Positions 1 to 64,000 of a DNA stretch of 64,000 bases are shown here, piece by piece (the stretch's first letter is position 1; each line of letters starts with the position of its first letter). The position numbers and the translations under genes are program-made. The notes under the pieces were generated by a model that saw only the letters and a list, made by a program, of their open reading frames with translations, was not told the origin of the DNA and made no database searches. Source of the stretch: Arenicola marina (taxonomy: Eukaryota > Annelida > Polychaeta > Arenicolidae); contig OZ025249.1 of NCBI GenBank assembly GCA_964019135.1, forward strand, positions 34,547,759 through 34,611,758, in the 5' to 3' direction.

Positions 1-1817
1 GTGTGCCGTACGGGGACATCCCTCTCGATGCTACCCCTCGCTCCTCCCGTCTCCTCAAGGTATGTGTGCCGTACGGGGACATCCCTCTCGATGCTACCCC
101 TCGCTCCTCCCGTCTCCTCAAGGTATGTGTGCCGTACGGGGACATCCCTCTCGATGCTACCCCTCGCTCCTCCCGTCTCATCAAGGTATGTGTGCCGTAC
201 GGGGACATCCCTCTCGATGCTACCCCTCGCTCCTCCCGTCTCCTCAAGGTATGTGTGCCGTACGGGGCCATCCCTCTCGATGCTACCCCTCGCTCCTCCC
301 GTCTCATCAAGGTATGTGTGCCGTACGGGGACATCCCTCTCGATGCTACCCCTCGCTCCTCCCGTCTCCTTAAGGTATGTGTGCCGTACGGGGCCATCCC
401 TCTCGATGCTACCCCTCGCTCCTCCCGTCTCCTCAAGGTATGTGTGCCGTACGGGGCCATCCCTCTCGATGCTACCCCTCGCTCCTCCCGTCTCATCAAG
501 GTATGTGTGCCGTACGGGGACATCCCTCTCGATGCTACCCCTCGCTCCTCCCGTCTCCTCAAGGTATGTGTGCCGTACGGGGCCATCCCTCTCGATGCTA
601 CCCCTCGCTCCTCCCGTCTCCTTAAGGTATGTGTGCCGTACGGGGCCATCCCTCTCGATGCTACCCCTCGCTCCTCCCGTCTCCTCAAGGTATGTGTGCC
701 GTACGGGGCCATCCCTCTCGATGCTACCCCTCGCTCCTCCCGTCTCCTCAAGGTATGTGTGCCGTACGGGGCCATCCCTCTCGATGCTACCCCTCGCTCC
801 TCCCGTCTCCTCAAGGTATGTGTGCCGTACGGGGACATCCCTCTCGATGCTACCCCTCGCTCCTCCCGTCTCCTCAAGGTATGTGTGCCGTACGGGGCCA
901 TCCCTCTCGATGCTACCCCTCGCTCCTCCCGTCTCCTCAAGGTATGTGTGCCGTACGGGGACATCCCTCTCGATGCTACCCCTCGCTCCTCCCGTCTCCT
1001 CAAGGTATGTGTGCCGTATGGGGCCATCCCTCTCGATGCTACCCCTCGCTCCTCCCGTCTCCTCAAGGTATGTGTGCCGTACGGGGCCATCCCTCTCGAT
1101 GCTACCCCTCGCTCCTCCCGTCTCCTCAAGGTATGTGTGCCGTACGGGGCCATCCCTCTCGATGCTACCCCTCGCTCCTCCCGTCTCCTCAAGGTATGTG
1201 TGCCGTACGGGGCCATCCCTCTCGATGCTACCCCTCGCTCCTCCCGTCTCCTCAAGGTATGTGTGCCGTACGGGGACATCCCTCTCGATGCTACCCCTCG
1301 CTCCTCCCGTCTCCTCAAGGTATGTGTGCCGTATGGGGCCATCCCTCTCGATGCTACCCCTCGCTCCTCCCGTCTCCTCAAGGTATGTGTGCCGTACGGG
1401 GCCATCCCTCTCGATGCTACCCCTCGCTCCTCCCGTCTCCTCAAGGTATGTGTGCCGTACGGGGCCATCCCTCTCGATGCTACCCCTCGCTCCTCCCGTC
1501 TCATCAAGGTATGTGTGCCGTACGGGGACATCCCTCTCGATGCTACCCCTCGCTCCTCCCGTCTCCTCAAGGTATGTGTGCCGTACGGGGACATCCCTCT
1601 CGATGCTACCCCTCGCTCCTCCCGTCTCCTCAAGGTATGTGTGCCGTACGGGGACATCCCTCTCGATGCTACCCCTCGCTCCTCCCGTCTCCTCAAGGTA
1701 TGTGTGCCGTACGGGGCCATCCCTCTCGATGCTACCCCTCGCTCCTCCCGTCTCCTCAAGGTATGTGTGCCGTACGGGGCCATCCCTCTCGATGCTACCC
1801 CTCGCTCCTCCCGTCTC
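1..1817. repeat. 63-bp minisatellite, about 28.8 copies
   Basis: A 63-bp unit repeats head to tail from the left edge to 1817, so the array is cut by the window. Copies differ at few places: GACATC or GCCATC, CTCCTC or CTCATC, CTCAAG or CTTAAG, and TACGGG or TATGGG. Since 63 is a multiple of 3 and the unit has no stop in any forward frame, all three forward frames stay open throughout. This is one lucky 63-nt sequence copied, not independent evidence of coding. Each unit contains CAAG|GTATGT, close to the 5' splice-site consensus. The array lies upstream of the visible KIF23 exons on their strand, so it is most likely intronic. Confidence 0.97.
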
Positions 1818-2563
1818 TGTTATATGTTTAGTTTCCACAAGGCATGGTAAAGGTCTGCAACGCATGCGCAATAATAAAAAGCTTATCGCTGATTCAATGT
1901 TTACTATCTTGTCAGCTGGTCATGGACTCATGGACTCCTTGAATTCATAAATGATGTAATTATTTTATGACAAATCGCTATGCGTGTGATTTCCCTTTCA
2001 TTCTTCCTTTTTTTTTTTTTTTTTCCTAATAATAACAGTGAGCTGGAGCACATGTTACCTTTCCCTGAGACTGAAGGGGGTATGAATTAACACATACGTC
2101 ACGTGGAATGTACTGTTAACAGCTGGCTCCCTTGTTGACGGTGTAGCTTTTCAAGTAACATCATGTTCATGTTTCAGAATATCTCTGAATTCTCTACTTA
2201 CGAAGAGGTATATGATCTCTAACACATATTATGATTAGAAATATATCGAAACGGAAGAACACCAGTGGTTCATTCGGGTTGCTTGGTTGCCTGGAATTTT
2301 AAGCTTCGGTTGCTACGCTTTGCAGGGAACAAATATCAGGGGCAGTATTAAGGAAGACACCAGAAGAATGATGTGGGGGGGTGGGTGTGGGGGGGGCTAA
2401 TAATAAAAGCATACATTTTACTGCTTTCCCCTTTAAGTGACAACCATCCATATACTCATACACGTTGGCTGTCTTTCTTAATACACTTTGATAGTTTGTG
2501 CATATATGTAGAGATTGAATGCTAAAATGGACATTTCTATTGATATGGAATGGCTATGCAGAT
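1818..2563. other. Non-coding spacer
   Basis: I see no gene here. The stretch has a T-rich tract near 2008-2024 and a G-rich run near 2370-2398. It is probably intron of the KIF23 gene. Confidence 0.5.
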
Positions 2564-3091
2564 AGTGTTGCTCTGTGTAAACCAGCCTAGGGAGCGTACG
2601 TTTATTTAGTGTTGCTCTGTGTAAACCAGCCTAGGGAGCGTACGTTTATTTAGTGTTGCTCTGTGTAAACCAGCCTAGGGAGCGTACGTTTATTTAGTGT
2701 TGCTCTGTGTAAACCAGCCTAGGGAGCGTACGTTTATTTAGTGTTGCTCTGTGTAAACCAGCCTAGGGAGCGTACGTTTATTTAGTGTTGCTCTGTGTGA
2801 ACCAGCCTAGGGAGCGTACGTTTATTTAGTGTTGCTCTGTGTGAACCAGCCTAGGGAGCGTACGTTTATTTAGTGTTGCTCTGTGTGAACCAGCCTAGGG
2901 AGCGTACGTTTATTTAGTGTTGCTCTGTGTGAACCAGCCTAGGGAGCGTACGTTTATTTAGTGTTGCTCTGTGTGAACCAGCCTAGGGAGCGTACGTTTA
3001 TTTAGTGTTGCTCTGTGTGAACCAGCCTAGGGAGCGTACATTTATTTAGTGTTGCTCTGTGTAAACCAGCCTAGGGAGCGTACGTTTATTT
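2564..3091. repeat. 44-bp minisatellite, 12 copies
   Basis: Exactly twelve 44-bp units (528 bp), each with the palindromes CCTAGG and CGTACG. Units 1-5 and 12 read GTAAACC, units 6-11 read GTGAACC, and unit 11 also has TACATT for TACGTT. The block distribution of the A/G variant suggests growth by local duplication. Probably intronic in KIF23. Confidence 0.97.
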
Positions 3092-4072
3092 ATCAGAGGA
3101 TTGTCTTAATTAAAGCTGCCCAAGCAGCAATTTTCCTCCTACGTACATGATGGTTTTCAAAATCTTTTGGAGAAATGTCCTGGGCACACAACCTGACAGG
3201 ATACATGGAAATTCTGTACGAAAAAGATATGTTATGTTTTTAAAAGGCCAAAAATGCCCGAATTTTGATGACGTAGAACAACGGAAAGACACACTGTCCC
3301 ACAAGAGATGCACCAATTTAGCCCAAAGTGTTTCACAACACACTCGTCATTGCATAGTGTGTCCCTAAACGCTAAGAACCTAAATACATCATTTAAATTC
3401 AAAATATTTTAAAAATTTCTCTGAGAAAATGTTAACGTTTAAGTAATTTTCAGTCTAATTACTGTATTTTAAAGGTTTCTCTAAACTTTTCATCAATTCT
3501 GCGGTTCTCTGCGTTCAGCATTATTTACTGATAGCGTTGACCAATGTTTCTTTATAAAAGAATTAGTTAAAATTATTTCATTAACTGTTTCAACCAGCTG
3601 ATAAGATGCTATTTTAATGAGATCGTTCATATTAACGCTTTTGCCATTTAGTTAGTCCGTGTTGTGTTTTGTGGTTCTATTTACTTTCTTCGCGTACAAC
3701 TTACTTTATAGTTAAGTTATACATGTAAATACTACTTCCAGCCAAATATATGCAATCTGTATATATACGCATTAATAATTTGTATCGTAATTGGATATAA
3801 CTTTGTATACATTCGTTTGTGTTTATCCCTTCACATCATTATAGAATTCAATGGATTGATATATATTGACTTGCGATATGGCTTCATTTTCGCTTTGTCT
3901 GAACAATCGAACTATCGGCAAGCACACTATGTTCACATATCCTCGTTATTATATCTTTCGTGGATTGGCCAGTTTTCGCATTAACATCCTATTACTGTTA
4001 AGGTAATTATCGAGTGTCCTATAACCTGGTGAAGCTGACACGCCATTGAGACGATGTACTCCTCCCCTGCAG
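3092..4072. other. Probable KIF23 intron sequence
   Basis: AT-rich sequence with no ORF I can assign to a gene. A 73-codon ORF at 3147-3368 has no recognisable family or codon pattern. The stretch ends in a C/T-rich tract and CAG at 4070-4072, the acceptor of the first visible KIF23 exon. Confidence 0.5.
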
Positions 4073-5696
4073 GGTGACGTCCTGCGTACGTCCGGCGGTG
4101 GCACGGCAGTCATCTTCAACGATGTGGAGACCCTGAAACACAAGTCTCCCGGAGACAGGTGTGTACGGCTGTCTCTCTGCTCTCAAAGTATTAACACTCT
4201 TAAAGTTGCATGTCGAGCTCTTTCCCGCCAAAACTAAAGAGGTGAAAATACGAATAAGAATCAGTCCTTGAATCTTTCAAAATTTATTTTGTCTATACTC
4301 CACCCATGCCAGACTGCCAAATAGTGTCTCTTAGCCTTGCCCGTGATATCAATTTACCATAAGTTTTCATTTTAGTGGTAAACGTCATCAGTTTGCGTGC
4401 TTCGCGATGCTTTGGTATAAGTAGCAGTGCCGCGACAGAGTTCTGACTGCGGTGTCGCGGGACAGACACGTTTACCATATCGCAACCGAAACGGCGATGT
4501 TTATCAGGTTTCTGAATTTATAGAAAGAAACATTCGAGTTTTCTGCAAATTTTGATATAAATTTCGCCTGGGCTTATTTTTAGCGGGAAATAACTCGACA
4601 TGCAACTTTAAAGTATTAAAATCCACACACGTGTTATAACCGACTCGCATAGATACGCGGGATTCTGTCGCAAGACCCGATTTAGCCCATGTGTGCACAA
4701 ACAGGCGGCAATCCATCCATTCATCCACTCGATCTTTTCTTGCAATGTATTCGGGGGTGTCCCGGGATTTTGTGTCCTAAGAGGGTAAAGTTCACCCATG
4801 TTATTAAGGCTCGTCTCTACCCTTGACCCCCCACCCCACATCGCTGTCACTGTCCATGGCTCACCTCCCGTGGGTTGGTGCCCCCCCCCCCCCACCACAT
4901 CGCCGTCACTGTGTCTCCATGGGTCACCCTCCGTGGGTTGGTGGCCCTCCGATATCGCTGTCACTGTGTCTCCATGGCCCCCCCACCCCCCCACTGTGGC
5001 TCACCTTCCGTGTGTTGGTACTCCAGGAAGCGACGTTCCGATGAGCCGGGGCCGGAAGACTATGACGGCGAGTGGAGCGACATCGAAACCAGATGCAAGG
5101 TGGCCATCGAACACCATGGCAACCTCAAGTAAGTCGCAACACCATGGCAACCTCAAGTAAGTCGCAACACCATGGCAACCTTAAGTAAGTCGCAACACCA
5201 TGGCAACCTCAAGTAAGTCGCAACACCATGGCAACCTTGAGTAAGTCGCTTTTCGCAACTTCTGTATAGAGAGATATCTGGTTTTCAGGAAAGCGAAAAA
5301 AATATGATATATTCCCAATCTACGTGTCAAGTGTTTTTTCTTACAACGTGTAATTCTCTAATTATATGTATACTACAGTTTTATTGCAATAACCAATAAC
5401 TGTTGGTGGCATTGTATCTGAACCCATTCTTGAGACTTTATAAATAAAAAGCGACAGGTAAAGTCTTGCCGCGAAGCTCTCAATTCGCCATCACTAATAT
5501 TTATGTATTACTCTTGGTGCAATTTTTGCCCGTAACGCTGGTTTCATTTGCCTTTGTCTTCCCCTTTAGATATATAAATAGGTTTTTGGTCTCTTGTTAT
5601 TTTGAGGCACAATTTAGCAACATTAACTAAATGTAACATCTACTGACCTTAGTTTTGTTTGTCTGTTGCAGGCGAGTGAAAACATCGCAAGTGTAA
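4073..5696 (+). CDS. KIF23: Kinesin-6 KIF23/MKLP1, C-terminal three exons (partial)
   Basis: Exons 4073-4158, 5027-5128 and 5672-5696, with GT/AG borders. The phases match: exon 1 ends with AG and joins G to make Arg, exon 2 ends with AA and joins G to make Lys, and the stop TAA is at 5694-5696. The peptide reads GDVLRTSGGG, then VIFNDVETLK, RKRRSDE, GEWSDIETRC, KVAIEH and a final RVKTSQV. From memory this aligns in order with the human KIF23 tail (GDIYKTRGGG, FTDIETLK, RKRRSS, SEWTDVETRC, VAVE). KIF23 is the kinesin of centralspindlin, which with RACGAP1 bundles midzone microtubules in cytokinesis. The family's C-terminal RKRRS is a nuclear-localisation and Aurora B target site; here it spans the first junction. 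Motor and coiled coil lie left of the window. The family call is strong; exon borders are inferred from consensus and phase. Confidence 0.88.
4184..4620. mobile_element. Candidate MITE/foldback insertion in KIF23 intron
   Basis: An imperfect inverted repeat of about 35-40 bp, sharing AAAGTTGCATGTCGAG and a following TTTCCCGC, starts near 4201. Its reverse complement ends near 4610. The direct repeat AAAGTATTAA flanks both sides (4185-4194 and 4610-4619) and may be a target duplication. There is no internal ORF of note. A short internal palindrome, CCGCGACA and TGTCGCGG, lies near 4430-4460. Family not assigned. Confidence 0.5.
4841..5026. repeat. Degenerate 55-59-bp repeat, about 3 copies, at a splice acceptor
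   Basis: Three imperfect copies begin near 4841, 4900 and 4955 with CGCTGTCACTGTG-like starts and CCGTGGGTTGGTG-like ends, separated by C-rich runs. The last copy runs into TTGGTACTCCAG, the acceptor of the KIF23 exon at 5027. The C-rich runs may act as its pyrimidine tract. Confidence 0.75.
5111..5250. repeat. 28-bp repeat, 5 copies, copying a 5' splice site
   Basis: Five 28-bp units start at 5111, 5139, 5167, 5195 and 5223. The first contains the last coding bases of the KIF23 exon and its donor CTCAA|GTAAGT. The others reproduce the junction, giving candidate donor GT at 5129, 5157, 5185, 5213 and 5241; copies 3 and 5 vary just before the GT. The unit is not a multiple of 3. Confidence 0.93.
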
Positions 5697-6375
5697 GCAA
5701 GCCTGTGTTACAAATAGGCAGAATATTCACTTCGGCTCCTCCCCCTCGCCCCACTCACATACCCACACTCCCTCAGCACTGCTGTGAAAATTGTACATAG
5801 TTTTCAGCGAACGGTCGCTGAATAGGTCTTCCAGGAACGCGCATATTGTATGGTCGAAATACCGCCGTGTATATAACATATTGTGTGTATGTAGATCTAC
5901 TTGATACTCATGTGTACTTAATGATAGCGTCCGCCGCCTTCATGCCCTGAGATGTGAACATTGTATAAGGCTTGTCAAACATAGTGTGAGGCTCTACAAG
6001 AGTTGTAATTATAAGTGTATGTTTAACCCAGGCAACATGTTGGGGAGAGATTGTTTAGATTGGCGTTCACGTGGTATAAAAAGCGATGTGTTTGGTACTT
6101 GGAATACGATACATGGAATATACTAACTATAGCTTAGCTTGTGGAGTCTGCCATAGTTCTAGTATGGGCCATGGTGGGCGGACCAACCTATAGCTCCCAA
6201 TGTGCTTGGGATGTCTCATATGGGGCCTTTTAGCTAGCACCACTTCCCATCGAGTCGAGGACAGAGTCCTTCCCAGTGTTTCTGTCAACAAGACCTGGAA
6301 ATATAGATTTATGGAGGTTCTTATCTTATTCTCGTGGTTTGGGTTGCGTTACTGTTACTTGCGTATGTATGTATT

Positions 6376-6380
<5 letters not shown>

Positions 6381-6415
<35 letters not shown>
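6381..6415. repeat. (AT)n microsatellite
   Basis: About 17 uninterrupted AT dinucleotides within the KIF23 3' UTR. Confidence 0.95.
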
Positions 6416-6416
<1 letters not shown>

Positions 6417-6966
6417 CTTGGTATATAGCGTTGTGGAGACTGGTTGCTATGTATCTAGTTGTGTTCATGTACATGATGTAAACGTCTCCTGTGTAATATA
6501 TTCTTATACGCTTTCTGCAAGTTCTCAATACCTCTTTGCAATATAAATTATAGCCTCAAAAAGCCACGATGTGTTTTGTCTGACGCGTTTAATGTGATGG
6601 GAAATGATTTGTGTTGTGAAACGTCTTTCTCTTCGAGAATGGAGCAACCATGTGGTAGTGAGTTGGAAAGAAATTATGACGTGTGAGATGAAAGTGACGC
6701 GAATGTGAGACGGTTTCTGAGAGGATGTATCATAATCGCAATTTTTTTTTTTTTTATCAAAGCTACCGTATACAGAGCAGTACATTTACGTAGATACGAC
6801 TCGTTTGCCGTCAAGTACCCCTTTATTTTCTGCTTTATTACCAAGGGCCGAGTATGGCTTGGAAAAGGTATCCACAGGAAACTAATTGTAATTTTGGGTG
6901 GCAAGTATCAGGCGATTTCTTTGAGGCACTTGATTTTAATGCGTTTTTTTGTGTATGTTCCTGCTA

Positions 6967-6972
6967 AATAAA
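6967..6972 (+). terminator. Polyadenylation signal AATAAA
   Basis: Canonical AATAAA followed within about 25-45 bp by a GT-rich stretch (TGTCTTTGTATTGCGTGTG), as at a cleavage and polyadenylation site. It is the first clear signal after the KIF23 stop. Another AATAAA at 5443-5448 is inside the last intron. Confidence 0.65.
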
Positions 6973-7155
6973 ACCCTTACGTGTACCTGTCTTTGTATTG
7001 CGTGTGTTCTAACTAGGAGTCACGGGCTTTGGTTGCGCTGTCCCAAAACTTAGACCCGAATGGAACTGCGAGGTCTATCAATACTATAAATGCGGCGCTA
7101 CAACCCATTATTCGACCCAGTCCCACACTTTGTACACCGTATTCGCCGGGTTGGT

Positions 7156-7303
7156 CTCTGAACAACGCAGTCATTATTGACACAATAACCATCTCTGAAC
7201 AACGTAGTCATTATTGAGACAATAACCATCTCTGAACAACGCAGTCATTATTGACACAATAACCATCTCTGAACAACGTAGTCATTATTGACACGATAAC
7301 CAT
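7156..7303. repeat. 37-bp tandem repeat, 4 copies
   Basis: Four 37-bp units beginning CTCTGAACAACG and ending ATAACCAT. Copies 1 and 3 read GCAGTC; copies 2 and 4 read GTAGTC. This alternation suggests a dimer duplicated once. Confidence 0.95.
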
Positions 7304-8232
7304 GCTTTACATCAATATAAGTTAAACCCACGATATGAAAAGAGTAATCTTCCATGTTAACATAGATAAACTGTATAAATGTAAGTGCTACATGAGCAAT
7401 AGGGCGATTTTCGCTAACATTTAAGAACGACCACGTAGCTGTGATCTGTTCTAAATGTTCTTTGGTAATCATCATACATAAGATACAAGTAAAATGTTAT
7501 TTTATTTATATCCTAACATTGATAATTATCATTTTATAACTCCCTTATCAAATAGCGATACGGACAGCTACCCACGAACAACACATTAAAACTAGTTCAT
7601 ACTTCGTCATATATATTACAACAAGCAATGGCGGGCGTTCCCCATAACGATCGCCACACACTGGACATTTGGCGGGGGCGCGGGGGACACTTCATGACCT
7701 CGTACTTCCCACACTGATACCCCAACATACACATTGACATGCATCACACCGTCGTACAGACCATACAGATCTCTCTCCCACCACAGGATTCATCCCCTGC
7801 CCCACAGGTTTCACTTGGACTCACTCCGCGGGCCTTAGAGCAATGTAGTCACTGATAGCATCAATTGTGCTATCGCAGTCAAGATCTACAGATTACACGG
7901 CATACAGATATTATTACAACTTTGACGTTACTTATCTCCCTTGATTAATCAGCTGTTATATCTAGTCATCAGTTCATTGCCCCTGGCGACCTTTACCAGA
8001 CGATGTACGGCCACTAGCGTCCCTACCCAGCCCCCCTCCCCACCAACCCCCTCGTTAGCTCAAGGCCTTACCGTGCAAAAAGTAACTGTACCTGGCGAGG
8101 CTTTATATATAGCTTGTACCATCCAGCTTCAAGCTCTTTGCATCATGGGGAACCGTGCCTCCACTGAGACCTCTGCTGTCGGCCGGTGACTATGGCAAGC
8201 CCAGGCGGACCGGTTTTGAACCGGTATTTTGC
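7304..8232. other. Intergenic, no gene seen
   Basis: No supported coding region. TTTATATATAGC at about 8102-8113 resembles a TATA box, and a 14-codon ORF beginning MGNRAS starts at 8144. With no second exon identifiable I do not call a gene. Confidence 0.4.
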
Positions 8233-8350
8233 AGGGTCGGGGGGTATCCTGGGAAGGGGATTGTGGGGAGGTGGAATTGTCCGTGGGGGGTTGTTTAGAG
8301 GGAGGGGTGTCGGAGGGGGATTATAAGAAGAGAGGGGCGGGGGGGGGGCT
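8233..8350 (+). other. G-rich tract with quadruplex potential
   Basis: More than ten runs of at least three G on the plus strand, including several of five or more, within about 120 bp. A similar but shorter run lies at 8690-8703. Confidence 0.7.
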
Positions 8351-9287
8351 GCTCCCAGAATGTCCGGCGGATGGCACTTGACCTTAAACCATACAATGCA
8401 TATGACCAAAGATATTAACACCAGTCCACAGGATACCTCTAAAAGACTCAGAGTTTAGTTACATCCCGTGGTTAGCTGTAATCTGCAACGTCAAATAATA
8501 TCCTATGTCTTCCCTACTTATGTCTCGTCGCTTGCGATATCATTTCCTTCTACAGTATATATTTTTTCTTATTTAAATTATTGTCAAACAATATATCAGG
8601 GTCTGGTTCAGGCGTCTGGCTATCAACATATTTTTCCATCCTGTTGTGCGCCTGGTAGGTCCGATACCGATTAGCTCTACACTTAAAGTGGGTGGGGGGG
8701 GGGCGGCCTATATTGTGTCTACATCTGATATCAGTCGTTATCTATATCTCCACGCAGCAAAGGACCTCAGTGATTCACCGACTGATACATTGTGGATAAC
8801 ATTTTGATACTTGTTAAAGAGTACATAATGGGTGGCTATTGATCCATCTTTAATGGATGCCCTAATGGCCCTTATCAGATATCCCTTTCAGTGTATCTTA
8901 CATTACGTTATACAACCCCATTATCGTCTTAAAAAAAGATAAATATCGATGCTCTTTTGAACACCAATTGTGTTCAAAAGAGCCGAACGCAAGTTTCTGT
9001 CGATTCTTAGTTGGAGACGTCTGCAAGATACCGAGGTGCCGTCGTCCAGCAGGGATCCACTCGAGGCGAGAGAAGGATTGAGATAAAGGCTCTAGGACTC
9101 GCATTAAGACCATAAGACTGAATTCAAGGCACTATAACTGAGGTTAATATCATAGGACTGAAATTATTTAGGCCACAGGGCTGAAATTAAGACCATAATA
9201 TTGAGGATTAAAGCACGGATTAACGACCCGGAACTGTGGTTATAACGCCCTGGGACTGAGATCGGTCATACTAAGTCACAGAGCGCT
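8351..9287. other. Intergenic/upstream region of the receptor gene
   Basis: No ORF I can assign. From about 9105 to 9262 a degenerate 20-25-bp motif around GGACTGAAATTA or GACCATAAGACTGA recurs, ending just before the receptor start. Core promoter not identified. Confidence 0.4.
8951..8983. other. Perfect hairpin, 14-bp stem
   Basis: GCTCTTTTGAACAC, the loop CAATT, then the exact reverse complement of the first arm. It lies about 300 bp upstream of the receptor start codon. Function unknown. Confidence 0.9.
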
Positions 9288-12200
9288 ATGTCAAAGACAA
9301 CGCTTTTAAGACTTGTGTGTCTCTTTATAGCCCGAGTTGGGGGTGAGCTGGATCCCGATAAAGGGTCTGGTGTCTCTACGATGGGCTCCAAGGGGGCACG
9401 TTTGGCGGTGACACGCCCGGATTGGATGCGATACATAGACTCCAGCGTCAACTCCGCTTTGAGTGGAGTCATGATGGATGAGGACGATACGTCAATAATC
9501 CAGATCAACGGAAGACTATCGCTTCGCCAGACGCTCTACCGTGTCTTGTCCTACATCGATGACGTCAGACGGTCGTGTACGGGCGACAACTGCCGGCGTC
9601 TCGGCCCAGCTGATACCCACGTGTCCATGACGTCACCGTGCGGCAGTGTATGCGTCGATTCCAGAGTCCCGCGTCCTAAGTGCAAAGTAACATTCGACGT
9701 CTATCCCTCCCTCTGGGTTAACCTAACAGTCGTGTTCTATCAGTCCTCGTACGTCAGTCCCCATTGCTTATATCACACCGTCACGCTCAGCCACCATCGG
9801 CGAAAGCAACTGGCACGACTTTGCGGTTCCGTTAGGGGTCAAACCTTCGTAGTTCCCTCGGCGACAGCGATGACGTTTTTGATGAGACCCTACCTGGCTG
9901 ACAACACCCTCCGCGGACAGTTTATTTACCAAGTGACGGAAGATATGTATCGCAACCGAGATATCTTCAACGACACGCGCCAGTACTCACAAGAGCTGTT
10001 GGTCCAAACTAGGGACTGGATCTCGTATATCTGGCACCTTAGACCCCCCATTGACATGAGAGCGAGGGTCTCTATCAGTGAGTTCTCGTGCCAAGTTGGA
10101 AGAGGTCAGCTGTTGGCGTACGACGGCCCGATGGGAAGATACTCGCACAGACCGCCCTTTAAGAAGCCGTCCTCTTCCATCACACCTGTCGGGTATCAGT
10201 CGATTCTACCACTTCTGTATCGGCGAATTTGTACTGATAGCCGTTTGGAGTCCCCGTATATCATCGAAGGAACGATCGGAGATCTCAGCTTAGTTACAAC
10301 GGTAGACATCGGAGTTAACTTGAATATTTCTTTGGAAAACGATGAGATACGATGTACCTCGATATCCAGATTTTGTCAGGTTTTGCTTTTAGAACTACCT
10401 AAGAAGACAAATGTACTCCATCTGGCTTTTAACACTGGATTCTCTAATAGGAAGACCATCTTCTTGTTTTCTAACGTGATCCAACAATTATGGGAAACTT
10501 CCTTGGACACTGATATGATACTGGACGATGTAACGATACGAGGACACCCGTCTTACGACTGTACGTTTGGAGGCATCCTCATCGGACAGAGAGACCTTCT
10601 CTGTGCAAATAACACCTTAGAAATATGGGCAGATTTCTGGAAAGTCCCCGGTCGACCTGTAACTTTAAACTCAATGTTGTCTGGAATCATCATATTTTCA
10701 TACTTTCCATTCACCGACATAGTCTTCTCGGGCCGTGTATTATTTCGCCCAAAGCGTCACGTGAATGTGTTGTTAAACCCGTGTTTGTACAGAAGCTCAG
10801 TGATTCGTAATGCTTGGGACCGTTTCTATGCATTCGACAACAATTACCGCATTGACTCAATTTCGTACAAGTTGATACTGGCATACGAATTGCCAGTGGA
10901 GGTAGAACATGGTATCGACAGTTTCTGTTCGGTTTGTGAAGTGGTTCACGATTACCGTACATTACAGAATCTAAACTTTGGCATTTTTAATGTAGAATTT
11001 CAAAGTCCTCATATGGAAGCCTTGCTTATGAATGGCAGTTTGATCGAATGTGATTTCCTCGTGGACGGCTCAACAGATCAAGCGATAGAAAGCTTTACAG
11101 ATTTTGCGGCTTATTTTCTGGAACTTCGGTTGAATCGAAAGTGTTGGTGGACTGGTATTGCATATACCTTGAGAAGCGACACCACTTCGCTTTGCGGCCA
11201 GGAGGACTGCTGCGTTGTTGACGGTCTGAGCACAGATAGCTACATCGGTCATTTGAGTGGGGCGAGCGGTCGGGTTCTCTTCGGCTTTCTGAATTGCATG
11301 CAGACGTTATTCCTGCCATACCTCTTTAGTTACCGGCGAATCACCATTGGGCCCATTCTAAACGACGCGCGGTCATGTAAAGGCATAGCCATGGTCCTCA
11401 AGATTCAAGCTGATGGATGTGGCAATTGGGACTTCGCTATCGATGAGCGGTATTACGGAGGGTCACGTGTACACAACGCGTGGCAGCTGGACGCCTTCGA
11501 GGGGAATGCTGTCGTCAGATGGATAGTTCGGTTTGTGAAAAAGCGAGTTCTTTCTTATATCGACCTTTCCTGGTTTGACGATTCTGATCTGACCTGTGCA
11601 TTGTCTGTCAAGTACAACATATACCGTCACCTGCCGAACTCGTTGGGAGCGGTGGTGCATGCGGAGAACCCTGGAGGACAGTCTAGCCCAGGCAGCATGG
11701 GAACGCCAGCCGCGTGTCTGCACCAGACAAAACCACTGCAGCTTCAAATCTCAGCCGACTTCGATCTGCAAGCGATCCAAAGCTATCTGGACAAGGAAGA
11801 CACCAATATTTATTTCATCGGAATGAAAAAGGTGAATATGTTGGAATAAATGTTATAGGTATGGTGTCTCTAGTAGGTGAATCTGAAGGAGAGTAAGCAT
11901 CGTTCGATACTAAGTATATCCCCATGACTCATACGTGAAGCGGGCGTGCTGGCTCAGCAATCAGTGGCGTAGCAACCATTGCCGCAGAATATGCAGTGCG
12001 TCCCCCTCTTTCAGGGACAATTTTCGACGTCAAAATGCCCAGACTCTCCTCCTCTCGCTGTTGCTAGAGTCTTCGTTCACTATACTTTGCGGCTGGCTAC
12101 GCCACTGGTAATATATTGTGATTTCAAATTTAAATAGATTTGTAAAGGTTAGGTATGATGATGATCACAATGCTCATCTAAACGTCAGGTTTCTAAATAT

Positions 12201-15200
12201 ACTCGGAATGTTACTCTCTTTTTCAATATTCAGATTACATACAAGGCCAATGGAGGTAAAATCGAAGCAAACGATTTGCTACTTGACATCGCGACGAAGC
12301 GCAAAGCCGCCCACTTTCCTAGGCGGGTGTTTTGCAGTACAGTTTGCATGAGGGTGGAGCATTTTAATGTCCGGAATGGTTTGTTTACCTTTGACGATAT
12401 CAACAGCCTGTCGAATGTCAGCCTGGATCTCACCGGGTTCGCTTGCGCTGCGATCAAGATGCAAGGTCAAACCATGACAGGATGGACCAATATCGACTGC
12501 AATGAATTCAGAGCACCGTCCCAGCAAACTGTTTGCAGCCTTCAGCCCGACTATAGGAACATGGTGACGAACACTATAATCATGGCGCCATTGCAATGTG
12601 AAAAGGGGTGGATGTTAGTTGGAAGGGGTTGTTTCCAAATGGTAACATCGGCGATATCTAAGTTACGAAATTCGATCGGAAACATTACTCGAGCTCTTGC
12701 TTGCCAGCCCTTTAGTTTGTCTCTCCTGAGCAGAGAAATCGAGGATTCCGTTAAACAAGATAAACTATTTGAAGTCAGGTTAAACCACCTGGTGTTAAAT
12801 CTCCTCGACGTTCCACCGGAGGATACTGCCAAAAAGACACCCATTATCCTGTTGGAAGCGAGGGCCCAGTGCTTCACCATGTACATGCACGCGGCCCGCT
12901 GCGGCGAATATAACATCTTTAGCGGAGCTGCAGCCCAGGAGGAGGAGACCATGTGGTATGGTATCATCCACAGCCCATCTGCCCTGACTTCTGGTCAATG
13001 TAGACCGGGCACTTTCAGTTGCAAAGACGGTACTTGTGTCCTGGACGTGTATAGATGTGATGGGAAGGAGGACTGTCCTACAGGCGGGGACGAAGAGTCA
13101 TGTTTCGACGTCTGCACCCTGCATCCTTTGGATGACCGAGTGTACTTGGATGGTCCTCAGTTTTGCTTAACCAAATGTCAAGTGCCTTCTTGTTCTTGTC
13201 ATAAATTATACTTTCAGTGTCTCACCGGAGGCTGCGTGCCTCTATCACAGATATGCGATTGTGTCATACACTGCTCCGACGGATCGGACGAAGAAGCCTG
13301 CGGCCACTTCTGTAGAGAACTAAGACAGGTCGATAAGAATCATCTGAATTTGGTCACTGATGAAGCTCAACGGAAGGCTTTGTCCATTGCAGACACCGTC
13401 GCCTTGCGTGTCAACGACGAAGTCCTGTCCGATGAATATATGTCTGATGAGACCTGTAACGGAGTCTGTCATCCCACGGGATACACGACAGTCATCCAAA
13501 AGCTACCCAAATTGGTCTGTAGTAAGTTGTACAATGCAGAAACCTGCTGGTTAGAGCATCTGTATCCCCATTGTGAATCTAGGGGATGTTTACATTCCAC
13601 ACAAGACGGCCACCTTTCCGGAACACAGAGCGCGAGACCTGATGCCGGTCAGGTTGGTACTGACTTAACGAAACCGGCGACCGACACTTCTGAGAGACTT
13701 GGAACGTACGTCTGTCAATCCCATGAACGAATAAGGGTAGACTACTTTGATGATATCGTCACAGATTGCCCAGAACCCTTTGACGATGAAGAGGGTCTTA
13801 ACACCTATATGTCGATTAATGTTCTACAGTCCACACAATCCATCCCGACCTCATCTATGAAATGCGCGAATCCTGGTGAGATACCTTGCCTTAAAGGTTA
13901 CGGGGGCAAGTGCTACCCACAACACAGACTATGTCTGATGGAGTGGGACGAAATGGACAACTTAGCATATTGTAGGAATGGAGGCCACCTGACGAATTGC
14001 GTGTATCACGAATGTCCAAATGCTTTTAAATGCCCAGGCAGCTACTGTGTATCCTACGACCGAGTGTGCGACGGGCGGGGAGACTGTCCCGGAGGCGAGG
14101 ATGAGTTGAGTTGCCAGCGACTTAGCTGTCCCGGGATGTTGAAATGTCGGCAGGACGATGTATGTGTGCACCCCGAGGAGCAGTGTGACGGCAGGATAGA
14201 CTGTCCTCAGTCTGCCGACGACGAGCAACTGTGCAAGGCCAAAGGCTGTCCTGACTCATGTCAGTGCCTCGGCTATGCTTACAACTGTCACGAGATACAG
14301 CATGATCAATTCTTGCTTATTTCCTCCTCTTCGGTGGCCCTGTTTGTGACAAAGAGTCCGGTGATGCAATCCATACTGAATGCTCAAAATATGACAAACT
14401 TTCCGTATATGGTCATATTGGATCTGTCGCGAAATGATATACATTCTGTTAAGCCGTACGCTTTTCTGGGGCAATCTAGACTTTTGTACTTAAGCTTGAG
14501 CTCAAACTTCATAACTGTCATTCAGCCATTTACCTTTTGGGGTCTCAGAGAACTGCAAGTGCTAAATCTTACCGGTAATAGCATTGAAGTTATAGAAAGG
14601 TATGCCTTTATGTCTTTGCAAAATATCGTGAAATTGGATCTAAGCTCGCAGGGTTTACGCAAACTTGCAGATGACGCTTTCTTGGGCCTTGCGAGCCTAC
14701 GGCACTTGTCTCTCCGGAATAATTCTATATCTAAATTATCTCAAGGTGGCTTTGCTGGGTTAGAAAAACTTAACTTGCTAAATTTGGAGAATAACCCTTT
14801 AACACATGGGGAATTCAGTGACATTTCTTTTGCAATATTTACGAACATGAGCACGTTACTAACGACCTACGTTGGCATTTGTTGCTTAGTTCAAACAGCG
14901 GAAAAATGTACTCCCGCAACAGCATTGCAAATATCGTCGTGCTCTAACCTGTTGGGCAGTCTGCCATTGGAAAGTGTGATATGGATACTGGCCAGTTTAG
15001 GTTTTCTGTCAAATTCAATTACCATATGGTATAAACTTCATCAGTTCCTTCGAAGCAAAAACTCGTACGCGTTGCTAGTGTTGTGCTTGTCCCTTTGTGA
15101 CGCGGGTTTGGCTGTGTATCTGTTAATACTATCAGTCGTCAATCACTCTCTTCGGGGCTTATATGCCCTCTCAGATGTTTGGTGGAGGAACAGTACCTGG

Positions 15201-15902
15201 TGTAAAATCCTCAATGTCATGTCATTTGTGTCCTACATGACATCTCTAGATGTACTTTTACTGATGGCGATATGTAGGTATATAAATATTGTTCATGCCA
15301 TGAAACGCGTTCAAATTCGTGTCGAGTACATTTCAATCGCAATTAGTTTGTGTTGCGTTGCCAATACGCTTATGGCAGTCTGGCCAAAGCTGTCGATCGG
15401 TATCTTTGAAGGTCATTCTAATCAGGATAATGCTCTGTGCAATTCGTTTGCTCTTCACCAATTGAACACCTCTGGCAGCTGGTATGCTTTCATTGTGCTG
15501 CTGATTTACGGAGCCGCCCTTTGCGTGCCTTCACTGGTTATTACCGGCCTCAGCGCCGCAAGCCTTATATCCAAGAAAGAGCATCTACAGACTGAAGGAA
15601 AGGGCACAAAGTTACGACAGCGAGCTGCCATCAGGTCCATGGCAGCTGTCATAACCAATGTGGGGGCATGGCTTCTCCTGGCCTTGATACACTTGGCTTC
15701 CGTCAGCAACTCAGACCTTGATCCGAATATCTACATTTCGAGTACCGTCCTCATCATGCCGATCAATGTAATAATAAACCCGTTTATACATACTTTGTCG
15801 ACCGACAGTTTTTTGAATTACGCATTCAAATCCAATACCAACCGCAAGAACCATATTGTGAAGAATGTAAGACGGCCGCATAACCACGCCAAACCGCTAT
15901 AA
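9288..15902 (+). CDS. GRL101-like LDLa/LRR rhodopsin-type GPCR (two exons)
   Basis: Exons 9288-11831 and 12234-15902 encode about 2070 residues. The donor AAAAAG|GTGAAT and acceptor TTTCAATATTCAG are both phase 0, and exon 2 stays open upstream to the acceptor. Residues 1-20 form a weak signal peptide (MSKTTLLRLVCLFIA). Residues about 20-960 are a Cys-containing region I do not recognise. CEKGWMLVGRGCF near 970 resembles the start of a C-type-lectin fold. Five LDLa modules lie at about 1104-1139, 1169-1205, 1392-1440, 1442-1478 and 1480-1515; modules 1, 2 and 4 show the CDG or SDGSDE calcium-site pattern. Five LRRs span about 1570-1695 (LDLSRNDI, LSLSSNFI, LNLTGNSI, LDLSSQGL, LSLRNNSI). Seven helices span about 1758-2040. 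This order is that of Lymnaea GRL101 and type C LGRs, plasma-membrane G-protein receptors. TM3 has CRY for DRY; TM7 has NPFIH for NPxxY. The ligand is unknown. The start could lie in an unseen upstream exon. Confidence 0.85.
11832..12233 (+). other. Receptor intron 1
   Basis: A 402-bp GT-AG intron with in-frame stops after the donor; phase 0 on both sides. It contains a small inverted-repeat element at 11962-12107. Confidence 0.8.
11962..12107. mobile_element. 146-bp MITE with CAGTGGCGTAGC termini
   Basis: The terminal inverted repeats CAGTGGCGTAGC and GCTACGCCACTG match perfectly over 12 bp. Such CAG(T/G)GGCGTAGC ends are typical of hAT-type non-autonomous elements. I could not find a clean 8-bp target duplication, so the superfamily is tentative. 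Confidence 0.6.
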
Positions 15903-15970
15903 TCACACGCTCCCTTTCGATGATTGGATGTAAATGATGAATTCTATATTGTATGTGCTCTAGCCATGTA

Positions 15971-15976
15971 ATTAAA
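15971..15976 (+). terminator. Polyadenylation signal ATTAAA of the receptor gene
   Basis: ATTAAA 69 bp after the receptor stop, followed by the GT-rich TGTGTGTTGGTTTGTGTTT. If the downstream exon at 16097 is used, this signal is intronic. Confidence 0.55.
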
Positions 15977-16096
15977 TATTCGTAAATGTGTGTTGGTTTG
16001 TGTTTATTTATGCCATGAATGTTACTCACGAACACTAACGTTTTTCTTCATCACGCTCATCCACTGCATTGGTTCTACGCTCCTCAATACATGGAG

Positions 16097-16261
16097 TTAA
16101 GTACAACCCAACGTGACCGATCAAATCTTGTAGATTCGGAAAACAACTCCAAATTATTTAAAGATATCTGCGACACCGACTTTGACATGGAAAGGGAGGA
16201 AATAACACATCTTGAAGATAATGACGACGAAAGGGCAATCGATACCGGGGACCAACTTTAA
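16097..16261 (+). CDS. Possible alternative last exon: acidic receptor tail
   Basis: The open frame 16097-16261 (54 residues and a stop) is Asp/Glu- and Ser-rich (TDFDMEREE, LEDNDDER). A donor AAT|GTAAGA at 15866/15867 in the receptor tail is phase 0. An acceptor ending at 16096 is also phase 0 in this frame. ACTAAC at about 16029-16034 is a consensus-like branch point followed by TTTTTCTTC, with no AG before 16096. Splicing would replace the last 11 residues (VRRPHNHAKPL) with this tail. The branch-to-AG distance of about 63 nt is long but allowed when no AG intervenes. It is inferred; it may also be chance or part of another gene. Confidence 0.4.
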   Translation, partial: LSTTQRDRSNLVDSENNSKLFKDICDTDFDMEREEITHLEDNDDERAIDTGDQL

Positions 16262-16267
16262 AAAGGA

Positions 16268-17065
16268 GGCTGTTGATATTTTGCGGAACGGAAGGTAACG
16301 GAACGACGCCGCGAGGGGGGTCACTATGAATTTTTAATAAAATTAAAATTTAGTCAAAGTATATTTTACTCTTACTTATCAACGAGATTCAAGTAAATTA
16401 AACCACTTATATGTCCATTTTTGACAACGTAAGCCTTTCTGATCAATCCTGTGCTAATGTAAGTATATAGCGGAACGGAACGGAACGGAACGGAACGGAA
16501 CGGAACGGAACCGAGCGTGCGAAAAGGGAGGGGTGTGCGCCAGCGAGCCGGTCACTGGTACTCCGTGTCGATGAGTGGGTGTTTGTTTTCCAATGATCTT
16601 CAGCGGTCGTTTGTTGATACTGTGAAGTTTCTGTCTCCGAGCCGCACGGTCACACAGTGAACAATTCAACACTTGTTGTCCCTTTTAATTTCTTTTATTT
16701 CAATGTAATATTCATCCGGGTTCCCTACAGTATCAACAAACGACCGCTGAAGATCATTGGAAAACAAACACTCATTCATCGACACGGAGTACCAGTGACC
16801 GGCTCGCTGGCGCACACCCCTCCCTTTTCGCACGCTCGGTTCCGTTCCGTTCCGCTATATACTTACATTAGCACAAGATTGATCAGAAAGGCTTACATTG
16901 TCAAAAATGCGCATAAGTGGTTTAATTTACTTGAATCTCGTTGATAAGTAAGAACAAAAATTACTTTGACTAAATTTTAATTTTATTATAAATTCATAGT
17001 AAAGTGACCCCCTTCGCGGCGTCGTTCCGTTCCGTTCCGTTCCGTTCCGCAAAATACCAATAGCC
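16268..17065. mobile_element. Foldback element with (GGAAC)n runs
   Basis: The left arm 16268-16623 and right arm 16727-17065 are near-perfect reverse complements around a 103-bp spacer. Both outer ends read GGCT(G/A)TTG(A/G)TATTTTGCGG. Each arm has two pentanucleotide runs whose copy numbers differ between arms: inner run about 7 copies on the left and 3 on the right, outer run 2-3 interrupted on the left and about 5 on the right. ORFs inside are reflections of the palindrome. There is no transposase. Confidence 0.85.
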
Positions 17066-17377
17066 AAAAAGGACTTGCACTACGAATGTGGGACATGCAA
17101 CTGATCTTTCAGCATGTAAATGGGAGGTCAATACGAAAAAACGTTCTGATGCACCATGTTCCATAGGACAATTCGTCCAATGATTGAACTGCTAATCCAG
17201 TTATGATACATGTAACCAGAAAAGGAACGATGTCACCGGCGTGACAACCAGCATAATCATTCTACTAAGATACCAATCATCGCCAAGATTCCGCCATACA
17301 AAGATATTCGAAGACTTTGCCTTTGACTATCTAGTCAAGCATGGATTAAGTGCAATCGCACATAATCTTATGCAAAG
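17066..17377. other. Spacer before the tRNA array
   Basis: No gene or clear repeat seen. Similarity to the array unit begins around 17378 (ACATACTGACCACG, compare AGATACTGACCACG). Confidence 0.5.
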
Positions 17378-17488
17378 GAGTACATACTGACCACGGACAA
17401 GATAATTAATTTAACTGTGAGCAATATGTTGGCATAATTAAGACGGGTTTCTAGTTAACAGTTCACTATGGAATACTTTCATCCAGTG

Positions 17489-17560
17489 TCCCATATCGTC
17501 TAGTGGTTAGGATTCCTGCATTTCACGCAGGCGGCCGGGGTCGATTCCCGGTGAGGGACC
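17489..17560 (+). tRNA. tRNA-Glu(TTC), degenerate edge copy
   Basis: Anticodon TTC, but it has an acceptor-stem mismatch, ATCGTC in the A box, A at loop position 32 and a changed T arm (GGGGTCGATTC). Possibly a pseudogene. Confidence 0.6.
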
Positions 17561-17652
17561 AGATATATTATTTTACTCAGCAAATTCTTTCGTTATTTGA
17601 AATTAACTCCAATCGTAAAAGCTAAGAGGAAAAAATGGAAAACAAAATTAAT

Positions 17653-17703
17653 TGACCCCAACGTGATTTGAACACGCAACCTTCTGATCTGGAGTCAGAC
17701 GCT
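17653..17703 (-). pseudogene. Partial tRNA-Trp
   Basis: The 3' part through the anticodon arm only, cut after CAGACGC. It is followed by a duplicated stretch that leads into the full copy at 17776. Confidence 0.8.
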
Positions 17704-17775
17704 AGTTATTTCAAATTAAACCAACGTTTAGCCTCAAATGGAAAAGTTGACAGTAACAAATGGAAAAAAACCAAT

Positions 17776-17847
17776 TGACCCCGACGTGATTTGAACACGC
17801 AACCTTCTGATCTGGAGTCAGACGCGCTACCGTTGCGCCACGGAGTC
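17776..17847 (-). tRNA. tRNA-Trp(CCA)
   Basis: The 72-nt cloverleaf has acceptor GACTCCG paired with CGGGGTC (one G-T pair), anticodon loop CTCCAGA and B box GTTCAAATC. It resembles other animal tRNA-Trp genes. On the minus strand a run of T lies just past its 3' end. Confidence 0.93.
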
Positions 17848-18063
17848 ACTCGAATGTTCCGATGAATGGTTGTCGCCATGTGGAAAGTTACGAGTGATTA
17901 ATAGATTGGTGCATTGGCGGTTTAAGCCACTATTGTGCACTCATGGGCTCAATCGGGTCAGCAAAGCTACCAAAGTAAAATTTTATTGATGTGTATATTC
18001 AATATTTCGATTCACATTACAACTTCATCATTCGGCACTTTCGTTCAATATCCGCCATTTCAT

Positions 18064-18304
18064 TAGTGGCCTGCGCGACATCTCAGTGGGCTAGAGCGCT
18101 CGCATTGAGTTCACCTGAGAGCCTAACGACACGTGGTTCGATGGTTCGAGCCCTGCTGTGGCCATGTCTGTGTGGTCGCTGGAATAAAGATCCCATGTCT
18201 TTCTTCGTAAAGAGTAAGGGACATAGCTCCACTCTCCCTTCCTTCTGCCATTGACGCGATATGACCAAAAGTGGTTAAAGCGTCCTGAATAACCAACCAA
18301 CCAA
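18064..18304 (+). mobile_element. tRNA-derived SINE with CCAA tail (first copy)
   Basis: The head has an A-box-like CTCAGTGGGCTAGAGC and a B box GGTTCGAGCCC, then a body with TAAAGATCCCATG and GTTAAAGCGTCCTGAATAA, ending in (AACC/CCAA)n. CCGCCATTTCAT flanks both sides (18052-18063 and 18305-18316) and is the target duplication. The same duplication flanks the array copies, so one insertion predates amplification. Most later copies have GAGCAC instead of GAGCCC in the B box. Family name not assigned. Confidence 0.85.
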
Positions 18305-18640
18305 CCGCCATTTCATGACAATTTTAATCACACCATGGATGCCTTTGGTACAATATGAAAGGAATAAAATCATCCAATTGAAAGCAATAGTAATTTTTTG
18401 ATTCTGCAACAGTTGTAATCACAAGACGAACAGTTGTTATTGCAAGATTTCTCTCAATGCATATACTTATTGATTATTTTTCAGCTGGTATAGCACGGCT
18501 GGTCTTTTGCTTTTATTTCACGCTACGGAATTCAATCGTATTTTTTACAACTTTATACAAGTGAAGAAGATACTGACCACGAAAAAGAAAATTAACTGAA
18601 TTGTGTGTGATTATTTTGGCACAATTAAGACGGGTTATTA

Positions 18641-20551
18641 AGTTGTCTACTGCTCCACCATGGGAACTAAGAACTCCAAAAATTATTTTCGATCTGACGA
18701 GATATAATAAATCAGATACAGACCCTGCCCTTTTCCTTGAATTACTCCACCAAGTGAAATTAAACTATTCCACACACACTGCTATATACACTGATGGTTC
18801 AAAGACCTCAAGCAAGGTAGCAGCTGCTGCTGTCATTTTGCAGCACGTTGCTAGCACTAGACTGCCAAATACATGTTCCATCTTTAGTGCTGAGTCTAAA
18901 GCGATTTTATTAGCATTGCAACATATACAATCCTCAGATGATAAAAAATTCATCATTTATTCTGATTCGCTTTCTTGCTTGCAGGCAATCCAACACCAAC
19001 GCTTAGATCACCCATTTATACTTGATATTATCACACATTACAACTACCTACTTGACCGAGACAAAGAAATAATTTTTTGTTGGCTTCCAAGCCACATCGG
19101 TATTGCTGACAATACCCTTGCAGACGCAGAAGCCAAGAAAGCACTTGACCAAGACATTTCCCCAATAAATATACCATATACGGACTTGAAACCACAGATA
19201 AACAAGCACATCACATCTCGGGCAGAAAAGCTGGTCTTCCCAATCAAATAATAAACTAAATAAAATCCAACCAATTATAGGTATCAAACACCCACGGCAA
19301 ACCAATCGTAGAAACGACGTAGTTTTGAGACGACTACGAACAGGACATACTTATTTTACGCACGTACACCTTCTCAAAGGAGATCCTCCCTCATTTTGTA
19401 TTCCATGTCAGCATAATCTTACTGTGGAGCACATCTTATTAAACTGCGTCGATTTTTCACACGTTCGAACAAAATACTTTAGTACACCAGCACTCGCTGA
19501 TCTCTTTAAGTCATTTAAAGATGACACCATTATTAACTTTATCAAAGACATTGGCCTATATTATCAAATATGAATTTCTCGTCGTATATACCAGATATTC
19601 CCAGATATGAGATTAATGTTTCAACTCATTAAACCACAAATATATAATTCATTTTTCTTTGTACATTATTTTCCAGGGTTTTACATTTGATACAATTCAT
19701 GTGATGTACGTTTAAAGCGGGTGTCCAACCTAATTTAATCGCGATCTGCACCGAAAGTTTACATCTTTAAATTCAATTGGCGAGTGTTAACGCTTCGTTT
19801 CGGCCGACTGGTAAGGAGAAAAAAATTAAGGCAACTCGCCCCCAGCAATCTCAAGCAGAGCGCCATTTTGCCGGGAGCAGTGACGCATATTGTGACTATT
19901 CATGTGGCACCGCCTTACGTTATCACTCGCAGAGAGAGAGATCATGGCCGCGATTTACAGATGAACAGCGGCAGTTCCAAGCCGCGCAGTAGCGCAAGAT
20001 CTCAGTGTTTCATAGAAAAGTACTGTCCAAACAAATTGATATACGTCTTGCGACGATTGGCTCCGCAACAATGCCATGATTGGAGTTATAATCGCAGCTC
20101 TTTAGGTTAGCGATGATCACCCGCTATTGTTTTGCTCACACAATAGGCGCAATTTCCGGTTTGAATAAATTAGAGTATCGCCTCCTGATTGGTCAAGCGC
20201 GGACACACCTCCAAAAAGGGCTGCCGCCTGGGTAGGCGGCGAAATCGTGCACGGCGGTCATTTCTAAATTTTATTGTGAGCTATAGATAGGAGGAAAAAT
20301 TCTGTAATTTGGAGGATAAACAATTGGGTATTATATGAATCGGTAAAGCAGCGGTAGAGGCCAGGCTGGCGGTTCCATTTAAATAAACTATTTCAGGATT
20401 TTATCTATGATATCTATTATTTCACTTATGCAACACTTCAGTCTATATTTCAGGGTTTTATCAAGTTTTACTTATTGGAGACTAAATAACCTTTGCATGG
20501 CACGATATGGCCTTACAGGCTAAAATGCCGTTTAAACTATATCAAATCAAA
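18641..20551 (+). mobile_element. LINE fragment 1, RNase H and 3' end
   Basis: A non-LTR element copy. The ORF 18651-19251 encodes an RNase H domain (IYTDGSKT, AESKAI, YSDSLS, WLPSHIG, LADAEAKKAL). After a frame break, a second ORF 19325-19573 carries the Cys/His stretch CIPCQHNLTVEHILLNC typical of I/Nimb-like LINE C-termini. The 3' tail ends in ATCAAATCAAAT. It is broken: the RT is absent and a 661-bp element interrupts it at 19717-20377. The 5' junction at 18641 directly joins array sequence without a target duplication, and the host unit's tRNA pair is missing, so a deletion removed them. Confidence 0.85.
19717..20377. mobile_element. 661-bp unclassified insertion inside LINE 1
   Basis: LINE 1 is interrupted relative to LINE 2 exactly here, with TTTAAA on both sides (19711-19716 and 20378-20383) as likely target duplication. 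The insert begins GCGGGTGTCCAACC and ends GCTGGCGGTTCCA. I see no terminal inverted repeat, no tRNA promoter and no convincing ORF. Confidence 0.65.
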
Positions 20552-20564
20552 TGGCGGTTTAAGC

Positions 20565-22306
20565 AGGAAATGGCTGTACCACAAGGAAGCATTTTATCTG
20601 TCACACTGTTCAGTATTAAGATAAATGATATTGTTAAAAGCATAACACCTAATATTAACCCGTCCCTCTTTGTTGATGACTTTTTAAATGAACTCAGAGG
20701 TATTAATATGCAAACAATACAAGAATATTTACAAATGCTTGACCCTATACATAACCAAGCTCTAAGATTGTGCCTAGGAACCTTCCGCACAACACCCAGG
20801 GAAAGTCTCTATATTGAAGCCAATGAACCTTCCTTATACCTAAGAAGAGAAAAATTGGCGCTTCAATATGCATTAAAACTCAAATCTACACCAAACAATC
20901 CGACATATGAAGACGTATTTCATCCTCAAAACCGTGACCTATTCCTCGACAAACCTACCACAATATCCACATTTGGTATAGGTATCCAAAATATTCTCCA
21001 GAACAGCAACCTATCATTTGATAACATTAGACAATTCCAGTTGTCTACTGCTCCACCATGGGAACTAAGAACTCCAAAAATTATTTTCGATCTGACGAGA
21101 TATAATAAATCAGATACAGACCCTGCCCTTTTCCTTGAATTACTCCACCGAGTGAGATTAAACTATTCCACACACACGGCTATATACACTGATGGCTCAA
21201 AGACCTCGAACAAGGTAGCAGCTGCTGCTGTCATTTTGCAGCTCGTTGCTAGCACTAGACTACCATATACATGTTCCATCTTTAGTGCTGAGTCTAAAGC
21301 GATTTTATTAGCATTGCAATATATACAATCCTCAGATGATAAAAATTTCATCATTTATTCTGATTCGCTTTTTTGCTTGCAGGCAATCCAACACCAACGC
21401 TTAGATCACCCATTTATATTTGATATTATTACGCATTGCAACTACCTACTTGACCGAGACAAAGAAATAATGTTTTGTTGGCTTCCAAGCCACATCGGTA
21501 TTGCTGGCAATACCCTTGCAGACGCAGAAGCCAAGAAAGCACTTGACCAAGACATTTCCCCAATAAATATACCATATACGGACTTGAAACCACAGATAAA
21601 TTAGCACATTACATCTCTGGCAGAAAAGCTGGTCTTCCCAATCAAACAATAAACTAAATAAAATCCAGCCAATTATAGGTATCAAACACCCACGGCAAAC
21701 CAATCGTAGAAACGATGTAGTTTTGAGACGACTACGAACAGGACATACTTATTTTACGCACGTACACCTTCTCAAAGGAGATCCTCCCCCATTTTGTATT
21801 CCATGTCAGCATAATCTTACTGTGGAGCACATCTTATTAAACTGCGTCGATTTTTCACACGTTCGAACAAAATACTTTAGTACACCATCACTCGCTGATC
21901 TCTTTCAATCATTTAAAGATGACACCATTATTAACTTTATCAAAGACATTGGCCTATATTATCAAATATGAATTCCTCGTTGTATATACCAGATATTAAT
22001 ATCAAGTCCTTTTCACATATGAGATTAATGTTTCGACTCATTAAACCCCAAATATATAATTCATTTTTCTTTGTTCATTATTTTCCAGGGTTTTACATTC
22101 GATACAATTCATGTGATGTACGTTTAAATAAACTATTTCAGGGTTTTATCTATGATATCTATTATTTAACGTATGCAACACTTCAGTCTATATTTCAGGG
22201 TTTTATCAAGTTTGACTCATTGGAGACTAAATAACCTTTGCATGGCACGATATGGCCTTACAGTCTAAAATGTCGTTAAAAATAAATTAAATCAAATCAA
22301 ATCAAA
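20565..22306 (+). mobile_element. LINE fragment 2, partial RT, RNase H and 3' end
   Basis: A 5'-truncated LINE of the same family, flanked by the 13-bp duplication TGGCGGTTTAAGC (20552-20564 and 22307-22319). The ORF to 21604 includes the reverse-transcriptase motifs VPQGSILS and FVDDF. An apparent internal deletion follows before DPIHNQALRL, then RNase H (IYTDGSKT, WLPSHIG). An in-frame stop ends this ORF before the Cys/His segment, which continues at 21723-21971. Three TTTCAGGGTTTTA-like repeats lie near 22082, 22133 and 22191, and the tail is (AAATC)n. It is non-functional as it stands. Confidence 0.9.
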
Positions 22307-22726
22307 TGGCGGTTTAAGCCACTATTGGGCACTCATGGGCTCAATCGGATCAGCAAAGCTACCAAAGCAAAATTTTAATCACACCATGGATGCCTTTGGT
22401 ACAATATGAAAGGAATAAAATCATCCAATTAAAAGCAATAGTAAGTTTTCGATTCTGAAACAGTTGTAATCACAAGACGAACAGTTGTTATTGCAAGATT
22501 TCTCTCAATGCATACACTGATTGATTATTTTTCAGCTAGTATAGCACGGCTGGTCTTTTGCTTTGATTTCACGCTACGGAATTCAATCGTATTCTTTACA
22601 ACCTTATAAAAGTGAAGAAGATACTGACCACGAAAAAGATAATTAACTGAATTGTGTGTGATTATTTTGGCACAATTAAGACGGGGTTCAAGTTAAGACT
22701 TTACTATGGAATTCTTACGTTCAGTG

Positions 22727-22798
22727 TCCCATATGGTCTAGTGGTTAGGATTCCTGCCTTTCACGCAGGCGGCCCGGGCTCGATTCCCGGTGTAGGAG
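22727..22798 (+). tRNA. tRNA-Glu(TTC), degenerate
   Basis: It has an acceptor mismatch (TGTAGGA) and a B box changed to GGCTCGATTC; the anticodon is still TTC. Confidence 0.6.
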
Positions 22799-22900
22799 CA
22801 GATATATTTTTTAGGCAGCAAACTCTTTAGTTATTTCAAATTAAGCCACTGTTTGGCCTCAAATGGAAAAGTTGACAGTAACAAATGGGAAAAAACCAAT

Positions 22901-22972
22901 TGACCCCGACGTGATTTAAACACGCAACCTTCTGATATGGAGTCAGACGCGCTACTGTTGCGCCACGGAGTC
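22901..22972 (-). tRNA. tRNA-Trp(CCA), degenerate
   Basis: CCA kept, but the base 3' of the anticodon is changed, the T loop reads TTTAAAT and the D arm has one change. Confidence 0.6.
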
Positions 22973-23792
22973 ACTCGAATGTTCCGATGAATGATTGTCG
23001 CCATGTGGAAAGTTACGAGTGATTAATAGATTGGTGCATTGGGGGTTTAAGCCACTATTGTGCACTCATGGGCTCAATCGGGTCAGCAAAGCTACCAAAG
23101 CAAAATTTTATTGATGTGTATATTCAATATTTCGATTCACATTACAACTTCATCATTCGGTACTTTCGTTCAATATCCGCCATTTCATCAGTGGCCGGCG
23201 CGACAGCTCAGTGGGCTAGAGCGCTCGCATTGAGTTCACCTGAGAGCCTAACGACACGTGGTTCGATGGTTCGAGTCCTGCTTTGGCCATGTCTGTGTGG
23301 CCGCTGGAATAAAGATCCCATGTCTTTCTTCGTAAAGGGTAAGGGACATAGCTCCACTCTCCCTTCCTTCTGCCATTGACGCGATATGACCGAAAGTGGT
23401 TAAAGCGTCCTGAATAATCAACCGACACTTCATGACAATTTTAATCACACCATGGATGCCTTTGGTACAATATGAAAGGAATAAAATCATCCAATTGAAA
23501 TCAATAGTAATTTGTCGATTCTGCAACATTTGTAATCACAAGACGAACAGTTGTTATTGCAAGATGTTTCTCAATGCATATACTTATTGATTATTTTTCA
23601 GCTGGTATAGCACGGCTGGTCTTTTGCTTTTATTTAACGCTACGGAATTCAATCGTATTTTTTACAACCTTATACAAGTGAAGAAGATACTGACCACGAA
23701 AAAGAGAATTAACTGAATTGTGTGTGATTATTTTGGCACAATTAAGACGGGGTTCAAGTTAAGAGTTTACTATGGAATTCTTTCGTTCAGTG

Positions 23793-23864
23793 TCCCATAT
23801 GGTCTAGTGGTTAGGATTCCTGCCTTTCACGCAGGCGGCCCGGGTTCGATTCCCGGTGTGGGAG
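23793..23864 (+). tRNA. tRNA-Glu(TTC), reference copy
   Basis: 72 nt. Acceptor TCCCATA pairs with TGTGGGA, anticodon arm CCTGC-CTTTCAC-GCAGG gives TTC, and the B box is GGTTCGATTCC. A T6 run about 11 nt downstream serves as Pol III terminator. It converges on the tRNA-Trp 102 bp away. It looks functional. Confidence 0.95.
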
Positions 23865-23966
23865 CAGATATATTTTTTAGGCAGCAAACTCTTTAGTTAT
23901 TTCAAATTAAGCCACAGTTTAGCCTCAAATGGAAAAGTTGACAGTAACAAATGGGAAAAAACCAAT

Positions 23967-24038
23967 TGACCCCGACGTGATTTGAACACGCAACCTTCTG
24001 ATCTGGAGTCAGACGCGCTACCGTTGCGCCACGGAGTC
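23967..24038 (-). tRNA. tRNA-Trp(CCA), reference copy
   Basis: Same sequence as 17776-17847. The minus-strand T6 run lies about 6 nt past the 3' end. It looks functional. Confidence 0.95.
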
Positions 24039-24861
24039 ACTCGAATGTTCCGATGAATGATTGTCGCCATGTGGAAAGTTACGAGTGATTAATAGATTGG
24101 TGCATTGGCGGTTTAAGCCACTATTGTGCACTCATGGGCTCAATCGGGTCAGCAAAGTTACCAAAGCAAAATGTTATTGATGTGTATATTCAATATTTCG
24201 ATTCACATTACAACTTCATCATTCGGCACTTTCGTTCAATATCCGCCATTTCATTAGTGGCCGGCGCGACAGCTCAGTGGGCTAGAGCGCTCGCATTGAG
24301 TTCACCTGAGAGCCTAACGACACGTGGTTCGATGGTTCGAGCACTGCTGTGGCCATGTCTGTGTGGTCGCTGGAATAAAGATCCCATGTCTTTCTTCGTA
24401 AAGAGTAAGGGACATAGCTCCACTTTCCCCCATTGACGCGATATGACCAAAAGTGGTTAAAGCGTCCTGAATAACCAACCAACCAACCAACCGCCATTTC
24501 ATGACAATTTTAATCACACCATGGATGCCTTTGGTACAATATGAATAGAATAAAATCATCCAATTGAAATCAATAGTAATTTTTCGATTCTGCAACAGTT
24601 GTAATCACAAGACGAACAGTTGTTATTGCAAGATTTCTCTCAATGCATATACTTATTGATTATTGTTCAGCTGGTATAGCACGGCTGGTCTTTTGCTTTT
24701 ATTTCACGCTACGGAATTCAATCGTATTTTTTACAACCTTATACAAGTGAAGAAGATACTGACCACGAAAAAGAGAATTAACTGAATTGTGTGTGATTAT
24801 TTTGGCACAATTAAGACGGGGTTCAAGTTAAGAGTTTACAATGGAATTCTTTCGTTCAGTG

Positions 24862-24933
24862 TCCCATATGGTCTAGTGGTTAGGATTCCTGCCTTTCACG
24901 CAGGCGGCCCGGGTTCGATTCCCGGTGTGGGAG
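24862..24933 (+). tRNA. tRNA-Glu(TTC)
   Basis: Identical to the copy at 23793. Confidence 0.95.
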
Positions 24934-25035
24934 CAGATATATTTTTTAGGCAGCAAACTCTTTAGTTATTTCAAATTAAGCCACTGTTTAGCCTCAAATG
25001 GAAAAGTTGACAGTAACAAATGGGAAAAAACCAAT

Positions 25036-25107
25036 TGACCCCGACGTGATTTGAACACGCAACCTTCTGATCTGGAGTCAGACGCGCTACCGTTGCGCCA
25101 CGGAGTC
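25036..25107 (-). tRNA. tRNA-Trp(CCA)
   Basis: Identical to the copy at 23967. Confidence 0.95.
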
Positions 25108-25930
25108 ACTCGAATGTTCCGATGAATGATTGTCGCCATGTGGAAAGTTACGAGTGATTAATAGATTGGTGCATTGGCGGTTTAAGCCACTATTGTGCAC
25201 TCATGGGCTCAATCGGGTCAGCAAAGTTACCAAAGCAAAATGTTATTGATGTGTATATTCAATATTTCGATTCACATTACAACTTCATCATTCGGCACTT
25301 TCGTTCAATATCCGCCATTTCATTAGTGGCCGGCGCGACAGCTCAATGGGCTAGAACGCTCGCATTGAGTTCACCTGAGAGCCTAACGACACGTGGTTCG
25401 ATGGTTCGAGCACTGCTATGGCCATGTCTGTGTGGTCGCTGGAATAAAGATCCCATGTCTTTCTTCGTAAAGAGTAAGGGACATAGCTCCACTTTCCCCC
25501 ATTGACGCGATATGACCAAAAGTGGTTAAAGCGTCCTGAATAACCAACCAACCAACCAACCGCCATTTCATGACAATTTTAATCACACCATGTATGCTTT
25601 TGGTACAATATGAAAGGAATAAAATCATCCAATTGAAATCAATAGTAATTTTTCGATTCTGCAACAGTTGTAATCACAAGACGAACAGTTGTTATTGCAA
25701 GATTTCTCTCAATGCATATACTTATTGATTATTGTTCAGCTGGTATAGCACGGCTGGTCTTTTGTTTTTATTTCACGCTACGGAATTCAATCGTATTTTT
25801 TACAACCTTATACAAGTGAAGAAGATACTGACCACGAAAAAGAGAATTAACTGAATTGTGTGTGATTATTTTGGCACAATTAAGACGGGGTTCAAGTTAA
25901 GAGTTTACAATGGAATTCTTTCGTTCAGTG

Positions 25931-26002
25931 TCCCATATGGTCTAGTGGTTAGGATTCCTGCCTTTCACGCAGGCGGCCCGGGTTCGATTCCCGGTGTGGG
26001 AG
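25931..26002 (+). tRNA. tRNA-Glu(TTC)
   Basis: As 23793. Confidence 0.95.
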
Positions 26003-26104
26003 CAGATATATTTTTTAGGCAGCAAACTCTTTAGTTATTTCAAATTAAGCCACTGTTTAGCCTCAAATGGAAAAGTTGACAGTAACAAATGGGAAAAAAC
26101 CAAT

Positions 26105-26176
26105 TGACCCCGACGTGATTTGAACACGCAACCTTCTGATCTGGAGTCAGACGCGCTACCGTTGCGCCACGGAGTC
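26105..26176 (-). tRNA. tRNA-Trp(CCA)
   Basis: As 23967. Confidence 0.95.
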
Positions 26177-26999
26177 ACTCGAATGTTCCGATGAATGATT
26201 GTCGCCATGTGGAAAGTTACGAGTGATTAATAGATTGGTGCATTGGCGGTTTAAGCCACTATTGTGCACTCATGGGCTCAATCGGGTCAGCAAAGCTACC
26301 AAAGTAAAATTTTATTGATGTGTATATTCAATATTTCGATTCACATTACAACTTCATCATTCGGCACTTTCGTTCAATATCCGCCATTTCATCGGTGGCA
26401 GGCGCGACAGCTCAGTGGGCTAGAGCGCTCGCATTGAGTTCACCTGAGAGCCTAACGACAAGTGGTTCGATGGTTCGAGCCCTGCTGTGGCCATGTCTGT
26501 GTGGTCGCTGGAATAAAGATCCCATGTCTTTCTTCGTAAAGAGTAAGGGACATAGCTCCACTTTCCCCCATTGACGCGATATGACCAAACGTGGTTAAAG
26601 CGTCCTGAATAACCAACCAACCAACCAACCGCCATTTCATGACAATTTTAATCACACCATGGATGCCTTTGGTACAATATGAAAGGAATAAAATCATCCA
26701 ATTGAAATCAATAGTAATTTTTCGATTCTGCAACAGTTGTAATCACAAGACGAACAGTTGTTATTGCAAGATTTCTCTCAATGCATATACTTATTGATTA
26801 TTGTTCAGCTGGTATAGCACGGCTGGTCTTTTGCTTTTATTTCACGCTACGGAATTCAATCGTATTTTTTACAACCTTATACAAGTGAAGAAGATACTGA
26901 CCACGAAAAAGAGAATTAACTGAATTGTGTGTGATTATTTTGGCACAATTAAGACGGGGTTCAAGTTAAGAGTTTACAATGGAATTCTTTCGTTCAGTG

Positions 27000-27071
27000 T
27001 CCCATATGGTCTAGTGGTTAGGATTCCTGCCTTTCACGCAGGCGGCCCGGGTTCGATTCCCGGTGTGGGAG
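27000..27071 (+). tRNA. tRNA-Glu(TTC)
   Basis: As 23793. Confidence 0.95.
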
Positions 27072-27173
27072 CAGATATATTTTTTAGGCAGGACACTCTT
27101 TAGTTATTTCAAATTAAGCCACTGTTTAGCCTCAAATGGAAAAGTTGACAGTAACAAATGGGAAAAAACCAAT

Positions 27174-27245
27174 TGACCTCGACGTGATTTGAACACGCAA
27201 CCTTCTGATCTGGAGTCAGACGCGCTACCGTTGCGCCACGGAGTC
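27174..27245 (-). tRNA. tRNA-Trp(CCA), acceptor mismatch
   Basis: One base change breaks a pair in the acceptor stem (CGAGGTC); otherwise as 23967. Confidence 0.85.
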
Positions 27246-28068
27246 ACTCGAATGTTCCGATGAATGATTGTCGCCATGTGGAAAGTTACGAGTGATTAAT
27301 AGATTGGTGCATTGGCGGTTTAAGCCACTATTGTGCACTCATGGGCTCAATCGGGTCAGCAAAGTTACCAAAGCAAAATGTTTTTGATGTGTATATTCAA
27401 TATTTCGATTCACATTACAACTTCATCATTCGGCACTTTCGTTCAATATCCGCCATTTCATTAGTGGCCGGGGCGACAGCTCAGTGGGCTAGAGCGCTCG
27501 CATTGAGTTCACCTGAGAGCCTAACGACACGTGGTTCGATGGTTCGAGCACTGCTGTGGCCATGTCTGTGTGGTCGCTGGAATAAAGATCCCATGTCTTT
27601 CTTCGTAAAGAGTAAGGGACATAGCTCCACTTTCCCCCATTGACGCGATATGACCAAAAGTGGTTAAAGCGTCCTGAATAACCAACCAACCAACCAACCG
27701 CCATTTCATGACAATTTTAATCACACCATGGATGCCTTTGGTACAATATGAAAGGAATAAAATCATCCAATTGAAATCAATAGTAATTTTTCGATTCTGC
27801 AACAGTTGTAATCACAAGACGAACAGTTGTTATTGCAAGATTTCTCTCAATGCATATACTTATTGATTATTGTTCAGCTGGTATAGCACGGCTGGTCTTT
27901 TGCTTTTATTTCACGCTACGGAATTCAATCGTATTTTTTACAACCTTATACAAGTGAAGAAGATACTGACCACGAAAAAGAGAATTAACTGAATTGTGTG
28001 TGATTATTTTGGCACAATTAAGACGGGGTTCAAGTTAAGAGTTTACAATGGAATTCTTTCGTTCAGTG

Positions 28069-28140
28069 TCCCATATGGTGTAGTGGTTAGGATTCCTGCC
28101 TTTCACGCAGGCGGCCCGGGTTCGATTCCCGGTGTGGGAG
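28069..28140 (+). tRNA. tRNA-Glu(TTC), A-box variant
   Basis: GGTGTAG replaces GGTCTAG in the A box/D arm, shared with 33377. Confidence 0.88.
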
Positions 28141-28242
28141 CAGATATATTTTTTAGGCAGCAAACTCTTTAGTTATTTCAAATTAAGCCAAAGTTTAGCC
28201 TCAAATGGAAAAGTTGACAGTAACAAATGGGAAAAAACCAAT

Positions 28243-28314
28243 TGACCCCGACGTGATTTGAACACGCAACCTTCTGATCTGGAGTCAGACGCGCTACCGT
28301 TGCGCCACGGAGTC
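28243..28314 (-). tRNA. tRNA-Trp(CCA)
   Basis: As 23967. Confidence 0.95.
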
Positions 28315-29684
28315 ACTCGAATGTTCCGATGAATGATTGTCGCCATGTGGAAAGTTACGAGTGATTAACAGATTGGTGCATTGGCAGTTTAAGCCACTAT
28401 TGTGCACTCATGGGCTCAATCGGGTCAGCAAAGCTACCAAAGTAAAATTTTATTGATGTGTATATTCAATATTTCGAGTCACATTACAACTTCATCATTC
28501 GGCACTTTCGTTCAATATCCGCCATTTCATCAGTGGCCGGCGCGACAGCTCAGTGGGCTAGAGCGCTCGCATTGAGTTCACCTGAGAGCCTAACGACACG
28601 TGGTTCGATGGTTCGAGCCCTGCTGTGGCCATGTCTGTGTGGTCGCTGGAATAAAGATCCCATGTCTTTCTTCGTAAAGAGTAAGGGACATAGCTCCACT
28701 TTCCCCCATTGACGCGATATGACCAAAAGTGGTTAAAGCGTCCTGAATAACCAACCAACCGCCATTTCATGACAATTTTAATCACACCATGGATGCCTTT
28801 GGTACAATATGAAAGGAATAAAATCATCCAATTGAAATCAATAGTAATTTTTCGATTCTGCAACAGTTGTAATCACAAGACGAACAGTTGTTATTGCAAG
28901 ATTTCTCTCAATGCATATACTTATTGATTATTGTTCAGCTGGTATAGCACGGCTGGTCTTTTGCTTTTATTTCACGCTACGGAATTCAATCGTATTTTTT
29001 ACAACCTTATACAAGTGAAGAAGATACTGACCACGAAAAAGAGAATTAACTGAATTGTGTGTGATTATTTTGGCACAATTAAGACGGGGTACGCATTGAG
29101 TTCACCTGAGAGCCTAACGACACGTGGTTCGATGGTTCGAGCACTGCTGTGGCCATGTCTGTGTGGTCGCTGGAATAAAGATCCCATGTATTTCTTCGTA
29201 AAGAGTAAGGGACATGGCTCCATTCTCCCTTCCTTCTGCCATTGACGCGATATGACCAAAAGTGGTTAAAGCGTCCTGAATAACCAACCAACCAACCAAC
29301 CGCCATTTCATGACCATTTTAATCACACCATGTATGCCTTTGGTACAATATGAAAGGAATAAAATCATCCAATTGAAATCAATAGTAATTTGTCGATTCT
29401 GCAACAGTTGAAATCACAAGACGAACAGTTGTTATTGCAAGATTTCTCTCAATGCATATACTTATTGATCATTTTTCAGCTGGTATAGCACGGCTGGTCT
29501 TTTGCTTTTATTTCACGCTACGGAATACGGTGGATCAAATTCAATCGTATTTTTTACAACCTTATACAAGTGAAGAAGATACTGACCACGAAAAAGAGAA
29601 TTAACTGCATTGTGTGTGATTATTTTGGCACAATTAAGACTGGGTTCAATTTAAGAGTTTACTATGGAATCCTTTCGTTCAGTG

Positions 29685-29755
29685 TCTCATATGGTCTAGT
29701 GGTTAGGATTCTGCCTTTCACGCAGGCGGCCCGGGTTCGATTCCCGGTGTGGGAG
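29685..29755 (+). tRNA. tRNA-Glu(TTC), 1-nt deletion (B type)
   Basis: 71 nt: one C is lost at the top of the anticodon arm, and the acceptor is TCTCATA (G-T pair). It may fold weakly. Paired with a truncated tRNA-Trp. Confidence 0.6.
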
Positions 29756-29842
29756 CAGATATAGTTTTTAGGCAGCAAACCCTTTTGTTATTTCAAATTA
29801 AGCCACTGTTTAGCCTCAAATGGAAAAGTTGACAGTACACGC

Positions 29843-29895
29843 ACACGCAACCTTCTGATCTGGAGTCAGACGCGCTACCGTTGCGCCACGGAGTC
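29843..29895 (-). pseudogene. tRNA-Trp, 3' end deleted
   Basis: The T arm, 3' acceptor strand and T-run terminator are replaced by unrelated GTACAC sequence. The rest is intact to the 5' end. Confidence 0.88.
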
Positions 29896-31273
29896 ACTCG
29901 AATGTTCCGATGAATGATTGTCGCCATGTGGAAAGTTACGAGTGATTAATAGATTGGTGCATTGGCGGTTTAAGCCACTATTGTGCACTCATGGGCTCAA
30001 TCGGGTCAGCAAAGTTACCAAAGCAAAATGTTATTGATGTTTATATTCAATATTTCGATTCACATTACAACTTCATCATTCGGCACTTTCGTTCAATATC
30101 CGCCATTTCATTAGTGGCCGGCGCGACAGCTCAGTGGGCTAGAGCGCTCGCATTGAGTTCACCTGAGAGCCTAACGACACGTGGTTCGATGGTTCGAGCA
30201 CTGCTATGGCCATGTCTGTGTGGTCGCTGGAATAAAGATCCCATGTCTTTCTTCGTAAAGAGTAAGGGACATAGCTCCACTTTCCCCCATTGACGCGATA
30301 TGACCAAAAGTGGTTAAAGCGTCCTGAATAACCAACCAACCAACCAACCGCCATTTCATGACAATTTTAATCACACCATGGATGCCTTTGGTACAATATG
30401 AAAGGAATAAAATCATCCAATTGAAATCAATAGTAATTTTTCGATTCTGCAACAGTTGTAATCACAAGACGAACAGTTGTTATTGCAAGATTTCTCTCAA
30501 TGCATATACTTATTGATTATTGTTCAGCTGGTATAGCACGGCTGGTCTTTTGCTTTTATTTCACGCTACGGAATTCAATCGTATTTTTTACAACCTTATA
30601 CAAGTGAAGAAGATACTAACCACGAAAAAGAGAATTAACTGAATTGTGTGTGATTATTTTGGCACAATTAAGACGGGGTACGCATTGAGTTCACCTGAGA
30701 GCCTAACGACACGTGGTTCGATGGTTCGAGCACTGCTGTGGCCATGTCTGTGTGGTCGCTGGAATAAAGATCCCATGTATTTCTTCGTAAAGAGTAAGGG
30801 ACATGGCTCCATTCTCCCTTCCTTCTGCCATTGACGCGATATGACCAAAAGTGGTTAAAGCGTCCTGAATAACCAACCAACCAACCAACCGCCATTTCAT
30901 GACCATTTTAATCACACCATGTATGCCTTTGGTACAATATGAAAGGAATAAAATCATCCAATTGAAATCAATAGTAATTTGTCGATTCTGCAACAGTTGA
31001 AATCACAAGACGAACAGTTGTTATTGCAAGATTTCTCTCAATGCATATACTTATTGATCATTTTTCAGCTGGTATAGCACGGCTGGTCTTTTGCTTTTAT
31101 TTCACGCTACGGAATACGGTGGATCAAATTCAATCGTATTTTTTACAACCTTATACAAGTGAAGAAGATACTGACCACGAAAAAGAGAATTAACTGCATT
31201 GTGTGTGATTATTTTGGCACAATTAAGACTGGGTTCAATTTAAGAGTTTACTATGGAATCCTTTCGTTCAGTG

Positions 31274-31344
31274 TCTCATATGGTCTAGTGGTTAGGATTC
31301 TGCCTTTCACGCAGGCGGCCCGGGTTCGATTCCCGGTGTGGGAG
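31274..31344 (+). tRNA. tRNA-Glu(TTC), B type
   Basis: Same lesions as 29685, exactly 1,589 bp later. Confidence 0.6.
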
Positions 31345-31431
31345 CAGATATAGTTTTTAGGCAGCAAACCCTTTTGTTATTTCAAATTAAGCCACTGTTT
31401 AGCCTCAAATGGAAAAGTTGACAGTACACGC

Positions 31432-31484
31432 ACACGCAACCTTCTGATCTGGAGTCAGACGCGCTACCGTTGCGCCACGGAGTC
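31432..31484 (-). pseudogene. tRNA-Trp, 3' end deleted
   Basis: Copy of 29843-29895 at +1,589 bp. Confidence 0.88.
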
Positions 31485-32307
31485 ACTCGAATGTTCCGAT
31501 GAATGATTGTCGCCATGTGGAAAGTTACGAGTGATTAATAGATTGGTGCATTGGCGGTTTAAGCCACTATTGTGCACTCATGGGCTCAATCGGGTCAGCA
31601 AAGTTACCAAAGCAAAATGTTATTGATGTGTATATTCAATATTTCGATTCACATTACAACTTCATCATTCGGCACTTTCGTTCAATATCCGCCATTTCAT
31701 TAGTGGCCGGCGCGACAGCTCAGTGGGCTAGAGCGCTCGCATTGAGTTCACCTGAGAGCCTAACGACACGTGGTTCGATGGTTCGAGCACTGCTATGGCC
31801 ATGTCTGTGTGGTCGCTGGAATAAAGATCCCATGTCTTTCTTCGTAAAGAGTAAGGGACATAGCTCCACTTTCCCCCATTGACGCGATATGACCAAAAGT
31901 GGTTAAAGCGTCCTGAATAACCAACCAACCAACCAACCGCCATTTCATGACAATTTTAATCACACCATGGATGCCTTTGGTACAATATGAAAGGAATAAA
32001 ATCATCCAATTGAAATCAATAGTAATTTTTCGATTCTGCAACAGTTGTAATCACAAGACGAACAGTTGTTATTGCAAGATTTCTCTCAATGCATATACTT
32101 ATTGATTATTGTTCAGCTGGTATAGCACGGCTGGTCTTTTGCTTTTATTTCACGCTACGGAATTCAATCGTATTTTTTACAACCTTATACAAGTGAAGAA
32201 GATACTGACCACGAAAAAGAGAATTAACTGAATTGTGTGTGATTATTTTGGCACAATTAAGACGGGGTTCAAGTTAAGAGTTTACAATGGAATTCTGTCG
32301 TTCAGTG

Positions 32308-32379
32308 TCCCATATGGTCCAGTGGTTAGGATTCCTGCCTTTCACGCAGGCGGCCCGGGTTCGATTCCCGGTGTGGGAG
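32308..32379 (+). tRNA. tRNA-Glu(TTC), A-box variant
   Basis: GGTCCAG replaces GGTCTAG. Confidence 0.9.
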
Positions 32380-32481
32380 CAGATATATTTTTTAGGCAGG
32401 AAACTCTTTAGTTATTTCAAATTAAGCCACTGTTTAGCCTCAAATGGAAAAGTTGACAGTAACAAATGGGAAAAAACCAAT

Positions 32482-32553
32482 TGACCCCGACGTGATTTGA
32501 ACACGCAACCTTCTGATCTGGAGTCAGACGCGCTACCGTTGCGCCACGGAGTC
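32482..32553 (-). tRNA. tRNA-Trp(CCA)
   Basis: As 23967. Confidence 0.95.
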
Positions 32554-33376
32554 ACTCGAATGTTCCGATGAATGATTGTCGCCATGTGGAAAGTTACGAG
32601 TGATTAATAGATTGGTGCATTGGCGGTTTAAGCCACTATTGTGCACTCATGGGCTCAATCGGGTCAGCAAAGTTACCAAAGCAAAATGTTATTGATGTGT
32701 ATATTCAATATTTCGATTCACATTACAACTTCATCATTCGGCACTTTCGTTCAATATCCGCCATTTCATTAGTGGCCGGCGCGACAGCTCAGTGGGCTAG
32801 AGCGCTCGCATTGAGTTCACCTGAGAGCCTAACGACACGTGGTTCGATGGTTCGAGCACTGCTATGGCCATGTCTGTGTGGTCGCTGGAATAAAGATCCC
32901 ATGTCTTTCTTCGTAAAGAGTAAGGGACATAGCTCCACTTTCCCCCATTGACGCGATATGACCAAAAGTGGTTAAAGCGTCCTGAATAACCAACCAACCA
33001 ACCAACCGCCATTTCATGACAATTTTAATCACACCATGTATGCTTTTGGTACAATATGAAAGGAATAAAATCATCCAATTGAAATCAATAGTAATTTTTC
33101 GATTCTGCAACAGTTGTAATCACAAGACGAACAGTTGTTATTGCAAGATTTCTCTCAATGCATATACTTATTGATTATTGTTCAGCTGGTATAGCACGGC
33201 TGGTCTTTTGCTTTTATTTCACGCTACGGAATTCAATCGTATTTTTTACAACCTTATACAAGTGAAGAAGATACTGACCACGAAAAAGAGAATTAACTGA
33301 ATTGTGTGTGATTATTTTGGCACAATTAAGACGGGGTTCAAGTTAAGAGTTTACAATGGAATTCTTTCGTTCAGTG

Positions 33377-33448
33377 TCCCATATGGTGTAGTGGTTAGGA
33401 TTCCTGCCTTTCACGCAGGCGGCCCGGGTTCGATTCCCGGTGTGGGAG
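33377..33448 (+). tRNA. tRNA-Glu(TTC), A-box variant
   Basis: GGTGTAG as at 28069. The downstream T run is reduced to T4 (TATCTTTTCGG), so termination may be weaker. Confidence 0.86.
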
Positions 33449-33550
33449 CAGATATATCTTTTCGGCAGGAAACTCTTTAGTTATTTCAAATTAAGCCACT
33501 GTTTAGCCTCAAATGGAAAAGTTGACAGTAACAAATGGGAAAAAACCAAT

Positions 33551-33622
33551 TGACCCCGACGTGATTTGAACACGCAACCTTCTGATCTGGAGTCAGACGC
33601 GCTACCGTTGCGCCACGGAGTC
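33551..33622 (-). tRNA. tRNA-Trp(CCA)
   Basis: As 23967. Confidence 0.95.
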
Positions 33623-34992
33623 ACTCGAATGTTCCGATGAATGATTGTCGCCATGTAAAAAGTTACGAGTGATTAACAGATTGGTGCATTGGCAGTTTAA
33701 GCCACTATTGTGCACTCATGGGCTCAATCGGGTCAGCAAAGCTACCAAAGTAAAATTTTATTGATGTGTATATTCAATATTTCGATTCACATTACAACTT
33801 CATCATTCGGCACTTTCGTTCAATATCCGCCATTTCATCAGTGGCCGGCGCGACAGCTCAGTGGGCTAGAGCGCTCGCATTGAGTTCACCTGAGAGCCTA
33901 ACGACACGTGGTTCGATGGTTCGAGCCCTGCTGTGGCCATGTCTGTGTGGTCGCTGGAATAAAGATCCCATGTCTTTCTTCGTAAAGAGTAAGGGACATA
34001 GCTCCACTTTCCCCCATTGACGCGATATGACCAAAAGTGGTTAAAGCGTCCTGAATAACCAACCAACCGCCATTTCATGACAATTTTAATCACACCATGG
34101 ATGCCTTTGGTACAATATGAAAGGAATAAAATCATCCAATTGAAATCAATAGTAATTTTTCGATTCTGCAACAGTTGTAATCACAAGACGAACAGTTGTT
34201 ATTGCAAGATTTCTCTCAATGCATATACTTATTGATTATTGTTCAGCTGGTATAGCACGGCTGGTCTTTTGCTTTTATTTCACGCTACGGAATTCAATCG
34301 TATTTTTTACAACCTTATACAAGTGAAGAAGATACTGACCACGAAAAAGAGAATTAACTGAATTGTGTGTGATTATTTTGGCACAATTAAGACGGGGTAC
34401 GCATTGAGTTCACCTGAGAGCCTAACGACACGTGGTTCGATGGTTCGAGCACTGCTGTGGCCATGTCTGTGTGGTCGCTGGAATAAAGATCCCATGTATT
34501 TCTTCGTAAAGAGTAAGGGACATGGCTCCACTCTCCCTTCCTTCTGCCATTGACGCGATATGACCAAAAGTGGTTAAAGCGTCCTGAATAACCAACCAAC
34601 CAACCAACCGCCATTTCATGACCATTTTAATCACACCATGTATGCCTTTGGTACAATATGAAAGGAATAAAATCATCCAATTGAAATCAATAGTAATTTT
34701 TCGATTCTGCAACAGTTGAAATCACAAGACGAACAGTTGTTATTGCAAGATTTCTCTCAATGCATATACTTATTGATCATTTTTCAGCTGGTATAGCACG
34801 GCTGGTCTTTTGCTTTTATTTCACGCTACGGAATACGGTGGATCAAATTCAATCGTATTTTTTACAACCTTATACAAGTGAAGAAGATACTGACCACGAA
34901 AAAGAGAATTAACTGCATTGTGTGTGATTATTTTGGCACAATTAAGACGGGGTTCAATTTAAGAGTTTACTATGGAATTCTTTCGTTCAGTG

Positions 34993-35063
34993 TCCCATAT
35001 GGTCTAGTGGTTAGGATTACTGCCTTCACGCAGGCGGCCCGGGTTCGATTCCCGGTGTGGGAG
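34993..35063 (+). pseudogene. tRNA-Glu with distinct anticodon-arm lesion
   Basis: 71 nt: the anticodon arm reads ACTGC-CTTCAC-GCAGG, one T lost from the loop and one stem base changed. It sits in a B-type unit but has a different lesion from the others. Confidence 0.7.
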
Positions 35064-35150
35064 CAGATATATTTTTTAGGCAGCAAATTCTTCAGTTATT
35101 TCAAATTAAGCCAAAGTTTAGCCTCAAATGGAAAACTTGACAGTACACGA

Positions 35151-35203
35151 ACACGCAACCTTCTGATCTGGAGTCAGACGCGCTACCGTTGCGCCACGGA
35201 GTC
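35151..35203 (-). pseudogene. tRNA-Trp, 3' end deleted
   Basis: Same truncation as 29843. Confidence 0.88.
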
Positions 35204-36026
35204 ACTCGAATGTTCCGATGAATGATTGTCGCCATGTGGAAAGTTACGAGTGATTAATAGATTGGTGCATTGGCGGTTTAAGCCACTATTGTGCACTCAT
35301 GGGCTCAATCGGGTCAGCAAAGTTACCGAAGCAAAATTTTATTGATGTGTATATTCAATATTTCGATTCACATTACAACTTCATCATTCGGCACTTTCGT
35401 TCAATATCCGCCATTTCATTAGTGGCCGGCGCGACAGCTCAGTGGGCTAGAGCGCTCGCATTGAGTTCACCTGAGAGCCTAACGACACGTGGTTCGATGG
35501 TTCGAGCACTGCTATGGCCATGTCTGTGTGGTCGCTGGAATAAAGATCCCATGTCTTTCTTCGTAAAGAGTAAGGGACATAGCTCCACTTTGCCCCATTG
35601 ACGCGATATGACCAAAAGTGGTTAAAGCGTCCTGAATAACCAACCAACCAACCAACCGCCATTTCATGACAATTTTAATCACACCATGGATGCCTTTGGT
35701 ACAATATGAAAGGAATAAAATCATCCAATTGAAATCAATAGTAATTTTTCGATTCTGCAACAGTTGTAATCACAAGACGAACAGTTGTTATTGCAAGATT
35801 TCTCTCAATGCATATACTTATTGATTATTGTTCAGCTGGTATAGCACGGCTGGTCTTTTGCTTTTATTTCACGCTACGGAATTCAATCGTATTTTTTACA
35901 ACCTTATACAAGTGAAGAAGATACTGACCACGAAAAAGAGAATTAACTGAATTGTGTGTGATTATTTTGGCACAATTAAGACGGGGTTCAAGTTAAGAGT
36001 TTACAATGGAATTCTTTCGTTCAGTG

Positions 36027-36098
36027 TCCCATATGGTCTAGTGGTTAGGATTCCTGCCTTTCACGCAGGCGGCCCGGGTTCGATTCCCGGTGTGGGAG
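36027..36098 (+). tRNA. tRNA-Glu(TTC)
   Basis: As 23793. Confidence 0.95.
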
Positions 36099-36200
36099 CA
36101 GATAGATTTTTTAGGCAGCAAACTCTTTAGTTATTTCAAATTAAGCCACTGTTTAGCCTCAAATGGAAAAGTTGACAGTAACAAATGGGAAAAAACCAAT

Positions 36201-36272
36201 TGACCCCGACGTGATTTGAACACGCAACCTTCTGATCTGGAGTCAGACGCGCTACCGTTGCGCCACGGAGTC
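36201..36272 (-). tRNA. tRNA-Trp(CCA)
   Basis: As 23967. Confidence 0.95.
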
Positions 36273-37099
36273 ACTCGCATGTTCCGATGAATGATTGTCG
36301 CCATGTGGAAAGTTACGAGTGATTAATAGATTGGTGCATTGGCGGTTTAAGCCACTATTGTGCACTCATGGGCTCAATCGGGTCAGCAAAGTTACCAAAG
36401 CAAAATGTTATTGATGTGTATATTCAATATTTCGATTCACATTACAACTTCATCATTCGGCACTTTCGTTCAATATCCGCCATTTCATTAGTGGCCGGCG
36501 CGACAGCTCAGTGGGCTAGAGCGCTCGCATTGAGTTCACCTGAGAGCCTAACGTCACGTGGTTCGATGGTTCGAGCACTGCTATGGCCATGTCTGTGTGG
36601 TCGCTGGAATAAAGATCCCATGTCTTTCTTCGTAAAGAGTAAGGGACATAGCTCCACTTTCCCCCATTGACGCGATATGACCAAAAGTGGTTAAAGCGTC
36701 CTGAATAACCAACCAACCAACCAACCAACCGCCATTTCATGACAATTTTAATCACACCATGGATGCCTTTGGTACAATATGAAAGGAATAAAATCATCCA
36801 ATTGAAATCAATAGTAATTTTTCGATTCTGCAACAGTTGTAATCACAAGACGAACAGTTGTTATTGCAAGATTTCTCTCAATGCATATACTTATTGATTA
36901 TTGTTCAGCTGGTATAGCACGGCTGGTCTTTTGCTTTTATTTCACGCTACGGAATTCAATCGTATTTTTTACAACCTTATACAAGTGAAGAAGATACTGA
37001 CCACGAAAAAGAGAATTAACTGAATTGTGTGTGATTATTTTGGCACAATTAAGACGGGGTTCAAGTTAAGAGTTTACAATGGAATTCTTTCGTTCAGTG

Positions 37100-37171
37100 T
37101 CCCATATGGTCTAGTGGTTAGGATTCCTGCCTTTCACGCAGGCGGCCCGGGTTCGATTCCCGGTGTGGGAG
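37100..37171 (+). tRNA. tRNA-Glu(TTC)
   Basis: As 23793. Confidence 0.95.
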
Positions 37172-37273
37172 CAGATATATTTTTTAGGCAGCAAACTCTT
37201 TAGTTATTTCAAATTAAGCCACTGTTTAGCCTCAAATGGAAAAGTTGACAGTAACAAATGGGAAAAAACCAAT

Positions 37274-37345
37274 TGACCCCGACGTGATTTGAACACGCAA
37301 ACTTCTGATCTGGAGTCAGACGCGCTACCGTTGCGCCACGGAGTC
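37274..37345 (-). tRNA. tRNA-Trp(CCA), variable-loop variant
   Basis: AAGTTTGC replaces AAGGTTGC in the variable loop, shared with 39416. Confidence 0.9.
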
Positions 37346-38168
37346 ACTCGCATGTTCCGATGAATGATTGTCGCCATGTGGAAAGTTACGAGTGATTAAT
37401 AGATTGGTGCATTGGCGGTTTAAGCCACTATTGTGCACTCATGGGCTCAATCGGGTCAGCAAAGTTACCAAAGCAAAATGTTATTGATGTGTATATTCAA
37501 TATTTCGATTCACATTACAACTTCATCATTCGGCACTTTCGTTCAATATCCGCCATTTCATTAGTGGCCGGCGCGACAGCTCAGTGGGCTAGAGCGCTCG
37601 CATTGAGTTCACCTGAGAGCCTAACGACACGTGGTTCGATGGTTCGAGCACTGCTATGGCCATGTCTGTGTGGTCGCTGGAATAAAGATCCCATGTCTTT
37701 CTTCGTAAAGAGTAAGGGACATAGCTCCACTTTCCCCCATTGACGCGATATGACCAAAAGTGGTTAAAGCGTCCTGAATAACCAACCAACCAACCAACCG
37801 CCATTTCATGACAATTTTAATCACACCATGTATGCTTTTGGTACAATATGAAAGGAATAAAATCATCCAATTGAAATCAATAGTAATTTTTCGATTCTGC
37901 AACAGTTGTAATCACAAGACGAACAGTTGTTATTGCAAGATTTCTCTCAATGCATATACTTATTGATTATTGTTCAGCTGGTATAGCACGGCTGGTCTTT
38001 TGCTTTTATTTCACGCTACGGAATTCAATCGTATTTTTTACAACCTTATACAAGTGAAGAAGATACTGACCACGAAAAAGAGAATTAACTGAATTGTGTG
38101 TGATTATTTTGGCACAATTAAGACGGGGTTCAAGTTAAGAGTTTACAATGGAATTCTTTCGTTCAGTG

Positions 38169-38240
38169 TCCCATATGGTCTAGTGGTTAGGATTCCTGCC
38201 TTTCACGCAGGCGGCCCGGGTTCGATTCCCGGTGTGGGAG
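38169..38240 (+). tRNA. tRNA-Glu(TTC)
   Basis: As 23793. Confidence 0.95.
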
Positions 38241-38342
38241 CAGATAGATTTTTTAGGCAGCAAACTCTTTAGTTATTTCAAATTAAGCCAAAGTTTAGCC
38301 TCAAATGGAAAAGTTGACAGTAACAAATGGGAAAAACCCAAT

Positions 38343-38414
38343 TGACCCCGACGTGATTTGAACACGCAACCTTCTGATCTGGAGTCAGACGCGCTACCGT
38401 TGCGCCACGGAGTC
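38343..38414 (-). tRNA. tRNA-Trp(CCA)
   Basis: As 23967, but the terminator run is T5 rather than T6. Confidence 0.94.
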
Positions 38415-39241
38415 ACTCGAATGTTCCGATGAATGATTGTCGCCATGTGGAAAGTTACGAGTGATTAACAGATTGGTGCATTGGCAGTTTAAGCCACTAT
38501 TGTGCACTCATGGGCTCAATCGGGTCAGCAAAGCTACCAAAGTAAAATTTTATTGATGTGTATATTCAATATTTCGATTCACATTACAACTTCATCATTC
38601 GGCACTTTCGTTCAATATCCGCCATTTCATCAGTGGCCGGCGCGACAGCTCAGTGGGCTAGAGCGCTCGCATTGAGTTCACCTGAGAGCCTAACGACACG
38701 TGGTTCGATGGTTCGAGCCCTGCTGTGGCCATGTCTGTGTGGTCGCTGGAATAAAGATCCCATGTCTTTCTTCGTAAAGAGTAAGGGACATAGCTCCACT
38801 TTCCCCCATTGACGCGATATGACCAAAAGTGGTTAAAGCGTCCTGAATAACCAACCAACCAACCAACCAACCGCCATTTCATGACAATTTTAATCACACC
38901 ATGGATGCCTTTGGTGCAATATGAAAGGAATAAAATCATCCAATTGAAATCAATAGTAATTTTTCGATTCTGCAACAGTTGTAATCACAAGACGAACAGT
39001 TGTTATTGCAAGATTTCTCTCAATGCATATACTTATTGATTATTGTTCAGCTGGTATAGCACGGCTGGTCTTTTGCTTTTATTTCACGCTACGGAATTCA
39101 ATCGTATTTTTTACAACCTTATACAAGTGAAGAAGATACTGACCACGAAAAAGAGAATTAACTGAATTGTGTGTGATTATTTTGGCACAATTAAGACGGG
39201 GTTCAAGTTAAGAGTTTACAATGGAATTCTTTCGTTCAGTG

Positions 39242-39313
39242 TCCCATATGGTCTAGTGGTTAGGATTCCTGCCTTTCACGCAGGCGGCCCGGGTTCGATT
39301 CCCGGTGTGGGAG
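39242..39313 (+). tRNA. tRNA-Glu(TTC)
   Basis: As 23793. Confidence 0.95.
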
Positions 39314-39415
39314 CAGATATATTTTTTAGGCAGCAAACTCTTTAGTTATTTCAAATTAAGCCACTGTTTAGCCTCAAATGGAAAAGTTGACAGTAACAAA
39401 TGGGAAAAAACCAAT

Positions 39416-39487
39416 TGACCCCGACGTGATTTGAACACGCAAACTTCTGATCTGGAGTCAGACGCGCTACCGTTGCGCCACGGAGTC
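39416..39487 (-). tRNA. tRNA-Trp(CCA), variable-loop variant
   Basis: Same variant as 37274, at +2,142 bp. Confidence 0.9.
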
Positions 39488-40310
39488 ACTCGCATGTTCC
39501 GATGAATGATTGTCGCCATGTGGAAAGTTACGAGTGATTAATAGATTGGTGCATTGGCGGTTTAAGCCACTATTGTGCACTCATGGGCTCAATCGGGTCA
39601 GCAAAGTTACCAAAGCAAAATGTTATTGATGTGTATATTCAATATTTCGATTCACATTACAACTTCATCATTCGGCACTTTCGTTCAATATCCGCCATTT
39701 CATTAGTGGCCGGCGCGACAGCTCAGTGGGCTAGAGCGCTCGCATTGAGTTCACCTGAGAGCCTAACGACACGTGGTTCGATGGTTCGAGCACTGCTATG
39801 GCCATGTCTGTGTGGTCGCTGGAATAAAGATCCCATGTCTTTCTTCGTAAAGAGTAAGGGACATAGCTCCACTTTCCCCCATTGACGCGATATGACCAAA
39901 AGTGGTTAAAGCGTCCTGAATAACCAACCAACCAACCAACCGCCATTTCATGACAATTTTAATCACACCATGTATGCTTTTGGTACAATATGAAAGGAAT
40001 AAAATCATCCAATTGAAATCAATAGTAATTTTTCGATTCTGCAACAGTTGTAATCACAAGACGAACAGTTGTTATTGCAAGATTTCTCTCAATGCATATA
40101 CTTATTGATTATTGTTCAGCTGGTATAGCACGGCTGGTCTTTTGCTTTTATTTCACGCTACGGAATTCAATCGTATTTTTTACAACCTTATACAAGTGAA
40201 GAAGATACTGACCACGAAAAAGAGAATTAACTGAATTGTGTGTGATTATTTTGGCACAATTAAGACGGGGTTCAAGTTAAGAGTTTACAATGGAATTCTT
40301 TCGTTCAGTG

Positions 40311-40382
40311 TCCCATATGGTCTAGTGGTTAGGATTCCTGCCTTTCACGCAGGCGGCCCGGGTTCGATTCCCGGTGTGGGAG
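40311..40382 (+). tRNA. tRNA-Glu(TTC)
   Basis: As 23793. Confidence 0.95.
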
Positions 40383-40484
40383 CAGATAGATTTTTTAGGC
40401 AGCAAACTCTTTAGTTATTTCAAATTAAGCCAAAGTTTAGCCTCAAATGGAAAAGTTGACAGTAACAAATGGGAAAAACCCAAT

Positions 40485-40556
40485 TGACCCCGACGTGATT
40501 TGAACACGCAACCTTCTGATCTGGAGTCAGACGCGCTACCGTTGCGCCACGGAGTC
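40485..40556 (-). tRNA. tRNA-Trp(CCA)
   Basis: As 23967, terminator run T5. Confidence 0.94.
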
Positions 40557-41379
40557 ACTCGAATGTTCCGATGAATGATTGTCGCCATGTGGAAAGTTAC
40601 GAGTGATTAACAGATTGGTGCATTGGCAGTTTAAGCCACTATTGTGCACTCATGGGCTCAATCGGGTCAGCAAAGCTACCAAAGTAAAATTTTATTGATG
40701 TGTATATTCAATATTTCGATTCACATTACAACTTCATCATTCGGCACTTTCGTTCAATATCCGCCATTTCATCAGTGGCCGGCGCGACAGCTCAGTGGGC
40801 TAGAGCGCTCGCATTGAGTTCACCTGAGAGCCTAACGACACGTGGTTCGATGGTTCGAGCCCTGCTGTGGCCATGTCTGTGTGGTCGCTGGAATAAAGAT
40901 CCCATGTCTTTCTTCGTAAAGAGTAAGGGACATAGCTCCACTTTCCCCCATTGACGTGATATGACCAAACGTGGTTAAAGCGTCCTGAATAACCAACCAA
41001 CCAACCAACCGCCATTTCATGACAATTTTAATCACACCATGGATGCCTTTGGTACAATATGAAAGGAATAAAATCATCCAATTGAAATCAATAGTAATTT
41101 TTCGATTCTGCAACAGTTGTAATCACAAGACGAACAGTTGTTATTGCAAGATTTCTCTCAATGCATATACTTATTGATTATTGTTCAGCTGGTATAGCAC
41201 GGCTGGTCTTTTGCTTTTATTTCACGCTACGGAATTCAATCGTATTTTTTACAACCTTATACAAGTGAAGAAGATACTGACCACGAAAAAGAGAATTAAC
41301 TGAATTGTGTGTGATTATTTTGGCACAATTAAGACGGGGTTCAAGTTAAGAGTTTACAATGGAATTCTTTCGTTCAGTG

Positions 41380-41451
41380 TCCCATATGGTCTAGTGGTTA
41401 GGATTCCTGCCTTTCACGCAGGCGGCCCGGGTTCGATTCCCGGTGTGGGAG
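41380..41451 (+). tRNA. tRNA-Glu(TTC)
   Basis: As 23793. Confidence 0.95.
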
Positions 41452-41553
41452 CAGATATATTTTTTAGGCAGGACACTCTTTAGTTATTTCAAATTAAGCC
41501 ACTGTTTAGCCTCAAATGGAAAAGTTGACAGTAACAAATGGGAAAAAACCAAT

Positions 41554-41625
41554 TGACCCCGACGTGATTTGAACACGCAACCTTCTGATCTGGAGTCAGA
41601 CGCGCTACCGTTGCGCCACGGAGTC
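41554..41625 (-). tRNA. tRNA-Trp(CCA)
   Basis: As 23967. Confidence 0.95.
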
Positions 41626-42445
41626 ACTCGAATGTTCCGATGAATGATTGTCGCCATGTGGAAAGTTACGAGTGATTAATAGATTGGTGCATTGGCGGTT
41701 TAAGCCACTATTGTGCACTCATGGGCTCAATCGGGTCAGCAAAGTTACCAAAGCAAAATGTTATTGATGTGTATATTCAATATTTCGATTCACATTACAA
41801 CTTCATCATTCGGCACTTTCGTTCAATATCCGCCATTTCATTAGTGGCCGGCGCGACAGCTCAGTGGGCTAGAGCGCTCGCATTGAGTTCACCTGAGAGC
41901 CTAACGACACGTGGTTCGATGGTTCGAGCACTGCTATGGCCATGTCTGTGTGGTCGCTGGAATAAAGATCCCATGTCTTTCTTCGTAAAGAGTAAGGGAC
42001 ATAGCTCCACTTTCCCCCATTGACGCGATATGACCAAAAGTGGCTAAAAGCGTCCTGAATAACCAACCAACCAACCGCCATTTCATGACAATTTTAATCA
42101 CACCATGTATGCTTTTGGTACAATATGAAAGGAATAAAATCATCCAATTGAAATCAATAGTAATTTTTCGATTCTGCAACAGTTGTAATCACAAGACGAA
42201 CAGTTGTTATTGCAAGATTTCTCTCAATGCATATACTTATTGATTATTGTTCAGCTGGTATAGCACGGCTGGTCTTTTGCTTTTATTTCACGCTACGGAA
42301 TTCAATCGTATTTTTTACAACCTTATACAAGTGAAGAAGATACTGACCACGAAAAAGAGAATTAACTGAATTGTGTGTGATTATTTTGGCACAATTAAGA
42401 CCGGGTTCAAGTTAAGAGTTTACAATGGAATTCTTTCGTTCAGTG

Positions 42446-42517
42446 TCCCATATGGTCTAGTGGTTAGGATTCCTGCCTTTCACGCAGGCGGCCCGGGTTC
42501 GATTCCCGGTGTGGGAG
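42446..42517 (+). tRNA. tRNA-Glu(TTC)
   Basis: As 23793. Confidence 0.95.
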
Positions 42518-42619
42518 CAGATATATTTTTTAGACAGCAAACTCTTTAGTTATTTCAAATTAAGCCACTGTTTAGCCTCAAATGGAAAAGTTGACAGTAA
42601 CAAATGGGAAAAAACCAAT

Positions 42620-42691
42620 TGACCCCGACGTGATTTGAACACGCAACCTTCTGATCTGGAGTCAGACGCGCTACCGTTGCGCCACGGAGTC
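42620..42691 (-). tRNA. tRNA-Trp(CCA)
   Basis: As 23967. Confidence 0.95.
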
Positions 42692-43528
42692 ACTCGGATG
42701 TTCCGATGAATGATTGTCGCCATGTGGAAAGTTACGAGTGATTAATAGATTGGTGCATTGGCGGTTTAAGCCACTATTGTGCACTCATGGGCTCAATCGG
42801 GTCAGCAAAGTTACCAAAGCAAAATGTTTTTGATGTGTATATTCAATATTTCGATTCACATTACAACTTCATCATTCGGCACTTTCGTTCAATATCCGCC
42901 ATTTCATTAGTGGCCGGCGCGACAGCTCAGTGGGCTAGAGCGCTCGCATTGAGTTCACCTGAGAGCCTAACGACACGTGGTTCGATGGTTCGAGCACTGC
43001 TGTGGCCATGTCTGTGTGGTCGCTGGAATAAAGATCCCATGTCTTTCTTCGTAAAGAGTAAGGGACATAGCTCCACTTTCCCCCATTGACGCGATATGAC
43101 CAAAAGTGGTTAAAGCGTCCTGAATAACCAACCAACCAACCAACCGCCATTTCATGACCATTTTAATCACACCATGTATGCCTTTGGTACAATATGAAAG
43201 GAATAAAATCATCCAATTGAAATCAATAGTAATTTGTCGATTCTGCAACAGTTGAAATCACAAGACGAACAGTTGTTATTGCAAGATTTCTCTCAATGCA
43301 TATACTTATTGATTATTGTTCAGCTGGTATAGCACGGCTGGTCTTTTGCTTTTATTTCACGCTACGGAATACGGTGGATCAAATTCAATCGTATTTTTTA
43401 CAACCTTATACAAGTGAAGAAGATACTGACCACGAAAAAGAGAATTAACTGCATTGTGTGTGATTATTTTGGCACAATTAAGACGGGGTTCAAGTTAAGA
43501 GTTTACTATGGAATTCTTTCGTTCAGTG

Positions 43529-43599
43529 TCTCATATGGTCTAGTGGTTAGGATTCTGCCTTTCACGCAGGCGGCCCGGGTTCGATTCCCGGTGTGGGAG
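43529..43599 (+). tRNA. tRNA-Glu(TTC), B type
   Basis: 1-nt deletion and TCTCATA acceptor as at 29685. Confidence 0.6.
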
Positions 43600-43686
43600 C
43601 AGATATAGTTTTTAGGCAGCAAACTCTTTAGTTATTTCAAATTAAGCCACTGTTTAGCCTCAAATGGAAAAGTTGACAGTACACGA

Positions 43687-43739
43687 ACACGCAACCTTCT
43701 GATCTGGAGTCAGACGCGCTACCGTTGCGCCACGGAGTC
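43687..43739 (-). pseudogene. tRNA-Trp, 3' end deleted
   Basis: Same truncation as 29843. Confidence 0.88.
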
Positions 43740-44559
43740 ACTCGAATGTTCCGATGAATGATTGTCGCCATGTGGAAAGTTACGAGTGATTAATAGATTG
43801 GTGCATTGGCGGTTTAAGCCACTATTGTGCACTCATGGGCTCAATCGGGTCAGCAAAGTTACCAAAGCAAAATGTTATTGATGTGTATATTCAATATTTC
43901 GATTCACATTACAACTTCATCATTCGGCACTTTCGTTCAATATCCGCCATTTCATTAGTGGCCGGCGCGACAGCTCAGTGGGCTAGAGCGCTCGCATTGA
44001 GTTCACCTGAGAGCCTAACGACACGTGGTTCGATGGTTCGAGCACTGCTATGGCCATGTCTGTGTGGTCGCTGGAATAAAGATCCCATGTCTTTCTTCGT
44101 AAAGAGTAAGGGACATAGCTCCACTTTCCCCCATTGACGCGATATGACCAAAAGTGGCTAAAAGCGTCCTGAATAACCAACCAACCAACCGCCATTTCAT
44201 GACAATTTTAATCACACCATGTATGCTTTTGGTACAATATGAAAGGAATAAAATCATCCAATTGAAATCAATAGTAATTTTTCGATTCTGCAACAGTTGT
44301 AATCACAAGACGAACAGTTGTTATTGCAAGATTTCTCTCAATGCATATACTTATTGATTATTGTTCAGCTGGTATAGCACGGCTGGTCTTTTGCTTTTAT
44401 TTCACGCTACGGAATTCAATGGTATTTTTTACAACCTTATACAAGTGAAGAAGATACTGACCACGAAAAAGAGAATTAACTGAATTGTGTGTGATTATTT
44501 TGGCACAATTAAGACCGGGTTCAAGTTAAGAGTTTACAATGGAATTCTTTCGTTCAGTG

Positions 44560-44631
44560 TCCCATATGGTCTAGTGGTTAGGATTCCTGCCTTTCACGCA
44601 GGCGGCCCGGGTTCGATTCCCGGTGTGGGAG
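44560..44631 (+). tRNA. tRNA-Glu(TTC)
   Basis: As 23793. Confidence 0.95.
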
Positions 44632-44733
44632 CAGATATATTTTTTAGACAGCAAACTCTTTAGTTATTTCAAATTAAGCCACTGTTTAGCCTCAAATGGA
44701 AAAGTTGACAGTAACAAATGGGAAAAAACCAAT

Positions 44734-44805
44734 TGACCCCGACGTGATTTGAACACGCAACCTTCTGATCTGGAGTCAGACGCGCTACCGTTGCGCCACG
44801 GAGTC
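44734..44805 (-). tRNA. tRNA-Trp(CCA)
   Basis: As 23967. Confidence 0.95.
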
Positions 44806-45628
44806 ACTCGGATGTTCCGATGAATGATTGTCGCCATGTGGAAAGTTACGAGTGATTAATAGATTGGTGCATTGGCGGTTTAAGCCACTATTGTGCACTC
44901 ATGGGCTCAATCGGGTCAGCAAAGTTACCAAAGCAAAATGTTTTTGATGTGTATATTCAATATTTCGATTCACATTACAACTTCATCATTCGGCACTTTC
45001 GTTCAATATCCGCCATTTCATTAGTGGCCGGCGCGACAGCTCAGTGGGCTAGAGCGCTCGCATTGAGTTCACCTGAGAGCCTAACGACACGTGGTTCGAT
45101 GGTTCGAGCACTGCTGTGGCCATGTCTGTGTGGTCGCTGGAATAAAGATCCCATGTCTTTCTTCGTAAAGAGTAAGGGACATAGCTCCACTTTCCCCCAT
45201 TGACGCGATATGACCAAAAGTGGTTAAAGCGTCCTGAATAACCAACCAACCAACCAACCGCCATTTCATGACAATTTTAATCACACCATGTATGCTTTTG
45301 GTACAATATGAAAGGAATAAAATCATCCAATTGAAATCAATAGTAATTTTTCGATTCTGCAACAGTTGTAATCACAAGACGAACAGTTGTTATTGCAAGA
45401 TTTCTCTCAATGCATATACTTATTGATTATTGTTCAGCTGGTATAGCACGGCTGGTCTTTTGCTTTTATTTCACGCTACGGAATTCAATCGTATTTTTTA
45501 CAACCTTATACAAGTGAAGAAGATACTGACCACGAAAAAGAGAATTAACTGAATTGTGTGTGATTATTTTGGCACAATTAAGACGGGGTTCAAGTTAAGA
45601 GTTTACAATGGAATTCTTTCGTTCAGTG

Positions 45629-45700
45629 TCCCATATGGTCTAGTGGTTAGGATTCCTGCCTTTCACGCAGGCGGCCCGGGTTCGATTCCCGGTGTGGGAG
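45629..45700 (+). tRNA. tRNA-Glu(TTC)
   Basis: As 23793. Confidence 0.95.
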
Positions 45701-45802
45701 CAGATAGATTTTTTAGGCAGCAAACTCTTTAGTTATTTCAAATTAAGCCAAAGTTTAGCCTCAAATGGAAAAGTTGACAGTAACAAATGGGAAAAACCCA
45801 AT

Positions 45803-45874
45803 TGACCCCGACGTGATTTGAACACGCAACCTTCTGATCTGGAGTCAGACGCGCTACCGTTGCGCCACGGAGTC
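45803..45874 (-). tRNA. tRNA-Trp(CCA)
   Basis: As 23967, terminator run T5. Confidence 0.94.
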
Positions 45875-46697
45875 ACTCGAATGTTCCGATGAATGATTGT
45901 CGCCATGTGGAAAGTTACGAGTGATTAACAGATTGGTGCATTGGCAGTTTAAGCCACTATTGTGCACTCATGGGCTCAATCGGGTCAGCAAAGCTACCAA
46001 AGTAAAATTTTATTGATGTGTATATTCAATATTTCGATTCACATTACAACTTCATCATTCGGCACTTTCGTTCAATATCCGCCATTTCATCAGTGGCCGG
46101 CGCGACAGCTCAGTGGGCTAGAGCGCTCGCATTGAGTTCACCTGAGAGCCTAACGACACGTGGTTCGATGGTTCGAGCCCTGCTGTGGCCATGTCTGTGT
46201 GGTCGCTGGAATAAAGATCCCATGTCTTTCTTCGTAAAGAGTAAGGGACATAGCTCCACTTTCCCCCATTGACGTGATATGACCAAACGTGGTTAAAGCG
46301 TCCTGAATAACCAACCAACCAACCAACCGCCATTTCATGACAATTTTAATCACACCATGGATGCCTTTGGTACAATATGAAAGGAATAAAATCATCCAAT
46401 TGAAATCAATAGTAATTTTTCGATTCTGCAACAGTTGTAATCACAAGACGAACAGTTGTTATTGCAAGATTTCTCTCAATGCATATACTTATTGATTATT
46501 GTTCAGCTGGTATAGCACGGCTGGTCTTTTGCTTTTATTTCACGCTACGGAATTCAATCGTATTTTTTACAACCTTATACAAGTGAAGAAGATACTGACC
46601 ACGAAAAAGAGAATTAACTGAATTGTGTGTGATTATTTTGGCACAATTAAGACGGGGTTCAAGTTAAGAGTTTACAATGGAATTCTTTCGTTCAGTG

Positions 46698-46769
46698 TCC
46701 CATATGGTCTAGTGGTTAGGATTCCTGCCTTTCACGCAGGCGGCCCGGGTTCGATTCCCGGTGTGGGAG
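46698..46769 (+). tRNA. tRNA-Glu(TTC)
   Basis: As 23793; copy of 41380 at +5,318 bp. Confidence 0.95.
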
Positions 46770-46871
46770 CAGATATATTTTTTAGGCAGGACACTCTTTA
46801 GTTATTTCAAATTAAGCCACTGTTTAGCCTCAAATGGAAAAGTTGACAGTAACAAATGGGAAAAAACCAAT

Positions 46872-46943
46872 TGACCCCGACGTGATTTGAACACGCAACC
46901 TTCTGATCTGGAGTCAGACGCGCTACCGTTGCGCCACGGAGTC
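46872..46943 (-). tRNA. tRNA-Trp(CCA)
   Basis: As 23967; copy of 41554 at +5,318 bp. Confidence 0.95.
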
Positions 46944-47763
46944 ACTCGAATGTTCCGATGAATGATTGTCGCCATGTGGAAAGTTACGAGTGATTAATAG
47001 ATTGGTGCATTGGCGGTTTAAGCCACTATTGTGCACTCATGGGCTCAATCGGGTCAGCAAAGTTACCAAAGCAAAATGTTATTGATGTGTATATTCAATA
47101 TTTCGATTCACATTACAACTTCATCATTCGGCACTTTCGTTCAATATCCGCCATTTCATTAGTGGCCGGCGCGACAGCTCAGTGGGCTAGAGCGCTCGCA
47201 TTGAGTTCACCTGAGAGCCTAACGACACGTGGTTCGATGGTTCGAGCACTGCTATGGCCATGTCTGTGTGGTCGCTGGAATAAAGATCCCATGTCTTTCT
47301 TCGTAAAGAGTAAGGGACATAGCTCCACTTTCCCCCATTGACGCGATATGACCAAAAGTGGCTAAAAGCGTCCTGAATAACCAACCAACCAACCGCCATT
47401 TCATGACAATTTTAATCACACCATGTATGCTTTTGGTACAATATGAAAGGAATAAAATCATCCAATTGAAATCAATAGTAATTTTTCGATTCTGCAACAG
47501 TTGTAATCACAAGACGAACAGTTGTTATTGCAAGATTTCTCTCAATGCATATACTTATTGATTATTGTTCAGCTGGTATAGCACGGCTGGTCTTTTGCTT
47601 TTATTTCACGCTACGGAATTCAATCGTATTTTTTACAACCTTATACAAGTGAAGAAGATACTGACCACGAAAAAGAGAATTAACTGAATTGTGTGTGATT
47701 ATTTTGGCACAATTAAGACCGGGTTCAAGTTAAGAGTTTACAATGGAATTCTTTCGTTCAGTG

Positions 47764-47835
47764 TCCCATATGGTCTAGTGGTTAGGATTCCTGCCTTTCA
47801 CGCAGGCGGCCCGGGTTCGATTCCCGGTGTGGGAG
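47764..47835 (+). tRNA. tRNA-Glu(TTC)
   Basis: As 23793; copy of 42446 at +5,318 bp. Confidence 0.95.
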
Positions 47836-47937
47836 CAGATATATTTTTTAGACAGCAAACTCTTTAGTTATTTCAAATTAAGCCACTGTTTAGCCTCAAA
47901 TGGAAAAGTTGACAGTAACAAATGGGAAAAAACCAAT

Positions 47938-48009
47938 TGACCCCGACGTGATTTGAACACGCAACCTTCTGATCTGGAGTCAGACGCGCTACCGTTGCGC
48001 CACGGAGTC
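47938..48009 (-). tRNA. tRNA-Trp(CCA)
   Basis: As 23967; copy of 42620 at +5,318 bp. Confidence 0.95.
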
Positions 48010-48846
48010 ACTCGGATGTTCCGATGAATGATTGTCGCCATGTGGAAAGTTACGAGTGATTAATAGATTGGTGCATTGGCGGTTTAAGCCACTATTGTGC
48101 ACTCATGGGCTCAATCGGGTCAGCAAAGTTACCAAAGCAAAATGTTTTTGATGTGTATATTCAATATTTCGATTCACATTACAACTTCATCATTCGGCAC
48201 TTTCGTTCAATATCCGCCATTTCATTAGTGGCCGGCGCGACAGCTCAGTGGGCTAGAGCGCTCGCATTGAGTTCACCTGAGAGCCTAACGACACGTGGTT
48301 CGATGGTTCGAGCACTGCTGTGGCCATGTCTGTGTGGTCGCTGGAATAAAGATCCCATGTCTTTCTTCGTAAAGAGTAAGGGACATAGCTCCACTTTCCC
48401 CCATTGACGCGATATGACCAAAAGTGGTTAAAGCGTCCTGAATAACCAACCAACCAACCAACCGCCATTTCATGACCATTTTAATCACACCATGTATGCC
48501 TTTGGTACAATATGAAAGGAATAAAATCATCCAATTGAAATCAATAGTAATTTGTCGATTCTGCAACAGTTGAAATCACAAGACGAACAGTTGTTATTGC
48601 AAGATTTCTCTCAATGCATATACTTATTGATTATTGTTCAGCTGGTATAGCACGGCTGGTCTTTTGCTTTTATTTCACGCTACGGAATACGGTGGATCAA
48701 ATTCAATCGTATTTTTTACAACCTTATACAAGTGAAGAAGATACTGACCACGAAAAAGAGAATTAACTGCATTGTGTGTGATTATTTTGGCACAATTAAG
48801 ACGGGGTTCAAGTTAAGAGTTTACTATGGAATTCTTTCGTTCAGTG

Positions 48847-48917
48847 TCTCATATGGTCTAGTGGTTAGGATTCTGCCTTTCACGCAGGCGGCCCGGGTTC
48901 GATTCCCGGTGTGGGAG
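48847..48917 (+). tRNA. tRNA-Glu(TTC), B type
   Basis: Copy of 43529 at +5,318 bp. Confidence 0.6.
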
Positions 48918-49004
48918 CAGATATAGTTTTTAGGCAGCAAACTCTTTAGTTATTTCAAATTAAGCCACTGTTTAGCCTCAAATGGAAAAGTTGACAGTAC
49001 ACGA

Positions 49005-49057
49005 ACACGCAACCTTCTGATCTGGAGTCAGACGCGCTACCGTTGCGCCACGGAGTC
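49005..49057 (-). pseudogene. tRNA-Trp, 3' end deleted
   Basis: Copy of 43687 at +5,318 bp. Confidence 0.88.
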
Positions 49058-49877
49058 ACTCGAATGTTCCGATGAATGATTGTCGCCATGTGGAAAGTTA
49101 CGAGTGATTAATAGATTGGTGCATTGGCGGTTTAAGCCACTATTGTGCACTCATGGGCTCAATCGGGTCAGCAAAGTTACCAAAGCAAAATGTTATTGAT
49201 GTGTATATTCAATATTTCGATTCACATTACAACTTCATCATTCGGCACTTTCGTTCAATATCCGCCATTTCATTAGTGGCCGGCGCGACAGCTCAGTGGG
49301 CTAGAGCGCTCGCATTGAGTTCACCTGAGAGCCTAACGACACGTGGTTCGATGGTTCGAGCACTGCTATGGCCATGTCTGTGTGGTCGCTGGAATAAAGA
49401 TCCCATGTCTTTCTTCGTAAAGAGTAAGGGACATAGCTCCACTTTCCCCCATTGACGCGATATGACCAAAAGTGGCTAAAAGCGTCCTGAATAACCAACC
49501 AACCAACCGCCATTTCATGACAATTTTAATCACACCATGTATGCTTTTGGTACAATATGAAAGGAATAAAATCATCCAATTGAAATCAATAGTAATTTTT
49601 CGATTCTGCAACAGTTGTAATCACAAGACGAACAGTTGTTATTGCAAGATTTCTCTCAATGCATATACTTATTGATTATTGTTCAGCTGGTATAGCACGG
49701 CTGGTCTTTTGCTTTTATTTCACGCTACGGAATTCAATGGTATTTTTTACAACCTTATACAAGTGAAGAAGATACTGACCACGAAAAAGAGAATTAACTG
49801 AATTGTGTGTGATTATTTTGGCACAATTAAGACCGGGTTCAAGTTAAGAGTTTACAATGGAATTCTTTCGTTCAGTG

Positions 49878-49949
49878 TCCCATATGGTCTAGTGGTTAGG
49901 ATTCCTGCCTTTCACGCAGGCGGCCCGGGTTCGATTCCCGGTGTGGGAG
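49878..49949 (+). tRNA. tRNA-Glu(TTC)
   Basis: As 23793; copy of 44560 at +5,318 bp. Confidence 0.95.
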
Positions 49950-50051
49950 CAGATATATTTTTTAGACAGCAAACTCTTTAGTTATTTCAAATTAAGCCAC
50001 TGTTTAGCCTCAAATGGAAAAGTTGACAGTAACAAATGGGAAAAAACCAAT

Positions 50052-50123
50052 TGACCCCGACGTGATTTGAACACGCAACCTTCTGATCTGGAGTCAGACG
50101 CGCTACCGTTGCGCCACGGAGTC
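50052..50123 (-). tRNA. tRNA-Trp(CCA)
   Basis: As 23967; copy of 44734 at +5,318 bp. Confidence 0.95.
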
Positions 50124-50960
50124 ACTCGGATGTTCCGATGAATGATTGTCGCCATGTGGAAAGTTACGAGTGATTAATAGATTGGTGCATTGGCGGTTTA
50201 AGCCACTATTGTGCACTCATGGGCTCAATCGGGTCAGCAAAGTTACCAAAGCAAAATGTTTTTGATGTGTATATTCAATATTTCGATTCACATTACAACT
50301 TCATCATTCGGCACTTTCGTTCAATATCCGCCATTTCATTAGTGGCCGGCGCGACAGCTCAGTGGGCTAGAGCGCTCGCATTGAGTTCACCTGAGAGCCT
50401 AACGACACGTGGTTCGATGGTTCGAGCACTGCTGTGGCCATGTCTGTGTGGTCGCTGGAATAAAGATCCCATGTCTTTCTTCGTAAAGAGTAAGGGACAT
50501 AGCTCCACTTTCCCCCATTGACGCGATATGACCAAAAGTGGTTAAAGCGTCCTGAATAACCAACCAACCAACCAACCGCCATTTCATGACCATTTTAATC
50601 ACACCATGTATGCCTTTGGTACAATATGAAAGGAATAAAATCATCCAATTGAAATCAATAGTAATTTGTCGATTCTGCAACAGTTGAAATCACAAGACGA
50701 ACAGTTGTTATTGCAAGATTTCTCTCAATGCATATACTTATTGATTATTGTTCAGCTGGTATAGCACGGCTGGTCTTTTGCTTTTATTTCACGCTACGGA
50801 ATACGGTGGATCAAATTCAATCGTATTTTTTACAACCTTATACAAGTGAAGAAGATACTGACCACGAAAAAGAGAATTAACTGCATTGTGTGTGATTATT
50901 TTGGCACAATTAAGACGGGGTTCAAGTTAAGAGTTTACTATGGAATTCTTTCGTTCAGTG

Positions 50961-51031
50961 TCTCATATGGTCTAGTGGTTAGGATTCTGCCTTTCACGCA
51001 GGCGGCCCGGGTTCGATTCCCGGTGTGGGAG
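50961..51031 (+). tRNA. tRNA-Glu(TTC), B type
   Basis: As 29685. Confidence 0.6.
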
Positions 51032-51118
51032 CAGATATAGTTTTTAGGCAGCAAACTCTTTAGTTATTTCAAATTAAGCCACTGTTTAGCCTCAAATGGA
51101 AAAGTTGACAGTACACGA

Positions 51119-51171
51119 ACACGCAACCTTCTGATCTGGAGTCAGACGCGCTACCGTTGCGCCACGGAGTC
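51119..51171 (-). pseudogene. tRNA-Trp, 3' end deleted
   Basis: As 29843. Confidence 0.88.
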
Positions 51172-51994
51172 ACTCGAATGTTCCGATGAATGATTGTCGC
51201 CATGTGGAAAGTTACGAGTGATTAATAGATTGGTGCATTGGCGGTTTAAGCCACTATTGTGCACTCATGGGCTCAATCGGGTCAGCAAAGTTACCAAAGC
51301 AAAATGTTATTGATGTGTATATTCAATATTTCGATTCACATTACAACTTCATCATTCGGCACTTTCGTTCAATATCCGCCATTTCATTAGTGGCCGGCGC
51401 GACAGCTCAGTGGGCTAGAGCGCTCGCATTGAGTTCACCTGAGAGCCTAACGACACGTGGTTCGATGGTTCGAGCACTGCTATGGCCATGTCTGTGTGGT
51501 CGCTGGAATAAAGATCCCATGTCTTTCTTCGTAAAGAGTAAGGGACATAGCTCCACTTTCCCCCATTGACGCGATATGACCAAAAGTGGTTAAAGCGTCC
51601 TGAATAACCAACCAACCAACCAACCGTCATTTCATGACAATTTTAATCACACCATGGATGCCTTTGGTACAATATGAAAGGAATAAAATCATCCAATTGA
51701 AATCAATAGTAATTTTTCGATTCTGCAACAGTTGTAATCACAAGACGAACAGTTGTTATTGCAAGATTTCTCTCAATGCATATACTTATTGATTATTGTT
51801 CAGCTGGTATAGCACGGCTGGTCTTTTGCTTTTATTTCACGCTACGGAATTCAATCGTATTTTTTACAACCTTATACAAGTGAAGAAGATACTGACCACG
51901 AAAAAGAGAATTAACTGAATTGTGTGTGATTATTTTGGCACAATTAAGACGGGGTTCAAGTTAAGAGTTTACAATGGAATTCGTTCGTTCAGTG

Positions 51995-52066
51995 TCCCAT
52001 ATGGTCTAGTGGTTAGGATTCCTGCCTTTCACGCAGGCGGCCCGGGTTCGATTCCCGGTGTGGGAG
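51995..52066 (+). tRNA. tRNA-Glu(TTC)
   Basis: As 23793. Confidence 0.95.
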
Positions 52067-52168
52067 CAGATATATTTTTTAGGCAGCAAACTCTTTAGTT
52101 ATTTCAAATTAAGCCACTGTTTAGCCTCAAATGGAAAAGTTGACAGTAACAAATGGGAAAAAACCAAT

Positions 52169-52240
52169 TGACCCCGACGTGATTTGAACACGCAACCTTC
52201 TGATCTGGAGTCAGACGCGCTACCGTTGCGCCACGGAGTC
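52169..52240 (-). tRNA. tRNA-Trp(CCA)
   Basis: As 23967. Confidence 0.95.
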
Positions 52241-53613
52241 ACTCGGATGTTCCGATGAATGATTGTCGCCATGTGGAAAGTTACGAGTGATTAATAGATT
52301 GGTGCATTGGCGGTTTAAGCCACTATTGTGCACTCATGGGCTCAATCGGGTCAGCAAAGTTACCAAAGCAAAATGTTTTTGATGTGTATATTCAATATTT
52401 CGATTCACATTACAACTTCATCATTCGGCACTTTCGTTCAATATCCGCCATTTCATTAGTGGCCGGCGCGACAGCTCAGTGAGCTAGAGCGCTCGCATTG
52501 AGTTCACCTGAGAGCCTAACGACACGTGGTTCGATGGTTCGAGCACTGCTGTGGCCATGTCTGTGTGGTCGCTGGAATAAAGATCCCATGTCTTTCTTCG
52601 TAAAGAGTAAGGGACATAGCTCCACTTTCCCCCATTGACGCGATATGACCAAAAGTGGTTAAAGCGTCCTGAATAACCAACCAACCAACCAACCGCCATT
52701 TCATGACAATTTTAATCACACCATGGATGCCTTTGGTACAATATGAAAGGAATAAAATCATCCAATTGAAATCAATAGTAATTTTTCGATTCTGCAACAG
52801 TGCACAAGACGAACAGTTGTTATTGCAAGATTTCTCTCAATGCATATACTTATTGATTATTGCTCAGCTGGTATAGCACGGCTGGTCTTTTGCTTTTATT
52901 TCACGCTACGGAATTCAATCGTATTTTTTACAACCTTATACAAGTGAAGAAGATACTGACCACGAAAAAGAGAATTAACTGAATTGTGTGTGATTATTTT
53001 GGCACAATTAAGACGGGGTACGCATTGAGTTCACCTGAGAGCCTAACGACACGTGGTTCGATGGTTCGAGCACTGCTGTGGCCATGTCTGTGTGGTCGCT
53101 GGAATAAAGATCCCATGTATTTCTTCGTAAAGAGTAAGGGACATGGCTCCACTCTCCCTTCCTTCTGCCATTGACGCGATATGACCAAAAGTGGTTAAAG
53201 CGTCCTGAATAACCAACCAACCAACCAACCGCCATTTCATGACCATTTTAATCACACCATGTATGCCTTTGGTACAATATGAAAGGAATAAAATCATCCA
53301 ATTGAAATCAATAGTAATTTTTCGATTCTGCAACAGTTGAAATCACAAGACGAACAGTTGTTATTGCAAGATTTCTCTCAATGCATATACTTATTGATCA
53401 TTTTTCAGCTGGTATAGCACGGCTGGTCTTTTGCTTTTATTTCACGCTACGGAATACGGTGGATCAAATTCAATCGTATTTTTTACAACCTTATACAAGT
53501 GAAGAAGATACTGACCACGAAAAAGAGAATTAACTGCATTGTGTGTGATTATTTTGGCACAATTAAGACGGGGTTCAAGTTAAGAGTTTACTATGGAATT
53601 CTTTCGTTCAGTG

Positions 53614-53684
53614 TCCCATATGGTCTAGTGGTTAGGATTCTGCCTTTCACGCAGGCGGCCCGGGTTCGATTCCCGGTGTGGGAG
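53614..53684 (+). tRNA. tRNA-Glu(TTC), B type, intact acceptor
   Basis: Has the 1-nt anticodon-arm deletion but keeps TCCCATA, so the deletion arose before the acceptor change. Confidence 0.65.
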
Positions 53685-53771
53685 CAGATATAGTTTTTAG
53701 GCAGCAAACTCTTTAGTTATTTCAAATTAAGCCACTGTTTAGCCTCAAATGGAAAAGTTGACAGTACACGA

Positions 53772-53824
53772 ACACGCAACCTTCTGATCTGGAGTCAGAC
53801 GCGCTACCGTTGCGCCACGGAGTC
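53772..53824 (-). pseudogene. tRNA-Trp, 3' end deleted
   Basis: As 29843. Confidence 0.88.
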
Positions 53825-54647
53825 ACTCGAATGTTCCGATGAATGATTGTCGCCATGTGGAAATTTACGAGTGATTAATAGATTGGTGCATTGGCGGTTT
53901 AAGCCACTATTGTGCACTCATGAACTCAATCGGGTCAGCAAAGTTACCAAAGCAAAATGTTATTGATGTGTATATTCAATATTTCGATTCACATTACAAC
54001 TTCATCATTCGGCACTTTCGTTCAATATCCGCCATTTCATTAGTGGCCGGCGCGACAGCTCAGTGGGCTAGAGCGCTCGCATTGAGTTCACCTGAGAGCC
54101 TAACGACGCGTGGTTCGATGGTTCGAGCACTGCTATGGCCATGTCTGTGTGGTCGCTGGAATAAAGATCCCATGGGTTTCTTCGTAAAGAGTAAGGGACA
54201 TAGCTCCACTTTCCCCCATTGACGCGATATGACCAAAAGTGGTTAAAGCGTCCTGAATAACCAACCAACCAACCAACCGCCATTTCATGACAATTTTAAT
54301 CACACCATGTATGCTTTTGGTACAATATGAAAGGAATAAAATCATCCAATTGAAATCAATAGTAATTTGTCGATTCTGCAACAGTTGTAATCACAAGACG
54401 AACAGTTGTTATTGCAAGATTTCTCTCAATGCATATACTTATTGATTATTGTTCAGCTGGTATAGCACGGCTGGTCTTTTGCTTTTATTTCACGCTACGG
54501 AATTCAGTCGTATTTTTTACAACCTTATACAAGTGAAGAAGATACTGACCACGAAAAAGAGAATTAACTGAATTGTGGTTGATTATTTTGGCACAATTAA
54601 GACGGGGTTCAAGTTAAGAGTTTACAATGGAATTCTTTCGTTCAGTG

Positions 54648-54719
54648 TCCCATATGGTCTAGTGGTTAGGATTCCTGCCTTTCACGCAGGCGGCCCGGGT
54701 TCGATTCCCGGTGTGGGAG
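54648..54719 (+). tRNA. tRNA-Glu(TTC)
   Basis: As 23793. Confidence 0.95.
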
Positions 54720-54821
54720 CAGATATATTTTTTAGGCAGCAAACTCTTTAGTTATTTCAAATTAAGCCACTGTTTAGCCTCAAATGGAAAAGTTGACAGT
54801 AACAAATGGGAAAAAACCAAT

Positions 54822-54893
54822 TGACCCCGACGTGATTTGAACACGCAACCTTCTGATCTGGAGTCAGACGCGCTACCGTTGCGCCACGGAGTC
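54822..54893 (-). tRNA. tRNA-Trp(CCA)
   Basis: As 23967. Confidence 0.95.
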
Positions 54894-55712
54894 ACTCGAA
54901 TGTTCCGATGAATGATTGTCGCCATGTGGAAAGTTACGAGTGATTAACAGATTGGTGCATTGGCAGTTTAAGCCACTATTGTGCACTCATGGGCTCAATC
55001 GGGTCAGCAAAGCTACCAAAGTAAAATTTTATTGATGTGTATATTCAATATTTAGATTCACATTACAACTTCATCATTCGGCACTTTCGTTCAATATCCG
55101 CCATTTCATCAGTGGCCGGCGCGACAGCTCAGTGGGCTAGAGCGCTCGCATTGAGTTCACCTGAGAGCCTAACGACACGTGGTTCGATGGTTCGAGCACT
55201 GCTGTGGCCATGTCTGTGTGGTCGCTGGAATAAAGATCCCATGTCTTTCTTCGTAGAGAGTAAGGGACATAGCTCCACTTTGCCCCATTGACGCGATATG
55301 ACCAAAAGTGGTTAAAGCGTCCTGAATAACCAACCAACCAACCGCCATTTCATGACAATTTTAATCACACCATGGATGCCTTTGGTACAATATGAAAGGA
55401 ATAAAATCATCCAATTGAAATCAATAGTAATTTTTCGATTCTGCAACAGTTGTAATCACAAGACGAACAGTTGTTATTGCAAGATTTCTCTCAATGCATA
55501 TACTTATTGATTATTGTTCAGCTGGTATAGCACGGCTGGTCTTTTGCTTTTATTTCACGCTACGGAATTCAATCGTATTTTTTACAACCTTATACAAGTG
55601 AAGAAGATACTGACCACGAAAAAGAGAATTAACTGAATTGTGTGTGATTATTTTGGCACAATTAAGACGGGGTTCAAGTTAAGAGTTTACAATGGAATTC
55701 TTTCGTTCAGTG

Positions 55713-55784
55713 TCCCATATGGTCTAGTGGTTAGGATTCCTGCCTTTCACGCAGGCGGCCCGGGTTCGATTCCCGGTGTGGGAG
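55713..55784 (+). tRNA. tRNA-Glu(TTC)
   Basis: As 23793. Confidence 0.95.
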
Positions 55785-55886
55785 CAGATATATTTTTTAG
55801 GCAGCAAACTCTTTAGTTATTTCAAATTAAGCCACTGTTTAGCCTCAAATGGAAAAGTTGACAGTAACAAATGGGAAAAAACCAAT

Positions 55887-55958
55887 TGACCCCGACGTGA
55901 TTTGAACACGCAACCTTCTGATCTGGAGTCAGACGCGCTACCGTTGCGCCACGGAGTC
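55887..55958 (-). tRNA. tRNA-Trp(CCA)
   Basis: As 23967. Confidence 0.95.
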
Positions 55959-56781
55959 ACTCGAATGTTCCGATGAATGATTGTCGCCATGTGGAAAGTT
56001 ACGAGTGATTAATAGATTGGTGCATTGGCGGTTTAAGCCACTATTGTGCACTCATGGGCTCAATCGGGTCAGCAAAGTTACCAAAGCAAAATGTTTTTGA
56101 TGTGTATATTCAATATTTCGATTCACATTACAACTTCACCATTCGGCACTTTCGTTCAATATCCGCCATTTCATTAGTGGCCGGCGCGACAGCTCAGTGG
56201 GCTAGAGCGCTCGCATTGAGTTCACCTGAGAGCCTAACGACACGTGGTTCGATGGTTCGAGCACTGCTGTGGCCATGTCTGTGTGGTCGCTGGAATAAAG
56301 ATCCCATGTCTTTCTTCGTAAAGAGTAAGGTACATAGCTCCACTTTCCCCCATTGACGCGATATGACCAAAAGTGGTTAAAGCGTCCTGAATAACCAACC
56401 AACCAACCAACCGCCATTTCATGACAATTTTAATCACACCATGGATGCCTTTGGTACAATATGAAAGGAATAAAATCATCCAATTGAAATCAATAGTAAT
56501 TTTTCGATTCTGCAACAGTTGTAATCACAAGACGAACAGTTGTTATTGCAAGATTTCTCTCAATGCATATACTTATTGATTATTGTTCAGCTGGTATAGC
56601 ACGGCTGGTCTTTTGCTTTTATTTCACGCTACGGAATTCAATCGTATTTTTTACAGCCTTATACAAGTGAAGAAGATACTGACCACGAAAAAGAGAATTA
56701 ACTGAATTGTGTGTGATTATTTTGGCACAATTAAGACGGGGTTCAAGTTAAGAGTTTACAATGGAATTCTTTGGTTAAGTG

Positions 56782-56853
56782 TCCCATATGGTCTAGTGGT
56801 TAGGATTCCTGCCTTTTACGCAGGCGTCCCGGGTTCGATTCCCGGTGTGGGAG
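56782..56853 (+). tRNA. tRNA-Glu body with TTT (Lys) anticodon
   Basis: The anticodon loop reads CTTTTAC, so positions 34-36 are TTT instead of TTC. A second change (GCGTCCC for GCGGCCC) lies in the variable region. Acceptor, D and T arms and the T6 terminator are otherwise those of 23793. Confidence 0.85.
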
Positions 56854-56955
56854 CAGATATATTTTTTAGGCAGCAAACTCCTTGGTTATTTCAAATTAAG
56901 CCACTGTTTAGCCTCAAATGGAAAAGTTGACAGTAACAAATGGGAAAAAACCAAT

Positions 56956-57027
56956 TGACCCCGACGTGATTTGAACACGCAACCTTCTGATCTGGAGTCA
57001 GACGCGCTACCGTTGCGCCACGGAGTC
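56956..57027 (-). tRNA. tRNA-Trp(CCA)
   Basis: As 23967. Confidence 0.95.
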
Positions 57028-57107
57028 ACTCGAATGTTCCGATGAATGATTGTCGCCATGTGGAAAGTTACGAGTGATTAATAGATTGGTGCATTGGCGG
57101 TTTAAGC

Positions 57108-57227
57108 ATTATTTCAGGGTTTTATCAAGTTCGACATAAAAAGTCATAACTTTGCACGGCACGATATGGCCTTACAGGCTAAAATGCCGTTAACAACTAA
57201 TCAAATCAAAATCAAAATCAAATCAAA
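57108..57227 (+). mobile_element. LINE fragment 3, 120-bp 3' end only
   Basis: A severely 5'-truncated copy beginning at ATTATTTCAGGGTTTTATC and ending in an (AAATC)n-type tail. It is flanked by TGGCGGTTTAAGC at 57095-57107 and 57228-57240, the same site as LINE 2. Sequence differences show it is a separate insertion. Confidence 0.92.
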
Positions 57228-57997
57228 TGGCGGTTTAAGCCACTATTGTGCACTCATGGGCTCAATCGGGTCAGCAAAGTTACCAAAGCAAAATGTTATT
57301 GATGTGTATATTCAATATTTCGATTCACATTACAACTTCATCATTCGGCACTTTCGTTCAATATCCGCCATTTCATTAGTGGCCGGCGCGACAGCTCAGT
57401 GGGCTAGAGCGCTCGCATTGAGTTCACCTGAGAGCCTAACGACACGTGGTTCGATGGTTCGAGCACTGCTGTGGCCATGTCTGTGTGGTCGCTGGAATAA
57501 AGATCCCATGTCTTTCTTCGTAAAGAGTAAGGGACATAGCTCCACTTTCCCCCATTGACGCGATATGACCAAAAGTGGTTAAAGCGTCCTGAATAACCAA
57601 CCAACCAACCAACCGCCATTTCATGACCATTTTAATCACACCATGTATGCCTTTGGTACAATATGAAAGGAATAAAATCATCCAATTGAAATCAATAGTA
57701 ATTTGTCGATTCTGCAACAGTTGAAATCACAAGACGAACAGTTGTTATTGCAAGATTTCTCTCAATGCATATACTTATTGATCATTTTTCAGCTGGTATA
57801 GCACGGCTGGTCTTTTGCTTTTATTTCACGCTACGGAATACGGTGGATCAAATTCAATCGTATTTTTTACAACCTTATACAAGTGAAGAAGATACTGACC
57901 ACGAAAAAGAGAATTAACTGCATTGTGTGTGATTATTTTGGCACAATTAAGGCGGGGTTCAAGTTAAGAGTTTACTATGGAATTCTTTCGTTCAGTG

Positions 57998-58068
57998 TCC
58001 CATATGGTCTAGTGGTTAGGATTCTGCCTTTCACGCAGGCGGCCCGGGTTCGATTCCCGGTGTGGGAG
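57998..58068 (+). tRNA. tRNA-Glu(TTC), B type, intact acceptor
   Basis: As 53614. Confidence 0.65.
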
Positions 58069-58155
58069 CAGATATAGTTTTTAGGCAGCAAACTCTTTAG
58101 TTATTTCAAATTAAGCCACTGTTTAGCCTCAAATGGAAAAGTTGACAGTACACGA

Positions 58156-58208
58156 ACACGCAACCTTCTGATCTGGAGTCAGACGCGCTACCGTTGCGCC
58201 ACGGAGTC
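58156..58208 (-). pseudogene. tRNA-Trp, 3' end deleted
   Basis: As 29843. Confidence 0.88.
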
Positions 58209-60118
58209 ACTCGGATTTTCCGATGAATGATTGTCGCCATGTGGAAAGTTACGAGTGATTAATAGATTGGTGCATTGGCGGTTTAAGCCACTATTGTGCA
58301 CTCATGGGCTCAATCGGGTCAGCAAAGTTACCAAAGCAAAATGTTTTTGATGTGTATATTCAATATTTCGATTCACATTACAACTTCATCATTCGGCACT
58401 TTCGTTCAATATCCGCCATTTCATTAGTGGCCGGCGCGACAGCTCAGTGGGCTAGAGCGCTCGCATTGAGTTCACCTGAGAGCCTAACGACACGTGGTTC
58501 GATGGTTCGAGCACTGCTGTGGCCATGTCTGTGTGGTCGCTGGAATAAAGATCCCATGTCTTTCTTCGTAAAGAGTAAGGGACATAGCTCCACTTTCCCC
58601 CATTGACGCGATATGACCAAAAGTGGTTAAAGCGTCCTGAATAACCAACCAACCAACCAACCGCCATTTCATGACAATTTTAATCACACCATGGATGCCT
58701 TTGGTACAATATGAAAGGAATAAAATCATCCAATTGAAATCAATAGTAATTTTTCGATTCTGCAACAGTTGTAATCACAAGACGAACAGTTGTTATTGCA
58801 AGATTTCTCTCAATGCATATACTTATTGATTATTGTTCAGCTGGTATAGCACGGCTGGTCTTTTCCTTTTATTTCACGCTACGGAATTCAATCGTATTTT
58901 TTACAACCTTATACAAGTGAAGAAGATACTGACCACGAAAAAGAGAATTAACTGAATTGTGTGTGATTATTTTGGCACAATTAAGACGGGGTACGCATTG
59001 AGTTCACCTGAGAGCCTAACAACACGTGGTTCGATGGTTCGAGCACTGCTGTGGCCATGTCTGTGTGGTCGCTGGAATAAAGATCCGATGTCTTTCTTCG
59101 TAAAGAGTAAGGGACATAGCTCCACTTTCCCCCATTGACGCGATATGACCAAAAGTGGTTAAAGCGTCCTGAATAACCAACCAACCAACCAACCGCCATT
59201 TCATGACAATTTTAATCACACCATGGATGCCTTTGGTTCAATATGAAAGGAATAAAATCATCCAATTGAAATCAATAGTAATTTTTCGATTCTGCAACAG
59301 TTGTAATCACAAGACGAACAGTTGTTATTGCAAGATTTCTCTCAATGCATATACTTATTGATTATTGTTCAGCTGGTATAGCACGGCTGGTCTTTTGCTT
59401 TTATTTCACGCTACGGAATTCAATCGTATTTTTTACAACCTTATACAAGTGAAGAAGATACTGACCACGAAAAAGAGAATTAACTGAATTGTGTGTGATT
59501 AATTTGGCACAATTAAGACGGGGTACGCATTGAGTTCACCTGAGAGCCTAACGACACGTGGTTCGATGGTTCGAGCACTGCTGTGGCCATGTCTGTGTGG
59601 TCGCTGGAATAAAGATCCCATGTATTTCTTCGTAAAGAGTAAGGGACATGGCTCCACTCTCCCTTCCTTCTGCCATTGACGCGATATGACCAAAAGTGGT
59701 TAAAGCGTCCTGAATAACCAACCAACCAACCAACCGCCATTTCATGACCATTTTAATCACACCATGTATGCCTTTGGTACAATATGAAAGGAATAAAATC
59801 ATCCAATTGAAATCAATAGTAATTTGTCGATTCTGCAACAGTTGAAATCACAAGACGAACAGTTGTTATTGCAAGATTTCTCTCAATGCATATACTTATT
59901 GATCATTTTTCAGCTGGTATAGCACGGCTGGTCTTTTGCTTTTATTTCACGCTACGGAATACGGTGGATCAAATTCAATCGTATTTTTTACAACCTTATA
60001 CAAGTGAAGAAGATACTGACCACGAAAAAGAGAATTAACTGCATTGTGTGTGATTATTTTGGCACAATTAAGACGGGGTTCAAGTTAAGAGTTTACTATG
60101 GAATTCTTTCGTTCAGTG

Positions 60119-60189
60119 TCTCATATGGTCTAGTGGTTAGGATTCTGCCTTTCACGCAGGCGGCCCGGGTTCGATTCCCGGTGTGGGAG
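60119..60189 (+). tRNA. tRNA-Glu(TTC), B type
   Basis: As 29685. Confidence 0.6.
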
Positions 60190-60276
60190 CAGATATAGTT
60201 TTTAGGCAGCAAACTCTTTAGTTATTTCAAATTAAGCCACTGTTTAGCCTCAAATGGAAAAGTTGACAGTACACGA

Positions 60277-60329
60277 ACACGCAACCTTCTGATCTGGAGT
60301 CAGACGCGCTACCGTTGCGCCACGGAGTC
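60277..60329 (-). pseudogene. tRNA-Trp, 3' end deleted
   Basis: As 29843. Confidence 0.88.
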
Positions 60330-61707
60330 ACTCGAATGTTCCGATGAATGATTGTCGCCATGTGGAAAGTTACGAGTGATTAATAGATTGGTGCATTGGC
60401 GGTTTAAGCCACTATTGTGCACTCATGGGCTCAATCGGGTCAGCAAAGTTACCAAAGCAAAATGTTATTGATGTGTATATTCAATATTTCGATTCACATT
60501 ACAACTTCATCATTCGGCACTTTCGTTCAATATCCGCCATTTCATTAGTGGCCGGCGCGACAGCTCAGTGGGCTAGAGCGCTCGCATTGAGTTCACCTGA
60601 GAGCCTAACGACACGTGGTTCGATGGTTCGAGCACTGCTGTGGCCATGTCTGTGTGGTCGCTGGAATAAAGATCCGATGTCTTTCTTCGTAAAGAGTAAG
60701 GGACATAGCTCCACTTTCCCCCATTGACGCGATATGACCAAAAGTGGTTAAAGCGTCCTGAATAACCAACCAACCAACCAACCGCCATTTCATGACAATT
60801 TTAATCACACCATGGATGCCTTTGGTTCAATATGAAAGGAATAAAATCATCCAATTGAAATCAATAGTAATTTTTCGATTCTGCAACAGTTGTAATCACA
60901 AGACGAACAGTTGTTATTGCAAGATTTCTCTCAATGCATATACTTATTGATTATTGTTCAGCTGGTATAGCACGGCTGGTCTTTTGCTTTTATTTCACGC
61001 TACGGAATTCAATCGTATTTTTTACAACCTTATACAAGTGAAGAAGATACTGACCACGAAAAAGAGAATTAACTGAATTGTGTGTGATTAATTTGGCACA
61101 ATTAAGACGGGGTACGCATTGAGTTCACCTGAGAGCCTAACGACACGTGGTTCGATGGTTCGAGCACTGCTGTGGCCATGTCTGTGTGGTCGCTGGAATA
61201 AAGATCCCATGTATTTCTTCGTAAAGAGTAAGGGACATGGCTCCACTCTCCCTTCCTTCTGCCATTGACGCGATATGACCAAAAGTGGTTAAAGCGTCCT
61301 GAATAACCAACCAACCAACCAACCGCCATTTCATGACCATTTTAATCACACCATGTATGCCTTTGGTACAATATGAAAGGAATAAAATCATCCAATTGAA
61401 ATCAATAGTAATTTGTCGATTCTGCAACAGTTGAAATCACAAGACGAACAGTTGTTATTGCAAGATTTCTCTCAATGCATATACTTATTGATCATTTTTC
61501 AGCTGGTATAGCACGGCTGGTCTTTTGCTTTTATTTCACGCTACGGAATACGGTGGATCAAATTCAATCGTATTTTTTACAACCTTATACAAGTGAAGAA
61601 GATACTGACCACGAAAAAGAGAATTAACTGCATTGTGTGTGATTATTTTGGCACAATTAAGACGGGGTTCAAGTTAAGAGTTTACTATGGAATTCTTTCG
61701 TTCAGTG

Positions 61708-61778
61708 TCTCATATGGTCTAGTGGTTAGGATTCTGCCTTTCACGCAGGCGGCCCGGGTTCGATTCCCGGTGTGGGAG
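61708..61778 (+). tRNA. tRNA-Glu(TTC), B type
   Basis: Copy of 60119 at +1,589 bp. Confidence 0.6.
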
Positions 61779-61865
61779 CAGATATAGTTTTTAGGCAGCA
61801 AACTCTTTAGTTATTTCAAATTAAGCCACTGTTTAGCCTCAAATGGAAAAGTTGACAGTACACGA

Positions 61866-61918
61866 ACACGCAACCTTCTGATCTGGAGTCAGACGCGCTA
61901 CCGTTGCGCCACGGAGTC
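61866..61918 (-). pseudogene. tRNA-Trp, 3' end deleted
   Basis: Copy of 60277 at +1,589 bp. Confidence 0.88.
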
Positions 61919-62741
61919 ACTCGAATGTTCCGATGAATGATTGTCGCCATGTGGAAAGTTACGAGTGATTAATAGATTGGTGCATTGGCGGTTTAAGCCA
62001 CTATTGTGCACTCATGGGCTCAATCGGGTCAGCAAAGTTACCAAAGCAAAATGTTATTGATGTGTATATTCAATATTTCGATTCACATTACAACTTCATC
62101 ATTCGGCACTTTCGTTCAATATCCGCCATTTCATTAGTGGCCGGCGCGACAGCTCAGTGGGCTAGAGCGCTCGCATTGAGTTCACCTGAGAGCCTAACGA
62201 CACGTGGTTCGATGGTTCGAGCACTGCTATGGCCATGTCTGTGTGGTCGCTGGAATAAAGATCCCATGTCTTTCTTCGTAAAGAGTAAGGGACATAGCTC
62301 CACTTTGCCCCATTGACGCGATATGACCAAAAGTGGTTAAAGCGTCCTGAATAACCAACCAACCAACCAACCGTCATTTCATGACAATTTTAATCACACC
62401 ATGGATGCCTTTGGTACAATATGAAAGGAATAAAATCATCCAATTGAAATCAATAGTAATTTTTCGATTCTGCAACAGTTGTAATCACAAGACGAACAGT
62501 TGTTATTGCAAGATTTCTCTCAATGCATATACTTATTGATTATTGTTCAGCTGGTATAGCACGGCTGGTCTTTTGCTTTTATTTCGCGCTACGGAATTCA
62601 ATCGTATTTTTTACAACCTTATACAAGTGAAGAAGATACTGACCACGAAAAAGAGAATTAACTGAATTGTGTGTGATTATTTTGGCACAATTAAGACGGG
62701 GTTCAAGTTAAGAGTTTACAATGGAATTCGTTCGTTCAGTG

Positions 62742-62813
62742 TCCCATATGGTCTAGTGGTTAGGATTCCTGCCTTTCACGCAGGCGGCCCGGGTTCGATT
62801 CCCGGTGTGGGAG
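62742..62813 (+). tRNA. tRNA-Glu(TTC)
   Basis: As 23793. Confidence 0.95.
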
Positions 62814-62915
62814 CAGATATATTTTTTAGGCAGCAAACTCTTTAGTTATTTCAAATTGAGCCACTGTTTAGCCTCAAATGGAAAAGTTGACAGTAACAAA
62901 TGGGAAAAAACCAAT

Positions 62916-62987
62916 TGACCCCGACGTGATTTGAACACGCAACCTTCTGATCTGGAGTCAGACGCGCTACCGTTGCGCCACGGAGTC
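62916..62987 (-). tRNA. tRNA-Trp(CCA)
   Basis: As 23967; the last complete copy before the edge. Confidence 0.95.
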
Positions 62988-64000
62988 ACTCGGATGTTCC
63001 GATGAATGATTGTCGCCATGTGGAAAGTTACGAGTGATTAATAGATTGGTGCATTGGCGGTTTAAGCCACTATTGTGCACTCATGGGCTCAATCGGGTCA
63101 GCAAAGTTACCAAAGCAAAATGTTTTTGATGTGTATATTCAATATTTCGATTCACATTACAACTTCATCATTCGGCACTTTCGTTCAATATCCGCCATTT
63201 CATTAGTGGCCGGCGCGACAGCTCAGTGAGCTAGAGCGCTCGCATTGAGTTCACCTGAGAGCCTAACGACACGTGGTTCGATGGTTCGAGCACTGCTGTG
63301 GCCATGTCTGTGTGGTCGCTGGAATAAAGATCCCATGTCTTTCTTCGTAAAGAGTAAGGGACATAGCTCCACTTTCCCCCATTGACGCGATATGACCAAA
63401 AGTGGTTAAAGCGTCCTGAATAACCAACCAACCAACCAACCGCCATTTCATGACAATTTTAATCACACCATGGATGCCTTTGGTACAATATGAAAGGAAT
63501 AAAATCATCCAATTGAAATCAATAGTAATTTTTCGATTCTGCAACAGTTGTAATCACAAGACGAACAGTTGTTATTGCAAGATTTCTCTCAATGCATATA
63601 CTTATTGATTATTGTTCAGCTGGTATAGCACGGCTGGTCTTTTGCTTTTATTTCACGCTACGGAATTCAATCGTATTTTTTACAACCTTATACAAGTGAA
63701 GAAGATACTGACCACGAAAAAGAGAATTAACTGAATTGTGTGTGATTATTTTGGCACAATTAAGACGGGGTACGCATTGAGTTCACCTGAGAGCCTAACG
63801 ACACGTGGTTCGATGGTTCGAGCACTGCTGTGGCCATGTCTGTGTGGTCGCTGGAATAAAGATCCCATGTATTTCTTCGTAAAGAGTAAGGGACATGGCT
63901 CCACTCTCCCTTCCTTCTGCCATTGACGCGATATGACCAAAAGTGGTTAAAGCGTCCTGAATAACCAACCAACCAACCAACCGCCATTTCATGACCATTT

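Follow-up and report, generated by a model that had tools for sequence, protein, structure and literature searches.

A ~157-kb macrosatellite on contig C2 of this 867-Mb genome is a heterotypic tandem array of tRNA genes, in which the standard unit has a tRNA-Glu(TTC) and a tRNA-Trp(CCA) gene tail to tail. It extends past the 64-kb stretch of DNA analysed here (the window), which holds its first part, and ends at extended coordinate ~173,971 (C2 ~34,721,729 in the genome). The genome has at least four tRNA arrays, and this one is, by gene count, the main locus of this Glu-TTC sequence. We give a probability of about 0.6 to the reading that the array is a working, multi-copy tRNA reservoir that evolves as rDNA does and would be used most likely in oocytes or early embryos.

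Architecture of the array

ARAGORN identified 36 Glu-type genes (34 Glu, one Lys(ttt) and one undetermined) and 26 Trp genes in the window, where Rfam gave 61 tRNA matches above gathering. Both confirm the principal claim of an earlier, sequence-only reading, namely convergent pairs of Glu on the plus and Trp on the minus strand in ~1,069-bp units (Table 1). The gap, previously put at ~102 bp, is 100 bp by ARAGORN ends in 25 of the 26 pairs (214 bp in the other), and the T5-T6 terminators described within it were recovered as runs of at least five Ts beginning no more than 8 bases from the gene end (34/36 Glu and 26/26 Trp in the window). By cloverleaf score, T-run terminator and conserved sequence, these are predicted functional tRNA genes. 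About 23 Glu and 24 Trp copies had been called intact; many copies are (the commonest sequence is matched exactly by 20 Glu and 22 Trp bodies in the window), but the main array also has broken classes. Of its 100 units, Trp is truncated in 24, Glu has lost one nucleotide in 24, and a Glu body bears a Lys anticodon in 17; outside the window, Trp intactness is assumed for most copies. The array holds more than 100 Glu genes, and the repetition itself excludes a chance origin of the tRNA pattern.

The description of ~46 kb of 1,069-bp units starting at position 17,378 needs revision. The repeat array is real, but this is only the first part of ~157 kb, and the units are not uniform: 24 of 100 in the main array measure exactly 1,069 bp, the others range from 914 to 2,169 bp, and half-unit duplications occur among them beside the damaged classes. 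Distinct sequences account for 85 of the 100 units, and runs of units recur as duplicated blocks (e.g. 14-15-16-17 and 64-65). Where the orientation of the array flips there are 200 consecutive Ns, interpreted as an assembly gap. The start also shifts, the first unit being a lone degenerate one ~3.7 kb before the main array. The interval between them holds non-LTR retrotransposon fragments, with RT/RNase H reading frames at 18577-19251 and 20486-21604 (stop to stop). Among the 120 matches listed of 496 for the retrotransposon, most are unnamed; the named ones bear generic labels (ribonuclease HI, hypothetical protein) or come from a gill symbiont of Solemya velum (44%) and from the spider Trichonephila clavipes (37%). 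A receptor reading frame has its top match at 28% identity over 71% of the query, the top named match being Acanthaster planci (25%).

Table 1. Coordinates of array features, in window positions.
Feature	Position	Strand	Remarks
Isolated outlying unit, degenerate	17384..18644	+	Degenerate Glu, duplicated Trp 3' piece, intact Trp, SINE with GGTTCGAGCCC B box
Degenerate Glu of outlying unit	17489-17560	+	
Intact Trp of outlying unit	17775-17848	-	
Non-array insertion	18645..22306		Two non-LTR retrotransposon fragments
Main tandem array	22307..64000, onward to extended coordinate ~173,971	+	
Standard reference unit	23793..24861	+	1,069 bp
tRNA-Glu(TTC)	23793..23864	+	ARAGORN, Rfam; body identical in 20 window copies
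T6 terminator of tRNA-Glu	23873..23878	+	
T6 terminator of tRNA-Trp	23956..23961	-	A6 on + strand
tRNA-Trp(CCA)	23967..24038	-	ARAGORN, Rfam; body identical in 22 window copies
5' target-site duplication of SINE	24245..24254	+	GCCATTTCAT
tRNA-derived SINE, (AACC)n tail	24259..24492	+	B box GGTTCGAGCAC; unit positions 467-700
3' target-site duplication of SINE	24493..24502	+	GCCATTTCAT
Example extra half unit	29092..29684	+	Unit positions 500-1069, begins within SINE
Example damaged unit	43529..44559	+	Glu without one anticodon-stem base; Trp without 3' end and terminator
Glu-bodied gene with TTT (Lys) anticodon	56782..56853	+	Only one in window; 17 in 100-unit main array

The SINE and the permuted unit

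The SINE of the standard unit is tRNA-derived, with a tRNA-like head, a tail and a target-site duplication. The exact duplication GCCATTTCAT was found in 85 of 96 5' contexts and, following the (AACC)n tail, in 126 of 136. The same duplication in most units is as expected from one insertion, showing that a single insertion of the SINE into the spacer preceded amplification. An origin of the tandem by SINE-SINE recombination is unsupported, since the same duplication surrounds the SINE in most units.

The presence of the SINE in the standard unit was correctly noted by the sequence-only reading, but a working promoter from the A/B boxes described there was not borne out. Among 134 plus-strand copies, half units included, the B box is GGTTCGAGCAC in 116, GGTTCGAGCCC in 17 and another form in one; the intact form is GGTTCGAGCCC, which is also the one carried by the few copies observed elsewhere. 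The changed position is C61, which we take to be critical. With the B box changed in 116 of 134 plus-strand copies, and so not intact for Pol III transcription of its own, the SINE is unsupported as an active transcription unit in most copies, as is the earlier label, composite Pol III satellite, if it is taken to include a working promoter in the SINE. The SINE with the changed B box is presumably a passenger.

A single diverged unit lies on another contig (C12). It is circularly permuted: part of its SINE lies on each side of the tRNA pair, and the duplication is the same one. Such a permuted unit can only have come from a tandem or circular form, and we therefore rejected the C12 copy as the ancestral locus.

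Conservation and supply of tRNA

A whole-genome search with the Glu body, allowing up to 3 mismatches, returned 96 matches, 93 of them in the C2 array, versus 0 for the reversed pattern. Two dispersed Glu genes, on C1 and C13, have an identical body in flanks unrelated to the array; this identity suggests that the shared Glu sequence is probably the working one. Their trailers differ from those of the array, so that array and single-copy output could be separated by their precursors. Several isotypes are arrayed at several loci (C2, C3, C5 and C12), about two units having been read from each of the other three arrays: Cys/Arg/Tyr on C3 (~1,336-bp period, at least 29 Cys copies, Cys/Arg pairs tail to tail), Asp on C5 and Glu-CTC/Asp on C12. 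Asp gave 243 genome-wide matches, the C5 and C12 placements being among the matches listed.

We compared the main-array consensus with four other copies or subarrays, excluding two degenerate edge copies. With ties uncounted, differences fell at 1/509 tRNA sites vs. 110/3458 others (p = 8e-6) and, by column, at 1/144 vs. 75/896 (p = 2e-4); these and the following divergence p values are optimistic, because the comparisons share columns and history. The count depends on tie-breaking, two runs with arbitrary ties giving 3/509 vs. 127/3479 (p = 4e-5) and 4/509 vs. 111/3479 (p = 1e-3). Including the edge copies gave 7/793 vs. 159/5234 (p = 2e-4; by column 7/144 vs. 100/896, p = 0.018), or 12/793 vs. 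165/5255 with arbitrary ties (p = 0.009; by column p = 0.26). Spacers diverge by ~3-4% between subarrays and the tRNA consensus is almost constant, a combination that, as far as sequence comparison goes, favours kept function. Polymorphism within the main array was not significantly lower in tRNA columns (19/144 vs. 175/896 for the rest, p = 0.08), the polymorphism/divergence contrast gave p = 0.058 in an arbitrary-tie run, and per-copy purifying selection within the array was not significant.

After the SINE insertion, units multiplied both singly and in multi-unit blocks. We propose that the array acts as an rDNA-like gene-dosage reservoir. Unequal crossing over would keep copy number high, with selection acting on the number of working copies and not on each copy. 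Pol III would draw on the array genes at times of bulk tRNA demand, for which oocytes or early embryos are the likeliest stage, and dispersed single genes would supply ordinary cells. Supply of the egg by the array is inferred by analogy.

An unlikely alternative is a selfish or neutral macrosatellite whose tRNA genes are mostly silent passengers, the dispersed genes doing the work. Truncated Trp, deleted Glu base and changed anticodon have all been co-amplified, tRNA columns show no significant depletion of polymorphism, and C1 and C13 carry dispersed Glu genes with the same body; an Arabidopsis Ser/Tyr/Tyr cluster is described as silent in most tissues (PMC12308677). Such passengers would not, however, be expected to keep a conserved tRNA consensus between the subarrays and the C12 copy while spacers drift, or to retain terminators as the window copies do, and three further tRNA arrays are hard to attribute to chance passengers. 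The sequence-only reading had offered tRNA supply or a passenger satellite, and each finds some support: supply in the 93 of 96 Glu matches and the kept consensus, satellite in the amplification of truncated Trp to 24 of 100 units. With a conserved tRNA consensus and single copies that decay and are amplified, the array looks like both, a functional reservoir with satellite-like turnover.

It is quite improbable that the array is an insulator, boundary or chromatin-structural element needing TFIIIC-bound B boxes and not the tRNA product. The human 1q23.3 tRNA repeat binds CTCF and is a proposed boundary (PMC4041453), but conservation here spans tRNA bodies and terminators, beyond the B boxes, and the B box of the SINE is mostly changed. 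Least credible is an assembly artefact in which repeated or mis-joined units inflate the array: it could draw on the 200 N at the orientation flip and on some blocks being exact repeats, but most units are distinct, tandem arrangement extends to further isotypes, one diverged unit stands alone on a different contig, and collapse of the array in assembly seems likelier than inflation.

Starting from a working reservoir, a wider proposal is possible, although we hold it doubtful: much of the tRNA gene set would lie in heterotypic, rDNA-like arrays with recurrent tail-to-tail pairs, providing the bulk egg supply; the arrays would be a nursery for new tRNAs, because selection would see only total dosage; and the Glu-to-Lys tRNA, in at least 17 copies, may be charged with lysine. 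If true, this would be a natural change of tRNA identity through array turnover. Placing a UUU anticodon in other tRNAs is reported to confer lysine identity in a human system (PMC9976931), so that the anticodon-shifted class need not be harmful. The genome makes two questions testable: does the egg draw on repetitive tRNA loci, and can redundant arrays give rise to new tRNA identities?

Comparison with known tRNA arrays

Tandem tRNA arrays have been reported in few animals. Hydractinia and Nematostella have tRNA gene arrays, and tandem arrays were called unusual outside Entamoeba (Genome Res 2024, PMC11067881); convergent pairs, a co-amplified SINE and broken or anticodon-shifted classes are not mentioned in the accessible part of that paper. 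The C2 array is of the Entamoeba/Hydractinia type, in which tRNA genes and their spacers recur head to tail, nearly unchanged, tens to hundreds of times. As in Entamoeba (PMC2652664, available sections), each unit holds one tRNA gene or several, of different isotypes, and long arrays occur at several loci. E. histolytica is described there as having complex short tandem repeats between genes and nearly all tRNA genes arrayed, whereas here TRF, at periods up to 500, found no tandem repeats within the array, and seven isoacceptors were shown to be arrayed.

The human 1q23.3 VNTR is likewise a tRNA-containing macrosatellite, with units 98% alike; from the excerpted text, conservation with mouse falls on its tRNA genes and on a 24-bp CTCF-site sequence, and its GC-rich, CTCF-binding 7.3-kb unit contains several tRNA genes in 9-43 copies (PMC4041453). 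In contrast, the C2 unit is ~1 kb, the Glu genes number more than 100, and the main array is not GC-rich (42% GC within the window).

Zebrafish and Xenopus are reported to have highly repeated tRNA genes beside isolated single copies, as here (PMC11417395, PMC11500080, PMC2888827). Adjacent tRNA pairs in Xenopus and Danio are, in the portion of PMC2888827 available, nearly all parallel, whereas the Glu/Trp and Cys/Arg pairs are tail to tail. Zebrafish has distinct maternal isodecoders, unlike the dispersed Glu genes here, which share the sequence of the array gene; this difference weighs against the reservoir reading. Several arrays, dispersed genes, broken and anticodon-shifted unit classes and a permuted unit occur together in one genome.

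A convergent Glu/Trp array and its extent

The sequence-only reading had described tRNA-Glu (plus strand) and tRNA-Trp (minus strand) genes paired convergently in the window. ARAGORN bore this out, identifying 62 tRNA genes (61 by Rfam), 36 of Glu type on the plus strand and 26 Trp on the minus strand; by ARAGORN ends, a gap of 100 bp separates 25 of the 26 Trp genes from a Glu gene. The terminators claimed for both tRNAs were also recovered, a T run of at least five bases beginning at most 8 bases from 34/36 Glu and 26/26 Trp genes. If these runs terminate, Glu and Trp transcripts would stop within the gap without overlapping. BLAST matches to a single reference unit tile the window from 22.3 to 64.0 kb, and the commonest sequence is matched exactly by 20 Glu and 22 Trp copies in the window.

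Features of the window and of stretches of other contigs
Feature	Location	Remarks
Minisatellite	1-1817	period 63 bp, 28.8 copies, 98% match; one frame encodes a 21-residue peptide repeat
Tandem repeat	2563-3092	period 44 bp, 12 copies, 99% match
867-codon reading frame	9246-11849	directly upstream of the receptor frame; Pfam search, nothing at E 0.001
Long receptor reading frame	12165-15902	LDL-receptor A, leucine-rich repeats, rhodopsin-type 7TM domain; presumably GRL101-like
Foldback element	16284-17044	four inverted-repeat arm pairs, 93-98% complementary, CGGAA/TTCCG repeats
Isolated unit	17.4-18.6 kb	BLAST with reference unit
Reference unit	23793-24861	
Permuted Glu/Trp unit, single	L019 (contig C12) 4766-5722	circularly permuted, broken inside SINE
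C12 array unit	L043 (contig C12) 1-2201	Glu(CTC), Asp with D- and T-arm changes, truncated Asp
tRNA-Ser(TGA), two loci	L038 (C7:43713200), L039 (C7:43744800)	about 31 kb apart, opposite orientation; 95.6% identity across 365 bp

The window spans C2:34547759-34611758, and the next 140 kb past it was also analysed. The array ends near 173,971 (window numbering continued along contig C2), about 157 kb counted from the first unit. It is interrupted by inserts and by 200 consecutive N, interpreted as a gap in the assembly, beyond which units are mostly reverse-oriented. Window and extension together give 121 Glu matches by BLAST, including 2 partial ones: 61 carry exactly the commonest sequence, TTT replaces the TTC anticodon in 17, and the anticodon arm is one base short in 25.

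Unit turnover, dispersed copies and the SINE

Once N are removed, the 100 units between 22.7 and 145.7 kb comprise 85 distinct sequences. Trp is truncated in 24 of the 100 units, while Glu lacks a base in 24 and has a Lys anticodon in 17. This mixture of distinct and repeated units, together with exact runs of several units that recur within the stretch, suggests that unequal exchange and block duplication shaped the main array. In one example of the truncated-Trp class, about 37 bp are missing, including the Trp 3′ end and terminator. Against 62.9 bits for the common Glu form, Rfam still gives the deletion-bearing genes 48-53, above the tRNA cut-off of 29 bits; calling them broken is therefore a judgement, based on the missing stem base.

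In the whole genome (867 Mb, 762 contigs), the Glu body is found 96 times with up to 3 mismatches, 93 times in this array and once each on C1, C12 and C13 (0 matches for the reversed-pattern control). The equivalent Trp search gave at least 11 copies, every one on C2; most identical ones presumably fall in masked stretches of the assembly, and Trp counts outside the window denote presence only. The C1 and C13 Glu genes are single, with identical bodies and unrelated flanks (1.1 kb each compared). The permuted C12 unit has two small deletions and differs by 3.0% from the main consensus; its circular permutation, with the break inside the SINE, suggests a circular or tandem intermediate. This copy and the Lys-anticodon Glu class are, to us, the most interesting details of the array.

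GCCATTTCAT occurs exactly ahead of the SINE start in 85/96 contexts and exactly behind the (AACC)n run in 126/136. Because it flanks the SINE in most contexts, the SINE probably inserted once, before the unit was amplified. A SINE with its own A and B boxes had been proposed: the SINE is present, but the B box did not hold up in most copies. Of 134 on the plus strand, 116 read GGTTCGAGCAC there, 17 read GGTTCGAGCCC and the remaining one has a third form. CCC is found in the B box of the minus-strand SINE copies, of the two on the C12 stretch and of the few dispersed ones; we take C61 to be a critical B-box base.

Probable constraint on the tRNA consensus

We compared the main-array consensus with four outgroup copies (the inverted subarray, two distal groups and C12), excluding terminator columns. 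When ties were not scored as differences and the permuted unit alone represented C12, 1/509 tRNA sites differed vs. 110/3458 others (p 8e-6), or 1/144 vs. 75/896 by column (p 2e-4). Ties broken arbitrarily gave 3/509 vs. 127/3479 (p 4e-5; columns 3/144 vs. 91/896, p 8e-4) in a first count and 4/509 vs. 111/3479 (p 1e-3; columns 4/144 vs. 76/896, p 0.017) in a rerun. These counts omit two degenerate edge copies, the first unit (5/143 tRNA sites changed) and the last plus-strand unit (1/141). With both included, the tie-safe values were 7/793 vs. 159/5234 (p 2e-4; columns p 0.018), and those with arbitrary ties 12/793 vs. 165/5255 (p 0.009; columns p 0.26). Polymorphic columns within the main array were not significantly fewer in the tRNAs (19/144 vs. 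175/896, p 0.08), the polymorphism/divergence contrast reached p 0.058 from the first, arbitrary-tie count, and in an earlier split by region tRNA depletion was not significant. In our reading of these sequence comparisons, the tRNA consensus is constrained, single broken copies are tolerated and edge copies decay; counting in the tie-safe way leads to no other view.

Other tRNA arrays and known systems

A tRNA family search of the genome (63 candidates scored out of 81,695) revealed a second array on C3, with at least 29 Cys copies. The 3.0 kb examined there contains convergent Cys(GCA) (plus) and Arg(ACG) (minus) genes, 93-94 bp apart by Rfam ends, and an intron-bearing Tyr(GTA) on the minus strand. 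An Asp pattern had 243 matches, and among the matches listed all fall within arrays on C5 and C12; the 2.2 kb examined of each holds Asp alone on C5 and Glu(CTC) with Asp on C12. Given the changed and truncated Asp within the C12 unit, altered copies seem to have been amplified there too. BLAST similarity of the C3, C5 and C12 units to the C2 unit is limited to tRNA genes or their edges.

The tRNA array on C2 is real, large and heterotypic, and the animal genome that carries it has several such arrays. By analogy, our best guess is that it may serve egg supply. Among the papers listed in literature searches, none described an array that combines Glu/Trp genes with a SINE, though one may still be in print. 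Anticodon shifts are already known in eukaryotes (PMC3923123). The array belongs to a known but rare kind, the tandem tRNA arrays, described for Entamoeba (PMC2652664), human 1q23.3 (PMC4041453), and Hydractinia and Nematostella (PMC11067881), with a tRNA gene cluster likewise described in Arabidopsis (PMC12308677).
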